Shown here in pieces: positions 1-64,000 of a stretch of DNA of 64,000 nucleotides; within the stretch, counting starts at the first letter, position 1; each line of letters opens with the position of its first letter. Source of the DNA: Bacteroidaceae bacterium (GTDB taxonomy: Bacteria; Bacteroidota; Bacteroidia; Bacteroidales; Bacteroidaceae); NCBI GenBank assembly GCA_017524545.1, contig JAFXVN010000044.1, forward strand, positions 42,557 to 106,556, given 5' to 3'. The notes under the pieces are model-generated. The model was not told the origin of the DNA. It ran no database searches and saw nothing but the letters and a program-made list of their open reading frames with translations. The position numbers were made by a program, and so were the translations under genes.

Positions 1-825
1 TGCTTTCTCGATGGCATCCTTGGCGAAGCGGTTAACCTCATCGTTGACACATGCCGTGGCTTTGAACTCACGGAACTTGCGGTTGCTGTTGAACTTGTGG
101 CTGAAGGGCTTGACTCTTGTCCCGCCCGATGACACGAAGTACTGGAAGCTCGCCACTTGGTCGTTGAGCGGCTCCCAATGTATGTCCTCAATGCGGCTTG
201 CAAGCGAGGAGCGGACATCGTATTCTGTAGCCCAGTCGGGGTAGTCGTCATAGTAGCAGGATGCCGCCCAGTTGCCTGTCCAGTCGTCTAACCAAAACGC
301 TTCGTTCCCGGCATGTCCGGCTCCGATGATGGCGGCCTCGCGTGTCGGTGCGATGGAATAGACGATGCTCTTCCCTTCGGAAGATATTTTCAGTTCGTCG
401 CTTATGGTGGAGACGGCGAGTGCCCGGGGCGAGGACTTCTCGCTTGTGTGGATGCCGGGATAGGTGTTATCATCAACGCAGAAGACGGGCAGGAGTGTCT
501 GCCTGTCGAGCCAATGTGTGCCGACAATGCCGTTGACGTAGGGGCTTGTGCCAGTCATCAGACAAGCCATTGCCGAAGCGCGGTCCGGCGAACTGAACGG
601 GTATTCTGCCTGTGAATAGAAGCGTCCCTGCTCCTTGAGCCGCAGGAAACCTCCCTGGCCGTAAAGTGGGGCAAAGGCTTCCAGATAGTCGTTGCGCAAC
701 TGGTCGATGACGATGTTCACCACTAACGACGGCACCTTGGGTGCATCCTGAGCCATTGACCATTGACCATTGACCATTGACCATTGGACAAGAACCAGAA
801 GAGAGTATAGGAAGCGTTGGCTCAT
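1..825 (-). CDS. alkaline phosphatase/phosphodiesterase-family protein (C-terminus outside window)
   Basis: Reading from the ATG at 825 leftwards gives 275 codons with no stop before the window edge. After a signal peptide the protein begins VVNIVIDQLRNDYLEAF and then FSSPDRASAMACLMTGTSP, which matches the metal-binding Asp and the Ser/Thr nucleophile region of the Bacteroidota type I phosphodiesterase / PafA-like alkaline phosphatase superfamily (zinc enzymes of the periplasm that hydrolyse phosphate mono- or diesters). The substrate cannot be told from this part. The signal peptide contains a 7-bp tandem repeat coding QWSMVNGQWSM, so its length may vary. The start follows a repeat-rich spacer. 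Family assignment is good; activity is inferred. Confidence 0.75.
   Translation of the reverse strand, partial: MSQRFLYSLLVLVQWSMVNGQWSMAQDAPKVPSLVVNIVIDQLRNDYLEAFAPLYGQGGFLRLKEQGRFYSQAEYPFSSPDRASAMACLMTGTSPYVNGIVGTHWLDRQTLLPVFCVDDNTYPGIHTSEKSSPRALAVSTISDELKISSEGKSIVYSIAPTREAAIIGAGHAGNEAFWLDDWTGNWAASCYYDDYPDWATEYDVRSSLASRIEDIHWEPLNDQVASFQYFVSSGGTRVKPFSHKFNSNRKFREFKATACVNDEVNRFAKDAIEKA
753..787. repeat. heptamer tandem repeat inside a signal peptide
   Basis: Five units of CCATTGA (the last one CCATTGG) lie inside the signal-peptide codons of the phosphatase-family gene. The period of 7 is not a multiple of 3, so loss or gain of one unit would shift the frame. Confidence 0.85.
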
Positions 826-862
826 TTAACTTTCAATTTTCAATTTTCTTTTTTTTACCTTT

Positions 863-2062
863 TCACTTTTTCACCTTTACTATGTAGTAGCTTATCGGCC
901 TTGTGAGCAAACACAGTGCCAAAGGTACGGTTATTTTCGCGAACACCTGCGGTATCCAGGGAGAAAATAACAAGAACAGTGCCAAAACCGCAAATTGGAA
1001 GGCATACCAGAGTGTTGTTTCGTGTTTGACAGCTGCTTTTATGACAAGGGGGATGCCTATCAGGGCAGTAGGATTCAAGAGCCATACTTGCCAGTTGGAG
1101 TCCACGGCAGGGTGTCCCGAGAAAAGAAGCATGAAGGTGAGCAAGGAGCCTGCCGCTCCTTGCAGGAGCAGGAGCAGTACGTCCCAAAGCCAGAAGACGC
1201 GCTTTGTCCACACCTCGAGCAGCACAATGAGAAGGCAGATGGCACCGAATGCCAGCAGTGCCTGCCAGGGAAGAAGCGGGAACTCGGGTTCGACGATTTG
1301 CGGCCTTGCCTCCAAAAGTACTGATTTGCTTTTCACGAGCGGCCGCATGTCGCCTTTTGGGGTGCGGATGAATGCTCCGTCGAAGGCTCGCATCAGATTC
1401 TCCGGCAAGAACATGGCGGCGTGTGCAGACGGGATGGTGTCCACTTCGGCACCGAGTAGAAGGTCGTTGCCCTCCTGTGCCCAGGGATGTTCTGCTGTGT
1501 AGTGGTGCAGTGTCTCGCGGAACGTCTGGTGGGGCAGGGTGTCGGGGTATTGGATGTGGCCGATGATGGTTTGCTCCACAATGTCGCGCACCATCGTCGT
1601 GCAGTTCTTGTAGAGGAAGCTGTAGCGGTATTCGCAGTTCTCGGGGCGGCTGTTCAAGATGAGGAAGGTTAGCAGTTTCCGTGCTTCCTGTGGCGTCAGG
1701 TTCAGTTCCTGCTCGGTGATGCTCGACCCGCGCTTTTCATAGTCTATGATGAAGAATCTCCAAGGGATGGGTTGCACCATGTAGTCGGTCTCGCCGAGCA
1801 CGAAATGCCATGCGAAATGTGGCTTATTCATGTCGAATACGCCATAGTTGAAGACTACGTCTAAAGACCCTTCCGGCTGCTGGCAGCGGATAGCTGTGTG
1901 CCCATACAGCTCATAGACCTCCTGACCCGGCGAGCAGGTGATGAGCGACACTCGTATGCTATCCTCAGAGTCCATCGTGTATTGGACATTGAACATAGCG
2001 GCTTCCGCCTGCGCTTTAACGAGGAAGAAAAGGCACAAAAATATGGTCAGTTTCTTAAACAC
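863..2062 (-). CDS. DUF4105-family membrane protein (Lnb-like)
   Basis: 399 residues with a signal peptide (1-20), a soluble domain and about four hydrophobic helices after residue 260. The segment LNLTPQEARKLLTFLILNSRPENCEYRYSF, quoted here in two parts (LNLTPQEARKLL, then PENCEYRYSFLYKNC), is the DUF4105 signature with a conserved NC pair. From memory, a Bacteroides DUF4105 protein has been described as the lipoprotein N-acyltransferase Lnb. If so, this enzyme would complete triacylation of lipoproteins at the inner membrane. Family membership is visible; the enzymatic role is knowledge-based inference. It is a single gene, and the start at 2062 is followed by a hydrophobic leader. Confidence 0.75.
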   Translation of the reverse strand: MFKKLTIFLCLFFLVKAQAEAAMFNVQYTMDSEDSIRVSLITCSPGQEVYELYGHTAIRCQQPEGSLDVVFNYGVFDMNKPHFAWHFVLGETDYMVQPIPWRFFIIDYEKRGSSITEQELNLTPQEARKLLTFLILNSRPENCEYRYSFLYKNCTTMVRDIVEQTIIGHIQYPDTLPHQTFRETLHHYTAEHPWAQEGNDLLLGAEVDTIPSAHAAMFLPENLMRAFDGAFIRTPKGDMRPLVKSKSVLLEARPQIVEPEFPLLPWQALLAFGAICLLIVLLEVWTKRVFWLWDVLLLLLQGAAGSLLTFMLLFSGHPAVDSNWQVWLLNPTALIGIPLVIKAAVKHETTLWYAFQFAVLALFLLFSPWIPQVFAKITVPLALCLLTRPISYYIVKVKK

Positions 2063-2197
2063 GGGCGCAAAGGTACAAAATAAAGTTGAAAGTTGAAAGT
2101 TGAAGGTTGAAAGTTTTCCTTAAACGTGCAAGAATATGATAGTTTCATACATCTTTATGAAACTTTAACTTGATGAAATTGGCCATCGATTATGAAT

Positions 2198-2221
2198 TGT
2201 GAATTAAATGTCGTACCTTTG
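2198..2221 (+). promoter_or_regulatory. coaX promoter (TACCTTTG -7 box)
   Basis: TACCTTTG at 2214-2221 matches the Bacteroidota -7 box, with a TTG near 2198. The box ends only 5 bases before the GTG start at 2227, so transcription would begin at or next to the start codon. Confidence 0.6.
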
Positions 2222-2226
2222 CACCC

Positions 2227-2964
2227 GTGAAACTGATAATAGACATAGGGAACACCGTTGTCAAGATGGTTGCTTTCCGGGGAGACGAACCTGTCGATGA
2301 AGTAAAGGCGGCGGGTGGCGAACTCGCTTGCCTGGATGCTTTTGTGGGTAAACACAACTTCCGATGCGGCATTGTGGGTGCTGTACGCAACCTCACCACG
2401 AGAGAGGAAGAAGCACTTGCGCGACTGCCCTTCCCCATGCTGCGTTTCTCGCCCGACACACCTGTTCCCATCACAAACCGCTACCGCTCGCCCGAGACGC
2501 TGGGTAGCGACCGCCTGGCGGCTGTCATAGGCGCCAGTTCGCTTCGTCCGGGAAAAGACCTGCTCATTATCGATGCAGGCACCTGCATCACATACGAGGT
2601 CATCGATGCGCGTGGCAACTACTGGGGCGGCAACATCGCCCCCGGTATGCAGATGCGGTTGAGAGCCTTGCATGAGTTCACTGCACGTCTGCCACTCGTG
2701 GAGGCCGAAGGTGAGGTGCCGGGCATGGGCTACGACACCGAGACCGCCATCCGCAGCGGTGTCCTGCGCGGTATGAAGTATGAGATAGAGGGCTACATTA
2801 AGTCCATGAGGGCGAAGTTCCCGAACCTGGAGGTCTTCCTGACAGGTGGCAATCGCATCAATTTCGACACAAACATCATAAATCTGATATTCACTGACAA
2901 GTACATTGTCCCCAGAGGGCTCAACAAGATACTTGATTACAACAACAAAAAAGGGGGCAAGTAA
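2227..2964 (+). CDS. coaX: type III pantothenate kinase
   Basis: 245 residues, the normal size for CoaX, which phosphorylates pantothenate with ATP in the first step of coenzyme A synthesis. Visible motifs are the phosphate-binding DIGNT at 6-10, GSDRLAA at 93-99, DAGTCITYE at 116-124 and GGNIAPG at 134-140 (ASKHA fold). The GTG start at 2227 is needed to keep the DxGNT strand intact, and no better ATG exists. It is the first gene of a block with an outer-membrane protein, lptC and a CNNM protein, a common Bacteroidales order. The promoter box ends five bases upstream, suggesting a leaderless or near-leaderless mRNA. Confidence 0.93.
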   Translation: MKLIIDIGNTVVKMVAFRGDEPVDEVKAAGGELACLDAFVGKHNFRCGIVGAVRNLTTREEEALARLPFPMLRFSPDTPVPITNRYRSPETLGSDRLAAVIGASSLRPGKDLLIIDAGTCITYEVIDARGNYWGGNIAPGMQMRLRALHEFTARLPLVEAEGEVPGMGYDTETAIRSGVLRGMKYEIEGYIKSMRAKFPNLEVFLTGGNRINFDTNIINLIFTDKYIVPRGLNKILDYNNKKGGK

Positions 2965-3007
2965 AAGTGAAAAGCAAGTAATTTGCTACCGCGCGAACAA
3001 CAATAAA

Positions 3008-4372
3008 ATGAATATGTGTATGATATCCAACTATAATAGTAAAAAGGAAAAGGGAACCTCTTTCTTTAAGAGCGCAATAGTAACTCTGATTTTTCACTTT
3101 TCACTTTTCACTTTTCACTCCTTCGCTCAGGTCAGCAGCACACTTTCCTCGTATTCCCGTTTCGGGCTTGGATTGCTCCACGACCAGTCGCAAGGCTTCA
3201 ACAAGTCTATGGGTGGCGTGGGGCTTGGCGTGCGCATTGGCAATCGTATCAACACTATCAACCCTGCTTCCTATTCTGCCATTGACTCTTTGAGTCTCAT
3301 CTTCGATGTCGGCATGAACGCCTCCTTCGGACAGATGAAGCAGGGAACGGCAAGCGTGAATGTCAGGAATGCATCGTTCGACTATGTCCATGTCGGTATG
3401 CGCCTTGCCAGAAAGCTTGGCCTCGCGGCTGGCTTCGTGCCTTACACGAACATTGGCTATGACTACACTTCGCCCGACAAAGCTGTTGCCAACGATGCCC
3501 TCACCACACAGGCCATCACCAACAGCAACACCTACAGCGGTAGCGGCGGACTGAACAGAGCGTACGTCGGCGTGGGCTGGAAGGTCTATCGTGACCTGTC
3601 CATCGGAGCCAACGTCAGCTTCCTCTGGGGCAACTACGACCATCTCGTTGTGCCTCTGTACAAAGAGGGAGGCGTGAGCAGCGACTACTACGACGGCACA
3701 CTCAAGACCTACACGGCATCGTTGAAGACCTACATGATTGACTTTGGCGCACAATACCCCGTCCGCCTCACAAAGCAGGACTGGCTGAACATCGGAGCGA
3801 CTTTCGGAATTGGGCACAAGATTGCACAGGATGCCACACTCTTGCTCGTTGACACATTATTTACTGCCTCTTCGCCTTTCGACCTTCCCTATACTTTTGG
3901 CATCGGTGGCGCATGGCAGCACAAGAACACCCTTCTTGTGGCAGCAGATTTGCACCAGGAGTTTTGGAGCAATTGCCGAGTTCCTGCTGATGCGAAGGTT
4001 GGCGACGAGTTCAGATACATTCCCCAAAAGGGCTTTTACAGCAATCGCACAAAGGTTGCTGCGGGTGTGCAGTGGACGCCAGACCCCTTCGACAAGCGCT
4101 ATTGGAAGCGCATCCAGTACCGTGCAGGTGTCAACTACTCTACGCCATTCCTCAAAGTGGACGAGAACAGTGGCCCAAGAGAGATAAGCCTGACGGTTGG
4201 CGCAGGCCTGCCCATCATGAACAATATAAACAATCGTTCTGTGGTCAACTTCGGCTTGCAGTGGCTGAGGCGTTCGTCCAGCGCAGCCAACTCGATAACA
4301 GAAGACTATCTGCTCATCAACGTTGGCGTGACGTTCAACGAACGTTGGTTCCAGAAGTATAAGATTGAATAA
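3008..4372 (+). CDS. predicted outer-membrane beta-barrel protein
   Basis: About 454 residues. After an N-terminal hydrophobic segment ending HSFAQ, the mature part has SSTLSSYSRFGLGLL and long stretches of alternating aromatic and polar residues ending in FNERWFQKYKIE, typical of Bacteroidota outer-membrane proteins of the coaX-lptC locus. ATGs at 3008, 3014 and 3020 are all possible starts; 3008 was chosen. The longer open frame back to 2906 overlaps coaX and is unlikely. The hydrophobic core of the signal peptide is written by TTTCAC repeats (3089-3120). The neighbourhood suggests a role in envelope biogenesis, but the exact function is unknown. Confidence 0.75.
   Translation: MNMCMISNYNSKKEKGTSFFKSAIVTLIFHFSLFTFHSFAQVSSTLSSYSRFGLGLLHDQSQGFNKSMGGVGLGVRIGNRINTINPASYSAIDSLSLIFDVGMNASFGQMKQGTASVNVRNASFDYVHVGMRLARKLGLAAGFVPYTNIGYDYTSPDKAVANDALTTQAITNSNTYSGSGGLNRAYVGVGWKVYRDLSIGANVSFLWGNYDHLVVPLYKEGGVSSDYYDGTLKTYTASLKTYMIDFGAQYPVRLTKQDWLNIGATFGIGHKIAQDATLLLVDTLFTASSPFDLPYTFGIGGAWQHKNTLLVAADLHQEFWSNCRVPADAKVGDEFRYIPQKGFYSNRTKVAAGVQWTPDPFDKRYWKRIQYRAGVNYSTPFLKVDENSGPREISLTVGAGLPIMNNINNRSVVNFGLQWLRRSSSAANSITEDYLLINVGVTFNERWFQKYKIE
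3089..3121. repeat. TTTCAC-type linker repeat coding part of a signal peptide
   Basis: Four near-identical units of TTTTTCAC/TTTTCAC are translated as FHFSLFTFHS in the signal peptide of the outer-membrane protein. The same repeat type fills intergenic spaces elsewhere in the window. Confidence 0.7.
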
Positions 4373-4433
4373 AAAAGGTGAAATAGTAAAAAAGGGTGAA
4401 AAAAGCTCAAGCATATAAAAGTAAAGAAAAGAT

Positions 4434-5093
4434 ATGAAACGCAAAACAATCCTATTTGTCCTTTGCCTTTTCACCTTTTCACTTTCTCAACTTTTAATAT
4501 GTGCCTGCACTGGCGAGGTGGAACACATCGCAGAACCTGTTGACAAGAAGGATTCCCTTCTCTTTGTTCACTCCAAAGGTATCAACACGTTCATCAGCGA
4601 CAGCGGTGTGATGCGCTACCACATGGTTGTCGAAGAGTGGGACATCTACAATGGCGTCGGAGGCGAGCCGGCAACGTGGAAGTTTATGAAGGGCTTGCTC
4701 ATGGAACGCTTCGACGAGAAATTCCATGTAGATCTCTTCGTGCAGTCCGACACTGCTTATCTGCATCGGCAGCAGCTTTGGGAACTGCGCGGCAGAGTCG
4801 TGGTGCGCAACGTCAACGGCGATGTCTTCCATACGGAGGAACTCTTCTGGAACTTGGACACCCATGAAATGTGGAACCACCAATACATATACATCACGAC
4901 CCCTGAACGTGAGCTGGAAGGCACAGAGTTCCGTAGCAACGAACAGATGACGTGCTATTCCGTGCTCAACTCCATAGGAACCTTCCCCGTCAAGGAGACA
5001 GAGACGCCCGCCCCTCAAGCAACACCTGACGACCAGAGTGGTAGTCAACCTCCCAAAAAGGAAGCAGAAACAACTGTGAACACTGAACAATGA
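4434..5093 (+). CDS. lptC: LPS export periplasmic protein LptC
   Basis: 219 residues with a lipoprotein-like signal ending LLICAC and a beta-jellyroll LptC domain (about 40-185) with the typical GVMRYHMVVEEWDI and WELRGRVVVRNVNGDVF repeats. LptC passes lipopolysaccharide from the LptBFG transporter to the periplasmic bridge. The C-terminus (190-219) is a polar low-complexity tail. The stop overlaps the next start (ATGA at 5090), indicating translational coupling. The signal peptide again contains TTTTCAC repeat-derived LFTFSLSQ. Position after coaX and the barrel protein is conserved in Bacteroidales. Confidence 0.85.
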   Translation: MKRKTILFVLCLFTFSLSQLLICACTGEVEHIAEPVDKKDSLLFVHSKGINTFISDSGVMRYHMVVEEWDIYNGVGGEPATWKFMKGLLMERFDEKFHVDLFVQSDTAYLHRQQLWELRGRVVVRNVNGDVFHTEELFWNLDTHEMWNHQYIYITTPERELEGTEFRSNEQMTCYSVLNSIGTFPVKETETPAPQATPDDQSGSQPPKKEAETTVNTEQ

Positions 5094-6367
5094 GCTCAGA
5101 ACTGATATTTGCCACCGCCGCTATTCTCCTGCTCTCGGGCTTCTTCTCGGGAATGGAGATTGCCTTCGTCTCGAGCAGCAAGCTGCGCTTCGAGATGGAC
5201 AGGGAGGAGCAGGGCTTCTCGGCACGCCTCATAGACACCTTCTACCGCCATCCCAACAGCTTCATCTCCACCCTTCTTGTCGGGAACAATATCGCGCTGG
5301 TTGTCTATGGCATCTTGATGGCAAAGATAGTAAACGCTGTTCTGCTTGAACCACTTAATATAAGCAACGATGCCCTCTGCCTGTTCCTGCAGACCATCAT
5401 CGCCACTCTCATCGTGCTTGTCGCAGGCGAGTTCCTGCCCAAGACGCTCTTCCGCATCAACCCGAACCGCATGATGCGCATCTTCGCTCTGCCCGCATAC
5501 ATCTTCTATATATTGTTGTGGCCCATCAGCAAGTTCACCAGTTCGCTTGGCAAGCTCCTGCTGTGGATGATGGGCGAGAAGGTGAAGAAGGCAAAGCAGG
5601 AGAAGACCTTTACCCGCGAAGACCTCGACTACCTCATCCAAAGCAATATGGAAAAGGCTGCCGATGATGAGGACATCGAGGACGAAGTGAAGATATTCCA
5701 GAATGCCCTCGACTTCAGTTCGGTCAAGGTGCGCGACTGCATCGTGCCGCGCACGGAGATAACAGCCGTATCGGTCGAGACATCATTGCAGGAGCTGAGG
5801 ACGCAGTTCGTGGAGAGCGGACACAGCAAGATAATCGTCTATAAGGAGGATATTGACGACATTGTGGGCTACATCCATACCGTCGAGATGTTCCGCCTCA
5901 AGGGAGGCGAGGACTGGACCAAGCACATCCGTGAGGTGTCTATCGTGCCAGAAACGATGAACGCGCAGAAGCTGCTTGGCATCTTCATCAGCCAGAAGCG
6001 TTCTATGGCAGTTATCGTTGATGAGTTTGGCGGCACAAGCGGCATTGTGACGATGGAGGACTTGGTGGAAGAGATATTCGGAGAGATAGAAGACGAACAT
6101 GACAGTAAGAACTATGTTGCAAAGCAGACAGCTCCTGGCGAGTATCAGCTATCGGGCAGACTGGAGATAGCGCAGGCCAACGAACTGCTCGACCTCGACT
6201 TGCCTGAAAGCGACGAGTACTTAACCGTGGGCGGACTCATCCTGCACGAGTTCCAGAACTTCCCAAAACTCAATGAGCCGATACGCTTCGGGCATTGGGA
6301 ATTCAAGGTCACGAAGAAGACAACCACAAAGATAGAACTCGTTCAGCTGCGTGTGCTCGACGAATAA
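5090..6367 (+). CDS. CNNM/HlyC-CorC family transmembrane protein (GldE-like)
   Basis: 425 residues: an N-terminal DUF21 (CNNM) membrane domain (1-150; SGFFSGMEIAFVSSSKLRF and SFISTLLVGNNIALV), two CBS motifs (about 205-330), and a C-terminal CorC/HlyC domain (about 345-420). Such proteins are linked to Mg2+/Co2+ transport, and in gliding Bacteroidetes the homologue GldE assists lipoprotein or T9SS function. Which role applies here cannot be decided. It overlaps lptC by four bases. Confidence 0.85.
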   Translation: MSSELIFATAAILLLSGFFSGMEIAFVSSSKLRFEMDREEQGFSARLIDTFYRHPNSFISTLLVGNNIALVVYGILMAKIVNAVLLEPLNISNDALCLFLQTIIATLIVLVAGEFLPKTLFRINPNRMMRIFALPAYIFYILLWPISKFTSSLGKLLLWMMGEKVKKAKQEKTFTREDLDYLIQSNMEKAADDEDIEDEVKIFQNALDFSSVKVRDCIVPRTEITAVSVETSLQELRTQFVESGHSKIIVYKEDIDDIVGYIHTVEMFRLKGGEDWTKHIREVSIVPETMNAQKLLGIFISQKRSMAVIVDEFGGTSGIVTMEDLVEEIFGEIEDEHDSKNYVAKQTAPGEYQLSGRLEIAQANELLDLDLPESDEYLTVGGLILHEFQNFPKLNEPIRFGHWEFKVTKKTTTKIELVQLRVLDE

Positions 6368-6379
6368 TGCGGAATATGC

Positions 6380-6472
6380 AGGCCAAATGGTATAGTATGC
6401 AACAAATTGCAGGTATCGGTGCATAATATGCACGAAACATTGCGGCCGTTTGCATAAAATGTTGTACCTTTG
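6380..6472 (+). promoter_or_regulatory. argR promoter with probable ArgR operators
   Basis: A -7 box TACCTTTG lies at 6465-6472. Upstream is a perfect palindrome GTGCATAATATGCAC (6419-6433) and two more TATGCA half-sites (6374-6379 and 6394-6399). These resemble the TGNAT...ATNCA ARG box. The gene following is argR, so autoregulation is expected. Operator assignment is inference. Confidence 0.5.
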
Positions 6473-6516
6473 TGGCGCAAAACAGAATAGTGAATAATGT
6501 TTAGGGTTAGAAGATT

Positions 6517-6984
6517 ATGGAGAAAGTGGACAAAAAGGCAAGGCTGCAAACCATTCGCAGGATTGTCAGTATGAACAGCATGGAGAGTCAGGAAGAGTTG
6601 CTCGCAGCACTTAAGGCGGAGGGATTCGTCAGTACGCAGACTACGCTGAGTCGTGACCTCAAGCAATTGCGCATCAGCAAAGTGCGTTCGCGCAGTGGTC
6701 ACAGCATTTATGCGTTGCCTCGCGAAGGACAGTTCGAACCGCTTCCTACGTTGGAGGAGATTAACCAAACGAAATGGCGTCTGAACTTCTCGGGCAACCT
6801 CATGGTGGTGCACACGCCTCCCGGACATGCAAGCATGGTGGCCTACGATGTGGATAACGTCAGGCATCCCTTCTTCCTCGGCACCTTGGCAGGCGACGAC
6901 ACCGTTATCGTGGTGCTGGCAGAAGGCGTTGACAGAGAGGCGGCAGGCAAAGCTCTGCGTGACATTGTTCCCAAATTGAACTGA
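6517..6984 (+). CDS. argR: arginine repressor
   Basis: 155 residues. The N-terminal winged helix (1-75) holds TQTTLSRDLKQLRISKV, the DNA-recognition helix of ArgR. The C-terminal hexamerisation and arginine-binding domain holds FLGTLAGDDTVIVV, equivalent to the GTIAGDDT motif. ArgR represses arginine synthesis when arginine is plentiful. Here it precedes GNAT-argG-argC-argD on the same strand, so it probably controls its own operon through the TATGCA palindromes upstream. Confidence 0.93.
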   Translation: MEKVDKKARLQTIRRIVSMNSMESQEELLAALKAEGFVSTQTTLSRDLKQLRISKVRSRSGHSIYALPREGQFEPLPTLEEINQTKWRLNFSGNLMVVHTPPGHASMVAYDVDNVRHPFFLGTLAGDDTVIVVLAEGVDREAAGKALRDIVPKLN

Positions 6985-7028
6985 TAAACTTACATACATT
7001 ATATATAATATAAGGAGATTTCATAGAA

Positions 7029-7649
7029 ATGGAAGAGATTAAGAGTGAAGACATACGAGTGCTCGTAGCAGATGCCGAGCACGAGAAATATGTTGACACC
7101 ATACTTGACACCATTCGCGATGCTGCGCGTAAGCGTGGCACAGGCATAGCAGAAAGAACCCATGAATATGTGGCGACAAAGATGCGCGAGGGCAAGGCAG
7201 TGCTGGCACTGCATGGCGACAGGTTTGTTGGCTTCAGCTATATTGAAACTTGGGGAAACAAGCATTATGTCACAACTTCCGGTCTTATCGTGCATCCCGA
7301 CTATCAAGGACTTGGCGTTGCGAAACGTATCAAGGACTACACCTTCACGCTGGCCCGACTGCGCTGGCCTCATGCCAAGATATTCAGCCTGACGAGCGGC
7401 GATGCCGTGATGAAGATGAACACGGCCCTGGGCTATGTGCCCGTGAGCTTCAACCAGTTGACCGACGACGATGCCTTCTGGCACGGTTGTCAGGGTTGCA
7501 TCAACCACGACATCCTCGAAGCCAAAGACCGTAAGTTCTGCGTCTGTACAGGTATGCTTTGGGACCCGGAGAAGCATCATGGCGAACCCACATCGCTCGA
7601 GGTCATCAAGGACGTGATGCGGACGCTGGTGCTGAGGGGGATTGAGTAA
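7029..7649 (+). CDS. GNAT acyltransferase, candidate for the first step of arginine synthesis
   Basis: 206 residues with a GNAT fold: the acyl-CoA-binding loop is in SGLIVHPDYQGLGVAKRIKDYTF (about 93-115) and the C-terminal strand in NTALGYVPV. A Cys-rich stretch (GCQGC, CVC) follows. It sits between argR and argG. Bacteroidota lack a classical argA, and this conserved neighbour is a plausible N-acylglutamate synthase feeding the acylated ornithine pathway seen here. That role is inference from context; only the GNAT fold is seen. Confidence 0.7.
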   Translation: MEEIKSEDIRVLVADAEHEKYVDTILDTIRDAARKRGTGIAERTHEYVATKMREGKAVLALHGDRFVGFSYIETWGNKHYVTTSGLIVHPDYQGLGVAKRIKDYTFTLARLRWPHAKIFSLTSGDAVMKMNTALGYVPVSFNQLTDDDAFWHGCQGCINHDILEAKDRKFCVCTGMLWDPEKHHGEPTSLEVIKDVMRTLVLRGIE

Positions 7650-7650
7650 A

Positions 7651-7690
7651 AAGCCCCCTCCCCGCTCCCCCTTTGGGGGAGTGCTTTTAA
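7651..7690. repeat. GC-rich palindromic element, intergenic
   Basis: AAGCCCCCTCCCCGCTCCCC followed by CTTTGGGGGAGTGCTTTTAA begins two bases after the GNAT stop codon. It is a copy of the family that also lies inside genes. It could also act as a hairpin terminator, because it ends in TGCTTTT. Confidence 0.8.
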
Positions 7691-7705
7691 GCGCCCTGAG
7701 AGGGA

Positions 7706-7806
7706 AGAGTTGAAAAGTTGAAAAGTTGAAAAAGTGAAAAATTTGCTACCGCACTTGAGATTTGAGGCGGGGAGCTAATTATGAATTATGAATTATAAAT
7801 TATGAA
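7706..7806. repeat. linker repeats before argG
   Basis: Units of GTTGAAAA (7708-7740) are followed by AATTTGCTACCGC, also present near 2981, and by TATGAAT units that run into the argG start codon. Nothing else is seen in this spacer. Confidence 0.65.
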
Positions 7807-9004
7807 TTCTAAAAAGGTTGTTGTCGCCTTTAGTGGCGGTTTGGATACCAGTTACACAGTGATGTATCTGGCAAAGGAGAAAGGTTATGAGGTCTATGCG
7901 GCTTGTGCCAATACGGGTGGTTTCAGTCCCGAGCAGCTCAAGGCTAACGAAGAGAATGCCTACAAGCTGGGCGCAAAGAAGTATGTCACCTTGGATGTGA
8001 CAAAGGAGTACTACGAGAAGTCCCTCAAGTATATGGTGTTCGGCAATGTGCTGCGCAACAATTGCTATCCTATCTCGGTTAGCAGCGAGCGCATCTTCCA
8101 GGCTTTGGCTATTGCCCGTTATGCCAAGGAGATTGGAGCCACGGCGATTGCTCACGGCTCCACTGGCGCAGGCAACGACCAGATACGCTTCGACATGACG
8201 TTCCTCGTGATGTGTCCGGGTGTGGAGATTATCACCCTGACCCGCGATGGCAACCTCTCTCGTCAGGAGGAAGTGGATTACCTTAACAAGAACGGATACT
8301 TTGCCGATTTCACCAAGCTCAAATACAGCTACAACGTGGGTCTTTGGGGGACAAGCATCTGTGGCGGCGAGATTCTCGATTCTAAGCAGGGCTTGCCAGA
8401 GAGTGCCTACTTGAAGCATCCGACCGAAGAAGGCCCCGAACTGCTGAAGATAGGCTTCGAGAAGGGTGAGATATGCACCGTCAACGGCGAGCATTTCGAT
8501 GACAAGATAAAGGCCATACAGAAGGTAGAGGAGATAGGTGCCCGCTACGGCATTGGCCGTGACTGTCATGTGGGCGACACCATCATAGGCATCAAGGGTC
8601 GCGTCGGCTTCGAAGCTGCTGCTCCTATGCTCATCATCGGTGCACATCGCTATTTGGAGAAGTTCACGCTCTCCAAGTGGCAGCAGTACTGGAAGGAGCA
8701 GGTGGCGAATTGGTATGGCATGTTCCTGCACGAGAGCCAGTATCTCGAACCCGTCATGCCGGACATCGAAGCGATGCTCCTGAGCAGCCAGCGTAACGTA
8801 ACGGGCGAAGTGACACTCGAACTGCGTCCGCTCTGCTTTCAGACCGTCGGCGTGGACAGCCCCAACGACCTCGTCAAGAACAAGCTCGGCGAATATGGCG
8901 AGACAGCAAAGGCTTGGACAAGCGAGGACGCCAAGGGCTTTATCAAAGTGACATCAACGGCATTGAGAGCTTACTATTTGGCACACCCAGGTGAGAGGGA
9001 ATAA
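7802..9004 (+). CDS. argG: argininosuccinate synthase
   Basis: 400 residues, matching the family. It joins citrulline and aspartate with ATP hydrolysis to AMP. The ATP pyrophosphatase loop SGGLDTS is at 11-17, with HGSTGAGNDQIRFD about 120 residues later. The ATG lies within TATGAAT linker repeats. The C-terminus ends HPGERE and the stop TAA overlaps the left end of a palindromic element at 9003, so the last residues may have been altered by the insertion. Confidence 0.96.
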   Translation: MNSKKVVVAFSGGLDTSYTVMYLAKEKGYEVYAACANTGGFSPEQLKANEENAYKLGAKKYVTLDVTKEYYEKSLKYMVFGNVLRNNCYPISVSSERIFQALAIARYAKEIGATAIAHGSTGAGNDQIRFDMTFLVMCPGVEIITLTRDGNLSRQEEVDYLNKNGYFADFTKLKYSYNVGLWGTSICGGEILDSKQGLPESAYLKHPTEEGPELLKIGFEKGEICTVNGEHFDDKIKAIQKVEEIGARYGIGRDCHVGDTIIGIKGRVGFEAAAPMLIIGAHRYLEKFTLSKWQQYWKEQVANWYGMFLHESQYLEPVMPDIEAMLLSSQRNVTGEVTLELRPLCFQTVGVDSPNDLVKNKLGEYGETAKAWTSEDAKGFIKVTSTALRAYYLAHPGERE

Positions 9005-9045
9005 GCCTACCCCCAACCCCTCCCAAAGGGAGGGGAGAATAAAAG

Positions 9046-9300
9046 ATGCCTATGGTAGATAAAACTTCTTTCGGTTATGAAATGGCAGATCCAATGACAT
9101 ATTCTCTTCTGAAAGGATATGCAAATGAAAATAGGAGAAAGCCGACAGAAGCGGAAAGTGTTTTATGGGGCTATCTTAAAGGGAATCAGTGTGGTGCTCA
9201 TTTTAGGAGGCAGCATATCATAGGGCAGTTCATCGCAGACACAGACAACGTCTTAAATAGTATAAAGGATTACATAATAACAAATGGACCAAAACTCTAA
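9046..9300 (+). pseudogene. truncated DUF559 (Vsr-like) endonuclease
   Basis: 84 codons. Residues 20-65 (LLKGYANENRRKPTEAESVL, then LKGNQCGAHFRRQHIIGQFIAD) match the N-terminal half of DUF559, a PD-(D/E)XK, Vsr-like nuclease family. A full protein would continue with IVDFYC...IEVDG, carrying the catalytic acid residues. Here the frame instead runs into TDNVLNSIKDYIITNGPKL and stops. The catalytic core is therefore missing and the gene is inactive. It is enclosed by the inverted palindromic elements. It may be the remnant of a helper gene for the repeat family; this is inference. Confidence 0.7.
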
Positions 9301-9307
9301 CAACACA

Positions 9308-10318
9308 ATGGAGGCCGTCTTTTCTCCCCTCCCTTTGGGAGGGGTTGGGGGTAGGCTTCGAGTTGGAATACTCGGTGCTGCGGGTTACACAGGAGGTGAA
9401 CTTATTCGTGTGTTGCTTGGGCATCCTGAGGTGGAGATTGTTTTCGCAAATAGTGAATCGAATGCCGGCAATCCTGTCAGCGAAGTGCACGAAGGCCTTC
9501 TCGGCGACTGTGAGTTGAGGTTCACCCTCAACTCTCCCTTCGACAAGGTGGATGTGGTCTTTTTCTGCTTCGGCCACGGCAAGAGCGAGCAGTTCCTGAA
9601 GGAGCATGACATACCTGCAAATGTCAAGATAATCGACCTTGCTCAGGACTTTCGCATTGCAGGCGAACATGATTTCATCTATGGCCTTCCAGAGACGCAT
9701 CGCGAGCAAACGCGCACGGCTCAACACCTCGCCAATCCTGGCTGTTTTGCCACCTGCATACAGCTCGCTATGCTGCCCGCTTTGAAGGCTGGCATCATCA
9801 GCGGCGATATTCATGTGAATGGCATTACGGGCAGCACCGGGGCTGGTCAGAAGCCTGGTGCAACGACGCATTTCTCTTGGCGCAACGACAACATCTCCGT
9901 CTATAAGACTTTCACGCACCAGCATCTCTTGGAGATAAACCAGACGGTGCAGGAGCTTTGTCCTGGTTATGACGGCCGTGTGCTCTTCATCCCCCAGCGC
10001 GGCTGCTTCACGCGCGGCATCTTCGTGACGGCATACGCCAAATGCGACTTGCCGCTAGAAGAGGTACAGCGCATCTATGCCGATTATTACAAGGACGCTG
10101 CTTTCACGCACTTTGTTACCAAAAGCCCCGACATGAAGCAGGTGGTGAACACCAACAAGGCTCTCGTTTATGTGGAGAAATACGAGGACCAGCTTTTGAT
10201 GGTGAGCTGCATCGACAACCTGCTGAAGGGCGCCGTCGGGCAGGCAGTGCAGAACATGAACCTCATGTTCGGCCTCGATGAGACAGAAGGCCTGCGATTG
10301 AAAGCGTCAGCCTTCTGA
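9308..10318 (+). CDS. argC: N-acyl-gamma-glutamyl-phosphate reductase
   Basis: About 336 residues. It reduces N-acylglutamyl phosphate with NADPH. The Rossmann motif GILGAAGYTGGE and the active-site NPGCFATC (Cys154 when counted from 9284) are intact. The residues before LRVGILG (EAVFSPLPLGGVGGR) are translated from the right-hand palindromic element, so the natural start has been replaced by one upstream. ATGs at 9308 and 9284 are both possible; 9308 avoids most overlap with the DUF559 remnant. It lies between argG and argD. Confidence 0.92.
   Translation: MEAVFSPLPLGGVGGRLRVGILGAAGYTGGELIRVLLGHPEVEIVFANSESNAGNPVSEVHEGLLGDCELRFTLNSPFDKVDVVFFCFGHGKSEQFLKEHDIPANVKIIDLAQDFRIAGEHDFIYGLPETHREQTRTAQHLANPGCFATCIQLAMLPALKAGIISGDIHVNGITGSTGAGQKPGATTHFSWRNDNISVYKTFTHQHLLEINQTVQELCPGYDGRVLFIPQRGCFTRGIFVTAYAKCDLPLEEVQRIYADYYKDAAFTHFVTKSPDMKQVVNTNKALVYVEKYEDQLLMVSCIDNLLKGAVGQAVQNMNLMFGLDETEGLRLKASAF
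9322..9358. repeat. palindromic element forming the argC N-terminus
   Basis: Inverse copy of 9003-9039, read in frame as part of FSPLPLGGVGGRLR at the start of argC. Confidence 0.85.
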
Positions 10319-10371
10319 TTCGTCATAACGATATGACGTTATAACGCAATAACGAAAAGCAAAAAAGTGAA

Positions 10372-11499
10372 ATGGAACTATTTGATGTATATCCCCTGAT
10401 GGATGTGACTATTGCCCGTGGCAAAGGTTGCACCGTGTGGGACACGGAAGGTCAGGAGTACCTTGACCTCTACGGCGGTCATGCCGTCATTAGCGTGGGA
10501 CACTGCCATCCGCATTATGTGGAGGCAATAACGGGGCAGTTGCAAAAGCTGGGCTTCTACAGCAACTCCGTGCAGAACTCTTTGCAGAAGGAGCTTGCGC
10601 GACGCCTTGGCAAGGTCTGCGGCTACGATGACTACAGCCTCTTCCTCATCAACTCTGGTGCCGAAGCCAACGAGAATGCCTTGAAATTGGCATCTTTCTA
10701 TAATGGACGTACCCGTGTGCTTTCCTTGGAGAAGGCTTTTCATGGCAGAACTTCATTGGCTGTCGAGGCAACCAACAACCCCAAGATTATCGCTCCCATC
10801 AATGCGAACGGACACGTCACCTATCTGCCCCTCAACGACATTAGGGCATGGGAACAGGAGATAGAGAAGGGCGATGTGTGTGCTTGTATCTTGGAGTGCA
10901 TTCAGGGCGTGGGCGGCATCCGCATGGTCGAGGCTGGCTTCTTGCAGGCTCTTCGCAAGTTGTGCGATGAGCACAATACGGTGCTCATCTGCGACGAGAT
11001 ACAATGCGGCTACGGACGCAGCGGCAAGTTCTTCGCCCATCAGCACCTCGGCGTGAAGCCCGACATCATCACGGTGGCTAAGGGCATCTGCAACGGCTTC
11101 CCGATGGGCGCAGTGCTCATTTCCCCGAAGTTCACCCCCGTCTATGGTCAGCTTGGCACAACCTTCGGCGGCAACCATCTGGCTTGTGCTGGTGCCCTTG
11201 CCGTGCTCGACATCATCGAGAGCGAACGGCTCGTGGAGAATGCCGCAGAGGTGGGCGAGTACCTGATACAGACTATTCGCGACGCACAGCTGCCTCATGT
11301 AGTGGAGGTGCGTGGACGAGGCTTGATGATAGGCATAGAGCTTGACATCCCCTACAAGGAACCCCGCCAGCGCCTCGTCTGCGAACAGCATTGCTTCACT
11401 GGCTGCTCAGGCACAAACGTGCTCCGTCTGTTGCCGCCTCTCTGTTTGACAAAGGCCGAAGCAGACAGTTTCGTGGAAAGATTAAAAGCAGTATTATAA
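10372..11499 (+). CDS. argD: acetylornithine/succinylornithine aminotransferase
   Basis: 375 residues, class III PLP aminotransferase. NSGAEANENALKLA (94-107) binds the cofactor phosphate, DEI at 208-210 holds the ring-nitrogen Asp, and Lys237 in TVAKGICNG is the Schiff-base lysine. It converts N-acylglutamate semialdehyde to N-acylornithine. It follows argC by 53 bp, with a spacer of ATAACG units, and ends two bases before the proC start. Since the carbamoyltransferase here is the succinylornithine type, the substrate may be N-succinyl. Confidence 0.94.
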   Translation: MELFDVYPLMDVTIARGKGCTVWDTEGQEYLDLYGGHAVISVGHCHPHYVEAITGQLQKLGFYSNSVQNSLQKELARRLGKVCGYDDYSLFLINSGAEANENALKLASFYNGRTRVLSLEKAFHGRTSLAVEATNNPKIIAPINANGHVTYLPLNDIRAWEQEIEKGDVCACILECIQGVGGIRMVEAGFLQALRKLCDEHNTVLICDEIQCGYGRSGKFFAHQHLGVKPDIITVAKGICNGFPMGAVLISPKFTPVYGQLGTTFGGNHLACAGALAVLDIIESERLVENAAEVGEYLIQTIRDAQLPHVVEVRGRGLMIGIELDIPYKEPRQRLVCEQHCFTGCSGTNVLRLLPPLCLTKAEADSFVERLKAVL

Positions 11500-11501
11500 G
11501 A

Positions 11502-12233
11502 ATGAAGGTAACAGTTATTGGAGCAGGTAACATGGGCGGTGCCCTTGTGAAGGGCTGGGCAAAGGCTGGCATGGCGACGTGCCTCACTGTCACTGCCCGA
11601 ACGCAGCAGACACTCGACCGCCTCAAGGAAATCTGCCCTGGCATTACAGCCATGCTTGATAATAAAAAGGCTGTTCAGGGTGCAGATGTCGTGGTGCTTG
11701 CCGTCAAACCTTGGCTTGTGGAGCAAGTCATTGCGGAGATAACCCCTGAGTTGAGGGATAAACTGCTTATCTCCGTTGCAGCAGGTGTCCGCCATGAAAG
11801 AATTGATGTCTATGCCATGCCCAACATCGCTGCTGAGTTTGGCGAGAGTATGACCTTCGTCGAGGAGGCAGAGCAAGCAGAGACGGCAGCAGAACTTTTC
11901 GGCAGAGTGGGATTGTGCAAGGTCGTTCCCCAGCGACAGATGGCTGCCGGCATGATGATGGCAGGCTGCGGCATTGCCTACGTCGTGCGCTTCCTGCGTG
12001 CCATGATGGAAGGCGGCGTAGAAATGGGCTTCTATCCCGACGAAGCAAAGGAGATAGCCATGCAGACCATGCAGGGAGCCGTCACGATGCTTCGGGAAAC
12101 GGGACTTCACCCGGAGGCAGCTATCGACAAGGTGACAACTCCTGGCGGCATCACCATCAAAGGATTGAACGAACTGGATCATGCCGCTTTCAACTCGGCA
12201 GTAATACGCTGCCTTAAGGCAGGACTGAAGTGA
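11502..12233 (+). CDS. proC: pyrroline-5-carboxylate reductase
   Basis: 243 residues; the NAD(P)-binding GAGNMGGALVKGW is at 7-19, and the C-terminal dimer domain includes DKVTTPGGITIKGL. It reduces P5C to proline. The ATG at 11502 follows the argD stop by two bases; a longer frame from 11391 inside argD is not credible. It is the link between the arginine genes and the proBA genes that follow. The size is slightly shorter than the usual 260-270 residues but all motifs are present. Confidence 0.93.
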   Translation: MKVTVIGAGNMGGALVKGWAKAGMATCLTVTARTQQTLDRLKEICPGITAMLDNKKAVQGADVVVLAVKPWLVEQVIAEITPELRDKLLISVAAGVRHERIDVYAMPNIAAEFGESMTFVEEAEQAETAAELFGRVGLCKVVPQRQMAAGMMMAGCGIAYVVRFLRAMMEGGVEMGFYPDEAKEIAMQTMQGAVTMLRETGLHPEAAIDKVTTPGGITIKGLNELDHAAFNSAVIRCLKAGLK

Positions 12234-12302
12234 AAAGGTGAAAAGTTAAAAGGGTGAAAAGGTAAAAAAGAGAAAAGGTAAAAAGGTGAAAAAGTGAAAA
12301 GA
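12234..12302. repeat. GTGAAAAG-type linker repeat carrying the proB start
   Basis: About nine degenerate units of GTGAAAAG/GTAAAAAG fill the proC-proB spacer. The GTG start of proB at 12294 belongs to the last unit. Confidence 0.8.
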
Positions 12303-13067
12303 AGAATCGTTGTGAAGGTGGGCAGCAATGTGCTCACCACGGACAAAGGCAAGCTCGACATCACCCGCATGTCGTCGCTTGTTGACCAGATTGCCTGGCT
12401 GCGCTGGCACAACTATGACGTTGTGCTTGTCACAAGCGGTGCAGTGGCTTGCGGTCGCAATGAGTTGCAGGTTGACCATCTGCTGGATTCTGTCGAGCAG
12501 CGTCAGCTCTTTTCGGCAATGGGGCAGGTGAAACTCATCAACCTCTACTACGACCTCTTCCGCGAGTACAACATCCATATAGGGCAAGTCCTCACCACGA
12601 AGGAGAACTTTCAAAGCGAACGCTCCTATCAGAACCAAAGGGCTTGCATGGAGGTGATGCTGGAGAATGGCGTGCTGCCCATTGTCAATGAGAACGACAC
12701 GGTAAGCATCGAGGAACTGATGTTCACGGACAACGACGAGCTGTCCGGCCTGATTGCCAAGATGGTTGGGGCGCAGACGCTTGTGCTGCTCACAGGCGTT
12801 GATGGCCTCTACAACGGCAATCCCTCGGAACCTGGCAGCGAGGTCATCCGCACCATCAAGCCGGACGATGACTTGTCCCGCTACATTCAGTCGGAAAAGA
12901 GCACGGCCGGTCGTGGCGGAATGGCCTCCAAGTATAAGACAGCCTGCAGTGTGGCAGCCACAGGCATAAAGGTGATTGTTGCCAACGGAAACAGGAACAA
13001 CATATTGATAGATTTGGCAGAAAAGCCAGAGGAAACAATACATACGGAATGGACTTCGAACCGATAA
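12294..13067 (+). CDS. proB: glutamate 5-kinase
   Basis: 257 residues, the short form without a C-terminal PUA domain. KVGSNVLTTD (8-17), VTSGAVACGRNEL (about 45-57) and NENDTVS (about 133-139) mark the amino-acid kinase fold. It phosphorylates glutamate as the first step of proline synthesis. The start is GTG within a linker repeat (GTG AAA AGA AGA), so the repeat supplies the start codon. The 3' end overlaps proA by 19 bp, implying co-translation. Confidence 0.93.
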   Translation: MKRRIVVKVGSNVLTTDKGKLDITRMSSLVDQIAWLRWHNYDVVLVTSGAVACGRNELQVDHLLDSVEQRQLFSAMGQVKLINLYYDLFREYNIHIGQVLTTKENFQSERSYQNQRACMEVMLENGVLPIVNENDTVSIEELMFTDNDELSGLIAKMVGAQTLVLLTGVDGLYNGNPSEPGSEVIRTIKPDDDLSRYIQSEKSTAGRGGMASKYKTACSVAATGIKVIVANGNRNNILIDLAEKPEETIHTEWTSNR

Positions 13068-14221
13068 AACAGGCAAGCCGGGAGCTGATGCTCCTGACGG
13101 ACGAGCAGCGAAACGATGTGCTTCGGCGCATTGCCGACTGTGCCGAAGCAGCCACGGCACAGCTGCTTGCTGCCAATGCCATAGACTTGCAGAAGCTCGA
13201 ACCAAGCGACCCTCTCTACGACCGCTTGCTGCTTACGCCAGAACGTATCGCCGGAATTGCTGCAGACCTGTGCAACGTGGCCAGGCTGCCGTCGCCTCTT
13301 GGCATCGCCAGCAAGGAGCGGATTCTTGCCAATGGCCTTTATCTGCGGCGTATCAGTGTTCCTTTCGGTGTCATTGGCATTATCTTCGAGGCACGTCCCA
13401 ACGTCTGCTTCGATGTCTTTTCCCTTTGCTTCAAGAGCGGGAATGCCTGCATTCTGAAGGGAAGCCGCAGTGCAGAGGAAAGCAACCGTGCCATCGTGTC
13501 GCTCATCCACGATGTGCTTCGCGAGGCAGGCATTTGCCCTGATGTGGTGACGCTGATGCCGCCCACTCATGAGGCTACAGCGGAACTGCTTGGCGCTGTA
13601 GGCAGTGTTGACCTCGTCATCCCGCGAGGCGGCAGGAAGCTCATCGACTTTGTGCGCGACAATGCCCGTGTGCCGGTCATCGAGACAGGCGCAGGCGTGG
13701 TACATGCCTATTTCGACAAGGATGGCGACCTGGAGAAAGGGCGTCGCATCATCTGCAATGCCAAGATGCGGCGTGTGAGCGTCTGCAACGCGCTCGACTG
13801 TCTGCTGGTTCATCGCGACCGCGCGGCCGACATCCCCGCCTTGCTTGCCCCGATGGAGGGACGTGTGGAAATTGTTACGGACGAGGCGGCAATGGGTACG
13901 GAGTGGATGGACTACAAGCTGTCGCTCCGGGTGGTTGACAGCCTCGACGAAGCATTGGCACACATTGCCCGCTACGGCTCTGGGCATAGCGAATGCATCA
14001 TCACGGAGAACGGTCAGACGGCTTCCCGCTTCCAGCAGATGGTGGATGCCGCCTGCGTCTATGTCAATGCGCCCACCAGCTTCACCGACGGTGCACAGTT
14101 CGGCTTGGGTGCAGAGATTGGCATCTCGACACAGAAGCTCGGCCCTCGCGGTCCTATGGCGCTCGAAGAGATGACCACCTACAAGTGGCTCATCAATGGA
14201 AATGGACAGGTGAGAAGTTAG
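13049..14221 (+). CDS. proA: gamma-glutamyl phosphate reductase
   Basis: 390 residues of the aldehyde dehydrogenase superfamily. GVIGIIFEARPNV (about 108-120), KGSRSAEESN and the catalytic-cysteine region RRVSVCNALDCLL are visible. It reduces glutamyl phosphate to glutamate semialdehyde, which cyclises to P5C for proC. It overlaps proB by 19 bp. Directly after the stop codon comes a palindromic element. Confidence 0.94.
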   Translation: MDFEPIKQASRELMLLTDEQRNDVLRRIADCAEAATAQLLAANAIDLQKLEPSDPLYDRLLLTPERIAGIAADLCNVARLPSPLGIASKERILANGLYLRRISVPFGVIGIIFEARPNVCFDVFSLCFKSGNACILKGSRSAEESNRAIVSLIHDVLREAGICPDVVTLMPPTHEATAELLGAVGSVDLVIPRGGRKLIDFVRDNARVPVIETGAGVVHAYFDKDGDLEKGRRIICNAKMRRVSVCNALDCLLVHRDRAADIPALLAPMEGRVEIVTDEAAMGTEWMDYKLSLRVVDSLDEALAHIARYGSGHSECIITENGQTASRFQQMVDAACVYVNAPTSFTDGAQFGLGAEIGISTQKLGPRGPMALEEMTTYKWLINGNGQVRS

Positions 14222-14262
14222 CCCCTTCCCCAACCCTCCCCCGAGGAGGAGGGAGGATTTAG
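14222..14262. repeat. palindromic element, intergenic
   Basis: GCCCCTTCCCCAACCCTCCC then CCGAGGAGGAGGGAGGATTTA begins at the base after the proA stop. It is a diverged family member and is followed by GCTACC and by AAATGGTAAATGATT linker repeats. Confidence 0.65.
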
Positions 14263-14305
14263 CTACCAGCTGCCGTCCTGAAATGGTAAATGATTAAATG
14301 ATTAA

Positions 14306-16006
<1,701 letters not shown>

Positions 16007-16041
16007 TAAATAGTAAATAGTAAATCGTCAAATAGTAAATT

Positions 16042-17073
16042 GTGAAGAGTTTTCTTAATGTACAGGATTTGGGCGACTTGAAGCAAGCGCTTGCAGAAGC
16101 CCAAGAGATAAAGGCAGACCGCTACAAGTATGATACTTTGGGCAAGAACAAGACTCTGCTCATGGTGTTCTTCAACAACAGCTTGCGCACGCGCCTCAGC
16201 ACGCAGAAAGCAGCCATGAACCTCGGCATGAACGTCATTGTGCTTGATGTCAATGCGGGAGCTTGGAAGCTGGAGACGGAGCGCGGTGTCATCATGGATG
16301 GCGACAAGAGCGAGCATCTGCTGGAAGCCATCCCCGTTATGGGCAGCTACTGCGATGTCATCGGCATCCGTTCCTTCGCTGGCCTCACCGACCGTGACTA
16401 CGACTATGCCGAAACCGTTTACAACCAGTTCGTGCAGTACAGCGGCAAGCCCGTCTTCGCCATGGAGACCGCCACCGTGCACCCCCTGCAGGCCTTTGCC
16501 GACTTGATAACAATTGAGGAGAACAGCCCCCTCCCAACCTCCCCCAAGGGGGAGGGGACTCGACTGGGTACTCCCTCCCTGGGGGGAGATAGAGGGGGGC
16601 TTCCCAAGGTCGTCCTCACTTGGGCGCCGCATCCCAAGTCCCTGCCGCAGGCTGTTCCCAACAGCTTTGCCCAGTGGATGCTGGCTGCTGATGTCGATTT
16701 TGTCATCACCCACCCCGAAGGCTACGAGCTTGACCCACGCTTCGTGGCGGGCGCACATGTGGAATACGACCAGCGGAAAGCCTTCGAGGGCGCGGACTTC
16801 ATCTATGCCAAGAATTGGAGCTGCCCGGGCGTGACCCGTCCCGAAGACTACGGAAAGATACTGCACGACTACCATCAGATGATGCATTGGACGGTCGATG
16901 CCGAGCACATGAGCTGGACCAACAACGCCAAGTTCATGCACTGCCTGCCCGTGCGTCGCGGCATGATAGTCACTGACGATGTCATTGAGGCTCCCACCTC
17001 CCTCGTCATTCCCGAGGCCGCCAACCGCGAAATCTCCGCCACTGTCGTCCTCAAGAGAATCCTGCAAGGTTAA
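16042..17073 (+). CDS. argF': N-succinylornithine carbamoyltransferase
   Basis: 343 residues. Strong similarity to the Bacteroides enzyme: FFNNSLRTRLSTQ (43-55) binds carbamoyl phosphate, HPLQAFADL holds the catalytic region, and HCLPVRRGMIVTDDV lies near the C-terminus. It carbamoylates N-succinylornithine (or N-acetylornithine) in the acylated arginine pathway. Residue 90 is Ser (DGDKSEH), where from memory the B. fragilis enzyme has the specificity-determining Pro90. About 26 residues (NSPLPTSPKGEG...GDRGGL, near 162-188) are translated from a palindromic element pair and are absent from the Bacteroides protein I recall. The start is GTG within AAATAGTAAATTGTGAAG repeats. Confidence 0.92.
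   Translation: MKSFLNVQDLGDLKQALAEAQEIKADRYKYDTLGKNKTLLMVFFNNSLRTRLSTQKAAMNLGMNVIVLDVNAGAWKLETERGVIMDGDKSEHLLEAIPVMGSYCDVIGIRSFAGLTDRDYDYAETVYNQFVQYSGKPVFAMETATVHPLQAFADLITIEENSPLPTSPKGEGTRLGTPSLGGDRGGLPKVVLTWAPHPKSLPQAVPNSFAQWMLAADVDFVITHPEGYELDPRFVAGAHVEYDQRKAFEGADFIYAKNWSCPGVTRPEDYGKILHDYHQMMHWTVDAEHMSWTNNAKFMHCLPVRRGMIVTDDVIEAPTSLVIPEAANREISATVVLKRILQG
16525..16603. repeat. palindromic element pair inserted in frame in argF'
   Basis: AGCCCCCTCCCAACCTCCCC (left) and GGGGGGAGATAGAGGGGGGC (right) frame two cores, CCCCCAAGGGGG and CTCCCTCCCTGGGGGGAG. About 78 bases without a stop, read as NSPLPTSPKGEG...GDRGGLP. Confidence 0.85.
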
Positions 17074-17075
17074 CT

Positions 17076-17609
17076 ATGAATTATGCACTATGCACTATGA
17101 ATTATGAATTGATTTCTTTGGTTCGCAGCCGCTACAGCTGCCGCGCTTATCTCGACAAGCCCGTCGAGGAAGAGAAGTTGGAGTATATCAAGGAATGTGT
17201 GCGTCTGGCGCCTTCCGCAGTCAACAAGCAGCCTTGGAAGTTCCGCATCGTCCGCAGCGCGGAGGGTAGGGAGAAGCTTCAGTCCTGCTATGCACGCCCT
17301 TGGTTCAACGAGGCTCCGCTATACATCCTGGCCTCCGTGCTGCACGAGCAGGAATGGGTGCGGGCAGATGGCAAGCATCATGGCGACATCGATGTGGCCA
17401 TTGCTGTGGAGCACCTTTGTCTGGCAGCCACAGAGCAAGGGCTTGGCACCTGCTGGGTTTGCAATTTCGATGCCCAACGCTGCCACCAGCTCTTCCAGAT
17501 GCCAGAGACGGAAGAACCCGTCGTCATCATCCCCATCGGCTATCCCGCCGCCACAGAAGTACCCACCAAGACGCGCAAGGCACAGGAAGACATCTTCTTC
17601 GAGGCATAG
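17076..17609 (+). CDS. nitroreductase-family protein
   Basis: 177 residues. RSRYSCRAYLDKPVEEEKL and APSAVNKQPWKFRIV are the FMN-binding N-terminal motifs of the nitroreductase superfamily; GLGTCWVCNF and PIGYP complete the fold. It is an FMN-dependent NAD(P)H oxidoreductase of unknown substrate. The start is ambiguous: 17076 or 17097, both within ATGAATTATGCACTATG linker repeats. It is the last gene of the arginine/proline block and is followed by a terminator. Confidence 0.85.
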   Translation: MNYALCTMNYELISLVRSRYSCRAYLDKPVEEEKLEYIKECVRLAPSAVNKQPWKFRIVRSAEGREKLQSCYARPWFNEAPLYILASVLHEQEWVRADGKHHGDIDVAIAVEHLCLAATEQGLGTCWVCNFDAQRCHQLFQMPETEEPVVIIPIGYPAATEVPTKTRKAQEDIFFEA

Positions 17610-17668
17610 TTTGTGTTGTTGACATATCCCGAATCCATAAGGGCACGTATCTGACCCTTTAGAACAAG

Positions 17669-17700
17669 AGAAAAGCATCCGCGTGGATGCTTTTTTTTTG
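17669..17700 (+). terminator. intrinsic terminator after the nitroreductase gene
   Basis: Stem AAAAGCATCC / GGATGCTTTT with loop GCGT, followed by a T run. Confidence 0.85.
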
Positions 17701-17726
17701 TTTCCAGCAAATTTCTTTTGTATTTC

Positions 17727-17757
17727 TTTGCTGTTTCCTTAATTATTCATACCTTTG
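17727..17757 (+). promoter_or_regulatory. promoter of the ADP-ribosyltransferase module
   Basis: TTTG (17727-17730), 19 bases, TACCTTTG (17750-17757): a textbook Bacteroidota promoter. The 5' leader that follows can pair ACCGC with GCGGT around 17763-17797. Confidence 0.8.
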
Positions 17758-17832
17758 CATCACCGCACTTAGCCCACAAGTGGGTGAGCGGGCGGTCTTA
17801 TATATAAGAAACAACAGGAAGGTGAGGTGAAT

Positions 17833-17976
17833 ATGCCAGAGTTTGAACATAACAGAGAAGAACGAATAGATGCAGTTATCAAGAGTATTCTGTCATCTAA
17901 GGAGAACGCTATCAAGTGGATGCATGAGGCGGGACTTGCCGATGCAAAAGGACGTCTTAATCCTATGTTTAGATGA
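17833..17976 (+). CDS. small protein upstream of the ADP-ribosyltransferase
   Basis: 47 residues (MPEFEHNREERIDAVIKSIL... ending GRLNPMFR), acidic N-terminus and a probable helix in the middle. It has its own promoter and overlaps the next gene by ATGA (17973-17976), so the two are co-translated. The order small gene then enzyme suits an antitoxin-toxin or accessory-effector pair. No family is recognised; function is inference from position. Confidence 0.65.
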   Translation: MPEFEHNREERIDAVIKSILSSKENAIKWMHEAGLADAKGRLNPMFR

Positions 17977-18593
17977 AAAGAGGACTATATGCCAATCGCC
18001 CTAATCTGACTATAGGTTTTCATGGCTGCGACCAATCTGTTGTTGATAAAGTAATTGCTGGAAAGGAGAATCTTCTTGCTAGTACTAATGATTATGATTG
18101 GCTTGGCAGCGGAATCTATTTTTGGGAGAACAACGAAGAACGGGCATTGGAGTGGGCTGAGGCCTTATCTAAACGGCCAAACTCAGGTGTCAAGAATCCT
18201 GCCGTTATTGGCGCTGTCATTGATTTGGGTTACTGCTTTGACCTCACAGACACAGCTTATTTACGTGAACTGAAGAAATCCTATGAACTGGCCGTTGAGT
18301 ACTGTCGAATCTCCGGCGAGAAGCTTCCGGAGAATAAGCCAATAGGTGGTTCAGAAGATTTATTACTAAGGAAACTCGATTGCTATGTGATAGAGATGAT
18401 GCACAGGGTAAATCGTGAAGCCAACAAGCGTGCATACGACTCTGTGCGTGGTGTTTTCTGGGAAGGTAGGCCGTTGTACCCCAATGCAGGCTTTGCGGAG
18501 AAAAATCACATACAGATTTGTGTATGTAATCCTAATTGTATCAAAGGCTATTTCCTTCCAAGAGGCATTGATAAAGAATACCCGAATCCATAG
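17973..18593 (+). CDS. PARP-like ADP-ribosyltransferase-fold protein
   Basis: 206 residues. FHGCDQSVVDKV (17-28) followed by DYDWLGSGIYFWENNEERALEWA (about 40-62) resembles the H...Y core of PARP-type ADP-ribosyltransferases (HGS, then GKGIYFAD...SANYC). The third catalytic residue (Glu or equivalent) cannot be fixed by eye; the C-terminal ICVCNPNCIKGYF may include that region. No signal peptide, so it should act in the cytoplasm on DNA, RNA or protein. With the 47-residue partner it may be a toxin-antitoxin or phage-defence module. Its last codons and stop lie in direct repeat copy 2. Codon usage is more AT-rich than the flanking genes, suggesting transfer. Confidence 0.65.
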   Translation: MKRGLYANRPNLTIGFHGCDQSVVDKVIAGKENLLASTNDYDWLGSGIYFWENNEERALEWAEALSKRPNSGVKNPAVIGAVIDLGYCFDLTDTAYLRELKKSYELAVEYCRISGEKLPENKPIGGSEDLLLRKLDCYVIEMMHRVNREANKRAYDSVRGVFWEGRPLYPNAGFAEKNHIQICVCNPNCIKGYFLPRGIDKEYPNP

Positions 18594-18623
18594 GGGCACG
18601 TATCTGGCCCTTTAGAACAAGAA

Positions 18624-18655
18624 AAAAGCATCCGTGTGGATGCTTTTTTTGTTTT
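18624..18655 (+). terminator. intrinsic terminator after the ADP-ribosyltransferase gene
   Basis: Stem AAAAGCATCC / GGATGCTTTT, loop GTGT, then a T run. Confidence 0.85.
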
Positions 18656-18679
18656 TCCACCAATTTTCTTTTGCATTTC

Positions 18680-18710
18680 TTTGCTAATCCCTTAATAATT
18701 CATATATTTG
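18680..18710 (+). promoter_or_regulatory. promoter of the LRR gene
   Basis: TTTG (18680-18683), 19 bases, TATATTTG (18703-18710), nearly identical to the promoter at 17727. Confidence 0.8.
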
Positions 18711-18715
18711 CAACG

Positions 18716-18980
18716 GATTTGTGCCACACAGCGGTCTGGCACGAACACTTATCGATAATAAACGAAGCGTTATGCTCGTCTTGCACTGTGAAACCTGAGA
18801 AATTTCTAGTACAGCAAGAGGACATGATGGCTTCCATGCGTAAGCGTGGACTACCAGCCACATCTCTTGTACAAGGTTTTCTCAGGACCACACAGTGGAG
18901 AAGTGGATACAGTTCCACGCTTCACACATCTAATAACTGCTCTTGGAGGAACTGAAAGGGCAAGGAAAAACTTACTATCT
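18716..18980 (+). other. long unexplained 5' leader of the LRR gene
   Basis: 265 bases between promoter and signal-peptide ATG. It contains a GTGCCA/TGGCAC hairpin (18721-18742). A frame open into the LRR gene from 18846 and a 43-codon frame ending at 18955 exist, but neither resembles a known protein. It could be a regulatory leader or the residue of a lost gene. Confidence 0.4.
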
Positions 18981-21900
18981 ATGAAACTAAAACCTTTCCT
19001 TTTCGCGCTCCTCGCGCAACTCTTTTCCTTAACGGCAATGGCATACGATGCCGAGATTGATGGAATCTATTACGATTTTTGGGGGACACAGGCAATTGTC
19101 GCTAAGTGTTATAAATCAGGTTCTGTAATTATTCCGCAAAGTGTTACTTACAATGAAAAGAATTATGAGGTAGTAGCTATCCGCAATTATGCCTTTTACG
19201 ATTGTTCAGGTCTAACATCTATCACCCTTTCTAAGGGCTTAACAACAATTGGTGAGAGGGCTTTTTGGGGGTGTAGTCGCCTAACATCGATCACTATTCC
19301 CGAAACTGTTACCAACATTTCCAATGGCGCATTCGATTATTGCAGTGCCCTTACATCTATAGAAGTGGAAGAAGGAAACACGGTATATGATTCTCGAAAT
19401 GGGTGCAACGCGATTATAGAAACAGCCTCTAACACCCTAATTGAAGGGTGTATGAATACAATAATACCAGAAGGGGTTATTACTGTTCGAGGTTTCGCGG
19501 GATGTACCGGACTTATTTCTATTACTATTCCTAATAGTGTAACGATAATTCTAGAGGCATTCAATGATTGTTACGGCCTTACAACAATCACGATTCCTAA
19601 TAGTGTAACGAGCGTTTCTGGATTCAAAAATTGTCGTAGCCTTACAGCAATCACTATTCCTGAAAGTGTTTCATACATTCACCCTGGCACATTTGAAGGA
19701 TGCAGTGCTTTGGCATCTATTGTGGTAGATGAAGGTAATACAATTTATGACTCTCGCAATGGTTGTAATGCAATTATTGAAACCGCCTCCAATACGCTAA
19801 TTAAAGGTTGTGAGAATACTGTCATTCCTGAGGATGTTACAAGCATCAGTAGGTGGGCCTTTTCTGGTTGTAGTGGTCAAGGTTCCCTCATTATACCACA
19901 GAGTGTTACCAACTTTGATGCTTACGCATTTTCTGGATGTAACATGTTGACTTCTGTAAACATCCCCAACACGATGACCTCTATCGGTGATAGGACATTC
20001 GCTGGTTGTGGAAGGTTGGCTTCTGTCAACATCCCCAACAGTATTACCAGCATAGATTATGGAGCATTCATGGGCTGTGAGGCTCTGACGACCATTACAA
20101 TTCCTGCGAGCGTTACCTCCATCGGTTCAGACGCCTTTCGACAGTGTTATAATCTAATATCCGTAACTTTACCTGATAGCATTACATACATAGGATATCA
20201 GGCTTTTCTTATGTGCCAAAAACTAAACTCCATTAAGATTCCTAATGGTGTCACGAAGATTGAGGATGGCCTATTCGACGGCTGTATGAGCTTAACCTCT
20301 GTAACCATTCCCAAAACAGTAACATCCATAGGTCGTTATGCGTTTTCTTGCTGCCCCCTCTCAACAATAATAATGGGAGCGGATATTCCCATGGCAGTTA
20401 CTCCAGATGTGTTTTCGGGGATGGATTATTCTAATGTTTCTCTATATGTACCCAGAGGAAGCAAGGTTTTATATAAAGCAGCAGATGTTTGGAAAGATTT
20501 TGGGGAAATCATCGAATACAATTGTGTAGATGTGAAAGACCAAATGATTGCTGTTGGTGGCTCAACGATGATGGAGATAGAAGTGAGCAATTCAGATACG
20601 GATATTGTGGCTTTCCAGATGGATTTGACACTACCCGAAGGTGTTAGTCTTGACAAGACGGGTTGTTCACTATCCTCCCGCATTACCGATGAGGAGCAGG
20701 AACTAACTATAGGTAAGTTGGAGAACGGTGCTTATCGTTTGACATCTTCCTCCCTTTCGCTCACGCCCATAAGTGGTAACAACGGCACCCTGATTACCCT
20801 GAAGCTTACGACAACAGAGGATAGCGATGACGGTCAGGCTACAATTAGTAACATCCGTTTCTCTACAGCCGACTCCAAGAGAATTGAGATGGACGATGTT
20901 TCATTCAACATAGATATAGTGCGTGAGTTCAAACTGACATACACGGTTGATGATGAGGTCTATAAAACTTATACTGTGGAATATGGCACCGCTCTTACAG
21001 CAGAGGAAGAACCTACGAAGGAAGGCTACACCTTCTCTGGTTGGAGCGAACTACCCGAAACCATGCCTGCACATGATGTTGTGGTGACAGGTAGTTTCTC
21101 TGTAAATTCATACACCTTAACCTATATAGTGGATGGTGAAGTTTATAAGACCGATACAGTGGAATATGGCACAACTCTGAGTGCAGAAGAACCCACAAAG
21201 GAAGGCTTTACATTTGGTGGCTGGAGTGAGATTCCTGAAACGATGCCTGCACAGGATGTAGTTGTGACTGGCTCGTTCACCATCAACAGCTATAACTTGA
21301 CATACATTGTTGACGGTGAGGTCTTTAAGACTTCTTCTGTGGTATATGGTACAGAACTGACACCCGAGGCCGAACCTACGAAGGATGGATATACCTTTGG
21401 AGGTTGGAGCGAACTGGCGGAGACGATGCCTGCATACGATGTGGTGGTGACAGGTGGGTTCTATCTGTATGGCGACGTGAACACGGATGATGAAGTGGAT
21501 GTGGTAGATGTTGTGGATATAGCCCGCTTCGTGGTGGCAACACCATCGGTGAAGTTCCGCGAGAAACTGGCAGACCTGAATTTTGATAACCTGCTAAACA
21601 TCGGTGATGCTGTGACATTGGTTAACTACATTGCCGGCGACCAGAACTTTGTGAAGGAGATGCTTGCTCCAGAACAGAACGTAGTTGCCGATGCCCTGAG
21701 TCTGACGAAGGACGGCAAGACAGTCGCTCTGAACCTGACCAACGGACGTGCTTACACAGCCTTCCAGTTCGACCTCTATGTGCCGGAAGGTGCCAATATC
21801 GCCAAGATGATGCTTAACAGTCAGCGCAAGCAGAAGCACCAGTTATTATATAATAAGGTGGAAGACGGACACTACCGTGTGGCTGCTTTGTCCATCTCGA

Positions 21901-22172
21901 ACAACACATTCCAGGGTACGGAAGGTGAGCTGCTTTCCTTCGTCTTGGAAGAGGAAATTAATGTAGAAGTCGAAATCAGCGATGTCCATTTCTTCGATAC
22001 CAGAGGCAATGACTATACGCTTGATGTTATCGGCATCGACCAGGAGACGGGTGTCATGTCCATGCAAGAAACAGAAACCAGCGGTGCAATCTACGACCTG
22101 CAAGGTCGCAAACTCTCTAAGATGCAACGCGGCGTGAACATCGTTGATGGTAAGAAAGTTATCATGAAATGA
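18981..22172 (+). CDS. secreted BspA-type LRR protein with cohesin-like, B-repeat and dockerin-like domains
   Basis: 1063 residues from the signal-peptide ATG at 18981 (MKLKPFLFALLAQLFSLTAMA). Order: about 18 BspA/TpLRR repeats of the LTSITIPNSVTSIG type (about 45-510), a cohesin-like domain (about 515-650), three Listeria-Bacteroides B-repeats with YTFSGWSE-type cores (651-827), a dockerin-like segment GDVNTDDEVDVVDVVD...NFDNLLNIGDAVTLVNYI (828-890), a second cohesin-like domain (895-1020), and a C-terminal tail IYDLQGRKLSKMQRGVNIVD (from about 1037). BspA proteins bind host proteins and other bacteria; here adhesion is inferred. Its last four bases overlap the next gene. An N-terminal extension back to 18846 is not supported. 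Confidence 0.88.
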   Translation: MKLKPFLFALLAQLFSLTAMAYDAEIDGIYYDFWGTQAIVAKCYKSGSVIIPQSVTYNEKNYEVVAIRNYAFYDCSGLTSITLSKGLTTIGERAFWGCSRLTSITIPETVTNISNGAFDYCSALTSIEVEEGNTVYDSRNGCNAIIETASNTLIEGCMNTIIPEGVITVRGFAGCTGLISITIPNSVTIILEAFNDCYGLTTITIPNSVTSVSGFKNCRSLTAITIPESVSYIHPGTFEGCSALASIVVDEGNTIYDSRNGCNAIIETASNTLIKGCENTVIPEDVTSISRWAFSGCSGQGSLIIPQSVTNFDAYAFSGCNMLTSVNIPNTMTSIGDRTFAGCGRLASVNIPNSITSIDYGAFMGCEALTTITIPASVTSIGSDAFRQCYNLISVTLPDSITYIGYQAFLMCQKLNSIKIPNGVTKIEDGLFDGCMSLTSVTIPKTVTSIGRYAFSCCPLSTIIMGADIPMAVTPDVFSGMDYSNVSLYVPRGSKVLYKAADVWKDFGEIIEYNCVDVKDQMIAVGGSTMMEIEVSNSDTDIVAFQMDLTLPEGVSLDKTGCSLSSRITDEEQELTIGKLENGAYRLTSSSLSLTPISGNNGTLITLKLTTTEDSDDGQATISNIRFSTADSKRIEMDDVSFNIDIVREFKLTYTVDDEVYKTYTVEYGTALTAEEEPTKEGYTFSGWSELPETMPAHDVVVTGSFSVNSYTLTYIVDGEVYKTDTVEYGTTLSAEEPTKEGFTFGGWSEIPETMPAQDVVVTGSFTINSYNLTYIVDGEVFKTSSVVYGTELTPEAEPTKDGYTFGGWSELAETMPAYDVVVTGGFYLYGDVNTDDEVDVVDVVDIARFVVATPSVKFREKLADLNFDNLLNIGDAVTLVNYIAGDQNFVKEMLAPEQNVVADALSLTKDGKTVALNLTNGRAYTAFQFDLYVPEGANIAKMMLNSQRKQKHQLLYNKVEDGHYRVAALSISNNTFQGTEGELLSFVLEEEINVEVEISDVHFFDTRGNDYTLDVIGIDQETGVMSMQETETSGAIYDLQGRKLSKMQRGVNIVDGKKVIMK

Positions 22173-23038
22173 TGAAAAGACTATTATCCATCTTTGCTGC
22201 TCTGTGCGGAGTCCTTGTGGCTCCCGCAGAGCAGCTCAGTGTGGAGGCTCCCGTTCTCGTGGCAAGCAGTTCTGCGGCCATAGAGATTGCCCTCAGCAAT
22301 GAACATGCTGACCTTGTGGCCTTCCAAATGGACTTGACACTGCCAGAGGGTGTCGGTATTGACAAAGCTGGCTGTGCGCTCTCATCGCGCATTATGGACG
22401 AAGAACAAGTGCTAACGATTGGACGAATAGAGTCCAATACTTACCGCGTGACCTCCACGTCATTCTCGCTCACTCCCATTAGCGGTACGGGTGGTACGTT
22501 GGTAACGCTGAAACTCGCTTCGACGGCAGACTTCGTTAGCGGACAGGCAACTATCAGCAACATCCTTTTCTCCACAGCTTCCTCTCAGGCTGTTAAACTT
22601 TCTGATGTATCGTTCGCCATCAACACATTGTACACATTGACGTATCTGGTTGATGGTAAGATTTACAAGACATCATCTGTGGCTTATGGAACGGCCATTA
22701 CACCCGAGGCGGCTCCGACGAAAGATGGCTACATCTTCTCTGGTTGGAGTGAGATTCCTGAAACGATGCCTGCTCATGATGTTGTGGTGACAGGTCGTTT
22801 CTATTTGTATGGCGATGTGAACGGCAATGACGGCGTGGACATCGGCGATGCCGTGAGCATCGTGAACTATTTAGTGGGCAAAGAGTCGTCGAGCTTCGTG
22901 GAGAAAACCGCCGACACGAATCATAACGGACAGATTGACATCGGCGACGCTGTGACCATTGTCAACTTCCTGGTAGGCAAGACGGACAGCCTCTCACCTC
23001 AAGCAGTAAAGGCATGGGACGAGAAAGAACCGCAATAA
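22169..23038 (+). CDS. secreted cohesin-like / B-repeat / dockerin-like protein
   Basis: 289 residues: signal peptide (1-20), cohesin-like domain (about 22-145) containing DLVAFQMDLTLPEGVGIDKA, one B-repeat (155-210), and a two-part dockerin-like segment GDVNGNDGVDIGDAVSIVNY and ADTNHNGQIDIGDAVTIVNF (211-270) with good Ca-binding spacing. It is coupled to the preceding gene by ATGA, and its domains are close copies of those in that protein, so it looks like a segmental duplication. It lacks the C-terminal tail of its neighbours. A scaffold or adhesin role is inferred. Confidence 0.82.
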   Translation: MMKRLLSIFAALCGVLVAPAEQLSVEAPVLVASSSAAIEIALSNEHADLVAFQMDLTLPEGVGIDKAGCALSSRIMDEEQVLTIGRIESNTYRVTSTSFSLTPISGTGGTLVTLKLASTADFVSGQATISNILFSTASSQAVKLSDVSFAINTLYTLTYLVDGKIYKTSSVAYGTAITPEAAPTKDGYIFSGWSEIPETMPAHDVVVTGRFYLYGDVNGNDGVDIGDAVSIVNYLVGKESSSFVEKTADTNHNGQIDIGDAVTIVNFLVGKTDSLSPQAVKAWDEKEPQ

Positions 23039-23073
23039 ACAAATAAGAAACAAATGAAAAAAGGAATAAGAAT

Positions 23074-24297
23074 ATGAAAGGGACTCTTTTACTTATTTGT
23101 ACCATGCTCGCCTTTGCGGGCAGCACATTCGCTGACGACACGTTCAGCGTTGATAATATCATGCTGCCTCAGAACGGAGAAGCTGATGTTGTGGTGAGAT
23201 TCTCCTTGGACGAGGGCAGTACCTGCTCGGGCTACACCTTCTGGCTGCAAGTACCAGAGGAACTGGCCTTTGTAACTTACGAGAAGAATGGAAAGACGAA
23301 CATCACCTTCACCGCAGGCGACTGCTACGACGATACACCGACCATCACACCCAACATCGATGGCGGCTACCTGAAGGTGGGATGTCTGACAGCCAATAGC
23401 AATCCCATCAACGGGCCGACGGGCATACTGGTGACGTTCCGTCTGAAGGTGGTTGGTGCAGTGGAAGTCGGCGAAGTACTGGAAGGGAAACTACTGAACG
23501 GCATTATCTCCGCAGAGAACGGCACGATACATGACGTGGCTGACGCAACCTTTACAGTCACCATCGACGAGCCAGACGACGGGCGCATCAAGTTCGACGA
23601 GAACAGCACGACACTGCCCACATACACGGCAGGCGATAAAGCCGACATCCGCATGACGCGCACCATCAATGCCAATCAGTGGAGCACCATCGTCCTGCCT
23701 TTCACTCTTACCAAGGCAAAGGCAGAAGCAGTGTTCGGCAGTGATGTTCAGTTGGCGGAGTTCAGCGGCTTTGAAGTGGAATATGAGGACGAAGAGGATG
23801 TCACCCCTGATGCCATCACCATCAACTTCACGACCTACACAATGTCTGCCCGCAAACCCATGACAGGCGGCAAACCGTTCCTCATCAAGACATCACAGGA
23901 TATTACCAGCTTCGAAGTAGATGATTGCACATTGGTTGAAGCTGTGACAGATGTCAACAAGAGCGATGAGTATGAAACACCGGGCGCTTTCACGGGCACC
24001 TTCGTAAAGACCAAAGTACCTGAAGATGGCTTGTTCATCAGCAGTGAGAAGTTCTACTATTCGACAGGAAAGACCAATATCAAGGCTTTCCGTGGTTGGT
24101 TTGAACTGGGTGCGGTGCTCGATAAAGAAACAGATTTCGGTGTGAAGATGTTCATTGACGACATTGAGACGGACATATCTGAAATTGAAAATGGAAAGTT
24201 GAAAGATGATAGTTCTATCTACAACCTCGCAGGTCAGCGCATCGGCAAGATGCAGAAAGGCGTGAACATCGTGAATGGCCGCAAGGTGTTGTTCTAA
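23074..24297 (+). CDS. secreted cohesin-like protein with C-terminal sorting-like tail
   Basis: 407 residues: signal peptide (1-20), a beta-rich cohesin-like domain (about 22-165), a second beta domain beginning NANQWSTIVLPFTL (about 203-375), and the tail IYNLAGQRIGKMQKGVNIVN (from about 384). The IVLPF module and tail recur in Prevotella-type exported proteins. It lies 35 bp after the previous gene and is probably in the same operon. The function is unknown; cell-surface or secreted location is inferred from signal peptide and tail. Confidence 0.75.
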   Translation: MKGTLLLICTMLAFAGSTFADDTFSVDNIMLPQNGEADVVVRFSLDEGSTCSGYTFWLQVPEELAFVTYEKNGKTNITFTAGDCYDDTPTITPNIDGGYLKVGCLTANSNPINGPTGILVTFRLKVVGAVEVGEVLEGKLLNGIISAENGTIHDVADATFTVTIDEPDDGRIKFDENSTTLPTYTAGDKADIRMTRTINANQWSTIVLPFTLTKAKAEAVFGSDVQLAEFSGFEVEYEDEEDVTPDAITINFTTYTMSARKPMTGGKPFLIKTSQDITSFEVDDCTLVEAVTDVNKSDEYETPGAFTGTFVKTKVPEDGLFISSEKFYYSTGKTNIKAFRGWFELGAVLDKETDFGVKMFIDDIETDISEIENGKLKDDSSIYNLAGQRIGKMQKGVNIVNGRKVLF

Positions 24298-24337
24298 TTC
24301 TTAACTCTTCTTTCTTAATTTTTAATTTGATTAGGCA

Positions 24338-24514
24338 ATGAAAAAGACATATATCATCCCTTGCCTGAACATCATGCAGGCTCAAGCAGAACAGATACTT
24401 GCTTCCAGCGTCACAAGCGGCAGTGATGGCATCAACATTGGCTATGGCGGCGTTGACGAAGATGGTGAAGTTGACCCCGACGCAAAGGAAAGCGCCTGGT
24501 CTATTTGGGAATAA
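24338..24514 (+). CDS. small KKTYxxP-type peptide
   Basis: 58 residues beginning MKKTYIIPCLNIMQAQAEQI, then a Gly/Asp-rich stretch, ending SAWSIWE. It resembles the 61-residue protein at 58222-58407 in start (KKxTYIxP), size, acidic middle and Trp-rich end. No signal peptidase site is clear. Such short proteins are frequent next to secreted genes in Bacteroidales, but I know of no function; a peptide precursor is one possibility. A GCAGGTG-gcga-CACCTGC hairpin follows at about 24539-24556. Confidence 0.6.
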   Translation: MKKTYIIPCLNIMQAQAEQILASSVTSGSDGINIGYGGVDEDGEVDPDAKESAWSIWE

Positions 24515-24584
24515 CACAAAGAACTCTTTGTGATTGCTGGCAGGTGGCGACACCTGCAATAATGAGGCTGTGTCATTATAAACG

Positions 24585-24666
24585 ACAACGGATTTCACGG
24601 ATTATACGGATTATTTGCTGAATACTAACAGCACTGAAATCCGTTTAATCCGTGAAATCCGTTGTT
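24585..24666. repeat. inverted repeat of the AACGGATT-CACGGATT family, copy 1
   Basis: Left arm ACAACGGATTTCACGGATTA (from 24585) pairs with right arm TAATCCGTGAAATCCGTTGT. Same family as 49371-49454. It lies between the small peptide gene and the sdaA 3' end and may form a cruciform or terminator. Confidence 0.8.
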
Positions 24667-24714
24667 CTATAATGCTAACTGTATCTTGACGCAGCCCTGT
24701 AATCAGACAGTCGT

Positions 24715-25929
24715 TTAGTCCTCGCTGAGTTTGGCCAGGCCGCCTTCGGAGGTTTCCTTGTAGAGGGAGGGCAGGTCTTTGCCGGTCTGCTTCATGACGC
24801 GCACGACGCGGTCGAAGCTGACGCGGTGCTGGCCGTCGGACAGCGAGGCGTAGAAGTTGGCGTCGAGGGCGCGGGCGGCGGCGAAGGCGTTGCGCTCGAT
24901 GCAGGGAATCTGCACAAGACCGCAGACGGGGTCGCACGTCATGCCGAGGTGATGCTCCAAACCCATCTCCGCTGCATACTCAATCTGTGCCACACTGCCG
25001 CCGAAGAGCTGACAGGCGGCAGCCGATGCCATCGAGCTGGCTACGCCCACCTCTCCCTGGCAACCCACATCGGCACCCGAGATGCTGGCGTTCTCCTTGA
25101 CGAGATTGCCGATGAGTCCGGCGGTGGCAAGGGCGTGGAGAATGCGCTCCTCGGAGAAGGTGTGGTTGTGCCCCAGATGGTAGAGGACAGCGGGAAGGAC
25201 ACCGCACGAGCCGCAGGTGGGAGCCGTGACGATGAGTCCGCCGGAGGCATTCTCTTCGCTGACGGCAAGGGCGTAGGCATAGACAAGGCCGGAGCTTTGC
25301 AGGTTGGCCTTATAGCCTTTGGCTTTGGTGTAGTAGATGGGAGCCTTGCGCTGCAGACCGAGTGGGCCTGGGAGAACGCCTTCGTGGTCGATACCGCGCT
25401 CTACGGCTTCCTGCATGACGCGCCAAACCTCACGCAGATAGTCCCAGATTTCCGGCCCTTCGCACTGCTCCACATATTCCCAGAAAGCGTGTCCCGTCTC
25501 TTGGCACCACGCCATGATTGCCTTCATGGTAGTCAGCGGGTATTTCTCCCCTCCTTTTGGGAGGGATAGGGGGGAGGCTTCTTCCCCTTCCGAGAGTGCT
25601 CCGCCGCCGACGCTATATACTGTCCATTCGTCGAAGAGCGAGCCGTCCGGCTGACGCACGGCAAACTTCATCCCATTGGGATGGAAAGGCAGGAAGACGG
25701 TTGGCTCCCAGTGCAGGGTGACACTCCCCTTGGGTTCGAGGACACGGAGAATGGCGACATCGGTCATGTGGCCTTTGCCCGTGGCGGCGAGGGAACCGTA
25801 GAGCGTGACATCGAATGCTGTGGCCTCGGGATGACGCTCAAGGTACTGGATGGCTGCGGCTTGCGGCCCCATCGTGTGACTGCTCGACGGGCCGATGCCA
25901 ATGCGGTAAAGTTCTCTTAAGGAATGCAT
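24715..25929 (-). CDS. sdaA: L-serine ammonia-lyase (iron-sulfur, single chain)
   Basis: 404 residues combining the beta (about 1-140) and alpha (about 150-400) domains. Motifs: GIGPSSSHTMGP (12-23), VTAPTCGSCGVLPAVLYH with Fe-S cysteines, and CDPVCGLVQIPCIERNAF. It deaminates serine to pyruvate and ammonia. Residues SPLSLPKGGE (around 123-132, just before KYPLTTMKAIMAW) are translated from a palindromic element and sit in the linker after the first domain, where they may be tolerated. Confidence 0.93.
   Translation of the reverse strand: MHSLRELYRIGIGPSSSHTMGPQAAAIQYLERHPEATAFDVTLYGSLAATGKGHMTDVAILRVLEPKGSVTLHWEPTVFLPFHPNGMKFAVRQPDGSLFDEWTVYSVGGGALSEGEEASPLSLPKGGEKYPLTTMKAIMAWCQETGHAFWEYVEQCEGPEIWDYLREVWRVMQEAVERGIDHEGVLPGPLGLQRKAPIYYTKAKGYKANLQSSGLVYAYALAVSEENASGGLIVTAPTCGSCGVLPAVLYHLGHNHTFSEERILHALATAGLIGNLVKENASISGADVGCQGEVGVASSMASAAACQLFGGSVAQIEYAAEMGLEHHLGMTCDPVCGLVQIPCIERNAFAAARALDANFYASLSDGQHRVSFDRVVRVMKQTGKDLPSLYKETSEGGLAKLSED
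25541..25585. repeat. palindromic element in frame in sdaA
   Basis: TCTCCCCTCCTTTTGGGAGG then GATAGGGGGGAGGCTTC. Read on the minus strand as EASPLSLPKGGEKY. Confidence 0.85.
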
Positions 25930-25989
25930 GGTGAAATTTATTTAAGTTTCGGGAGTTATAAAATGAAGTTAAGCACTATGTGCTGGAAG

Positions 25990-26676
25990 TTAAGCCAGCC
26001 AAGCTGGCTGGACGATAGCTTTTACTACTGCACGTACTTGCTCGGGGTCGGTGTGGCCGCTGCTGCGCAGGGAACCGTGTATCTCGCGGGCACCGGTTTC
26101 GGAGAGGATGCGATAGGCGTTCTGAGGGTTGACGCCTGCACCTGGCATGATGCTGATGCGTCCTGCTGCCTGCTCTACGAGTTTTCGGAGGAAGGGGATG
26201 CCTTGCTCGGCTGTGGGGGCTTGCCCAGAGGTGAGCAGACGATGGCAGCCCAAAGCGATAATCTGCTCCAAAGCCTCCAAAGGCTGCGCACAGACATCGA
26301 AGGCACGATGGAAGGTGATGCTAAGGCCTTCGGCTTCAGAGACAAGGCGGCGAACTGTCTCGCTGTCGATGCTGCCGTCGGGCTTTAAGGCTCCAATCAC
26401 AACGCCGTGCACGCCCAGCCGCTTGGCATGGCGTATGTCGCGCTGCATACAGAGCACTTCGTCCTCGTCGTAAACGAAGTCGCCTTCTCGGGGGCGTATG
26501 AGCACTTGGACAGGGATGCCCATTCCGACAGCCGTCTCAATCATGCCCGCCGATGGTGTCAGTCCGTCCAAACCAAGCGCCTGGCACAGCTCTACACGAT
26601 GTGCACCGCCCTCTATGGCAGCGCGGACGCTATGCAAGTCAGCACAGCAAACCTCGAGTGTCAGTTTGTAGTCCAT
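25990..26676 (-). CDS. cutC: copper homeostasis protein CutC family
   Basis: 228 residues, TIM-barrel CutC family: LEVCCADLHSVRAAIEGGAHRVELC at the start (given in part: GGAHRVELC), VLIRPREGDFVYDEDE, and ITFHRAFDV. The biochemical role in copper handling is not settled in the family. It lies 60 bp upstream (by position) of sdaA's start on the same strand and could be transcribed ahead of it. The ATG follows TATGAAC linker repeats and a long leader with a terminator-like hairpin. Confidence 0.9.
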   Translation of the reverse strand: MDYKLTLEVCCADLHSVRAAIEGGAHRVELCQALGLDGLTPSAGMIETAVGMGIPVQVLIRPREGDFVYDEDEVLCMQRDIRHAKRLGVHGVVIGALKPDGSIDSETVRRLVSEAEGLSITFHRAFDVCAQPLEALEQIIALGCHRLLTSGQAPTAEQGIPFLRKLVEQAAGRISIMPGAGVNPQNAYRILSETGAREIHGSLRSSGHTDPEQVRAVVKAIVQPAWLA

Positions 26677-26734
26677 AGTTCATAGTTCATAGTTCATAGT
26701 TCATAGTCCATAGTCTAAAGCTCATGGTTTTATA

Positions 26735-26834
26735 AAGAAAGAAGAGAGTGGCTTCACAGCTGCTCTCTTCCCATTGGTATTAGCTTTTGTTTAAGGTAAA
26801 AAGATTGTTTTCAGGATAACGGTTGCAAAGGTAT
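26735..26834 (-). promoter_or_regulatory. cutC promoter and leader with terminator-like hairpin
   Basis: On the minus strand a -7 box TACCTTTG (26827-26834) is followed about 60 bases later by GAAGAGAG...CTCTCTTC and a T-rich run, all before cutC (start 26676). It could be an attenuator, or the terminator of the kinase gene upstream. Confidence 0.4.
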
Positions 26835-26913
26835 GGCATTTTTATGCATGTTGCAAGCCTTTCCCTTATGTTGTTTAGCATGTTTCAGCGTTTTCTGCAA
26901 GATAGTACAATGT

Positions 26914-27807
26914 TCAGCGTTCGCAAAGATGATATTGTACAATGCTTTCAATGGGGCGGCGCAGGATTCGGCCTATTTGCATGTCTTCTGCGGCGGCTGC
27001 CTCACGAATCTCTTCGGTGAACTGTTGCGCGATGCCTCCCACGCAGTTTACAGGCATTTCCCGGTGCTGATAAACGGTGATGTTACGCTCGAAGAACAGG
27101 CGAAAAGCACTGATCAGCATGTCATGGATGGCAGGATGTGCGCGATGCTCAACAATGAATGGCACAAGCGAAGCTAGGAACGTGTTGGCGGCAGGCTGGC
27201 GATAGACATGCTGGATGATGTCGGGCAGCGTCATGTCGTATTTGTCGCAGAACGCCTGTTTAAGCTCTTGGGGCAGCAATCCCTTGAAGAGTCCGTTCAG
27301 CAGTGTCTTGCCCAGCATGGAGCCGCTGCCTTCGTCGCCCAGAATGTAGCCTAATGGCGGCGTGTGCATCACGATGTCCTTGCCATCGTAGAGGCAGCTG
27401 TTGGAGCCTGTGCCAAGGATGCAGGCAATGCCGGGGTCATGTCCGCAAAGGGCGCGGGCTGCTCCCAGCAGGTCGCTCTCCACCTGGACCGAGCATCCTG
27501 GCAGCAGTTCACTGATGACGCTCTGCACCGTCTGGCTGAAGGGTGCGATGCATCCTGCACCGTAGAAGAAAATGGACCCACCCCAGCCCTCCCTTAAAGG
27601 GAGGGAGTCATTGTTCTCTCCCTTTAAGGGAGAGTTAGAGAGGGTCTCTGTCAGCAGTTGGCGGACTACATTATATATATATACGCGCGTGTCGCGCGCG
27701 GGATTGATGCCGTCGGTGTGCAGTTCGGTCTCTGTCCCGTCGGGGGCGACGTATATCCAGTCCGTCTTTGTCGAACCACTGTCAGCTATGAGAAGTGCGT
27801 TGTTCAT
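26914..27807 (-). CDS. BadF/BadG-type ATPase, probable N-acetylglucosamine kinase
   Basis: 297 residues from the ATG at 27807 (MNNALLIADSGSTKTDW). DSGSTKTDW is the phosphate-1 loop of the ASKHA fold, GTGSNSCLYDG and GDEGSGSMLG are further nucleotide and sugar motifs typical of the N-acetylglucosamine kinase-like branch. It probably phosphorylates an amino sugar; the substrate is inferred. Residues SNSPLKGENNDSLPLREGWG (about 50-69) come from a double palindromic element inserted in frame. The longer frame to 27927 includes the secG terminator and is rejected. Confidence 0.83.
   Translation of the reverse strand: MNNALLIADSGSTKTDWIYVAPDGTETELHTDGINPARDTRVYIYNVVRQLLTETLSNSPLKGENNDSLPLREGWGGSIFFYGAGCIAPFSQTVQSVISELLPGCSVQVESDLLGAARALCGHDPGIACILGTGSNSCLYDGKDIVMHTPPLGYILGDEGSGSMLGKTLLNGLFKGLLPQELKQAFCDKYDMTLPDIIQHVYRQPAANTFLASLVPFIVEHRAHPAIHDMLISAFRLFFERNITVYQHREMPVNCVGGIAQQFTEEIREAAAAEDMQIGRILRRPIESIVQYHLCER
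27570..27650. repeat. double palindromic element in frame in the BadF-type kinase gene
   Basis: Cores CCCTTAAAGGGAGGG (about 27591-27605) and CTCTCCCTTTAAGGGAGAG (27616-27634), with an outer GAGAGGGTCTC. TTTAAA-core subfamily, shared with mutY. Confidence 0.85.
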
Positions 27808-27814
27808 AAACAAA

Positions 27815-27850
27815 AAAGCCTCCCCTCTTTGGGACAGGGGAGGTTTGAAT
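27815..27850 (-). terminator. secG terminator
   Basis: On the minus strand CCTCCCCTGT-CCCAAAGAGGGGAGG then TTTTTTGTTT: stem, loop and T run just after the secG stop. It resembles the palindromic element family in sequence, but the T run supports a terminator. Confidence 0.7.
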
Positions 27851-27865
27851 GTGTTTTTTGCAAGA

Positions 27866-28213
27866 TTACTCTGCTGGTGCTTCTGCGGGAGCTTCAGTAG
27901 CTGCGGGCTGTTCCATAGCGGGCACATTGCCGGGATTGGTGGCTGCCTGCTCTATGGCCTGCTGCATGATGACAGAGTCGTTGTGGTTTGCACCGGGCAG
28001 ACATGCTACGCTGATGACGCTGAGGAAAATCATTGTGCCGGCGAGGAACCATGTTGCCTTTTCGATGAAGTTGGTTGTCTTGGGTGCACCCAGAATCTGG
28101 TTGTTGTTGGAGTAGTCGGCAGCCAGACCGCCGCCTTTGGATTCCTGAATCAGTACGATGAGGCACATGAGGATGGAGGCCAGTACAATCAGGATAACGA
28201 TAGATGTGTACAT
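27866..28213 (-). CDS. secG: preprotein translocase subunit SecG
   Basis: 115 residues, two membrane helices (3-22 and 56-72) separated by the conserved IQESKGGGLAADYSNNN loop, then an Ala/Pro/Glu-rich tail of about 35 residues. SecG assists SecYE during protein export. It follows the TPR gene by three bases and closes a five-gene minus-strand block beginning with the PdxA-like gene. Confidence 0.92.
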   Translation of the reverse strand: MYTSIVILIVLASILMCLIVLIQESKGGGLAADYSNNNQILGAPKTTNFIEKATWFLAGTMIFLSVISVACLPGANHNDSVIMQQAIEQAATNPGNVPAMEQPAATEAPAEAPAE

Positions 28214-28216
28214 GTG

Positions 28217-28954
28217 TTATTTGTGTTTATTATTTATTATTAGTTTCTCTAAGAAGCGAATTTGGTCTGCAAAGTAACGATTTTTTTTTGGATATTTCAA
28301 GGAAAGTTGCCGGATAATTTTCACTGCGTTCTCATATTTGCCTTGTTTGATGTAAATTCCGGCCATTATTTCAGTCAGAATTTCGTTATTATTGTCGTTT
28401 TGCGGCTTTTTGCTCTCGTTTGCCTGAGGCTCTTCGGGGGCGTTTTCTGTGCTGTCGTCGAGAACGATTCTCCCAGGCTCTTGCTCCAGAAAGTCCTCGA
28501 CGATGCCGCCGCCGTTGAGGGGAAGCGACTCCTGCCTCTTCTGCCCCTGTTGGCTTTCGCGTTGCAGCAGATAGCCGATGTAGTCCTGCGCGGCATCGAT
28601 GGGATGGCTGACGGGTGTGGCAGGTGTCTGTGTCTCGAGGAAGTTGTTGATGAGGTTCACGGTGCGCGACCCGTCGGCATCGTCGGCATCGTCGTAGCGT
28701 TTGCGCTCCTCGGCGTGTGTGTAGTGGGGCTCTTCGGTGAGGCGGAAGAGCGCCTCCCTGTTTGGCACGAGGATGGCGGTGTGGCGCAGCGTCTCGTCGT
28801 AGCTCGGTGCATGCATCTTGTAGAGTGCCTGCAAGAGCAGTATGCGGGCCACATGGAAGTAGGGATGTTCCTGCGTGACGGCCTGCAGCTGGGCGATGGC
28901 ATCGTTGTCGATGACGTCGGGGCGTCGGATGTAGTCTATGAGAGGCCTATTCAT
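28217..28954 (-). CDS. TPR-like protein of the lptE-secG locus
   Basis: 245 residues. N-terminal helices (IAQLQAVTQEHPYFHVARIL, 19-38), a low-complexity acidic middle (about 90-200), and a C-terminal single TPR-like unit (LTEIMAGIYIKQGKYENAVK). No signal peptide. Position between lptE and secG is conserved in Bacteroidales. Function unknown; a protein-interaction role in envelope biogenesis is plausible. Confidence 0.72.
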   Translation of the reverse strand: MNRPLIDYIRRPDVIDNDAIAQLQAVTQEHPYFHVARILLLQALYKMHAPSYDETLRHTAILVPNREALFRLTEEPHYTHAEERKRYDDADDADGSRTVNLINNFLETQTPATPVSHPIDAAQDYIGYLLQRESQQGQKRQESLPLNGGGIVEDFLEQEPGRIVLDDSTENAPEEPQANESKKPQNDNNNEILTEIMAGIYIKQGKYENAVKIIRQLSLKYPKKNRYFADQIRFLEKLIINNKHK

Positions 28955-28986
28955 TTACCATTTACTATTTACCATTTACCATTTAT

Positions 28987-29496
28987 TTACCAGTTCGCCA
29001 CTGTCGCGTTGAAGATTTGGTCGGCAATGTCCTTTACCATCTGTGTGACGAGTTCCTCCTGTACGGCATTGAGCGGTTGCGAAGCCTCGTATTCGGAGGT
29101 GGCGGTGAACTGTCGTTCGAAGTCGTCGGTGTGCTTCTTGTTGTTGACGAAGCGGACGTTGACTGTCATCTTGAGCTGCACCTGATTGCTGTAGCCGTCG
29201 CTAGATATGCCTTTGTTGAACTGGTCGAAGGCGACAATCTCGCCTGCGAGCTGCAGGTCGCCGTTCTTTTTGACCTGCCGCAGCTTTGTCTGGTTGGTGT
29301 AGATTTCCGTAATCCTGTTCTGGAAGATGCTCTGCATCGGTGCCCAGACGTATGCGCTTCGGATTGGGAAGTTGTCTATCTGTATCGTCTTCGTTGTCGT
29401 GTAGTCGATGCTGGCGCCATTGAAGCTGTAGCTGACGGTACATGCCGAAACAAGGAGGGCGAGCAGGGGCAATATGGTGAGGTGTATTCTATTCAT
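28987..29496 (-). CDS. lptE: LPS-assembly lipoprotein LptE-like
   Basis: 169 residues with a lipoprotein signal ending LLALLVSAC and a mature part beginning TVSYSFNGASIDYTTTKTIQ, as in Bacteroidota LptE. LptE plugs LptD in the outer membrane during LPS insertion. It overlaps the sigma-54 activator gene by 8 bp and precedes the TPR gene. The match to E. coli LptE is weak, so the name rests on the Bacteroidota family. Confidence 0.8.
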   Translation of the reverse strand: MNRIHLTILPLLALLVSACTVSYSFNGASIDYTTTKTIQIDNFPIRSAYVWAPMQSIFQNRITEIYTNQTKLRQVKKNGDLQLAGEIVAFDQFNKGISSDGYSNQVQLKMTVNVRFVNNKKHTDDFERQFTATSEYEASQPLNAVQEELVTQMVKDIADQIFNATVANW

Positions 29497-30715
29497 CTAT
29501 TCCGTAGGCTTTTATCTTGCGGTAGAGCGTGCGTTCGCTGATGCCGAGTTCGTCGGCGGCGAGCTTGCGTTTGTAGTGGTTGCGCTGGAGGGCAAGCAGG
29601 ATGTTGCGTTTCTCCATGTCGCCGATGTTGAGCGTGTCGTCATCGACAATCTCTTCGGCAGTGGGGATGTCCAGTTCCATCGGTTGGGAGTGCTGGGTCC
29701 TCTTTTGTGCTGAGATGGGAACGGGCATTGTCGTGTTAGCCGGAGTCTCATGCCAGGTGTTTTGGCCTTGCAGCTTCTCTTTGATTTTCTGTACCTCCGA
29801 GCGCAGCTCAAAGACGGCATGGGCCAGTATCTTGATTTCCTGCTCGTAGTCGTGCTGTGTGCTGGAACTGCCTTTGCTTCCGATGGTGGCAATGCCTGTG
29901 TCTGTCTCCGAGTTTGGCGTGATGCCGTGCTTGGCAAGCACTTCCGGCGTGATGTTCCGGCTCTCGGATAGGATGCTGAGTTGCTCTGTGATGTTGCGCA
30001 GCTGGCGGATGTTGCCAGGCCATTTGTAGGAATTGACCACTGCCTCTGCCTCCGGCGTGAGTCGGATGGGTTCGGGGATGTTGTAGCGTTCGGCCGTGTC
30101 CATCGCGAACTTCTTGAAGAGCAGCACGGCATCGCCCTGGCGTTTGCGCAGAGGCGGTATCTTGATGTTGATGGTGCAGAGGCGGTAGTAGAGGTCTTCG
30201 CGGAAGCGTCCCTGCTTGATGGCGTTGGGGATATCGACGTTGGTGGCAGCCACGATGCGGACATTTGTCTTGCGCGGCGTACTGCTGCCCACTCGCATGT
30301 ACTCGCCAGTCTCCAGAACGCGCAGCAGCCTTGCCTGTGTGCTCATGGGCAGCTCGCCCACCTCGTCGAGGAAGAGCGTGCCGCCGTCGGCAGCACCGAA
30401 GTAGCCCTCGTGCTCGCCGATGGCGCTGGTGAAGGCACCCTTCTCGTGTCCGAAGAGTTCGCTGTCGATGGTGCCCTCGGGGATGGAGCCGCAGTTGATG
30501 GCGATGTATGTCTTGCCACGGCGTTTGCTGTGGTCGTGTATGATGCGCGGTATGACTTCCTTGCCCACACCGCTTTCGCCCTGAATGAGCACAGAGAGGT
30601 CGGTCGGAGCCACCAGAACGGCAGTGGCGAGTGCTTCGCGCAAAGCTTCGTCGCGCCCCACTATGCCATAGCGGTTCATCAGCGTCTGCATATCACGGTT
30701 CATTTCAGACTTCAT
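29489..30715 (-). CDS. sigma-54-dependent transcriptional activator without receiver domain
   Basis: 408 residues: AAA+ domain (about 15-250) with Walker A GESGVGKE, Walker B GGTLFLDEVGEL, and ELFGHEKGAFTSA where GAFTSA replaces the canonical GAFTGA; a C-terminal Fis-type HTH (LAADELGISERTLYRKIKAY, 385-404). No receiver or sensory domain, so control may come through expression or protein partners. It activates sigma-54 promoters; the targets are unknown. It overlaps lptE by 8 bp. Confidence 0.9.
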   Translation of the reverse strand: MKSEMNRDMQTLMNRYGIVGRDEALREALATAVLVAPTDLSVLIQGESGVGKEVIPRIIHDHSKRRGKTYIAINCGSIPEGTIDSELFGHEKGAFTSAIGEHEGYFGAADGGTLFLDEVGELPMSTQARLLRVLETGEYMRVGSSTPRKTNVRIVAATNVDIPNAIKQGRFREDLYYRLCTINIKIPPLRKRQGDAVLLFKKFAMDTAERYNIPEPIRLTPEAEAVVNSYKWPGNIRQLRNITEQLSILSESRNITPEVLAKHGITPNSETDTGIATIGSKGSSSTQHDYEQEIKILAHAVFELRSEVQKIKEKLQGQNTWHETPANTTMPVPISAQKRTQHSQPMELDIPTAEEIVDDDTLNIGDMEKRNILLALQRNHYKRKLAADELGISERTLYRKIKAYGIDE

Positions 30716-30733
30716 GGTTAACTTTTGGTCGGA

Positions 30734-31582
30734 TTATTCAGACTGGTCGGACTGGTCGGACTTGTCGGACTTGTCGGACAGGTCAGACTTGTCTGATTTG
30801 TCAGACTTTTCAGACTTTTCAGACTTTTCTGCTTTGCGGTCTTCGCGCCTGTCGTGGAAGAGCTTGGGCAGCGGATTCTGCCGTGCCTCGTCGTAGAAGG
30901 CGCGGTTGCGGATGATGTCGATGGCTGCGTAGATGGGATGCGTCAGCTCGGCAACCTCTGCCAGCTCATTCTCTGCTGTGTCTATGCGAAGGGGGCTATA
31001 GACGGCTGTGACGACGGACTCCCTTCCTGCGAAGAAGCGGGCAGGGGCTTCCTGTGTAAGCTCTGCGACAATGCGCCGGGCCGCTTCCGTGCCGCCTGCG
31101 ACGATGATGCCGTCGAAGTGGCACGCAATGTCTTCTGCCAGAATCTGCTCTGCCGTGTAGGGGCCGTAGGTGTTGATGCCTTGCTCTGTCGTGGCTTGTG
31201 TCGCGAGGTCGGGGTTTTGCATACCGCTTTCCTGCACGATGGCAATGCGCGGGGAGCGGATGTCGAAGTCGCGTTCCAAAATGTCGCGAAGCTTTGTGAT
31301 GTCTTCGATAGTCGGCTCCTTTGTGAGCGGCATGAAGCTTGCCTTGTCTGTCACGATAACCTCGATGGCATCGGCCGGGCAGTGTATGGGTTGGCTTGCG
31401 CCGGGCGTTGCCCCTGCTGCGGGAACGAGAACCAGGGCATCTGCATCAGCTTCTGCTTCTGCCGTGTCCGAAAAGACGGGTGTGCAGAGTTCGAGCAGGG
31501 CTGTGTCTTCGCAGGCGCGGAGGATGAGTTCCTTGCTTGTGCTGTCCGTGCCGGTTAGGGTGATGGCTATCTTTAGTTTTTC
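30734..31582 (-). CDS. PdxA-derived probable pseudoenzyme
   Basis: About 282 residues from MEKLKIAITLTGTD (upstream ATGs at 31615 and 31597 come from linker repeats). The frame of Bacteroides PdxA is recognisable: LELCTPV, then DFDIRSPRIAIV, then GIIVAGGTEAARR and YAAIDIIRNRAFYDEARQNPL. However the segments carrying the metal-binding His residues of PdxA (HTGHTE, MYHDQG, SPAHGTA types) are missing or replaced, and the protein is about 80 residues short. It is probably not a 4-hydroxythreonine-4-phosphate dehydrogenase; the locus position is conserved. A tail of about 25 residues of SDKSD repeats is coded by a tandem repeat. Confidence 0.65.
   Translation of the reverse strand, partial: EKLKIAITLTGTDSTSKELILRACEDTALLELCTPVFSDTAEAEADADALVLVPAAGATPGASQPIHCPADAIEVIVTDKASFMPLTKEPTIEDITKLRDILERDFDIRSPRIAIVQESGMQNPDLATQATTEQGINTYGPYTAEQILAEDIACHFDGIIVAGGTEAARRIVAELTQEAPARFFAGRESVVTAVYSPLRIDTAENELAEVAELTHPIYAAIDIIRNRAFYDEARQNPLPKLFHDRREDRKAEKSEKSEKSDKSDKSDLSDKSDKSDQSDQSE
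30735..30835. repeat. GTCGGACTT tandem repeat coding the PdxA-like C-tail
   Basis: About ten units, mostly 9 bases, of GTCGGACTT/GTCAGACTT. Read as KSDKSDLSDKSD on the minus strand. The 9-base period keeps the frame. Confidence 0.85.
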
Positions 31583-31625
31583 CATTAAATCATTTTCCAT
31601 TAAATCATTTACCATTTACCATTTG

Positions 31626-32678
31626 TCAGTTCTTCCCTTGGGGTGATTTGGTGGGGGCTTCTGTCTTTTCTTCCTCCACTTCCGGGTCGATGAGGGAATA
31701 CTGCTCTTCGGGAAGCTGCAATGTGTAGAGCGAGCCTTCCAGTCGGCGGATGAGGCCGCGCTTCATCTTCTCCGGGGCATAGACAAAGCCTTCGGCCACG
31801 ACCACGCGGTTCGTCTCAGTATCTACGCGGGAGTGGCTGACGAAGGGGCCGCCCATGCAGTCGTGCTCCATGTACCAGAGGCCGCGAAGTTCCATGGCAT
31901 AGCGATTGTGCACCACGATGGGCTTAATCATCGTGCAGAGCGAGTCGGTCTTCATGTACATGCCGGGCTTCTCGCCGGGCAGGTTCGCTTTCATCACGGA
32001 GTCGCGCTTGGCCACCATGTATTCCAGATTGAACGTCTCGGGACCTTCGTAGGGGTAGCTGTATATGCAGATGTTCTCCAGACCGCTCGACGTGTTGTTG
32101 CTCGTCCAGAGGAAGTGGTCGCCTTTCTTGAAGGATGTCAGCTCCTTGGGGGCGTAGAAGCGGCAGGCAAAGATTTGCCATGCGAAGTCGTAGGTTACTT
32201 TCGAGTACTTTTTCTCCAGTTCCTTGATGAGGCGGTTCATCTCGGTGCGCGTCAGGAAGTCAATCACATCCTGCTTGTGGTCGATGCAGAACTGGCGGAA
32301 GTCCTCCAGACTGGGACTGTTGATGGTGAGCACAATCTGGTCCATCGCGAATTTGTTGCGCATGAAGCGCATTCCGGTGCGCGAAAACTTCGTCTTGTCG
32401 ATGTTGACCTGGATGATGTTACGGAAGATGCTGAATGTCTGGTCGAAGTCCTTCGGCTCAATCTGCATCATGCGGAACGAGCGTTCGCTTTGTGGCAGAC
32501 AGGGTACGTCGGTGTCGAGGATGTCGAACAGGGCACGTCCGGCAGGCGCGTTCCAAGTATTGTTGTCGAGGACGACAAGCACTTCGTAAGGTCGTCCGCT
32601 GGCCTGCGGGAAGAGGTGTTCCTTCGTACAACTGGTCATGAGTAGCAGGCTTACTAACAAAAATAATAAGTTTTTCAT
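31626..32678 (-). CDS. DUF4837-family lipoprotein
   Basis: 350 residues with lipoprotein signal MKNLLFLLVSLLLMTSC. The mature part begins TKEHLFPQASGRPYEVLVVLD and contains FRNIIQVNID and WYMEHDCMGGPF, typical of DUF4837. Function unknown in the literature I recall. It lies between rlmN and the PdxA-like gene, as in other Bacteroidales. The C-terminus (about 325-350) is a charged low-complexity tail. Confidence 0.82.
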   Translation of the reverse strand: MKNLLFLLVSLLLMTSCTKEHLFPQASGRPYEVLVVLDNNTWNAPAGRALFDILDTDVPCLPQSERSFRMMQIEPKDFDQTFSIFRNIIQVNIDKTKFSRTGMRFMRNKFAMDQIVLTINSPSLEDFRQFCIDHKQDVIDFLTRTEMNRLIKELEKKYSKVTYDFAWQIFACRFYAPKELTSFKKGDHFLWTSNNTSSGLENICIYSYPYEGPETFNLEYMVAKRDSVMKANLPGEKPGMYMKTDSLCTMIKPIVVHNRYAMELRGLWYMEHDCMGGPFVSHSRVDTETNRVVVAEGFVYAPEKMKRGLIRRLEGSLYTLQLPEEQYSLIDPEVEEEKTEAPTKSPQGKN

Positions 32679-32772
32679 AAGTCGTTTCCCTTTCTGTTTT
32701 ATAAGTGTTTGACATCGAAAGACACGAAAAGCACTGATGTTCTTCTGGTGTCTGTTATCTCCTCTCGTGTTT

Positions 32773-33795
32773 TTAGCTGTTCAATGTTTTGCTGTGCAGC
32801 AGTCCGCAGGCGGCGAAGATGTCCTGCCCTCGGCTGGCGCGTATGGTGGTTGTCACGCCGTGGCGTGTCAGGTAGTCGCGCAGCCAGACCATCCGTTCCT
32901 CCGAAGCTCCCTTGTAGGGGCTATCGGGTATTTGGTGGAAGCGAATCAGGTTGACGCGGCATTCTATGGGCGAGAGCAGGCGCACCAGTTCCCGAGCGTG
33001 TCGCTCCGTGTCATTGAGGCAACCGAAGACGATGTACTCGAAGCTGAGTCTGCGCTGGTGGCTCCAGTCCTGCTTCTTGAGCAATGCCATCAGCTCCTCT
33101 ATGCCGTATGCCTTCTCTGCGGGCATCATTTGGAGGCGTTCCTCGTGGAATGGGTTGTGCAGGCTGATGGCGAGGTGGCAGTCGCTCTCTCTGAGGAAGC
33201 GTTCCACACCCTTCCGCACGCCGACCGTCGAGACGGTGATGCGCTTGGGGCTCCATGCCCAGCCGTTAGCATCTGTAAGCAGTTCGGTGGCCCGCAGCAC
33301 AGCATCGAGGTTGTCCATTGGCTCGCCTTGCCCCATGAAGACAATGTTCGTGAGCCGTTCGCTCCCTGGCACCGAATAGACCTGGTTCAGGATGTCGGTT
33401 ACAGAGAGATTGCCCCCGAAGCCCTGCCTGCCTGTCATGCAGAAGCGGCATCCCATGCGGCACCCCACTTGGCTACTCACGCAAAGCGTCGCTCTGTCCT
33501 CGTCGGGGATGAAGACGCACTCCACCTTCTGTCCACTCTCTGTCGAGAAGAGATATTTGGCCGTGCCGTCCACGCTCTGCTGCACATCGCAAGGCTCTTT
33601 GCAGCCTATCTCGTACTGTTCCGCGAGCGCAGCTCTTCCTTTGAGCGAGAGGTTGGTCATTTCATCGATGCTCCCAACGTGCTTGCCGTAAATCCACTCG
33701 GCCATCTGCTTTGCAGCAAATGCAGGCAGCCCCACCTCCGTGGCGACAGCCTTCAGCTCATCGAGCGTCATGCCAAGCAGTTTCTTCCTCTCCAT
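32773..33795 (-). CDS. rlmN: 23S rRNA (adenine2503-C2)/tRNA methyltransferase RlmN
   Basis: 340 residues from ATG 33795. Radical SAM cysteines C-RMG-C-RF-C in SSQVGCRMGCRFCMTG, SAM-binding GEPMDN, and the C-terminal methyl-carrying cysteine in DIFAACGLL. It methylates A2503 of 23S rRNA and A37 of some tRNAs. A frame from 33816 would start with TTG inside the -7 box, so it was not used. The promoter TACCTTTG lies at about 33814-33821 on the minus strand. Confidence 0.94.
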   Translation of the reverse strand: MERKKLLGMTLDELKAVATEVGLPAFAAKQMAEWIYGKHVGSIDEMTNLSLKGRAALAEQYEIGCKEPCDVQQSVDGTAKYLFSTESGQKVECVFIPDEDRATLCVSSQVGCRMGCRFCMTGRQGFGGNLSVTDILNQVYSVPGSERLTNIVFMGQGEPMDNLDAVLRATELLTDANGWAWSPKRITVSTVGVRKGVERFLRESDCHLAISLHNPFHEERLQMMPAEKAYGIEELMALLKKQDWSHQRRLSFEYIVFGCLNDTERHARELVRLLSPIECRVNLIRFHQIPDSPYKGASEERMVWLRDYLTRHGVTTTIRASRGQDIFAACGLLHSKTLNS

Positions 33796-33916
33796 ATCGT
33801 GCCTTTTACCTTGCAAAGGTACATTATATTATATTAAAAGCAGGTATGAAAAGGGAAAAAGTTGTCTTTTTTCACTTCTTTTTCATGAAAAGCACACAAC
33901 TTTAGGAAACTTTTAC

Positions 33917-33924
33917 TATCTTTG
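33917..33924 (+). promoter_or_regulatory. promoter -7 box before the GH109-type gene
   Basis: TATCTTTG, 31 bases before the ATG at 33955. Confidence 0.6.
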
Positions 33925-33954
33925 TGCCGCAAATACACCAAAACTAATAAAACT

Positions 33955-35535
33955 ATGAACATCAAACATCTTTCGCTTGCCCTTCTTTCGGCAGTATTCC
34001 TCAGTGTCACCTCTATGGCACAAAGCCTCAGTCCCAGCACCAAGACGCATTGGGACAAGGGGACCCTCGTCGTTGAAACTCCTGCACGTCCATTCGGACA
34101 GCAGCACGTTCTGGGACTGACAGCTCCCAAGCTGGAAACCGTGCGCGTGGCCTTCGTGGGTCTTGGTATGCGCGGCCCCGGTGCTGTGGCACGTTTCACC
34201 TACATCCCTGGCGTGCAGATTGTTGCGCTTTGCGACTATGAAGAGGCTCGTGCCGAAAAGTGCCAAAAGTACCTGCGCGATGCTGGCCTGCCCCCTGCTG
34301 ATATCTATAGCGGCGAGAAAGGCTACGAGGAAATCTGCAAGCGTCCCGACGTTGACCTCGTCTATGTGGCTACCGACTGGGACCACCATTTCCCTGTTGC
34401 CAAGTGCGCTCTGGAGAATGGCAAGCACACAGCTATCGAGGTGCCCAGCGCCATGAACTTGGAACAGTGCTGGGAGCTCATCGAACTCTCCGAGAAGACA
34501 CGCCTCCACTGCATGATTCTGGAGAACTGCTGCTACGACTGGTACGAGCTCAATACACTCAACATGGCACAGAACGGTGTCTTCGGCGAGGTACTGCGCG
34601 GCGAGGGTGCCTACATCCACAACCTCGACGATTTCTGGACTTACTACTGGAAGAACCCCGAGGGCGGCGACATCCAGAACCTGCATTGGCGACTGAAATA
34701 TAACAAGGAAAACCGTGGTGATGTCTATGCCACCCACGGACTTGGCCCCGTTGCCCTTGCTATGGATATCCATCGCGGCGACCGCTTCACGACATTGGTT
34801 GCTATGGACACCAAGAGCGCTCACGGAAAGGCGTTGGTGGAGAAGGCAACAGGCCGTCCCTGCACCGAGTTCCGCAACGGCGACCAGACCACGACATTGA
34901 TGCGTACGAACAACGGAAAGGTCGTGGAGATTCAGCACAACGTGATGAACCCGCAGCCCTACAACCGCCTGTACAAGCTGACCGGCACCAAAGGCTATGC
35001 CACCAAGTACCCCGAGCAGCACTATGCACTCGACAAGAGCCAGCTTGCTGCCAGCGGTGTCGCTCCGAAGGTGGACGACCTCAGCAGTCACGGCTTCCTG
35101 CCCCAGGCAGAGCAAGACGCCCTTGTAGCCAAGTACCAGCACCCCATCATCAAGAAGTATGGCGAAATGGCTAAGAAGGTGGGCGGTCACGGCGGCATGG
35201 ACTTCTTCATGGACGCACGTCTCGTCTATTGCCTCCAGAACGGTCTGCCTCTCGACATGGATGTCTATGACTTGGCCGAATGGTGCTGCCTGGCCGAGCT
35301 TGGCACGCTCTCGATGGACAACAACTGCTGCGCTGTAGCCTTCCCCGACTTCACCCGTGGCTATTGGGACGTGGTGCCTGGCTTCCAGTTCGCATGGGCA
35401 AGCCCTGAGGATGAGGCTGCTGCCGAAGCCGCTGCAAAGGCCAGCACCGACGCTCAGAAGGAACGCTGCGCCAAGGAGAAGCTGTGGGAGAAGTACGACG
35501 CGGCTAAGGAAAAGCCTGCAAAGAAAAAGAAATGA
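33955..35535 (+). CDS. Gfo/Idh/MocA-type glycoside hydrolase, GH109-like
   Basis: 526 residues from the signal-peptide ATG at 33955 (MNIKHLSLALLSAVFLSVTSMAQS). The Rossmann motif is VAFVGLGMRGPGAVARF, followed by VDLVYVATDWDHHFPVA, AIEVPSAMNLEQCW and ILENCCYDWYELNTLNMAQ, which closely match NAD-dependent GH109 alpha-N-acetylgalactosaminidases of Bacteroides. It probably removes terminal GalNAc or a related sugar from host glycans in the periplasm; specificity is inferred. The C-terminus is Ala/Lys-rich low complexity. The leader is a Sec-type signal. Confidence 0.85.
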   Translation: MNIKHLSLALLSAVFLSVTSMAQSLSPSTKTHWDKGTLVVETPARPFGQQHVLGLTAPKLETVRVAFVGLGMRGPGAVARFTYIPGVQIVALCDYEEARAEKCQKYLRDAGLPPADIYSGEKGYEEICKRPDVDLVYVATDWDHHFPVAKCALENGKHTAIEVPSAMNLEQCWELIELSEKTRLHCMILENCCYDWYELNTLNMAQNGVFGEVLRGEGAYIHNLDDFWTYYWKNPEGGDIQNLHWRLKYNKENRGDVYATHGLGPVALAMDIHRGDRFTTLVAMDTKSAHGKALVEKATGRPCTEFRNGDQTTTLMRTNNGKVVEIQHNVMNPQPYNRLYKLTGTKGYATKYPEQHYALDKSQLAASGVAPKVDDLSSHGFLPQAEQDALVAKYQHPIIKKYGEMAKKVGGHGGMDFFMDARLVYCLQNGLPLDMDVYDLAEWCCLAELGTLSMDNNCCAVAFPDFTRGYWDVVPGFQFAWASPEDEAAAEAAAKASTDAQKERCAKEKLWEKYDAAKEKPAKKKK

Positions 35536-35561
35536 AGACGAGGAAATGAGGAGAAGTTAAA

Positions 35562-35652
35562 TCGGGAGTTATAATTGGGAGTTATGATGAGGAGTTGGCT
35601 CTTTATAACTCCCCATCATAACTTCTATTTATAACTCCTCTTTATAACTCCC
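35562..35652. repeat. inverted linker repeats before fthC
   Basis: GGGAGTTATAATTGGGAGTT on the left faces CTTTATAACTCC units on the right; the whole could fold into a long hairpin. Confidence 0.65.
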
Positions 35653-35657
35653 CCAAA

Positions 35658-36194
35658 ATGACTAAGGACTCCCTGCGCCGCTACGTCAGGGCGCAGAAAA
35701 GACAATACACCGCCGAACAGTTGGCGGCGATGTCGGAAGGAATTTGTAGCAGGGTGCTTGCTTCTGCCGAGTGGCAGGAGGCAGGCACTCTGCTTTTGTA
35801 TTACCCCCTTGCCGACGAGGTGGATGTCCGCCCGCTGATTGAGGATGCCTTCGAGAACGGGAAGCGTGTGTTGCTGCCCGTCTGCAAGGGCGATGAGCTG
35901 GAGCTGCGCCTCTACGAAGGAGCGGCATCTCTGACGGAAGGTGCTTTCGGCATCATGGAGCCGACGGGATTGCTTTTTGCTCCCGAAGACTATCCCGACA
36001 TTCAGCTTGCCCTCGTTCCAGGCATGGCGTTCGACAGCATGGGGCACCGCCTCGGTCGCGGCAAAGGCTATTACGACCGCCTCCTGCCCAAACTGACGGA
36101 AACCCGTCTGCTGGGCATCTGCTTCCCCTTCCAGCTCCTCGACGAGGTCCCCGCTGAGGCGCACGACATCAATGTTCAGGTAGTTGTTGCCTGA
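35658..36194 (+). CDS. 5-formyltetrahydrofolate cyclo-ligase family protein
   Basis: 178 residues. Basic N-terminus LRRYVRAQKRQYT, LLLYYPLADEVDVRPL (about 40-55), LVPGMAFDSMGHRLGRGKGYYDRLL (about 117-141; the GRGKGYYDR motif binds phosphate). It converts 5-formyl-THF to methenyl-THF with ATP. It starts directly after an inverted linker repeat. Single gene. Confidence 0.9.
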   Translation: MTKDSLRRYVRAQKRQYTAEQLAAMSEGICSRVLASAEWQEAGTLLLYYPLADEVDVRPLIEDAFENGKRVLLPVCKGDELELRLYEGAASLTEGAFGIMEPTGLLFAPEDYPDIQLALVPGMAFDSMGHRLGRGKGYYDRLLPKLTETRLLGICFPFQLLDEVPAEAHDINVQVVVA

Positions 36195-36197
36195 AAT

Positions 36198-36243
36198 GTG
36201 CCATAAAACCTCACGGAGCGTGCCATAAAACCTCACGGAGCGT
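36198..36243. repeat. two tandem 22-bp units after fthC
   Basis: GTGCCATAAAACCTCACGGA-GC twice, with a 22-bp period, directly before the palindrome array. Confidence 0.85.
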
Positions 36244-36254
36244 GCTTACAAATT

Positions 36255-36336
36255 ATTTTCAAGCTTTGAAAATCTATTTTCAAGGCTTGATAATATATTT
36301 CCAAGGCTTGAAAATATATTTTCACGCCTTGAAAAT
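36255..36336. repeat. palindrome array A (four units, 21-bp period)
   Basis: Four near-palindromes of the TTTTCAAGGCTTGAAAAT type, with the centre recurring every 21 bases (C at 36260, 36281, 36302, 36323). Intergenic between fthC and the serpin 3' end. Confidence 0.85.
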
Positions 36337-36406
36337 AATTATATAACGAGCCTAAAAGACTTTTATGACGTGTTATGGGGAGGTTTATATCGTGCTTTTC
36401 GAGCGT

Positions 36407-38890
36407 TTATCGCAGAATCTTCTTGCCGTTTAGGATGTAAATACCCCGAGGCAATTTACTATTTGACAATTTACTATTTACTATTTGGCCTGCGAGATTG
36501 TAGATTGCCCCTTCTTCTTTTGGGAGGGCAGGGGCGAGGCTGATGGATGCTGCCGTGTCGGGTCCCGCATATTGCCCGATGAAGAAGATGACGCCTGTAC
36601 TCTGCTCGCTGATGATGTAGAGGAACGGGCGGTCGGCATGGAAGGTGACATAGCGAGGCATACCGGTGCTTGTCGCTCCACCCACTGTGACGGCGGCAGC
36701 CTCCGTGCCTTCTTCGTCAAGGTCGATGGCGGCTTTCTGGAACATGTCGCTGATATACACGTTTTGATTGCAGAAGTATGGGAACTCGGCGCTTGTTTCA
36801 TCAAAGGCGGCAGGCATTCCCATTTCCTTCATTACCTCCACGAGCGGAAGATTCGTGCCTGTCTTGATGCGCGGCAGCTTCAAATCGACGTCGTAAGTCC
36901 GATACTGCTCGGATTTCCAGCTCGCGCCGTTAACCGTGGCAAGCACATCGTTGATGGTCTTGTCTTCGCGCGGTAGGAAGATGGTCATCTGGTATGCCTC
37001 ATTGCCGTAAGGCAGGCGAACCGTTTGGTAGAGGTTGTTTTCCGTGTATTGATAAGACTCCCATTGTTGCATCATAGGCACAGTTGCACCGCCATTGAAG
37101 GGTTCTTCGCGCGTGTATGTCGCGTCGAATTTGTTCGTCCATGCACCCTTGAAGTAGAGAGCGTTCAACAGGTAGCTGACGGCATATTCCCGGAAAGAAT
37201 TTTCGTCGAGTACTTCAGGAATCACTCCGTGCGTATGGTCGTTTGCCCACTGGTTGATGGTGTTCAGAGTCTGCTCCTTTTCGCGGAAGTTGAGTGCCTG
37301 CGGCTCGGCGTCGTAGAAGGCGTTGGCTTTGTCGATGAAGCCCTGTTGCAGTTCATAGCCGTCGCCGCTGTTCACAAAGATGGTGTTGGCAATCTCGGCA
37401 GCGGTCGTCTTGTCGAGCGTCGGTGCTTCTGTGAGCAGCTTCCGGCAGAACTGGTTGATGGCATCAGCTCCAGCATCGCCAAAGCCCAGCACCTCGTTGA
37501 TTTCCTGCTGCGTCTGCCCTGCGGCTCCGTTGTTTATCATGCCGAGGGCGAAGGTGATGCTCAGGGGCGAGACGATGAAAGACTCCTCCTTTGAGGCGTT
37601 GGAGATGGTCTGGAAAAGGTTGAAAGCGAAGTTGTTGTTGCTCTCCACGAGCTGCCTCTCCTCGCCAGAGAGTTCGATTTCCTTGCGCGGGTTTGCCGGC
37701 TCCTCGCCCATGTACTGCCCGATGAAGAAGATGGCACCTGTGCTCTGCTCGCTGATGATGTAGAGGAACGGACGGTCGGCAACGAACTCGGCATAGTCCG
37801 GGGCATCATACTTGCGGGTTTCGATGACCGTCACCGCAGATGCTTCTGTGCCTTCCTCGTCGAGCTTTATCCTGGCTGCCTGCTTCATCATGCCGATATA
37901 GGCATTCATGTTGCAGAACTGGTTGAAGCCGTAGCCGCCCCCGAAGGCGTTGGGCATACCCAGGGACTTCATGATGTCCTCGAGGCGTATGTCGGTCGCG
38001 GTCTCGAACTTGGGCATGTAGAGATCTACATGGCAAGCCCCATAGTCTTCTTTGCTCCATCCCTTGCTTTTCAGGTAGGCCAGCACATCACCGATGGTCT
38101 TGCCCCATCGGGGCAGGAAGACCGTCATCTGGTAAGCCTTGTTGCCGTAGGGCAGGATGACAGACTGATAGACGTTGTTCGCGGCATACGAGAAATCGCT
38201 GTGTTGGTACATTATCTGTGCCTCCTTGCGCCCTTCGTCGAACTGGCAGCGTTGTGTCTCCCCAGCATTGAACTTGTGCGTCCACTCGCCCTTGAAGTAG
38301 AGGGCATTCAGCAGGTAGCTCACGGCCTCGGGGTAGAACTCGTCCTCCCTGATGGCTTCCTCTATCATGCCTTCCGTGTGGTCGCTGCCCCACTGGTTCA
38401 TGACGTCGCGCGTCACGCCGTCGCCGAAGTCGCGGCTCTCGGGCGTGGCATCGTAATACTGCTGGGCCGTTTCCACGAAGGCGGGCAGCAGATAGCAGCC
38501 CGATGCGGAGTTGACGTAGATGTTGTTGGCGATGGCAATGCGCGTTGTCTCGTCGAGCGTGGCGCTTTCTGTAAGAAGTTTGCGGCAGAAGGCATTGATG
38601 GCATCTGCACCGCCCACGCCTTCGCTGCCCAGCACGGCATCAATCTCCTCGCGGGTGATGCCGTCGGCGCCATTGTTCAGCATTCCCAGGTCGAAGGTAA
38701 TGCCCAGAGGGGAGAGCAGCAGGCTCTCGTCGGCTCGCGCCTTTTGGAAGAGGTTCAGGGCAAACCGGTTGTTATTGTTCACAAACTGCCGCTCCTCGTC
38801 GGTCAACTGGATGCTCTTTGGCGTGACCTCGTCGGCAAAAACAGAGAGGGAAACTGCAAGTACAGTCAGAAGGAAGAATAATCGTTTCAT
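36407..38890 (-). CDS. secreted tandem serpin (two serpin domains in one chain)
   Basis: 827 residues: signal peptide (1-19), serpin domain 1 (about 25-395), serpin domain 2 (about 400-775), a short linker and a sorting-like tail with YNLAGQIVNSKLSNSK ending ILNGKKILR. Both domains keep the inhibitory hinge (DEEGTEASAVTV and DEEGTEAAAVTV) and the RPFLYIISEQSTG strand. By hinge counting, P1 would be near Tyr in domain 1 and Thr in domain 2; this is inference. Serpins trap serine or cysteine proteases irreversibly. The linker APALPKEEG appears to be translated from a palindromic element and NSKLSNSK from linker repeats. A single bacterial chain with two serpins is unusual. Confidence 0.9.
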   Translation of the reverse strand: MKRLFFLLTVLAVSLSVFADEVTPKSIQLTDEERQFVNNNNRFALNLFQKARADESLLLSPLGITFDLGMLNNGADGITREEIDAVLGSEGVGGADAINAFCRKLLTESATLDETTRIAIANNIYVNSASGCYLLPAFVETAQQYYDATPESRDFGDGVTRDVMNQWGSDHTEGMIEEAIREDEFYPEAVSYLLNALYFKGEWTHKFNAGETQRCQFDEGRKEAQIMYQHSDFSYAANNVYQSVILPYGNKAYQMTVFLPRWGKTIGDVLAYLKSKGWSKEDYGACHVDLYMPKFETATDIRLEDIMKSLGMPNAFGGGYGFNQFCNMNAYIGMMKQAARIKLDEEGTEASAVTVIETRKYDAPDYAEFVADRPFLYIISEQSTGAIFFIGQYMGEEPANPRKEIELSGEERQLVESNNNFAFNLFQTISNASKEESFIVSPLSITFALGMINNGAAGQTQQEINEVLGFGDAGADAINQFCRKLLTEAPTLDKTTAAEIANTIFVNSGDGYELQQGFIDKANAFYDAEPQALNFREKEQTLNTINQWANDHTHGVIPEVLDENSFREYAVSYLLNALYFKGAWTNKFDATYTREEPFNGGATVPMMQQWESYQYTENNLYQTVRLPYGNEAYQMTIFLPREDKTINDVLATVNGASWKSEQYRTYDVDLKLPRIKTGTNLPLVEVMKEMGMPAAFDETSAEFPYFCNQNVYISDMFQKAAIDLDEEGTEAAAVTVGGATSTGMPRYVTFHADRPFLYIISEQSTGVIFFIGQYAGPDTAASISLAPALPKEEGAIYNLAGQIVNSKLSNSKLPRGIYILNGKKILR
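36503..36545. repeat. palindromic element in frame in the serpin linker
   Basis: GCCCCTTCTTCTTTTGGGAG then GGCAGGGGCGAGGCT; read on the minus strand as SLAPALPKEEGAIY just before the C-terminal tail. Confidence 0.7.
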
Positions 38891-38962
38891 GGTGTTGGTG
38901 TTTTATGTTTTGTTGCAAAGATACGACTAAATGCGACACGGCCAAAGCTTTTTGGGAAAAAG

Positions 38963-40090
38963 TTACAGCTTTTCCAACAGTTTCTCCAAAAGGCGGGGGA
39001 GTGCATAGCGGTCGAGGTCGGACTCTTTAATCCATTTACCATTTGACCATTTACCATTTACCATTTCATCATCGGCATGGGGAAGGGTGAGGCAGTAGAA
39101 GTCGGCATGGAGGCGTTGGTGGGTGAGCTGGTGGCGGACGTCGCGGGCGATGAGCGAAAGACCCTCTAAATCTCCCTTAAAGGGAGACTTTTTATTCTCC
39201 CCCTTTAAGGGCAATTGCCTGTTAGAAGCAGAGCAATTGGGGAGCGTAAGCGACGGAGGGCAAAAGTTAGAGAGGGTCTTCTCCACTTCCTCCATCGTCA
39301 ATGGTCTGTCCGACTCTATCAGCGGGAACTCGAAGAGGCCTTGCCAGATGTCGCCGCTGCCGCGACGGCGGAGGAGCGTCTGCCCGTCTTTCGTGCGCGT
39401 GTAAATATAGGTGAGGTAGCGGTCGCGGACGGCTGTGCGCTTCGACTTGATGGGCAGCTTATCGGTGAGATGCTCTTTCAATGCCTGGCAGGTGCCGGAG
39501 AGCGGACAGGTGTCGCAAAGCGGCGAAGTGGGTTTGCAGAGCAAGGCCCCAAAGTCCATGATGGCCTGGTTGTAGAGGGCAGGATGCTGGCGGTCGAGCA
39601 TTTCGTCGGCAAGGGCGCGGAGCAGCTTCTTGCCCTGCCCCGTATCGACGGGTTCGCAGATGCCGAAGTGACGGGCAAGGACGCGCTGCACATTGCCGTC
39701 GAGCACAGCGTACGGTTCGCCGAAGGCAAGGCTCATGATGGCTGCCGCCGTGTAGTCGCCCACACCTGGCAACGCCCTAACGAAGCTGTAATCCTTTGGA
39801 AAACAGCCAGCCGCCGCAATCTGCTTTGCCGCCGCATGGAGGTGACGCGCACGGCTGTAATACCCCAACCCCTGCCAGAGCCGCATCACTTCCTCCTCGC
39901 TTGCCTCTGCCAGACTCTCAGCCGTGGGGAAGCGTTCGGCAAAGCGGAGGTAGTAGTCCGTGCCTTGAGAGATTTGTGTCTGTTGGAGGATAAACTCCGA
40001 GAGCATGATGAGGTAGGGGTCGCCTGTCCTGCGCCAAGGCAAGTCGCGGCCGTGCAACTCGTACCACTGCTCTAAATGAGTGCTGAACAT
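38963..40090 (-). CDS. mutY: A/G-specific adenine glycosylase
   Basis: About 375 residues from ATG 40090 (MFSTHLEQWYELHGRDLPWR). HhH-GPD domain with SEFILQQTQ and LPGVGDYTAAAI, catalytic Asp region YAVLDGNVQRV, and Fe-S cluster C-x6-C-x2-C-x5-C (CKPTSPLCDTCPLSGTC). It removes A mispaired with 8-oxoG. The C-terminal NUDIX-like domain is interrupted by about 35 residues (NFCPPSLTL...SPFKGDLEG) from a palindromic composite, and by VNGKWSNGKW from ACCATTT linker repeats near the end. Catalytic parts are intact. Confidence 0.92.
   Translation of the reverse strand: MFSTHLEQWYELHGRDLPWRRTGDPYLIMLSEFILQQTQISQGTDYYLRFAERFPTAESLAEASEEEVMRLWQGLGYYSRARHLHAAAKQIAAAGCFPKDYSFVRALPGVGDYTAAAIMSLAFGEPYAVLDGNVQRVLARHFGICEPVDTGQGKKLLRALADEMLDRQHPALYNQAIMDFGALLCKPTSPLCDTCPLSGTCQALKEHLTDKLPIKSKRTAVRDRYLTYIYTRTKDGQTLLRRRGSGDIWQGLFEFPLIESDRPLTMEEVEKTLSNFCPPSLTLPNCSASNRQLPLKGENKKSPFKGDLEGLSLIARDVRHQLTHQRLHADFYCLTLPHADDEMVNGKWSNGKWIKESDLDRYALPRLLEKLLEKL
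39158..39283. repeat. composite palindromic element in frame in mutY
   Basis: Outer arms AAGACCCTCTAA-type (39158-39170) and TTAGAGAGGGTCTT (39268-39281) are inverted. Inside are TCTCCCTTAAAGGGAGA and CCCCCTTTAAGGGC palindromes. About 110 bases, no stop codon in the mutY frame. Confidence 0.85.
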
Positions 40091-40215
40091 TGAACATTGA
40101 ACATTTTCCCTACAAAAGTAAGGCTTTTTGCCTTGAGACAAGCCAACAGACTACTTTTTTCAGCAATAAAAGGATAATTGTTCACTTTTCACTTTTCACT
40201 TTTCACTTTTTGTTG

Positions 40216-40223
40216 TACCTTTG
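40216..40223 (+). promoter_or_regulatory. promoter of the 29-residue basic protein gene
   Basis: TACCTTTG -7 box 55 bases before the ATG at 40278, preceded by CTTTTCA linker repeats. Confidence 0.6.
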
Positions 40224-40277
40224 CAGTCCAAAAGGTGTAAAATCATACAATAGTACTAACCATAAATACCCAAAATT

Positions 40278-40367
40278 ATGCCAAACGGAAAGAAACATAA
40301 GAGACACAAGATGTCAACGCACAAGCGTAAGAAGAGACTGAGAAAGAATAGACATAAGAGCAAGTAA
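40278..40367 (+). CDS. AURKAIP1/COX24-domain small ribosomal protein
   Basis: 29 residues, extremely basic: MPNGKKHKRHKMSTHKRKKR then LRKNRHKSK. The HKM-THKRKKRLRKNRHK pattern is the AURKAIP1/COX24 (mS38-like) domain that Bacteroidota carry as a tiny ribosome-associated protein. Own promoter. It lies just before rng. Too short for ordinary gene finders, but the match and promoter are convincing. Confidence 0.85.
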   Translation: MPNGKKHKRHKMSTHKRKKRLRKNRHKSK

Positions 40368-40375
40368 GGTACTTC

Positions 40376-40495
40376 TCAGAGGAAAAGTTAAGAGGTGAAA
40401 AGGTAAAAAGGTGAAGAAGTGAAAGGGGCAGACCTTTTCCACTTGGCTTTTTTACCTTTTCACCTTTTCAATTTCTCACCTTTTCGAAGAAGGAA
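40376..40495. repeat. inverted linker repeats before rng
   Basis: GTGAAAAGGTAAAAAGGTGA units (about 40395-40425) face TTTTTACCTTTTCACCTTTT (40450-40470); together a long imperfect hairpin. Confidence 0.7.
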
Positions 40496-42076
40496 ATGGA
40501 CGTAACGAGCGAACTGTACATCGACGTACAGCCGAAGAAAATCGCCATCGCTCTGACAGAGGACAAGCGGCTGGCAGAGTACCAGGAGGAGGAGCAGAGT
40601 GTCTCCTACTCCGTGGGCAACGTGTACCTTGCCAAGGTGCGCAAGCTCATGCCGGGACTCAATGCCAGCTTCGTCAATGTCGGTCACGAGCGCGATGCCT
40701 TCCTGCACTACCTCGACCTCGGCACGCAGTTCTCTTCCTACGCCAAATACCTCAAGCAGGTGCAGAGCGACCGCAAGAACCTCTACCCCTTCGAGAAAGC
40801 CACCATGCTGCCCGACCTGCCCAAGGACGGCAGCGTGCAGACCTTCCTCGCGCAGGGGCAGGAGGTGCTGGTGCAAATCGTCAAGGAACCCATCAGCACC
40901 AAGGGACCCCGCCTGACCTGCGACCTCTCTTTCCCCGGACGTTTCCTCGTCTTTGAGCCGTTCGGCGACAAGGTTTCCGTTTCGACGAAGATTAAGAGTA
41001 GTGCCGAACGTGCCCGCTTGAAGCAGATTGTCGAGAGCCTCAAACCCAAGAACTGCGGCATCATCGTCCGTACCGTTGCCGAGGGCAAGCGGGCAGGCGA
41101 ACTGGATGCCGAGATGAAGATGCTTGTGGCACGCTGGGAAGAGATATTGCACAGGGTGCAGCAGGCAAAGGAACTGCCTACGCTCGTCTATGAGGAGACG
41201 AGCCGAACGGTAGGCATGTTGCGCGACCTCTTCAACCCTGGCTACGAGAACATCTATGTCAACGACGCGGATGTCTTTAAGGAGGTGCACGACTATGTCA
41301 ACCTCATTGCCCCCGACCGCGTCGGCGTGGTGAAGCTCTACAAAGGCAGTTTGCCCATCTTCGACAACTTCGACGTCACCCGTCAGATTAAGTCCAGCTT
41401 CGGCAGGATTGTGTCATACAAGCACGGTGCCTACCTCATCATCGAGCATACCGAGGCGTTGCATGTGGTGGATGTCAACAGCGGCAACCGCACGAGCAAC
41501 AAGGAAAGCCAGGAGGCCAATGCCCTTGAAGTCAATCTCGGGGCTGCCGATGAACTGGCTCGCCAGCTTCGCCTGCGGGACATGGGCGGCATCATCGTGG
41601 TCGATTTCATCGACATGAAGTCTGCCGAAGACCGCCAGCAGCTCTACGAACACATGTGCGAGCTGATGAAGCGCGACCGTGCCCGCCACAACATTCTGCC
41701 TCTGAGCAAGTTCTGCCTGATGCAGATTACCCGCCAAAGGGTGCGCCCCGTCATGGATGTGGCTGTCGAGGAGGCTTGTCCTACTTGTCAGGGGACGGGC
41801 AAAATCAAGAGCAGCTTCCTCTTCCACAAAGTCCTGGAGGGCAAGATAAAGTTCCTCTATTACAGGCTTGGCATCAAGCGTTTCACCCTTCATGTGCATC
41901 CATACGTCGCCGCCTACCTGAATCAGGGCATCCTGAGCCTGCGACGTAAGTGGCAATTCAGGTACGGCCTTGGCGTAAAGGTCATCCCCAGCCAAAAGCT
42001 TGCCTTCCTTCAGTACGAGTTCTACGACAAGGACGGGCAGGAAATCGACGTGAAAGAAGAGGTTGAAATCCGATGA
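40496..42076 (+). CDS. rng: ribonuclease G
   Basis: 526 residues. N-terminal S1-like domain (about 38-125: VGNVYLAKVRKLMPGLNASF), catalytic region with DVNSGNRTS (about 323-331) and GGIIVVDFIDMK, and the zinc-link CPTCQG (about 425-430). It cleaves structured RNA in rRNA and mRNA processing. The ATG follows directly after linker repeats. It overlaps the next gene by ATGA. Confidence 0.94.
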   Translation: MDVTSELYIDVQPKKIAIALTEDKRLAEYQEEEQSVSYSVGNVYLAKVRKLMPGLNASFVNVGHERDAFLHYLDLGTQFSSYAKYLKQVQSDRKNLYPFEKATMLPDLPKDGSVQTFLAQGQEVLVQIVKEPISTKGPRLTCDLSFPGRFLVFEPFGDKVSVSTKIKSSAERARLKQIVESLKPKNCGIIVRTVAEGKRAGELDAEMKMLVARWEEILHRVQQAKELPTLVYEETSRTVGMLRDLFNPGYENIYVNDADVFKEVHDYVNLIAPDRVGVVKLYKGSLPIFDNFDVTRQIKSSFGRIVSYKHGAYLIIEHTEALHVVDVNSGNRTSNKESQEANALEVNLGAADELARQLRLRDMGGIIVVDFIDMKSAEDRQQLYEHMCELMKRDRARHNILPLSKFCLMQITRQRVRPVMDVAVEEACPTCQGTGKIKSSFLFHKVLEGKIKFLYYRLGIKRFTLHVHPYVAAYLNQGILSLRRKWQFRYGLGVKVIPSQKLAFLQYEFYDKDGQEIDVKEEVEIR

Positions 42077-42846
42077 AAAGAAATCTTTTTTTGTTGCTGG
42101 CGGCATTGTTCGCTGTGACTTTTGCCGCGTCTCTGCAAGCCAAAAAGGTGCGCACAGTGCGCCTGACGTCCTATAACATACAGCACGGCGCAGGCATCGA
42201 CGGCAAGATTGACCACAAGCGGCAGGCACGCATCCTTCGCAAAGCACATACTGATGTGGCTGCCATACAGGAAATTGACAGCGTGACACGTCGCAATGGC
42301 GGTCTTTATTCGCTCGAAGAGATAGGACGGGAGGCAAAGATGTTTGCAACCTTTGCGCCCACCATCAAGTATCAGGGAGGCAAGTACGGCATCGGCATCC
42401 TCAGCAAGAAGAAGCCGATGAGTGTGCATCGCATCCCTCTCCCGGGCCGCGAAGAGCCCCGAATGCTCCTTGTGGCAGAGTTCAAGCACTATGTCGTGGC
42501 CTGCACACACCTCAGCCTGACCGATGAGGACCGCATGGCAAGCCTCCCTGTCATCGTGGCAGAGGCGCAGAAGTGGGCGAAGCCCTTCTTCATTATGGGC
42601 GACCTGAACGATGAGCCGGGAATGCCTTTCTATCAGGAGATGCAGAAGCATTTCCTCTTCCTCAACCCTCCGTACGACAAGACTTTCCCCGCCAACAAAC
42701 CCAACATCTGTATCGACCATGTGGCACTCTTCAAGCCCACAGCCACATCCGGGTCAACCCTTTCCTTCTACAACACCTGGGTAGGCGAGGAACCCTATTC
42801 CGACCATCGCCCCCTTCATGCAAAAGTGGGGTTGTTTCTCGAATGA
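42073..42846 (+). CDS. secreted endonuclease/exonuclease/phosphatase-family protein
   Basis: 257 residues with a signal peptide (MKRNLFLLLAALFAVTFAAS). RLTSYNIQHGAGIDGKID, AAIQEIDSVTRR, FFIMGDLNDEPG and DHRPLHAKV are the EEP metal and catalytic motifs. Substrate could be a nucleic acid, sphingomyelin-like lipid or a phosphoester; it cannot be told. ATGA overlap with rng means co-translation. Confidence 0.88.
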   Translation: MKRNLFLLLAALFAVTFAASLQAKKVRTVRLTSYNIQHGAGIDGKIDHKRQARILRKAHTDVAAIQEIDSVTRRNGGLYSLEEIGREAKMFATFAPTIKYQGGKYGIGILSKKKPMSVHRIPLPGREEPRMLLVAEFKHYVVACTHLSLTDEDRMASLPVIVAEAQKWAKPFFIMGDLNDEPGMPFYQEMQKHFLFLNPPYDKTFPANKPNICIDHVALFKPTATSGSTLSFYNTWVGEEPYSDHRPLHAKVGLFLE

Positions 42847-43190
42847 GCAAACCGCTCTTATCTCACTCAAAAAACAATCAACAATTTGATCTGATGACGA
42901 CACAAGCCATGACCCAAACTATCGCTGAATACTTCAAGACGCAGCCCGTCCTGAAGGCTTGGCTTTTCGGCTCCTATTCGCGCGGCGAAGAGCGTCCTGA
43001 CAGCGATGTGGACATACTGGTCTCATTAGATTACTCCAAGCCCATCGGCCTAAAGTTCTTCGGAATGTATGAAGACCTTCAAACCTTATTGGGAAGGAAA
43101 GTCGATTTGGTGTCCGAGCGTACTCTTGCCGCCTTTGCAAGGAAAAGCGTTGACAAAGATAAAGTGCTTGTATATGAGAGAACCTCTTAG
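42843..43190 (+). CDS. MNT-type minimal nucleotidyltransferase (antitoxin)
   Basis: 115 residues from the ATG overlapping the previous stop; 42894 is an alternative start nearer the domain. GSYSRGEERPDSDVDILV is the nucleotidyltransferase GSx10DxD motif. MNT proteins inactivate HEPN toxins by AMPylation. Its HEPN partner downstream is truncated (43174-43320), so this pair is broken. Very similar to the intact MNT at 63419-63730. Confidence 0.82.
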   Translation: MSKPLLSHSKNNQQFDLMTTQAMTQTIAEYFKTQPVLKAWLFGSYSRGEERPDSDVDILVSLDYSKPIGLKFFGMYEDLQTLLGRKVDLVSERTLAAFARKSVDKDKVLVYERTS

Positions 43191-43320
43191 AGATAAAGAA
43201 AGGTTGGAACACATTCTTTCTGCAATTAAAAGAATCCAGCGTTATACCATCGGCAAAACCTATCAAGACCTGACCTCCGATGATATGATGTATTATGCTG
43301 TCGTTGGGATTGTTGTTTAG
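43174..43320 (+). pseudogene. truncated HepT-like HEPN toxin
   Basis: 48 codons starting MREPLRDKERLEHILSAIKR and ending DMMYYAVVGIVV, the first 45% of a DUF86 HEPN protein. The Rx4HxY catalytic motif is absent. It overlaps the MNT gene by 17 bp, as in functional pairs. Relic of a toxin-antitoxin locus. The following 170 bases to 43493 hold nothing recognisable. Confidence 0.7.
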
Positions 43321-43493
43321 GCATTCAAGTACACAAGAATTTTGCCTTTGGCTGTAATTATATTTTCAGTACAGCAGGAGGAAGCAGATTCCTTGGAGTT
43401 AAACTCTCTTGTCTTTTCTAAACAACGGATTTATGCCGAGCATGACGCGACCATCGAAAGGAACAGCTCGTGGATACGGGTGTCGGTGGTCTG

Positions 43494-44666
43494 TTATGGA
43501 TGGCAGGCTTTGACGATTCTGCCGATGGCTTCGTTCACGACGGAACGGGGGCTGCCGACGTTCAGGCGCATGAAGCCGATGCCGCCCTTGCCGAACATGG
43601 CTCCGCTGTTCATACCGACCTTGGCGTCGAAGGCAAAGAAATGCTCCAGCTCGCCTTGAGTCTTGAAGTCCAAGGCCGTGCAGTCAAGGAAGACGAGGAA
43701 GCTGGCGTCGGGTACAATGGGGCGAATCTGCGGACATTCCTCTGCGAAACGCTTCACGACGAGGTCGATGTTGCCCTGCACATAGTCGAGCATCTGCTGC
43801 TTCCACTCGCGGCCCTCGTCGCTGTAACAAGCCATCACACAATCGCAGGCAAAGACGTTGCCGAGGTCTTGGTCTGTGCCCCAAATGTAGTTGAAGTACT
43901 GCTCGCGAAGCTTCTTGTCATAGACAATCGCCTGACTTGCCACGATGCCCGGCATGTTGAACGTCTTGGTGGGAGCCTGAAGAGTGACGCTGATGCGGCG
44001 TGCCTCCTCGCTCACGCTGGCAAAGGGGATGTGCTTGCGTCCACGGAAGACCATGTCGCAATGTATCTCGTCGCTCACCACAACGACACCTTCCTCTGCA
44101 CAGATGCGGGCGACTTGCTGCAAGTCCTCCTTTTTCCAGCAGATGCCAGCAGGGTTGTGAGGGTTGCAGAGAATCATCATCTTGCAGCCTTTGATGTCTT
44201 GGCGCAATCGGTCGAAGTCCATCGCGAAGGACGTTTCGGTGCGGCGCAAAGAGGACTGCACGACCTGTCGCTTGCATGCTTCCGGCACAAAGCAGAAGGG
44301 ATGATAGACAGGTTCCTGAATGAGGATGCGGTCGCCCTTTTCCGTGAAAGCCTGCACAGCGAGGAAGATGCCGCTCACCACGCCAGGCACATAGCAAATC
44401 ATCTCGCGCGTCACGTCCATTCCGTGCTGCTCCTTGTTCCAGCGGATGATGCTCTCGTAGTAAGGAGGGTTCTGGCAGGTGTAGCCAAGGATGCCTTGCT
44501 CAAGGCGTTTGCGGATGGCCCGCTCTATGAAAGGCGGCGTTCGGAAGTCCATGTCGGCCACCCACATCGGGATGAGGTCGTCGCTGCCGCACTCATCTTT
44601 CACTCTGTCAATCTTAATCGCGTCTGTCCCCACGCGGGGAATTATCTCGTCGAAGTTGTATTTCAT
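43494..44666 (-). CDS. MalY/PatB-type aminotransferase (cystathionine beta-lyase-like)
   Basis: 390 residues from MKYNFDEIIPRVGTDAIKID. PLP fold type I: PMWVADMDF near the start, CNPHNPAGICW, VVSDEIHCDMVF, and the lysine in APTKTFNMPG. Members cleave C-S bonds (cystathionine, cysteine) or modulate regulators. The upstream extension to 44720 was not used. It runs on the same strand as yraN and mnmA. Confidence 0.9.
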   Translation of the reverse strand: MKYNFDEIIPRVGTDAIKIDRVKDECGSDDLIPMWVADMDFRTPPFIERAIRKRLEQGILGYTCQNPPYYESIIRWNKEQHGMDVTREMICYVPGVVSGIFLAVQAFTEKGDRILIQEPVYHPFCFVPEACKRQVVQSSLRRTETSFAMDFDRLRQDIKGCKMMILCNPHNPAGICWKKEDLQQVARICAEEGVVVVSDEIHCDMVFRGRKHIPFASVSEEARRISVTLQAPTKTFNMPGIVASQAIVYDKKLREQYFNYIWGTDQDLGNVFACDCVMACYSDEGREWKQQMLDYVQGNIDLVVKRFAEECPQIRPIVPDASFLVFLDCTALDFKTQGELEHFFAFDAKVGMNSGAMFGKGGIGFMRLNVGSPRSVVNEAIGRIVKACHP

Positions 44667-44685
44667 TTCGCTATACATTATTATA

Positions 44686-45063
44686 TTATCTGTAGAACTT
44701 GGGGAGAATACGGAATGCATCTTCTATATGCTCGATTCTGCTTGCTTCGTCATTATAAATGATGCAAACGACATCGAAGCGGCAATGGAAGTCTATGCGA
44801 TGGGTCTTCAAATAGGAATCCGCAGCGAGAATGATGCGGCGTTGCTTCCTCGCATCCACAGCAGAGACCGGCGTTGTTGCAGAACCAACCTTGCGCGTCT
44901 TGACCTCCACAAAGACAACGACATCATCCTTCGTGGCAATGATGTCAATCTCCTTGCGACCTTTGTTGGTCCAGTTGCGCTCAAGGACACAATAGCCCTG
45001 TTGCTGCAGATACTCCGCCGCCATGTCCTCGCCCTTGTGTCCTATGTAGTTGTGTGCCGCCAT
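44686..45063 (-). CDS. YraN/UPF0102 family protein
   Basis: 125 residues. GHKGEDMAAEYLQQQGYCVL and KEIDIIATKDDVVVFVEVKTR show the nuclease-like (PD-(D/E)XK) UPF0102 fold. The biological role is unclear. It begins five bases downstream of the mnmA stop on the minus strand, likely one operon. Confidence 0.88.
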   Translation of the reverse strand: MAAHNYIGHKGEDMAAEYLQQQGYCVLERNWTNKGRKEIDIIATKDDVVVFVEVKTRKVGSATTPVSAVDARKQRRIILAADSYLKTHRIDFHCRFDVVCIIYNDEASRIEHIEDAFRILPKFYR

Positions 45064-45068
45064 ATTGC

Positions 45069-46235
45069 TTATCTTTCCTTATAGATGCTTATCTCCCCGC
45101 TGCCATAGCAGACCGTCGCGTCGGCATCGTAGATGCAGCCGAACTGACCGGGGGCGATGCCTTGGATGGGAGCATCGGAATGGACGTGATAGCCTTCGTC
45201 GTCGAGGGTGATTGTGCCAGGCATGAAGTGGTCAACGTGGCGGACTTTGAACATGATAGGAAAGCCTCCTCCCCGCTCCCCCTTTGGGGGAGTGCTTTGG
45301 AGCGGCGAGTCTGCGGGAATGTGGCACTCCCCCAAAGGGGGAGCGGGGAGGGGGCTGATTGGCTCCGTAATATAGTGGAAGTCCGCCAGCCGGAAGTCGT
45401 GTCCGTACTGCAACTGCGTGTCCCAGCCATGCGCTACGAAGATGATGTTCTTCTTCGCGTTCTTCTTTACGACGAACCACGGGCCGCCGCTCAAACCGAG
45501 GCCTTTCCTCTGTCCGATGGTGTGGAACCAGAAGCCTTTGTGCTTGCCGACGACCTTGCCCGTCTCGATGTCGATAATCTTTCCCTCCTGTTCGCCCATG
45601 AAGCGACGGATGAAGTCGTTGTAGTTTATCTTGCCGAGAAAGCAGATGCCCTGACTGTCCTTGCGTTTGGCACTCGGAAGCTTTGCATCGAGCGCAATCT
45701 GTCGTACTTCCTCTTTCATTAGATGACCGATGGGGAAGAGCGTATGACTGAGTTGTTCGTAGCTGAGCTGTGCGAGGAAGTCCGTTTGGTCCTTGACGGG
45801 ATCCTTTGCTGTGCCGAGCCACATTTTGCCGTCTCGCACGACATTCGTGGCATAGTGCCCTGTGGCGATGTAGTCATAATGGCAGCCCACCTTCTGCTCG
45901 AAAGCGCCGAACTTAATGAGACGGTTGCACATCACATCGGGATTGGGTGTCAAACCTTTCTTCACGCGCTCGATGGTATAGCCCACGACTTGCTCCCAGT
46001 ACTCCTTCTGAAGGTCTGTCACCTCCAGTTTCAATCCGTATTTCCGAGCCGTTGCCTGTGAAAGCTCGATGTCCTCCTCTGCCGTACACGACGAGTCTTC
46101 CCCGTCCATACCTATTTTAATATAGTGCAGGTCAGGCTTCAACCCCGCCTCGCAAAGCAGATGCACAACAACTGCGCTATCCACCCCGCCAGAAATGAGC
46201 ACGGCAACGGAGCCCTTTATTAGTTCATAGTTCAT
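45069..46235 (-). CDS. mnmA: tRNA-specific 2-thiouridylase
   Basis: 388 residues. P-loop SGGVDSAVV (15-23), catalytic cysteine in [12 protein letters not shown] (about 98-109) and second cysteine in GICFLGKI. It thiolates U34 of Lys, Glu and Gln tRNAs. Residues [10 protein letters not shown]...[11 protein letters not shown] (about 294-326) derive from two inverted palindromic elements in the C-terminal beta domain. The start codon lies in ATGAACT linker repeats. Confidence 0.93.
45261..45357. repeat. two inverted palindromic elements in frame in mnmA
   Basis: Left: AAAGCCTCCTCCCCGCTCCC with core CCCTTTGGGGGAGTGC. Right: GCACTCCCCCAAAGGGGGAG then CGGGGAGGGGGCT. They are inverse copies 24 bases apart. 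Read without a stop on the minus strand. Confidence 0.88.
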
Positions 46236-46245
46236 AGTTCATAAT

Positions 46246-46350
46246 TCATAGTTATCACCCAATGACCTTCTTTGCGTCCACCTTCACGAATAAGAATCCC
46301 TAATGATTGGAGTTTGTTTGTTATCTTTGCTATAGAACGGCGGATTAGGC
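46246..46350 (-). pseudogene. remnant of a winged-helix C-terminus
   Basis: The minus-strand frame reads RSIAKITNKLQSLGILIREG then GRKEGHWVIT, the usual last helix and wing of AAA-ATPase/Fic-associated HTH domains. No start and no upstream gene; it runs straight into the mnmA linker repeats. Confidence 0.5.
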
Positions 46351-46405
46351 ACGGTTAGTTGGGCAATTAGGCGTGCCTAATTGGACGATTAGGCAAGGTT
46401 AGTTG
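46342..46405. repeat. palindrome array C (three units, 22-bp period)
   Basis: Units centred on ATTAGGC at 46344, 46366 and 46388; the middle is the exact palindrome CAATTAGGCGTGCCTAATTG. Intergenic, next to the NigD-like gene 3' end. Confidence 0.8.
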
Positions 46406-46410
46406 AATCT

Positions 46411-47019
46411 CTAAGGCTTTTTGAAGGCCCAGACCCTGTCGCCTTTGAAAGTGGCGATGTGCAGGGCGATGGAGTCGCCTGAGGGGACAGTCTTGAGGCT
46501 ATCCACATGAAGGCTGGCATAGACGGTCTGTGTATAGGAGAGCGGGTCGCCGTTCTGCCGGTGGTGGAGGCTGATGTGTGTGGTGCGGCTGCGAACGCTG
46601 TCGCATCGGTAGCCCCAGTATTGTGTGCCGCCTTGCGTGAGCGGCGAGAGCTGCATGTTGATGAAACGGCCAGACAACCAAACGCTTGTGACCTTGATGG
46701 CATCGGGTTCGTAAGCCAGCTCCGTTGAGTCGCGCAGCAAGTAGGCTCCTGTGGCATTATAGAGCGTGGCTGTTTGTCCGTCGGGCACATAGCCACAGAC
46801 GGCACGGTAGCGGACATTCTTGTCGTATCCTTCCTGCGGGTTGGCGATGGTATATGTGCGGTTGTCGTCGGTCGTGAACGCTGTCATCCTGCCGGCATCG
46901 TCGGTTCGTATCATGGCGAACTCTGTGATGACGTTGGGATAGAAGTCCGAAGCGTCGTCGTCATCACTGCTGCAAGAGGCAAGACACACGGCGAACAACA
47001 GGAGATACTTGAATTTCAT
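46411..47019 (-). CDS. NigD-like lipoprotein
   Basis: 202 residues from MKFKYLLLFAVCLASCSSDDDDAS with a lipobox (LASC) followed by an acidic linker. The rest is beta-rich: FAMIRTDDAGRMTAFTTDD and QLSPLTQGGTQYWGY match the NigD-like families of Bacteroidota, known from bacteriocin-linked loci but of unknown role. A longer frame to 47088 is not supported. Confidence 0.7.
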   Translation of the reverse strand: MKFKYLLLFAVCLASCSSDDDDASDFYPNVITEFAMIRTDDAGRMTAFTTDDNRTYTIANPQEGYDKNVRYRAVCGYVPDGQTATLYNATGAYLLRDSTELAYEPDAIKVTSVWLSGRFINMQLSPLTQGGTQYWGYRCDSVRSRTTHISLHHRQNGDPLSYTQTVYASLHVDSLKTVPSGDSIALHIATFKGDRVWAFKKP

Positions 47020-47077
47020 AGACCTTTTACTTGTATTTCTTTTAACCACGAATTCTCTTTTTCGTGTCTTTCGATGT

Positions 47078-48238
47078 TTAATGTTCAAGGCTTTTCTGTT
47101 TGTTGATGACGGGATTGGCGTACATCGTGAGGATGCGTTCGCGCAGGAAGACCTCGTCCTTGTCCGCTATCTTCACCATGTCGATGCGGCTCTGGAGGTA
47201 GGTCTCAAAGGTCTGCTTTTCCTCGGAACTGTACTTGTCGGCAAAGGCCGAAGTGCCAGAGAGCATGTCGGCAGCCACATAGTTGCCTGGGAAGAGCTGG
47301 TAGCCGCTGTGTATCTGCTGGTCGATGCGGCGGGCCACTTCGCCGAAGACCTCTGTGCGGGGCAGCTCCGAGAGTTCGTCGAGCCAGGTGTTGATGCAGG
47401 GCAGAGCTTCGTAGTGGATGCGGCCTTTCTGCCCGAAGATGCCGGTCTTCATGTTGTCAAGGTCGTCCTGCTTGCTCTTCTTGAACGCCGGGTTGTCGCG
47501 CTTCATCTGGAACTCCTGCGCCTTGAGGTAGTCGCAGGGGTCGTACTCATAGCTGATGCTGAGCGGCACGATGCAAAGCTCCTTGAGGCGGTCGATGACG
47601 CTCCCCTCTCCAGCCATCGCGAACATCTTCAAGAGGGACTCTTGCGTCTGGTCGCTGCTGTCCTTGGCACGCCCTTCGCGCTGCGCAATCCAGATGTTCT
47701 CGTGCTTCTCCTGAATGGCATAATGCATGTAGCGGCTCATGCGCTGGCTGCTCTCCAGCAATTCTCGGGGGCTGAGGCCTCGCTTCACCGTGAAGGCTTT
47801 GTTGAGCTTGACGAGCGTCTTAATCCACGGATAGATGAGGAGGTTGTCGCCTATCGCTATCTCGCAGGTCGTGGGGAAGCCGTGCTCGAAAAGAAGTAGG
47901 TCGAGAATGGCGCTGTCGAGCACGATGTCACGATGGTTGCTGATGAAGGTGTATCGCTCCGACCCTGGGGCGATGCCGCTGTAGGAGAAGCTGTAGCCCG
48001 TGCTGCACTTGCGCAAGATGCGCTTCAAGACAGGTTTGATGAAGCGCAACTGGAACTGCAAAGGTGTGTTGACGCCAATGAAAGCCAAGCGTATCAATCC
48101 ATTGCGCATCCACGCGGGCATCCAAGGCACAAAGCCCTTCAGCATCCGCGAGAACTGCCTGTCGGCAAGCAGACTCTCGACCGCCTGCTTCACCTCGCCC
48201 TCCGCAAAGGGGCGAATCTCTTCAAATTCACAATTCAT
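47078..48238 (-). CDS. 1-acylglycerol-3-phosphate acyltransferase-like protein
   Basis: 386 residues. FISNHRDIVLDSAIL holds the acyltransferase His-Asp pair in the form NHRDIVLD rather than the classical NHx4D. AKDSSDQTQESLLKM and LSISYEYDPCDYLK follow. It is the Bacteroidales protein next to ddl, presumably acylating a lysophospholipid or related lipid; substrate is unproven. N-terminal codons lie close to linker repeats. Confidence 0.82.
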   Translation of the reverse strand: MNCEFEEIRPFAEGEVKQAVESLLADRQFSRMLKGFVPWMPAWMRNGLIRLAFIGVNTPLQFQLRFIKPVLKRILRKCSTGYSFSYSGIAPGSERYTFISNHRDIVLDSAILDLLLFEHGFPTTCEIAIGDNLLIYPWIKTLVKLNKAFTVKRGLSPRELLESSQRMSRYMHYAIQEKHENIWIAQREGRAKDSSDQTQESLLKMFAMAGEGSVIDRLKELCIVPLSISYEYDPCDYLKAQEFQMKRDNPAFKKSKQDDLDNMKTGIFGQKGRIHYEALPCINTWLDELSELPRTEVFGEVARRIDQQIHSGYQLFPGNYVAADMLSGTSAFADKYSSEEKQTFETYLQSRIDMVKIADKDEVFLRERILTMYANPVINKQKSLEH

Positions 48239-48349
48239 AATTCATAATTCACTTTTCATAATTCATAATTCTCAATTCATAATTCATAGTTAGGCTACGC
48301 CCAGATTCTTCGCGAAAATAATTATGAATTGAGAATTATGAATTATGAA
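48236..48349. repeat. inverted AATTCAT arrays
   Basis: AATTCATAATTCTCAATTCA (left) is matched in inverse by TGAATTGAGAATTATGAATT (right) as part of an exact inverted repeat of about 25 bp. The 34-base spacer holds GGCTACGCCC. The right arm reaches the ddl stop region. Confidence 0.85.
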
Positions 48350-49334
48350 TTGAACACAGCCTGTCCTCTATGATGTCCGTCATCACGTCCTTGATGTCCA
48401 AGCCTGCGGCGCGTACCTGCTGCGGGATGAAGCTAGTCTTTGTCATGCCGGGCGTGGTGTTGATTTCAAGGAGGTTTATCTTGTCGCCTGCCGTGATGAT
48501 GTAGTCAATGCGGATGATGCCGTGGCAGCCAAGCAGGTCGTAGAGCATCGAGGTCAGCTTGCTGACGCGCTCCGCAAGCCTGTCGCTGATGCGGGCGGGC
48601 GTGATTTCGTCGCTCTCGTTGTTGTACTTGGCGGCATAGTCGAAGAACTCGTTCTTTGAGACAACTTCCGTGATGGGGAACACGACGCTCTTCTGCTTTG
48701 TCTTGTAGCAGCCGCAGGTCAGCTCTGTGCCGCCCATGAAGGCCTCCACCATCACGTCCTCGCCTTCCTTGAGCGCAAGGTCGATGGCAGGACGCAGTGC
48801 CTCGATGGTCTTCACCTTTGTTGTGCCGAAGGAGGAGCCGCCTCTGCAAGGCTTCACGAAGCAAGGAAGTCCGATGCGAGACACAATCTCCTCGTCCGTC
48901 ACTTCTTTGTCATGACCTATCTTGACGAGCAGGCTGTCTGCCACCGACACGCCGAATGCCCGCATGTAGTTGTTGAGCACGAACTTGTCGTAGGTCATTG
49001 CCTCGACGAGCACGCCGCAGGTGGAGTAGGGCATCCCGATAAGGTCGAAGTAGCCTTGCAACAGGCCGTTCTCGCCCGGTGCACCGTGAATGGTGATGTA
49101 GGCGAAGTCGGGTCGCACCTTCTTGCCATCGGCCTCGAAGCTGAAGTCATCCTTGTTGACCTTCGAGCGGTTGCCGTCGGGAAGCAGAGCCTCCCACTTG
49201 CCGGCATGAATCTCCACCTTATATGTAATATAACGCGCGGGGTCGATGAACGAGGCGATGCCCTCCGCACTTCGCATACTTACGTCATGCTCCGCGCTGT
49301 CGCCCCCACAAACTATTGCTACTGTCTTCTTCAT
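48336..49334 (-). CDS. ddl: D-alanine--D-alanine ligase
   Basis: 332 residues, ATP-grasp. AIVCGGDSAEHDVSMRSAEG near the start, GAPGENGLLQGYFDL, PCRGGSSFGTTKV, and LLEINTTPGMTKTSF near the end. It joins two D-Ala for peptidoglycan. The C-terminal CSIHNS is coded by the right arm of the AATTCAT repeats, so the natural end has been replaced or extended. Confidence 0.94.
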   Translation of the reverse strand: MKKTVAIVCGGDSAEHDVSMRSAEGIASFIDPARYITYKVEIHAGKWEALLPDGNRSKVNKDDFSFEADGKKVRPDFAYITIHGAPGENGLLQGYFDLIGMPYSTCGVLVEAMTYDKFVLNNYMRAFGVSVADSLLVKIGHDKEVTDEEIVSRIGLPCFVKPCRGGSSFGTTKVKTIEALRPAIDLALKEGEDVMVEAFMGGTELTCGCYKTKQKSVVFPITEVVSKNEFFDYAAKYNNESDEITPARISDRLAERVSKLTSMLYDLLGCHGIIRIDYIITAGDKINLLEINTTPGMTKTSFIPQQVRAAGLDIKDVMTDIIEDRLCSIHNS

Positions 49335-49370
49335 TATTTCATTTACAATTTAACCATTTGCCATTAATTG

Positions 49371-49454
49371 AACAACGGATTACACGGATTGCACGGATTA
49401 GTTCATTCCTTTTAAGGGCGTAGCCCATCCGTGAAATCCGTGTAATCCGTTGTT
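49371..49454. repeat. inverted repeat of the AACGGATT-CACGGATT family, copy 2
   Basis: AACAACGGATTACACGGATT on the left and AATCCGTGTAATCCGTTGTT on the right are exact inverses; the centre includes GGGCGTAGCCC. Lies between ddl start and rluD stop. Confidence 0.85.
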
Positions 49455-49479
49455 ATAATAAAACATATTGTGTACATCT

Positions 49480-50550
49480 TTAATTTTTATTTCTTAGTTG
49501 TGAGGTGCTATAAGTCCTCCACTTGTTCAGCAGTGCTTCGAAGTCTTCGGGCAGTTCGGATGAGAAGAACATCTCTTTGCCTGTCGTGGGGTGCTTGAAG
49601 CCGAGGGTCTTTGCGTGAAGTGCCTGACGGGGGCAGAGGGCGAGGCAGTTGTGGATGAAAGCCTTATAGGATGCTGTCTGCTCGCCTCGCAGGATTTGGC
49701 AGCCGCCATAGCGTTCGTCGGCAAAGAGGGGATGCCCAATGTGCCGCATGTGAGCTCGAATCTGATGTGTGCGGCCTGTCTCAAGATGACATTCCACAAG
49801 CGTTACGGGGCCGAAGCGCTCCAGCACCTTGTAGTGCGTGATGGCAGGCTTCCCTATATCGCCGTCCATCGGATAGACATCCATCTGGAGGCGGTCTTTC
49901 GCGTGACGGCCGATGTTGCCTGTGATGGTGCCCTCATCGTCTGCGAACGGTCCCCACACGAGGGCATTGTACTCGCGTCGGGTCGTGTGGTAGAAGAACT
50001 GCTTGCACAGGCTTGTCTTTGCGTCTGCCGTCTTTGCAATGACCAACAAGCCGCTTGTGTCTTTATCGATGCGATGCACAAGGCCGACTGTCGGGTCGTT
50101 CGGGTCGAAGCCTTTGTCGTCGCGCAAGTGCCAGGCGAGGGCGTTGACGAGCGTACCGCTGTAGTTGCCGCATCCCGGATGCACGACAAGTCCCGCCGGC
50201 TTGTTAATGACAAGCAGCACTTCGTCTTCATAGACGACATCGAGGGGCAAATCCTCTGGAATGATTTCCCAGTCGCGTTTGGGATGGTCGAGGACAAGCG
50301 TGATGATGTCGCCAGCCTTGACCTTGTAGTTGCTCTTGATGGGCTTGTCGTTGGCACGGATGCTGCCTGCCTCGGCTGCCTTCTGGATGCGGTTGCGGCT
50401 GGTGCCGGGCATGTGGTCCATCAGGAACTTATCGACGCGGACGGAGCTTTGCCCCTTGTCCACCTCAATGCGCCAATGCTCGTAGCCCTCATCCGATTGT
50501 TCCTCCAAAAGCGCGTCGTCAAGTTCGTCATCAAGCAGTATGTCTTCCAA
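49480..50550 (-). CDS. rluD: RluD-type 23S rRNA pseudouridine synthase
   Basis: 356 residues: N-terminal S4 domain (about 32-95: VRVDKFLMDHMPGTSRNRIQ), catalytic GLVHRIDKDTSGLLVIAKT with the active Asp, and LETGRTHQIRAHM. It isomerises uridines in helix 69 of 23S rRNA. An acidic N-terminal extension (1-25) is typical of the Bacteroidales protein. It lies between ddl and the PASTA gene. Confidence 0.92.
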   Translation of the reverse strand: MEDILLDDELDDALLEEQSDEGYEHWRIEVDKGQSSVRVDKFLMDHMPGTSRNRIQKAAEAGSIRANDKPIKSNYKVKAGDIITLVLDHPKRDWEIIPEDLPLDVVYEDEVLLVINKPAGLVVHPGCGNYSGTLVNALAWHLRDDKGFDPNDPTVGLVHRIDKDTSGLLVIAKTADAKTSLCKQFFYHTTRREYNALVWGPFADDEGTITGNIGRHAKDRLQMDVYPMDGDIGKPAITHYKVLERFGPVTLVECHLETGRTHQIRAHMRHIGHPLFADERYGGCQILRGEQTASYKAFIHNCLALCPRQALHAKTLGFKHPTTGKEMFFSSELPEDFEALLNKWRTYSTSQLRNKN

Positions 50551-50587
50551 CTTTTTAATGTTTTAACCTTTTAACTTTTCAACTTTC

Positions 50588-51238
50588 TTAGAGTCCCTCT
50601 TCGTAGCCCTCCATTCCATCGTCGGTTGCCTCATCGTCCAGCGTCCACTCTTTGTCTTCTTCGCCTTCTCCGTCATCGGATTCCTTGTTGCTGTTTCCGA
50701 TGACAAGAACCACAGGTGCATCGCAAGGCACACGCTCGCCGCTATAGACCTCCCGGCCGTTCACCTTGAGGGCAATCACCCAGTCGGGGTCGCCAGGCAC
50801 GAACTCCATCGGGCCTATCTTGAAGCCAAGTGCACGCAGACGGGCCTCCGCTTCACGGCGCGAGCAGTTGCCGGCGATGTCGGGAATCGTATTGGTGGGT
50901 GTCTGCTTTTGGTTGACAGTCAGGTAAATCTCACGGCCCGACTTGACACGGCTGCCGGAGCCTGGTGTCTGCTCCAGCACGATGCCGGCCGGCTGCTCGC
51001 GGACATAGGCGGAATCCACGACGACCGTCACCAGTTCGAGCTTGTCCAAGGCATACTTGGCATCATTGATGGTCATTCCCTTCACATCGGGAACATCTAC
51101 CCCCTCTCCGTGCATGGTGTACTGCAGCATCCACACCCAAACGCCGATGCAGAGCGCAATGCCGACAACCACCATCGCTATCAGGTTCCAATAGACGACA
51201 GGGCCGAATAGCTTCTTGCTGAATGATTCCTGAGCCAT
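50588..51238 (-). CDS. PASTA-domain membrane protein
   Basis: 216 residues from MAQESFSKKLFGPVVYWNLI. One membrane helix (about 15-38), then two to three PASTA repeats (VPDVKGMTINDAKYALDKLE; IPDIAGNCSRREAEARLRAL) and an acidic tail. Unlike PknB-type kinases it has no kinase domain. PASTA repeats sense muropeptides; with ddl adjacent, a cell-wall role is plausible. The longer frame to 51616 crosses the promoter and is rejected. Confidence 0.88.
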   Translation of the reverse strand: MAQESFSKKLFGPVVYWNLIAMVVVGIALCIGVWVWMLQYTMHGEGVDVPDVKGMTINDAKYALDKLELVTVVVDSAYVREQPAGIVLEQTPGSGSRVKSGREIYLTVNQKQTPTNTIPDIAGNCSRREAEARLRALGFKIGPMEFVPGDPDWVIALKVNGREVYSGERVPCDAPVVLVIGNSNKESDDGEGEEDKEWTLDDEATDDGMEGYEEGL

Positions 51239-51259
51239 AATTGTTCTTGTTTTGTTTGC

Positions 51260-51267
51260 AAAGGTAC
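51260..51267 (-). promoter_or_regulatory. promoter -7 box of the PASTA gene
   Basis: TACCTTTG on the minus strand, 22 bases before the ATG at 51238. Confidence 0.65.
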
Positions 51268-51425
51268 ATAAAAATCTCCGATAAAAAGCCAGTCCGACAA
51301 AGAAATTCATAAAAGTGCACGGAATTGGCTTAAAAGGCAAACGAAAGAGCCATAGCAAACGATTATCATATTTATGATTATCAAACTTATGATAATTATC
51401 CCTTTGATAATTGAATAAAAAGTCG

Positions 51426-51433
51426 TACCTTTG
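51426..51433 (+). promoter_or_regulatory. promoter -7 box of the AAA-ATPase gene
   Basis: TACCTTTG, 28 bases before the ATG at 51461; preceded by three TTATGAT/ATCATAA-type repeats at 51363-51402. Confidence 0.65.
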
Positions 51434-51460
51434 CGGCATGATAGTGACAAAGGAAAGAGT

Positions 51461-52594
51461 ATGGTAAATCCGTTCGTAACTAAAGGCTATGCCGGAGCGG
51501 CGTATTTTTGCGACCGCGAAAAGGAAACCAAAGACTTGGTGGGGCTTCTCACAAACGAGAACAATATGGCTCTTATTTCCCCTCGTCGTTTGGGAAAGAC
51601 AGACTTGATACACCACTGCTTCTCCCAGCCAGAAATTGTGGGGAAGTATTACACCTTCATCATCGATATCTATGCCACGAGTTCACTTGCAGACTTTGTT
51701 GATGTGCTTGGCCAGGCTATCTTCGAGGAATTGAAACCATTGGGACGAAAGGTGTGGGAACACTTCTATCAAAGCCTGCATTCGGTGCAACAGCAGATTT
51801 CATTCGACATCAATGGCAATCCCGTCTGGGGCATCGGCTTGGGAGCGTATGTTAACCCTTCCACAACGCTCGAAGAGATATTCAGCTATCTTTCCACTGC
51901 CGATAAGCCCTGTCTTGTGGCTATCGATGAATTCCAAAAGGTGATAGACTATCCCAACGCTCAAAATATAGAAGCTGCATTGCGAACCCACATCCAGCGT
52001 TGTCCCAATGCGACATTCCTCTTCTCTGGTTCCAAGCGCCATCTAATGAGCGAGATATTCATGTCGCCGTCGCGCCCTTTCTATCAGTCGGTCATTACAA
52101 TGGGACTGAGTCCAATTCCCGAGAAAAAGTATGCAGCGTTTGCCGAACGGCTGTTCGCCGAAGGCTGGAAGTCGCTTGCTCCAGATGTTGTGCATGAAGT
52201 CTATTCGCGTTTCGATGGAATCACCTTCTGTCTGCAAAGGGTTATGAATGTCTTGTATATGACCACGGAAAGAGGAGGACTGTGCAGCTCGGACATGATA
52301 GAGGGTGCCGTCAATTATATTCTCGATTTGAGTTCCGAACATTACGAGATGCTCTACAGTCAGATGTCAGAGAAGCAGCGCAGCGTATTTCTGGCCATTG
52401 CCACAGAGCGCAGAGTAAAAGGCATTGCGACTGGCAAGTTCATGCACAAGTATCGGCTGCCATCTGTGAGCAGTGTCGTTTCGGCAGTGAAAGGATTGTT
52501 GGAGAAAGACCTTATCACGAAAGAGAACGAAGAGTATTTTGTCTATGACCACTTTTTCCAATTGTGGCTATATCGGCAGAAATATGTGAAGTGA
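51461..52594 (+). CDS. archaeal-ATPase-family AAA protein
   Basis: 377 residues from MVNPFVTKGYAGAAYFCDRE. Walker A-like SPRRLGKTDLIHH (degenerate P-loop GxxxxGKT read as PRRLGKT), Walker B CLVAIDEFQKV, sensor FLFSGSKRHLM, and a C-terminal winged-helix (FMHKYRLPSVSSVVSAVKGL) ending VYDHFFQLWL. Members are common as multi-copy genes of unknown function in Bacteroidales; some associate with nuclease domains, absent here. Own promoter and terminator: a solitary accessory gene. Confidence 0.82.
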   Translation: MVNPFVTKGYAGAAYFCDREKETKDLVGLLTNENNMALISPRRLGKTDLIHHCFSQPEIVGKYYTFIIDIYATSSLADFVDVLGQAIFEELKPLGRKVWEHFYQSLHSVQQQISFDINGNPVWGIGLGAYVNPSTTLEEIFSYLSTADKPCLVAIDEFQKVIDYPNAQNIEAALRTHIQRCPNATFLFSGSKRHLMSEIFMSPSRPFYQSVITMGLSPIPEKKYAAFAERLFAEGWKSLAPDVVHEVYSRFDGITFCLQRVMNVLYMTTERGGLCSSDMIEGAVNYILDLSSEHYEMLYSQMSEKQRSVFLAIATERRVKGIATGKFMHKYRLPSVSSVVSAVKGLLEKDLITKENEEYFVYDHFFQLWLYRQKYVK

Positions 52595-52608
52595 CGTTCA
52601 AAATACAA

Positions 52609-52650
52609 AAGAGGGTATGCCTGTTATGACATACCCTCCTCCTGTTTCTT
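52609..52650. terminator. bidirectional terminator between the AAA-ATPase gene and rpmH
   Basis: Stem GAGGGTATG / CATACCCTC. On the minus strand (rpmH) it is followed by TTTTGTATTTT; on the plus strand by a weaker pyrimidine run. Confidence 0.75.
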
Positions 52651-52661
52651 GAAATTTGTGT

Positions 52662-52817
52662 TTACTTGCCGTGCCTCTCGTCCGAAACGGTGAGTTTCTT
52701 GCGGCCTTTAGCGCGGCGGGATGCCAGTACGCGGCGGCCATTAGCTGTTGTCATTCTCTGACGGAAACCGTGCTTGTTGTTGCGGCGACGGTTGTGGGGC
52801 TGAAATGTTCTTTTCAT
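52662..52817 (-). CDS. rpmH: 50S ribosomal protein L34
   Basis: 51 residues: [20 protein letters not shown], then [20 protein letters not shown], ending [11 protein letters not shown]. Full match to L34 with the extended C-terminus typical of Bacteroidota. Part of the large ribosomal subunit. The upstream spacer holds inverted GGTCGTTT repeats. Confidence 0.96.
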
Positions 52818-52828
52818 ATCTTTTTATT

Positions 52829-52930
52829 GTTTGGTTGTTTGGTCGTTCTGTCGTTTAGTCGTTTGGGGAAGTTAGTGATGGCTGCAGGTAAAGTCCCTAA
52901 ACGACCAAACGACCAATCTCCTAAACAACT
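52829..52930. repeat. inverted GGTCGTTT linker repeats upstream of rpmH
   Basis: GTCGTTTAGTCGTTTGGGGA faces TCCCTAAACGACCAAACGAC. Same unit type as at 63731-63780. Apart from this pair the rpmH-efp spacer holds only the efp promoter. Confidence 0.75.
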
Positions 52931-53031
52931 AATTTCACGATTCGGGGTGCAAAATTAAGCCTTTTTTTTCATTTACACAAGTATTGGGCAACTTTTTATT
53001 CCTTAATCTTTAATCTTTAATCTTTTTTTCT

Positions 53032-53039
53032 TACCTTTG
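53032..53039 (+). promoter_or_regulatory. efp promoter -7 box
   Basis: TACCTTTG, 45 bases before the efp ATG; preceded by TTAATCT repeats. Confidence 0.65.
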
Positions 53040-53083
53040 CGCCACAAATCAATAATCTATAACCAATAAACAATAACCATTTT

Positions 53084-53647
53084 ATGATTAACTCACAGGA
53101 CATCAAGAAGGGCACCTGCATCCGCATGGACGGCAAGCTCTATTTCTGCATCGACTTCCTTCACCGCAAACCCGGCAAGGGCAACACCATCATGAACGTC
53201 ACTTTGAAGGACGTTGTGAACGGCGGTGTGATTGAGAAGCGTTTCAACATCGGCGAGCGCCTCGAAGACGTGCGCGTGGAGCGTCGTCCCTACCAGTATC
53301 TCTACAAGGACGGCGACGACCTGGTGTTTATGAACAACGAGACCTACGAACAGATTACCATTGCTCCCGACCAGGTGAACGGCGTGAAGTTCCTCAAGGA
53401 GAGCGAGAACGTGGAGGTTGTCGTTGACGCCAGCACAGAAACCGTGCTCTATGCCGACGTTCCCGTCAAGGTGCATCTGAAGATTGTCTGGACAGAGCCC
53501 GGCTTGAAGGGCGACACCGCCACCAACACCCTGAAGCCCGCCCGCGTGGAGACCGGCGCAGAGATTCGCGTGCCTCTCTTCATCGAGGAAGGCGAGACCG
53601 TTGAGGTTGACAGCCGCGACGGCAGCTACCTCGGCCGCGTGAAGTAA
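53084..53647 (+). CDS. efp: elongation factor P
   Basis: 187 residues, three beta domains. The loop HRKPGKGNTIMNV (about 27-39) carries the lysine that contacts the P-site tRNA; DRDGSYLGRVK-type end (SRDGSYLGRVK) is canonical. EF-P relieves stalling at polyproline. It is a single gene with its own promoter and terminator. Confidence 0.96.
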   Translation: MINSQDIKKGTCIRMDGKLYFCIDFLHRKPGKGNTIMNVTLKDVVNGGVIEKRFNIGERLEDVRVERRPYQYLYKDGDDLVFMNNETYEQITIAPDQVNGVKFLKESENVEVVVDASTETVLYADVPVKVHLKIVWTEPGLKGDTATNTLKPARVETGAEIRVPLFIEEGETVEVDSRDGSYLGRVK

Positions 53648-53682
53648 AGACCCCCTCTAACTCCCCCATAAAGGGGAGAAAC
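53648..53682. repeat. palindromic element after efp
   Basis: AGACCCCCTCTAACTCCCCC then ATAAAGGGGAGAAAC begins right after the efp stop. Confidence 0.65.
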
Positions 53683-53686
53683 AATA

Positions 53687-53724
53687 AGGGCTTCTGAGTT
53701 GTTCAGAAGCCCTTTCTTATTTTC
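53687..53724. terminator. efp terminator
   Basis: GGGCTTCTGA-gttg-TTCAGAAGCCC with a T-rich run (CTTATTTTCAT) on the plus strand; may also serve the converging gene at 53741. Confidence 0.9.
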
Positions 53725-53740
53725 ATATTCTCTTATTATC

Positions 53741-54397
53741 TTATTTTCCCATTATCTTCTTGCCGTCCTTGATGCTGATGCCCCGAGGCAACTTGCCCTT
53801 TGACGATGTGCCAATTGCGATTTTCCTGCCGGCAAGGTCGTAAGTGGCATCTTCACTCTTCACTCTTAACTCTTCACTCTTAACTTTGTCAAGGCTGGTC
53901 GCATCGTCCGTTATCAGCACGCTGCCCGTCACGCCGACACAGTAAAATGCCGTTGCCTCGCTGTCCACCAGGAGCGACTCGCCGACGGTCTCGACCGTGC
54001 ACTCTCCCCTTGGTGCATTTGCCTCTGCCTGCACGCAGAAACTCAGTAGAGGCCCGTCGTCCCCTTCTATCAGGCTTCCTTCGATGGAGCTGACGAGAAG
54101 TTTGATGTTGCCGTTGTCGAGGACATTGGTTGTGACTTCGTGCTTCGCACTGCGGTTGCGGTAGAGCGTCACGGCGGGACTGCCCGCCTCGTCGCACACC
54201 ACGCTGAGGCCTGCAGGCAGCTGAATCTCTGCCTCAAGGCAGGTCAGGTCGGTTGCCTCGTTCCTCATGCACAGCTCGATGCTCGTCGTCTCGCCAGGCA
54301 CAACTGCGGCATCGGTGAAGTAGAAGGTGTTGTTGTCTTCTGCCCGGGTAGTGCCCCAAACAAGGGCTGCAAGCAAGAGAATATCGCGTTTTTTCAT
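53741..54397 (-). CDS. secreted cohesin-like protein with sorting-like tail
   Basis: 218 residues: signal peptide (1-19), cohesin-like beta domain (about 22-165: TTSIELCMRNEATDLTCLEA, LLSFCVQAEANAP), linker SLDKVKSEELRVKSED coded by AGTTAAGAGTGAAG repeats, and tail TYDLAGRKIAIG...GISIKDGKKIMG. Similar build to 23074-24297 but single-domain. The -7 box TATCTTTG is at about 54430-54437 on the minus strand. Confidence 0.72.
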   Translation of the reverse strand: MKKRDILLLAALVWGTTRAEDNNTFYFTDAAVVPGETTSIELCMRNEATDLTCLEAEIQLPAGLSVVCDEAGSPAVTLYRNRSAKHEVTTNVLDNGNIKLLVSSIEGSLIEGDDGPLLSFCVQAEANAPRGECTVETVGESLLVDSEATAFYCVGVTGSVLITDDATSLDKVKSEELRVKSEDATYDLAGRKIAIGTSSKGKLPRGISIKDGKKIMGK

Positions 54398-54494
54398 ACA
54401 GAAGTTGTCATGTTATTAGTGTCTCGCGCTGCAAAGATACGAAGAAATTAAGGATTAAGAGTGAAGGATATAGAATTATTTTTTCTTCCAGCCA

Positions 54495-54590
54495 TGTTAA
54501 TACTCCGAATTACATGATAATTATATGGGCGATGATACGGCAATTATATGTTAATGACACGAAATACCATGAATAGGCGAATTATCCATG
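54495..54590. repeat. dispersed ATTATATGGGC repeat, copy 1
   Basis: GAATTACATGATAATTATAT, then GGGCGATGATACGGCAATTA and so on to CATGAATA. A second copy in the same orientation is at 56493-56588. Confidence 0.7.
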
Positions 54591-54980
54591 AATATACTGT
54601 TCTATCTTTTCTATTAACTGCTTTGTCGGCTTTATGTATGGAGCTATCTTTTCTTCTGTTGCTTCGAAAAAAAGGTTGTAATCTGCGTTGTCGCGCATAA
54701 TGACAAGGTCGGATAGTAACGAACCGTCTTCGCGAGAGAATACTCCAGTTCGGACATAGTGCTGTCCAAATTGTGAGAGGGTGCCACGATGACTTTTCAC
54801 GTTATGTCCTCCACTGATGAGCAGGGCAGAGACAGCATGGAACAGTGCATAATAAAGTCTGTTGGCAGTTGCCTCCCACCTTTGTTTGTTGGCACAGAAC
54901 TCCATGTCGGCAAATGTCCTGTGCGCCTTCTCCATTTCCATGCTTACGATGGTCTGTCTTTCCTGATCACTTAAACTCAT
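54582..54980 (-). CDS. HEPN-domain protein (UPF0332-like)
   Basis: 132 residues, all-helical. AHRTFADMEFCANKQRWEAT, NRLYYALFHAVSALLIS and MRDNADYNLFFE are typical of the HEPN proteins paired with MNT nucleotidyltransferases. It may be an RNase toxin or an inactive partner; no clear Rx4-6H is seen. It overlaps the MNT gene by 14 bp. The 3' end touches the dispersed repeat. Confidence 0.8.
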   Translation of the reverse strand: MSLSDQERQTIVSMEMEKAHRTFADMEFCANKQRWEATANRLYYALFHAVSALLISGGHNVKSHRGTLSQFGQHYVRTGVFSREDGSLLSDLVIMRDNADYNLFFEATEEKIAPYIKPTKQLIEKIEQYIHG

Positions 54981-55293
54981 ACAGCACCTCTTTATCTTCT
55001 TCTACATTATAGTAAAACATGGCATGGGGACCATTGAACCATTCATGCTTTGTATAGGCATGTGGGCGGATGTCCTCGCCGATGTCCCACCCCATCTCTA
55101 CGAACGGATAAGAGTACTTGTCAAAGTCTTCGCGCTCAAGGCATGGCTTGTCAAGCAATACAAGTAAATCCCAGTCAGAGCCTTTATGCCAGTCGCCACG
55201 TGCACGAGAACCATACAGGTATATCGTGCTACCTTGCGGCAATACCTGGGAAGCAACTCGTTTAATGTTGTCTATGACTTGATTTCTGTCCAT
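54967..55293 (-). CDS. MNT-type nucleotidyltransferase
   Basis: 108 residues. LYGSRARGDWHKGSDWDLLVL is the GSx10DxD motif. Presumed antitoxin or modifier of the HEPN partner by nucleotidylation. It is transcribed from one of three almost identical promoters of this region. Confidence 0.85.
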   Translation of the reverse strand: MDRNQVIDNIKRVASQVLPQGSTIYLYGSRARGDWHKGSDWDLLVLLDKPCLEREDFDKYSYPFVEMGWDIGEDIRPHAYTKHEWFNGPHAMFYYNVEEDKEVLYEFK

Positions 55294-55315
55294 GTTGTTC
55301 TTTTGTTTCCTGCTG

Positions 55316-55346
55316 CAAAATTACAACCTTTTTCCGAAACCGCAAA
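55316..55346 (-). promoter_or_regulatory. shared promoter, copy 1 (MNT-HEPN)
   Basis: Minus strand TTTG (55346-55343), 19 bases, TAATTTTG (55323-55316). The spacer GGTTTCGGAAAAAGG is nearly the same in the copies at 56434 and 57074. Confidence 0.75.
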
Positions 55347-55365
55347 ACTTTCCAACAGAAAAAAT

Positions 55366-55399
55366 CAGCAGAGGCAAGGGTGCTTCCCTGCCTCTGCTG
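55366..55399 (-). terminator. terminator hairpin of the small-gene cassette
   Basis: CAGCAGAGGCA / TGCCTCTGCTG stem, followed on the minus strand by ATTTTTTCTG. Related hairpins lie at 56757, 57210 and 58082. Confidence 0.8.
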
Positions 55400-55404
55400 C
55401 GTGT

Positions 55405-55441
55405 TTGTTCCCTCTCTCTCGGAGAGGGTTAGGGTGAGGCT
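55405..55441. repeat. palindromic element, intergenic
   Basis: TTCCCTCTCTCTCGGAGAGG then GTTAGGGTGAGGCTTTT; a diverged family copy. Confidence 0.6.
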
Positions 55442-55443
55442 TT

Positions 55444-55480
55444 TACCATTCCTTGTCCCAGACGGACTTGATACTTGAAG
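55444..55480 (-). pseudogene. 3' scar of a WDKEW-type peptide gene
   Basis: The minus strand reads TSSIKSVWDKEW then TAA, matching the end of the full-length peptide gene at 58222 (TGSKSIWDKEW). No start codon or N-terminal part is present. It is directly followed by the palindrome and the hairpin. Confidence 0.6.
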
Positions 55481-55567
55481 TCAGGGCTTATGCTCGTTGA
55501 ACATGTTGATTTCGCTTTCGAAATACTGGAGCACTTGGTTGATGCCATCAATGTCGAGTCTATTCAT
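55481..55567 (-). CDS. small protein, unknown
   Basis: 28 residues (MNRLDIDGINQVLQYFESEI...NEHKP). Its ATG overlaps the region just after the 63-residue gene, and the pair resembles the pair at 56743/56894 in arrangement. No family recognised; could be part of a tiny two-gene operon or chance. Confidence 0.35.
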   Translation of the reverse strand: MNRLDIDGINQVLQYFESEINMFNEHKP

Positions 55568-55570
55568 CGA

Positions 55571-55762
55571 CTACTGCCATTCTATATTATAGTATCCCGA
55601 CTGGGCTGCTTCCTGCTGGCGTCGACGACGCTCCGCCAACCACTCTTCGCCCTCTTTCAGGCGACGGGCCTTAATCATACGTCCACGTTCCAGTAATGCA
55701 AGAAATTCTTCATGCATCCTGGTGGGCATAACTGTGGCTTTTCTTAAATCTTTTGTTTCCAT
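55571..55762 (-). CDS. small charged protein, unknown
   Basis: 63 residues (METKDLRKATVMPTRMHEEF...), mostly helical with LLERGRMIKARRLKEGEEWL and an Arg-rich stretch. It has a -7 box TATCTTTG on the minus strand at 55801-55794. The charge pattern would suit a nucleic-acid or antitoxin-like protein; this is speculation. Confidence 0.5.
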   Translation of the reverse strand: METKDLRKATVMPTRMHEEFLALLERGRMIKARRLKEGEEWLAERRRRQQEAAQSGYYNIEWQ

Positions 55763-55929
55763 TGTAACCCATATACTTTCGTTTCCGTCTGCAAAGATAC
55801 AAAGAAATTAACAAGGCTGCGATTAAGTGAGAGAAAAATCAAGTTAACTTGCATGTTTCCGAACAAAAGCAGGCTCGACGAAGTCAATTAAGAGTTAAGG
55901 ATTAAGAATTATTTCCCCTTTCCTGAATG

Positions 55930-56319
55930 TTATTTCAGCTCGTAATGAAAATGCAAATGCTCTCCTTCAGGGTCAAGAGAAAACAGTCCTTGTTTGATAA
56001 TGTCCAAACCTATAATGACAGGCGTGTCATTGGTTGGTAGGATAAGAACATCCTGCTCAAAGAGTTCTCCTGAAGGCAGTTGTAATTGACAATTTGCGAC
56101 TTTGACCGACACCGTTTCAGATGCAGACTGCATATACATGCCTTCATCTCGTGCTTCAAGCTGAAGCCAAGTGGCTAAATCTATACAGATTCCCGACATC
56201 TCGGCTCCAGTATCCCAGAGGGCGAGTTTAGTGTAGGTTGCTTTCCCAGCAGGGGTATTGCGCAAAAGCACAGGGAGTTGAAGCAGTGCTTTCTCCCTCG
56301 GAAAATTTAAGTCTAACAT
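55930..56319 (-). CDS. retropepsin-like aspartic protease
   Basis: 129 residues. ALWDTGAEMSGIC (about 32-44) holds the D-T-G-A active-site triad of clan AA, and VIIGLDIIKQG (about 105-115) is the second conserved element. Such single-domain proteases act as homodimers. No signal peptide. The start overlaps a small upstream frame. Its substrate is unknown; small bacterial retropepsins are little studied. Confidence 0.78.
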   Translation of the reverse strand: MLDLNFPREKALLQLPVLLRNTPAGKATYTKLALWDTGAEMSGICIDLATWLQLEARDEGMYMQSASETVSVKVANCQLQLPSGELFEQDVLILPTNDTPVIIGLDIIKQGLFSLDPEGEHLHFHYELK

Positions 56320-56410
56320 CGTGTGAACCTTTTATACGGCTCACCTTTACCCTGTGGACATAGCTTTCTGGGATAACAATAGAATATCCGCCCATGTGAA
56401 CCTTTTTCAT
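56228..56410 (-). CDS. possible small protein overlapping the protease start
   Basis: 60 residues (MKKVHMGGYSIVIPESYVHR...). It is preceded by a good promoter and overlaps the protease by 92 bases in another frame. The first 30 residues look protein-like. It may be a translated upstream frame that couples to the protease, or only a leader. Confidence 0.35.
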   Translation of the reverse strand: MKKVHMGGYSIVIPESYVHRVKVSRIKGSHDVRLKFSEGESTASTPCAFAQYPCWESNLH

Positions 56411-56433
56411 GACACATATCATTTAACTTGCCG

Positions 56434-56464
56434 CAAAGTTACCACTTTTTCTCGAAACAGCAAA
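56434..56464 (-). promoter_or_regulatory. shared promoter, copy 3 (protease unit)
   Basis: Minus strand TTTG (56464-56461), 19 bases, TAACTTTG (56441-56434), spacer CTGTTTCGAGAAAAAG. Confidence 0.75.
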
Positions 56465-56492
56465 ATTTTCTAGCTGAATCATTACTTGTGAA

Positions 56493-56588
56493 ACATGAAT
56501 TACATGAAAATTATATGGGCAATTATATGGCAATGATATGTTATAGACACGAATTGCCATGAATAGGTCACGAATTATCCATGAATAA
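56493..56588. repeat. dispersed ATTATATGGGC repeat, copy 2
   Basis: GAATTACATGAAAATTATAT, then GGGCAATTATATGGCAATGA, then GCCATGAATAGG and ATTATCCATGAAT; same orientation as copy 1. Confidence 0.7.
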
Positions 56589-56664
56589 TTACATCCCCCT
56601 TTTTGCCAGTCCTTCATTCAGTCCCACCATGGTCGGACTAAAAACAGGAAAAGGCCTCAAAAAA

Positions 56665-56730
56665 CTGTTTCGCGTGCGGAAATACTTTGTTTCACGGGCG
56701 AAACAACTTGTTTCGGCACGCGAAACAGAA
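56665..56730. repeat. palindrome array B (three units, 21-22 bp period)
   Basis: GTTTC begins at 56667, 56689 and 56710, each followed by GAAA or GAAAC about 7 bases on. The outer parts CTGTTTCGCGTGC and GCACGCGAAACAG are exact inverses, so the whole can fold on itself. Confidence 0.85.
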
Positions 56731-56742
56731 TTGAACTGCCCG

Positions 56743-56859
56743 TTATGTTAGCAGACAAAAGCAGCAGAGGCAAGGGTGCTTCCCTGTATCAACAAGAGCA
56801 TTAGCTACATCGGCTAACGCAGTCATATCCATGTTGAACATAAAGGGGTCGATAACCAT
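56743..56859 (-). CDS. possible small protein, unknown
   Basis: 38 residues (MVIDPFMFNMDMTALADVAN...). Its 3' part runs through a remnant of the cassette hairpin (GGGAAGCACCCTTGCC), so the natural end is lost. It follows the 47-residue gene as the 28-residue gene follows the 63-residue one. Confidence 0.3.
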   Translation of the reverse strand: MVIDPFMFNMDMTALADVANALVDTGKHPCLCCFCLLT

Positions 56860-56893
56860 CTCAAAGGAATCACCCAAATCGCGTTTTCGCAAA

Positions 56894-57037
56894 TTAACTA
56901 TGAAGTTCGGCATATGCTTTACGTGCTTGTTCCAACATACGTTGCTCCTCTTCTGGCGAATGCCAACGGATAAAAGACCGTACACCACGGCCTACAACAG
57001 AAATTGGCGTTCCAATACGATTTAATGTCTTCTCCAT
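56894..57037 (-). CDS. small protein, unknown
   Basis: 47 residues (MEKTLNRIGTPISVVGRGVR...SPEEEQRMLEQARKAYAELHS), with a helical C-terminal half. It is expressed from shared promoter copy 2. No family recognised; it may be half of a tiny antitoxin-like pair. Confidence 0.5.
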   Translation of the reverse strand: MEKTLNRIGTPISVVGRGVRSFIRWHSPEEEQRMLEQARKAYAELHS

Positions 57038-57073
57038 ATTTTACTTGTTGTCGTTGTTCTTTGTTTTCTGCTG

Positions 57074-57104
57074 CAAAATTACAACCTTTTTCCGAAACGG
57101 CAAA
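57074..57104 (-). promoter_or_regulatory. shared promoter, copy 2
   Basis: Minus strand TTTG (57104-57101), 19 bases, TAATTTTG (57081-57074); the spacer is nearly identical to copy 1. Confidence 0.75.
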
Positions 57105-57306
57105 ACTTTCCACGAGAAAAAGCTCAGAGGCGAACGCGGTGTTTACAGTAATGACTGAATGTCATTGCGACCGCGCAGAGGGGAGCAAGTCCCTCACTTG
57201 CGACGGAGGTTGAGGTGCTTCCCTGCCTCTGCTGCGTATCGTAGATTGGGGGCAATAGTGTCACCCCCTAATCTTTAATCCTCGCCTACGAGAATCGTGG
57301 CGACAA
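57105..57306. other. spacer with hairpin remnant
   Basis: Holds GTCATTGCGACCGCGCAGAG and the right arm of the cassette hairpin (GCTTCCCTGCCTCTGCTGC, 57217-57235). No gene seen. Confidence 0.5.
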
Positions 57307-57333
57307 TTACCACTCCTTGTCCCAGAGGACTTG
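57307..57333 (-). pseudogene. 3' scar of a WDKEW-type peptide gene after the PIN gene
   Basis: Directly after the PIN stop codon, and in the same frame, the minus strand reads QVLWDKEW and TAA. It matches the ends at 55444 and 58222. Confidence 0.6.
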
Positions 57334-57750
57334 TCAGCGACAAGACTCGAGAAACTCTTTGGGCGAAAGAACAGGAACTGTTGCAAGGCCAAAACCCTTC
57401 GGGTCTCGGGTTATTACACAACTGGCGCCAATGCTCTTGGCAGAAAGACTCTGAATCATGTCCTCCGTATCAGGAGCTCCAGATGAATAGGACTCAGCAA
57501 TCATTGACTCTGTAATAGGCGAGACTCTGACGTACTCCAGCAACCTCATAATACTGGCATCAATCTCTTCGTTACGATAATTGTATTTCCTTGCGATGTA
57601 CTTTACATTGACCATCGTCAAGGCACTTACATATAATTGGATTTCCCTTCTCACGGCCATGCCAACAATCTGTATTGCATCATGAGCAAAGCCTTGACGA
57701 TTGCACATAAAATCAAGCAGGACATTCGTGTCCATAAAAACCCGTTTCAT
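57334..57750 (-). CDS. PIN-domain toxin (VapC-like)
   Basis: 138 residues. FMDTNVLLDF (5-14) has the first catalytic Asp; a Glu-containing helix follows, then DTEDMIQSLSAK and CVITRDPKGF with later acid residues. PIN toxins are Mg-dependent RNases that cut tRNA or mRNA. Start overlaps the antitoxin stop by ATGA. Confidence 0.88.
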   Translation of the reverse strand: MKRVFMDTNVLLDFMCNRQGFAHDAIQIVGMAVRREIQLYVSALTMVNVKYIARKYNYRNEEIDASIMRLLEYVRVSPITESMIAESYSSGAPDTEDMIQSLSAKSIGASCVITRDPKGFGLATVPVLSPKEFLESCR

Positions 57751-57983
57751 GCGGAATATTTGAAATAGGCCACAGCACCCTTGCCGTCTTCTTCGGCTGG
57801 AACGGGATTGCCATGTTGTAACTGCATACTTTTCACAATAGAATCTACGTCCAACGCGTCAGAGTGAACGGCCTTACTAAGTATGCTCATTATATAATTG
57901 TCTATGCCCACACCTATCTTCTCAGCCGTAGCCCTAAGTTTGGCAGACATACCATCCTCTATTTGAATAGTTAATGAAGTCAT
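57747..57983 (-). CDS. antitoxin of the PIN toxin
   Basis: 78 residues. The N-terminal half (TIQIEDGMSAKLRATAEKIG then VGIDNYIMSILSKA) suits a ribbon-helix-helix DNA-binding domain; the C-terminus (AEEDGKGAVAYFKYSA) would bind the toxin. Own promoter with TATATTTG at 58020-58013 (minus). Likely autoregulated. Confidence 0.8.
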   Translation of the reverse strand: MTSLTIQIEDGMSAKLRATAEKIGVGIDNYIMSILSKAVHSDALDVDSIVKSMQLQHGNPVPAEEDGKGAVAYFKYSA

Positions 57984-58081
57984 ATTACTATCTATTATTA
58001 TGTTTCACGCCGCAAATATACGAAAAAATGAAAAAGGAAAAGTGAAAAATGAAAAATTATTTTTGCTTTCGCACAGAAAAT

Positions 58082-58117
58082 GCCGCAGAGACAGGGGTAC
58101 ATCCCTGTCTCTGCGGC
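58082..58117 (-). terminator. terminator of the WDKEW peptide gene
   Basis: Perfect 15-bp stem GCCGCAGAGACAGGG / CCCTGTCTCTGCGGC, followed on the minus strand by ATTTTCTG. Confidence 0.85.
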
Positions 58118-58221
58118 GATTGTGGATTGAGGATTGTGGATTTAAGCTCTTGAACCTTTCAACCCTTAAAACCCTATAACTATCTATAAACTTTAAACTC
58201 TCAACTTTAAACTTTATAGAT

Positions 58222-58407
58222 TCACCACTCCTTGTCCCAGATGGACTTGCTGCCGGTGTTCCAGCTGCCACCTGTTTGTTCCTTCACGAGGACGTCTTCT
58301 TCTTTATCGATCTCTCCATCTACATGATTCATAGAGAAGGCAATCATACTCCTTAATGTGAGTTTTATTACTAATGCCTCGGGAACTATATATGTCTTTT
58401 TCTTCAT
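58222..58407 (-). CDS. small KKxTYIVP...WDKEW peptide
   Basis: 61 residues: MKKKTYIVPEALVIKLTLRS, acidic middle (VDGEIDKEEDVLV), end GSKSIWDKEW. Same class as the peptide at 24338. Remnants of its 3' end are found at 55444 and 57307. No transmembrane helix, no cysteines. Possibly an exported or precursor peptide; no function known. Confidence 0.65.
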   Translation of the reverse strand: MKKKTYIVPEALVIKLTLRSMIAFSMNHVDGEIDKEEDVLVKEQTGGSWNTGSKSIWDKEW

Positions 58408-58504
58408 CTTAATTTAGTATTTGATTATTTACAATTTCTTTGATCCTTTAGGACAAAGGCGCGATTGTAGTCGCGGAGTCCTATTTATTTACAATTTGCT
58501 AATT

Positions 58505-58555
58505 TCTCTCCCCTTGGGCACTCCCCCAAAGGGGGGGAGCGGGGAGGAGCTTTTA
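58505..58555. repeat. palindromic element after the 1459-residue gene
   Basis: CTCCCCTTGGGCACTCCCCC, then AAAGGGGGGGAGCGGGGAGG; ends at the gene's stop codon region. Confidence 0.8.
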
Positions 58556-61500
58556 CTTCAGAACTTTCTTTCCGTTCACAATGTTAATACCCTTTTGCAT
58601 TTTATTCAGCTTCTGACCAGCGAGGTTATAGATGAACGTCACTTCATCTGTTTCTCCGAAGGTAGAAGTAATTGCGTCTTGGTTATCATCAAAGTCGAAG
58701 AAAAGTGCCTTCACGAGGTTTTCGGGATTTTCGTCTGCAACAAACAGATATGCTTTACCCTTAGCAAGATTAGTGCCAATGTATCTATAAAGACCGATAT
58801 TCACTGTGTCGTCAGAATCGTCTTTACTCTTTTTGCCAAGCACATAGGTTGTACCTGTGCCAAGGCTTGCACGAGTGGTTGTTGTAACGGTTCCTCCAAA
58901 ACCAGAGTAGGGTGTCGTGGAATTGCTACCTGCTCCTTCTGCTGGAGACAGATAAATTGTCTCATTAGTGGTTTGCCCATCCTTCCTCAGAATAGCAGCG
59001 GTATTTGCCGGCAGTATTCCATTAGACACAATCGACTCCAAGTGAGCAGTTACTCCGTTCTGACTTGTCACGGCATAAGCTGTAATACCATCAGGAATAG
59101 TCACAGAGAAAGGTAGATAGAGAGAAGCATAAGCATCGGATCCGTCACTGATAAGTCTCACCTTATTATAATAGTCATCACGCGCAACAATCTGATAGAC
59201 TGTGGATAAACCATTTTTGAGATAGGCTCCACTACAGTTATCATATGTTCCGTCAGCCCCCTTGATAATAAAATCAGTTGTGTATGATCTATTTGCGCCT
59301 TTTTGTGTTTCCATCCACACGCGACCAAAAGCAAATGTCGCGTTTGTTTGTTCCACGTTGCCTGAATTTACAGCTGGAAATTTATAAAATGTGACATCCT
59401 GTTTTTCCGAATTGTAAGAAGTAGCTAATGCCGCAGCACCATCGCCTTTTGATGCGCCTTGCATATACCTGCCATTCTTAGAAACAAAGACATATCTATC
59501 GCCATCTGTTACGTGGCAAACAAATTCTGCTGATTCTGGAAGAACTGTTACACCCTCTGTGTAGGCTGTTGGAGTTAAAGTCCCATCATTATCATTCAAA
59601 TAGAACATTGTAGTTCCACCAGCTTGAACATTGACGAAGGAATATACTTTACCGTCAATGGGCTTTTGTATATCTGTCGCTGCTATATATGCATCATAGT
59701 ATGAAGACAGGTTGGTATAATCGCTCTTTGTGTATGTATGGCCACCAATAAATGTTGATATTAGTCCATAAAGGTTTGTATAAGCTGTAGATTCAGTTCT
59801 TGGATATCCAACTTTGCCAGCTTTCATCACGTTACTTGACCTTGCACTCGTATAATACATTTCTATTTGCTTTTCCCACGTTATGAGTGATGCGTGAGCA
59901 AATTCATAATTCTTTGTGGCCAGGTCATAGAAGCCAAGAATGCCTGCTGTTTGATTATAAACAGAAATGGCTGTATTTGTGTTCGACTTTGGACGGATGT
60001 AATATGAGCCCAGCCCTACGCTGGTTCCTCCATCATCAATAGTCCACTGGAAAATTGTCTTCCCCTCATCATCCCCGGGCAAATCATCCACGCCCAAGGC
60101 TGCCACATTAGTTGTTGTATTTCTGTTACCTTCAGCCCATGTCAAAGTATCCTTGGCATAAACATACTTGTTGGTAGAGGTCTCCTTGATATAATATGCT
60201 CGAAGCTCAGAATTATATTCAAATGTGAATCCTGCAGCCGTCGAAGGAGCTAGATCAAAGGTTGACGAAACCTGATTAGCACTCCGTACACCTTCGGCAT
60301 CATCCTTCATATAGGTCATGTATCTACTAGCCCCCGTTGCAATATGCTTGTATCCGATAGTAGCAGTAGTGTTATTTGCAACAGGTGGTGTGTAACTTAC
60401 CGTTGCAGTAGGTTTCAGCGTTACGGATAAGGTTACACTGGAAAGGTTACCCTTTGTAGAGTTTGCTCCAGAGAGTGTAAAGCTTGTGGTCTTAAGGTCT
60501 AAGTCTGTTACACTGAGTGTTCCTGAATTACCGCTTGTAATGGTGAGTTTTTTTCGGATTCGTGGAGAAATGGTAATGTCAGTACTATTGGCGGTACCTG
60601 TGACAGAGTATCCAGTAATGACATAACCTGTAGCAGCAGTTAGGGTGTAGCGCATAGCTGCGCCATCATTTCCCGTATAGATATCCGCATTTTTGGAATT
60701 CATACCTGTGCTTGTAGTCAGAGTCAACAGATTATTGGCACCAATAGTACGTGTTGACTTCCAAGTCGGTCCCCAAAAACCAGACTCTGCCGTAGGATCG
60801 ATGGCAGCGCCACCTTCGGTATAGTATGTACCAGTTGTTTTATTTATAACAATTGTCGGCTCGGCTTCCTCTACAATAAATGTTGAGCCATCAGCTGTTG
60901 CGCCCCGACTGTCATTCCAATACTTCATAGAGCCTTGCCCTTGGTAATCATTAATATAATTATAATCTGACACATGAAGCGTGAAGTTTCCACCATTTTC
61001 ACCTATAGTCCAAGAAGTCGGTGTTGTAGTCATGCTGGGCTGAGTAGCAGTTGCTTGCAAATATTTCCCATCACCAGCAGCTTTATTTATGACTTTTATA
61101 CCAGTATATGGATTACCTATGAAAGCCCACATGCCATTTGCCGTCAAATTCTGCGTGGTGTTAAGGGCATAGGGAGCAGACTCACTATAAATGGCGTATT
61201 TCGTTCGATTCATCTTTACATAATACCATTGGGCTGTTGCATAGTCCGTGCTCGCAGTGAATGGCATGTTGAATGTAATATTAGCCACAAATTCATTTTC
61301 ACCAGCTACTGTAGTCAAGGAGGCTACTGGATAAGTATAATTAGTGAAGACTCGCTGTAAATCTGCTGGCAATGCCGTAATCGTTGCTCCCACAGTTGTA
61401 CCTCTTGAACTTCTAAGAAACTCAACATCATTCTCTTTAAGAATATAGGTAATGGCATCAACCTCAGTTACATTCCACCATGTTGCAGTTTCATCGGTAC

Positions 61501-62932
61501 TCCATCCTACGACATTATAACTCTGGGATGCTGCACAATGTAAGTAAGCACGATTATTACCGGATGTATAGTGGAAAGCATAACCCTTAACATCATCATA
61601 TTCGATAACATATTTGGCTGGTGAATCAACGGCTGCTGCTTGTGCACTTTGAGATGTGGAACCTACGTATTTTTGGTTCTTTCCTCCAAATATAGCAACA
61701 CTACCGTCAGACATGAAACGGAACTGCACAAGAGCATCCTCAGCCGTTTCTATAGTGGTGACACCAGTTCCCGTAACATAAAGATATTTAGTTGTCAGTG
61801 AATAATTCTTTAATTTGAAGAATTTCCCTTCCACTTCTTCCAAAGCATCATTGTATGCTTCATAAATTGCCGTGAAACCAGACGCAGCATCAATGCCAGA
61901 GGAAGTAATTCCACCTAAGCCATGATAGGCATCAATACGATCTTTATAATATTGTTTGAGGGAACCTCCTTCTACAATGGCATAATAATTTCCTGCATCG
62001 CCATGAGTTAGATTTGCGGTGTTGACGCCATAAGTAGTTTGATAATTTGACGTTCTCAGGTACTTTGTACCAATCTTCAAATACGTGGGATATTTATCGC
62101 TGGACTTACCCGTAGTATTGATTTCAATAGCAGCGGAAGGTGAGTCTGCCAAGGCTCCAGATTCGCTGACATATTTATTATCCTCCAAACTGTACAGATA
62201 ATAATTGTCTCCACTTTGCAAAAAGGCAAACGGCTTCATAGTATATGAATCATTTTTGAATGTCGAAGCCAATTGGCCATCGTTAGTTGATAAACCGCCA
62301 CGAGGACAGGCAATATAGTAGTACTTATTGACATCAATGTCCGAATTGCTATTTAGGAGATTCAGTTCCACGGTCATTTGGAAACTGGATGGATTCAAAC
62401 GCAACTCACCATCTACCGTCCCAGCTAAAGTAAAGGTTGCTGTATTTTCAGACAACCCTGTAACAGTAACGGTCTGTGATCCATTATTATCTTGCGTCCA
62501 AGTCACTGCATCACCACCAGCTGAGGGGGTGATGGTTTTCGTAAATTCCGCCAAATTATGTCCATTGTCAGCAACTGCAGTTAGAGTATAGCCCGTGACA
62601 ATACCCGTTCCCAAAGCATGGATTGTAAATACACTAGAGGCAGAACTAGCATTATATATTTTGCTATTATATGCGCTTATACAATATCCATCAGAAGAAA
62701 TAAATATTCCTGGAATATTCTCTGGGAATGTAGATAGAGCATTGTTCCCCCGAACCTCCCAACGGTTGCACCACAAATTGGTATTTGCTGTATTGTCCTG
62801 ATAATACTTAGAGTATGTTCTTCCTGACGAAACTAATTCATAAGTCACAGTGTAGGACTGTGTGTCCGTATCCGCCCACGCCCCCACACTTGTGAAGAGG
62901 GCGATTAGTAATAAAGTTAGTTTTTGTTTCAT
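58553..62932 (-). CDS. 1459-residue secreted beta-rich protein with sorting-like tail
   Basis: Signal peptide MKQKLTLLLIALFTSVGAWA. Two large blocks repeat a beta-sandwich type (about 20-190 and 690-860: TYELVSSGRTYSKYY...; TGTYYTEGGAAIDP...), separated by KYLYV/KYVGS-type trefoil-like segments (KFFKLKNYSLTTKYLYV; ATWWNVTEVDAI) as seen in Bacteroidales exported glycan-binding or sialidase-associated proteins. The tail IYNLAGQKLNKMQKGINIVN is shared with other secreted proteins here. No catalytic motif seen. Codon use is AT-rich compared with housekeeping genes. Adhesion or glycan binding is inferred. Confidence 0.72.
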   Translation of the reverse strand: MKQKLTLLLIALFTSVGAWADTDTQSYTVTYELVSSGRTYSKYYQDNTANTNLWCNRWEVRGNNALSTFPENIPGIFISSDGYCISAYNSKIYNASSASSVFTIHALGTGIVTGYTLTAVADNGHNLAEFTKTITPSAGGDAVTWTQDNNGSQTVTVTGLSENTATFTLAGTVDGELRLNPSSFQMTVELNLLNSNSDIDVNKYYYIACPRGGLSTNDGQLASTFKNDSYTMKPFAFLQSGDNYYLYSLEDNKYVSESGALADSPSAAIEINTTGKSSDKYPTYLKIGTKYLRTSNYQTTYGVNTANLTHGDAGNYYAIVEGGSLKQYYKDRIDAYHGLGGITSSGIDAASGFTAIYEAYNDALEEVEGKFFKLKNYSLTTKYLYVTGTGVTTIETAEDALVQFRFMSDGSVAIFGGKNQKYVGSTSQSAQAAAVDSPAKYVIEYDDVKGYAFHYTSGNNRAYLHCAASQSYNVVGWSTDETATWWNVTEVDAITYILKENDVEFLRSSRGTTVGATITALPADLQRVFTNYTYPVASLTTVAGENEFVANITFNMPFTASTDYATAQWYYVKMNRTKYAIYSESAPYALNTTQNLTANGMWAFIGNPYTGIKVINKAAGDGKYLQATATQPSMTTTPTSWTIGENGGNFTLHVSDYNYINDYQGQGSMKYWNDSRGATADGSTFIVEEAEPTIVINKTTGTYYTEGGAAIDPTAESGFWGPTWKSTRTIGANNLLTLTTSTGMNSKNADIYTGNDGAAMRYTLTAATGYVITGYSVTGTANSTDITISPRIRKKLTITSGNSGTLSVTDLDLKTTSFTLSGANSTKGNLSSVTLSVTLKPTATVSYTPPVANNTTATIGYKHIATGASRYMTYMKDDAEGVRSANQVSSTFDLAPSTAAGFTFEYNSELRAYYIKETSTNKYVYAKDTLTWAEGNRNTTTNVAALGVDDLPGDDEGKTIFQWTIDDGGTSVGLGSYYIRPKSNTNTAISVYNQTAGILGFYDLATKNYEFAHASLITWEKQIEMYYTSARSSNVMKAGKVGYPRTESTAYTNLYGLISTFIGGHTYTKSDYTNLSSYYDAYIAATDIQKPIDGKVYSFVNVQAGGTTMFYLNDNDGTLTPTAYTEGVTVLPESAEFVCHVTDGDRYVFVSKNGRYMQGASKGDGAAALATSYNSEKQDVTFYKFPAVNSGNVEQTNATFAFGRVWMETQKGANRSYTTDFIIKGADGTYDNCSGAYLKNGLSTVYQIVARDDYYNKVRLISDGSDAYASLYLPFSVTIPDGITAYAVTSQNGVTAHLESIVSNGILPANTAAILRKDGQTTNETIYLSPAEGAGSNSTTPYSGFGGTVTTTTRASLGTGTTYVLGKKSKDDSDDTVNIGLYRYIGTNLAKGKAYLFVADENPENLVKALFFDFDDNQDAITSTFGETDEVTFIYNLAGQKLNKMQKGINIVNGKKVLK

Positions 62933-63075
62933 GATTGTTTGATTTTAATTAGTTTTTATTTGGTTGTTTAGTTGATAATTCAGTTAAGAGTTGTTTTTCA
63001 GTTAAGAGCTGTTTTTTAGTTAAGAGTTGTTTTTCAGTTAAGAGTTAAGAATTAAGAGTTAAGAAAGATAGTTTG

Positions 63076-63441
63076 CTAACGCTCCCATTCGTTCCAGTCA
63101 GTATTGTCGAGGAGATACTCGGCTTGGTCTCGGTAACGGGGAAGGTCATTTATTGTGGTATCATATAGGGTTTGCCTATCTATTTGCTCATATCCATGTA
63201 CGAGGACGTGACGTAGACCTTGGATGAGAGGCCATGGTATGTCCGGGTGCTCGGCTTTGAAGTCCTTGGTGAGCATATAGGTTGCCTCACCTACGATTTC
63301 CACACATTTCATGACAGCAAAATAGATAGTTATATCATTCACGAATGTGTCGAAGGAATGTCCCTCAATCATCTTCAATGCTTTGTCGGCATAGTCAACA
63401 ATGTCATACAGCCTTCCTTTATCCCTTGCTCTTTCTCTCAT
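63076..63441 (-). CDS. HepT-like HEPN toxin (DUF86)
   Basis: 121 residues. The C-terminal half has GLRHVLVHGYEQID, the Rx4HxY catalytic motif of HepT RNases, and an upstream VEIVGEATYMLT helix. It overlaps the MNT gene by 23 bp. Together they form a complete toxin-antitoxin pair. Confidence 0.88.
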   Translation of the reverse strand: MRERARDKGRLYDIVDYADKALKMIEGHSFDTFVNDITIYFAVMKCVEIVGEATYMLTKDFKAEHPDIPWPLIQGLRHVLVHGYEQIDRQTLYDTTINDLPRYRDQAEYLLDNTDWNEWER

Positions 63442-63730
63442 AAATCAGTATTTTGTCGCGTTCCACATTATCTACTGCGTATGGTCGGAGGGAGCCATCC
63501 TCTACGAGGTCAACCTCTCTGCCAAGGAGTTGGCGCAAATCCATATACATCCCGCCCATCGTGAACAGGGTGAATGGCTTCTTGCTGCGATCCGGAACAA
63601 AGAGGATATCTATATCGCTCTTCTCGTTCTCTTCTCCACGTGCCACAGAACCAAAAAGCCATGCTCTCAGCACGGGTTGGGACCTGAAATAGTCCGCAAT
63701 CTTGTTTGATACTGTTTCTCTGTATGACAT
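63419..63730 (-). CDS. MNT-type nucleotidyltransferase antitoxin
   Basis: 103 residues. GSVARGEENEKSDIDILF carries the GSx10DxD motif. MntA-type proteins AMPylate the tyrosine of HepT and silence it. Close relative of 42843-43190, whose toxin partner is broken. Confidence 0.88.
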   Translation of the reverse strand: MSYRETVSNKIADYFRSQPVLRAWLFGSVARGEENEKSDIDILFVPDRSKKPFTLFTMGGMYMDLRQLLGREVDLVEDGSLRPYAVDNVERDKILIYERKSKG

Positions 63731-63780
63731 TGGTTGTTTGGTCGTTTGGTCGTTTAGTTGTTTGGTCGTTTAGTTGTTAT
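63731..63780. repeat. GGTCGTTT linker repeats
   Basis: TTGTTTGGTCGTTTGGTCGT and TTAGTTGTTTGGTCGTTTAG: about six degenerate units. Confidence 0.75.
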
Positions 63781-63787
63781 GGTTGAA

Positions 63788-63932
63788 TTATTCTGTTGCA
63801 TATTTGTTGAGGAACTCTTCGGGATTGAGTATTGGAATAATGTCTGCCTGCCCAATATTTTTCTTTGCGACATACATGCAGTTGGCAAAGGTTAATGAAG
63901 TTGTGAACATTTGTATCCAAGAATACTTTCAT
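63788..63932 (-). pseudogene. decayed PIN-domain toxin
   Basis: MKVFLDTNVHNF from 63932 is a PIN N-terminus, but the frame is then lost. In another frame the C-terminus FANCMYVAKKNIGQADIIPI followed by LNPEEFLNKYATE and TAA is intact. About two-thirds of the gene is deleted. Confidence 0.75.
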
Positions 63933-63934
63933 CT

Positions 63935-64000
63935 TCAGTTGTATTTTGAGGTGAGGTATTCATCTCTGGCTTTCTCTCCATTCAGGTCGTCATCGTCTGA
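63935..64000 (-). CDS. end of a probable antitoxin (start outside window)
   Basis: The minus strand reads SDDDDLNGEKARDEYLTSKY-N and stops two bases before the decayed PIN gene. Its position fits the antitoxin of that toxin. Confidence 0.5.
   Translation of the reverse strand, partial: SDDDDLNGEKARDEYLTSKYN

What the first reader, a model, noticed from the sequence alone, without database searches (positions are those of the whole stretch)
9322..45357. Family of GC-rich palindromic elements inserted in frame into housekeeping genes
Seen directly: palindromic elements with cores such as CTCCCAAAGGGAG or CCCTTTAAAGGG occur between genes (7651, 9003, 14222, 53648, 55405, 58505) and inside the open frames of argC (9322), argF' (16525), sdaA (25541), the BadF-type kinase (27570), the serpin (36503), mutY (39158) and mnmA (45261). 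All reading frames stay open, giving PLPxGG/SPxKGE-type peptides. Known parallel: Rickettsia palindromic elements also sit in frame in genes. Inference: this is an active or recently active family tolerated in protein loops.
Basis: partly seen in the sequence, partly recalled or inferred. Interest (0 to 1): 0.85.

Follow-up and report, generated by a model that had tools for sequence, protein, structure and literature searches.

The report
Endonuclease-borne palindromes inserted inside genes
The GC-rich palindromes scattered through this bacterium are most likely the ends and shrunken remnants of a small selfish DNA element that carries a DNA-cutting enzyme gene (DUF559) and can sit in frame inside working genes, even essential ones, without stopping their translation.

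Summary
The palindromes are real: 12 arms in the window against 1 in 20 shuffles. In-gene copies in mnmA, argF', the kinase and mutY are in-frame insertions that genus orthologues mostly lack.

New: the palindromes come as inverted pairs, and the full form of the pair encloses a DUF559 (PF04480) endonuclease gene. All three DUF559 matches of this genome are so flanked, including a remnant at 9003-9358. Of 80 Bacteroidota loci 44 have strong flanking inverted repeats (20 of 22 free-standing), against 2 of 240 random spots in the same loci. Two of eight loci fetched from other phyla (Pseudanabaena, Deinococcus) show it clearly.

In 58 of 80 loci DUF559 lies in a longer open frame, with host genes such as LeuRS and RecG; no splicing domain was listed in 25 scanned, and the nuclease motif is kept in 99 of 99 domains. 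A 96-nt mini-element occurs at 20 places, 19 inside long ORFs.

DUF559 resembles the homing endonuclease I-Bth0305I. That DUF559 moves the element is inferred.

The parts
7652..7684 (+). single arm (AGCCCCCTCCCCGCTCCCCCTTTGGGGGAGTGC) just after the stop of ORF 7029-7649; exact reverse complement of 45324-45356
   Evidence: (I13)
9003..9039 (+). left inverted repeat of a DUF559 element, beginning at the stop of ORF 7802-9004
   Evidence: (I7, 100% complementary to 9322-9358)
9043..9300 (+). truncated DUF559 ORF (85 aa; PF04480 match 9112-9240, E 3.7e-6)
9322..9358 (-). right inverted repeat of the same element; read in frame as the N-terminal part of argC (MDQNSNNTMEAVFSPLPLGGVGGRLRVGILGA)
14220..14256 (+). 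degenerate arm overlapping the stop codon of ORF 13049-14221
   Evidence: printed sequence; not found by the scanner
16525..16602 (+). paired-arm mini-element, 78 nt, in frame in argF'; net +21 residues against solved 1js1
25541..25579 (-). single arm in frame in sdaA; net insertion not shown
27575..27646 (-). paired-arm mini-element, 72 nt, in frame in the BadF-type kinase; by eye one arm is like those of L005 and the other like those of L006, both of this genome
39157..39280 (-). degenerate paired-arm element in frame in mutY (outer ends AAAGACCCTCT / AGAGGGTCTT)
   Evidence: (alignment to solved MutY ends at residue 289)
45262..45357 (-). 96-nt paired-arm mini-element in frame in mnmA; found at 20 distinct places among the loci kept
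53648..53678 (+). single arm just after a stop codon, upstream of a separate hairpin
55410..55440 (-). single arm, intergenic
58521..58557 (-). single mnmA-type arm at the 3' end of the large ORF 58553-62932
   Evidence: (I15)

Best explanation
The palindromes are the ends, single arms and internally deleted (mini) forms of a compact mobile element. The full form (about 0.4-0.7 kb) is one small ORF for a DUF559 endonuclease (Vsr/EDxHD type) between two inverted repeats, each carrying its own hairpin. Mini forms keep two hairpin arms around a short variable middle. SHOWN: this architecture; its statistical association with DUF559; sites without the insert in sister species; multi-copy mini-elements; in-frame presence of mini and full forms in many unrelated genes; conservation of the nuclease motif in copies fused into host proteins. 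INFERRED: the nuclease cuts DNA (perhaps the junction formed when both arms extrude) and break repair or copying spreads the element, so it behaves like a homing endonuclease gene with hairpin ends and not like a classical transposase. Insertion is tolerated because the arms (C/T-rich, then G/A-rich) rarely contain stop codons and the whole ORF can be read through, so in genes mainly in-frame, loop-located copies survive. Some hosts may come to depend on the element: in this genome argC and the DUF58 gene appear to take their start codon from it.
For: Three of 3 DUF559 matches of this genome are flanked by inverted hairpin arms. Genus/order set: 21 of 31 loci have a flanking-repeat score >=14, against 13 of 124 with swapped flanks. 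Named Bacteroidota: 44 of 80, against 13 of 160 swapped and 2 of 240 random spots in the same loci; free-standing 20 of 22. Phylum-even sample: 11 of 23 uncut loci, against 6 of 138 swapped. Other phyla: Pseudanabaena 59 and Deinococcus 47, above every one of 56 swapped scores (maximum 22). Open frames >=280 aa: 58 of 80 loci; 19 of 20 representatives have a host family in Pfam. In L064 140 residues sit where solved LeuRS 1h3n has 3. Site without the insert for a full element: distance from moxR end to a DUF58 anchor 38-185 nt in 21 of 21 other species, 503 and 502 nt in the two carriers. Mini-element: 20 places, 19 inside ORFs >=290 aa; 13 of 18 scanned beyond mnmA have a Pfam host. Motif in 99 of 99 domains, 63 of them in genes. 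Fold: I-Bth0305I 3r3p, Foldseek E 3.1e-5, profile E 5.1e-8.
Against: No movement was observed. 36 of 80 Bacteroidota loci, 12 of 23 phylum-sample loci and 34 of 58 in-gene copies lack a strong flanking pair (decay is assumed, not shown). In the 8 loci of other phyla, Sphingomonas (21) and Picosynechococcus PCC 7003 (16) lie within the swapped range (7 of 56 controls >=14, maximum 22) and four score 9-13. 11 of 24 genus relatives have no DUF559 match; one of them, G018 (80% complete), has a fine paired-arm element in argF' (L236). No target-site duplication or target motif was found. Association does not say whether DUF559 moves the arms or settled between them. On the DUF559 tree copies cluster by host gene (28 label changes, 60.7 when shuffled), and no repeated arrival is forced by well-supported branches, so much of the host spectrum may be inheritance. 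The 80-locus set is the best of a similarity scan; in the phylum sample 19 of 105 matches have an open frame >=350 aa.
Confidence: 0.63

Rival explanations
1. The paired palindromes are an older REPIN/MITE-like family moved by another enzyme (a RAYT-type Y1 transposase or an IS transposase), and DUF559 is a homing endonuclease gene that invades the stretch between the two arms.
For: A mini-element occurs in a relative without a detected DUF559 (G018). The genome has 4 Y1_Tnp matches, best E 4.7e-6. REPs and RAYTs show this logic in other bacteria (PMC3733652, passages seen). One of three window arms checked has CTAC, that is GTAG on the other strand.
Against: None of the 3 Y1 loci that could be tested is flanked by these arms (L420 has a short left flank, and the fourth, L422, was read at the wrong place, so it was not tested). 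DUF559 with paired arms recurs widely in Bacteroidota and in two loci of other phyla with different arm sequences. IS transposases were not searched for.
Confidence: 0.24
2. Static regulatory hairpins (terminators, mRNA-stability elements) that multiplied by chance, recombination or slippage, with no dedicated mobility.
For: Several arms lie at or just after stop codons (7652, 9003, 14220, 53648).
Against: 20 places with copies 78-96% identical to the mnmA element, 19 of them inside long ORFs; species without the insert; no Rfam family at gathering score in the window; a transcription terminator would be out of place inside mnmA, uvrA or a DEAD-helicase gene.
Confidence: 0.06
3. The in-gene segments are ancestral protein parts, not insertions.
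For: sdaA: the solved enzyme 4rqo aligns through the segment without a gap.
Against: Absent from genus orthologues of mnmA (13 of 13 anchored), argF' (18 of 23 empty), the kinase and mutY; the same DNA is read in different frames in different hosts.
Confidence: 0.02
4. The elements are members of the Rickettsia palindromic element (RPE) families.
For: Same behaviour: short palindromic repeats in frame in genes (PMC10969869, passages seen).
Against: Another phylum and several arm types of their own. No sequence comparison with RPEs was made. In the passages seen no enzyme is named for RPEs.
Confidence: 0.03

Closest known systems
Rickettsia palindromic elements (RPE)
   Same: Short palindromic repeats in frame in unrelated genes as well as between genes (PMC10969869, passages seen)
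   Different: Here the repeats come as inverted arm pairs, and a full form with an endonuclease ORF exists that can itself sit in frame in genes
REP/REPIN sequences and RAYT transposases (REPtrons)
   Same: Inverted pairs of hairpins as dispersed repeats; an enzyme gene flanked by such hairpins (PMC3733652, passages seen)
   Different: The enzyme is a DUF559 (Vsr/EDxHD-fold) nuclease, not a Y1 HuH transposase; mini-element copies are mostly inside ORFs and in frame
EDxHD homing endonucleases (I-Bth0305I)
   Same: Homologous nuclease core by fold and profile; a selfish nuclease family (PMC3943268, passages seen)
   Different: Here the gene is flanked by hairpin repeats and has mini forms; no intein domain was listed; introns were not tested in the fusion loci
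Inteins with homing endonuclease domains
   Same: Nuclease in frame inside conserved enzymes, at recurrent sites
   Different: No splicing domain listed in the 25 fusion ORFs scanned with Pfam, so the insert probably stays in the protein
DUF559 / VsrA of Caulobacter
   Same: Same domain family; VsrA causes DNA-damage signalling in cells lacking a methyltransferase (PMC12907096, passages seen)
   Different: Described there as a putative mismatch-repair nuclease; the passages seen mention no mobile element
MITEs of insertion sequences
   Same: Non-autonomous, inverted-repeat, multi-copy derivatives of a coding element
   Different: No target-site duplication found; each arm is itself a hairpin; the coding form carries a DUF559 nuclease

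Membership tests
REP/RAYT | Y1 (HuH) transposase gene flanked by the repeats | tested here: not met
   0 of 3 testable Y1_Tnp loci of this genome flanked by these arms; the fourth match was misplaced in the script and not tested
REP/RAYT | GTAG (or CGTC) tag at one end of the repeat | tested here: inconclusive
   Three window arms checked: two without, one with CTAC (GTAG on the other strand) in its outer block
REPIN | two hairpins in inverted orientation around a short variable middle | tested here: met
   13 clean two-ended mini-elements of 84-107 nt among 20 places
Rickettsia palindromic elements | palindrome translated in frame within host genes | tested here: met
Rickettsia palindromic elements | sequence similarity to RPE families | not tested
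   no RPE sequence was fetched
EDxHD/Vsr-type endonuclease | fold and conserved core | tested here: met
   AF2 model mean pLDDT 85.5; 3hrl E 3.8e-7, 3r3p E 3.1e-5, Vsr 1vsr only 0.096; profile to 3r3p E 5.1e-8; D[FL]..E[VILM]DG..H in 99 of 99 domains
EDxHD/Vsr-type endonuclease | DNA cleavage by these proteins | not testable with these tools
   no experiment
Homing endonuclease element | insertion at the endonuclease's own recognition site in alleles without it | tested here: inconclusive
   recurrent sites in LeuRS, IleRS and RecG, but inheritance was not separated from homing
Intein | Hint protein-splicing domain | tested here: not met
   no Hint-type family listed in 25 DUF559 fusion ORFs; the E-value limits were 1e-3, 1e-5 and 1e-8, so a weak match could be missed
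MITE of a DDE insertion sequence | target-site duplication | tested here: inconclusive
   none seen by eye at the ends listed; a 0-2 bp duplication cannot be excluded

The most novel reading that the evidence does not exclude
DUF559 elements are an undescribed class of bacterial mobile DNA: a lone Vsr/EDxHD nuclease with hairpin inverted repeats that spreads without transposase, intron or intein and survives by being translated as a non-spliced domain inside essential enzymes, and that generates much of the GC-rich palindromic repeat load of many Bacteroidota (and perhaps cyanobacterial and Deinococcus) genomes. A second class of the same design exists in which the four-helix-bundle protein PF05635, known from 23S rRNA intervening sequences, lies between inverted arrays of AT-rich 7-8-mers.
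Probability: 0.48. Interest if true: 0.95.

Novelty: categorically new. Interest (0 to 1): 0.9.

Why it matters
It proposes an enzyme for in-frame palindromic repeats of the Rickettsia type, gives a domain of unknown function a biological setting, and shows whole nuclease domains carried, apparently unspliced, inside aminoacyl-tRNA synthetases and DNA-repair enzymes. It would explain odd 'DUF559' fusions and PLPxGG/SPxKGE peptides in annotations, and offers a compact system in which gene insertion, loop evolution and host dependence (element-supplied start codons) can be tested directly.

Tried and rejected
Ancestral protein segments: rejected for mnmA, argF', kinase and mutY. Known RNA families: none at gathering score in the window. 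RAYT/Y1 mobiliser: 0 of 3 testable loci flanked. Viral DUF559 relatives as carriers: 2 of 40 have flanking repeats >=14 (40 of the 80 viral loci were given to that test). A MAFFT alignment of 25 arms (A2) was too poor for a covariance model, so none was built. Target-site duplication: none found by eye. Counting elements across whole genomes was not done. Six-frame openness of mini-elements is largely compositional: 55 of 78 frames open, 47.0 expected from shuffles; window 96-mers average 2.6 of 6. The single-strand fold of the argF' element is no better than shuffles (z -0.37); the mnmA and kinase stretches fold well (z -9.97 and -4.61).

Literature: nine searches listed no paper that by title or abstract links DUF559 with palindromic or inverted repeats. 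14 papers in the held library contain 'DUF559'; two of these also hold 'palindromic' and were seen only in the listing, on other subjects by title. I saw passages of three of the 14 (PMC12907096, PMC9403480, PMC9845703) and passages of PMC10969869, PMC9769881, PMC3943268 and PMC3733652; no paper was read whole. PMC9403480 places a Thermosynechococcus DUF559 gene in the EDxHD homing family, in a section on inteins. Subscription papers and preprints are not covered. Organisms of PDB entries other than 3hrl and the names IleRS and ValRS are recalled or read from motifs, not given by a call.

Full report
1. Check of the observation. A scanner for the arm design (pyrimidine-rich outer block, short spacer, C/T stem, short loop) gives 12 arms in the 64-kb window and 1 in 20 dinucleotide shuffles. 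Two further reader sites are degenerate copies missed by the scanner (14222, and mutY at 39157-39280). The serpin site at 36503 is not supported. The elements in argF', the kinase, mutY and mnmA are pairs of arms in inverted orientation; 9003-9039 and 9322-9358 are exact inverted copies 282 nt apart.

2. Insertion, not ancestry. Between fixed anchors in mnmA the window has 108 nt and 13 of 13 anchored genus orthologues have 33-54 nt; 10 more loci could not be anchored. Orthologues up to 95% identical in the aligned part lack the insert. In argF' the window has 92 nt; 18 of 23 genus loci have 26-44 nt and five have 65-155 nt. Of those five, L236 (G018) carries a paired-arm element of the present kind, L227 (G020) such an arm together with other repeats, and L228 (G013) and L230 (G014) inverted repeats of other kinds. 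Against solved 1js1, argF' has a net +21 residues at the element. None of 22 kinase and 18 mutY orthologues shows the window's insert; kinase L345 and L352 have palindrome-like peptides and L363 a tandem repeat in the same loop. For sdaA a net insertion is not shown.

3. The full element. The DNA between 9003-9039 and 9322-9358 encodes a truncated DUF559 protein (PF04480, E 3.7e-6). The genome's two other DUF559 genes are intact (132 and 133 aa) and also lie between inverted arms: L005 with AGACCCACCCC..CCCTCCCTTAAAGGGAGGG and L006 with AGGACCCTCTCT..CTCCCCCTTAAAGGGGGAG. By eye, the kinase element combines an arm of each type. A local-alignment score between the upstream flank and the reverse complement of the downstream flank reaches 14 in 21 of 31 genus/order loci (swapped flanks 13 of 124), in 44 of 80 named Bacteroidota loci (swapped 13 of 160, viral DUF559 relatives 2 of 40; random spots in the same loci 2 of 240) and in 11 of 23 uncut loci of a phylum-even sample (swapped 6 of 138). 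Free-standing DUF559 genes reach it in 20 of 22 cases, in-gene ones in 24 of 58. Of 8 plasmid loci fetched from other phyla (37 records matched), Pseudanabaena (59) and Deinococcus (47) stand above every swapped control (maximum 22 of 56, 7 of them >=14). Sphingomonas (21, between transhydrogenase subunit genes) and Picosynechococcus PCC 7003 (16) do not, and the other four score 9-13.

4. In-frame fusions. 58 of 80 loci have the DUF559 domain in an open frame of at least 280 aa; by a length criterion 47 have further frame on both sides, 10 only after it and 1 only before it. Sequence clusters, with Pfam on 20 representatives of which 19 show a host family, give LeuRS (11, two sites), IleRS (10, two sites), RecG (8), RNase H-like (6), MetRS (4), Gmk (3), CinA, GH31, UvrD (2 each) and one each of ValRS, Ham1, aldehyde dehydrogenase/MaoC, MeaB/mutase, adenine deaminase, MazG, UDP-GlcNAc epimerase, ABC-F and amino-acid kinase. 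Pfam says only class I tRNA synthetase for the IleRS and ValRS groups; those two names are my reading. L094 has no named host and L063 only clustering support. In L064, residues 293-432 stand where solved LeuRS 1h3n has 3 residues. No splicing domain is listed in the 25 fusion ORFs scanned. The nuclease motif is intact in 63 of 63 in-gene and 36 of 36 free domains; 3 of the 99 have an internal stop. On the DUF559 tree host labels need 28 changes against 60.7 when shuffled; RecG copies form one clade, while one LeuRS site needs 4 changes and one IleRS site 5, though well-supported branches force only one origin for each. The 80 loci are the best matches of a similarity scan; in the phylum sample 49 of 118 genomes have DUF559 (E <= 1e-12) and 19 of 105 matches lie in frames of at least 350 aa.

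5. Site without the insert for a full element. From the end of moxR to an anchor in the DUF58 gene, 21 of 21 other genus loci have 38-185 nt; the window's genome has 503 and G020 has 502, there with a broken DUF559 (stops). In G000 the DUF58 frame lacks the start seen in relatives and reads from an ATG overlapping the DUF559 stop through the right arm (MNDAQRDSSLPLREGRGGSVDILKK); in G020 an ATG is kept right after the arm. argC in the window likewise starts within the element (argC orthologues not compared). No target-site duplication was evident.

6. Mini-elements. The 96-nt mnmA element gives 92 BLAST matches in its genome (40 of 65 candidate stretches scored), both strands of one symmetrical copy often counting twice. 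The 30 loci kept hold 20 distinct places, 19 of them spanned by ORFs of at least 290 aa. Of the 18 scanned beyond mnmA, 13 have a Pfam host: UvrA, radical-SAM, DEAD helicase, MutS-type, UvrD-type, M16, subtilase, CCA-type nucleotidyltransferase, lipoyl ligase, flippase, SNF2, GH43, TsaD; 5 have none at E <= 1e-10. Several reading frames are used. 13 places have two clean ends, 84-107 nt long, eight of them 96; 7 do not. Among DUF559 elements selected for arm score >=18, the two nucleotides just outside the stem differ between the arms in 22 and 25 of 45 comparisons, other positions in 0-33%: they would be unpaired at the junction that both arms could form. The general agreement of the two arms in that set is partly due to the selection.

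7. The enzyme. An AlphaFold2 model of the L060 DUF559 (mean pLDDT 85.5) matches 3hrl (a solved relative) and the homing endonuclease I-Bth0305I (3r3p), then with weaker scores AbaSI and Vsr; the profile search agrees on 3hrl and 3r3p. VsrA of Caulobacter, a DUF559 protein, is reported to cause DNA-damage signalling when a methyltransferase is missing (PMC12907096, passages).

8. Mechanism. Shown: architecture, association, insertions, fusions, conservation. Inferred: DUF559 cuts DNA at or near arms or targets and the element spreads by repair; internal deletion gives mini-elements, decay gives single arms; selection keeps in-frame loop insertions. The main rival is that DUF559 invaded an older palindrome family moved by another enzyme; the Y1 test against it is small (0 of 3 loci flanked).

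9. Novelty. It works like REP/RAYT systems (hairpin arms, coding and non-coding forms), like RPEs (in-frame palindromes) and like homing endonuclease genes (nuclease in conserved genes), but its enzyme is of another kind than the Y1 transposases and no intein splicing domain was found. The searches of the held library list no description of the combination; other literature was not searchable. If DUF559 proves a passenger, the rating falls to a new variant of a known kind.

Noticed in passing
L286-L312 (PF05635 loci, genus and order): Four-helix-bundle genes (PF05635, the 23S rRNA intervening-sequence protein family; 12 matches in this genome) lie between inverted arrays of AT-rich 7-8-mer repeats: 16 of 23 loci tested score >=14, against 4 of 92 with swapped flanks. 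Looks like a second, parallel element class.
   Followed up: partly
window 12218-12323, 40367-40485, 48219-48364, 26664-26730, 46216-46254: AT-rich 7-8-mer tandem arrays, some in inverted pairs; similar repeats occur in frame in argF' of L230 and in mutY of L325 and L326.
   Followed up: partly
window 36447-36486: AT-rich repeat read in frame in the serpin C-terminal segment; the related segment at 53744-53823 is aligned without gaps, so it may be a replacement and not an insertion.
   Followed up: no
window 17628-17759 and 18581-18712: 132-nt direct repeat, 89% identical, flanking a 206-aa ORF (17973-18593) with no Pfam match.
   Followed up: no
window 55302-55363, 56420-56481, 57060-57121: 62-nt repeat, two copies 94% identical and one 69%, in an AT-richer region.
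   Followed up: no
L064 ORF residues 146-204: A second extra segment in the same LeuRS: 59 residues where solved 1h3n has 2.
   Followed up: no
argF' loop, L227, L228, L230, L236: Different repeat families lie at the same protein loop in different species of one genus.
   Followed up: partly
L281, TsaD gene of G000: A mini-element end supplies the N-terminal peptide of TsaD (...[26 protein letters not shown]).
   Followed up: no
L363, kinase orthologue of G010: A long SSSSLSGEDEV-type tandem repeat sits at the site of the window's kinase element.
   Followed up: no
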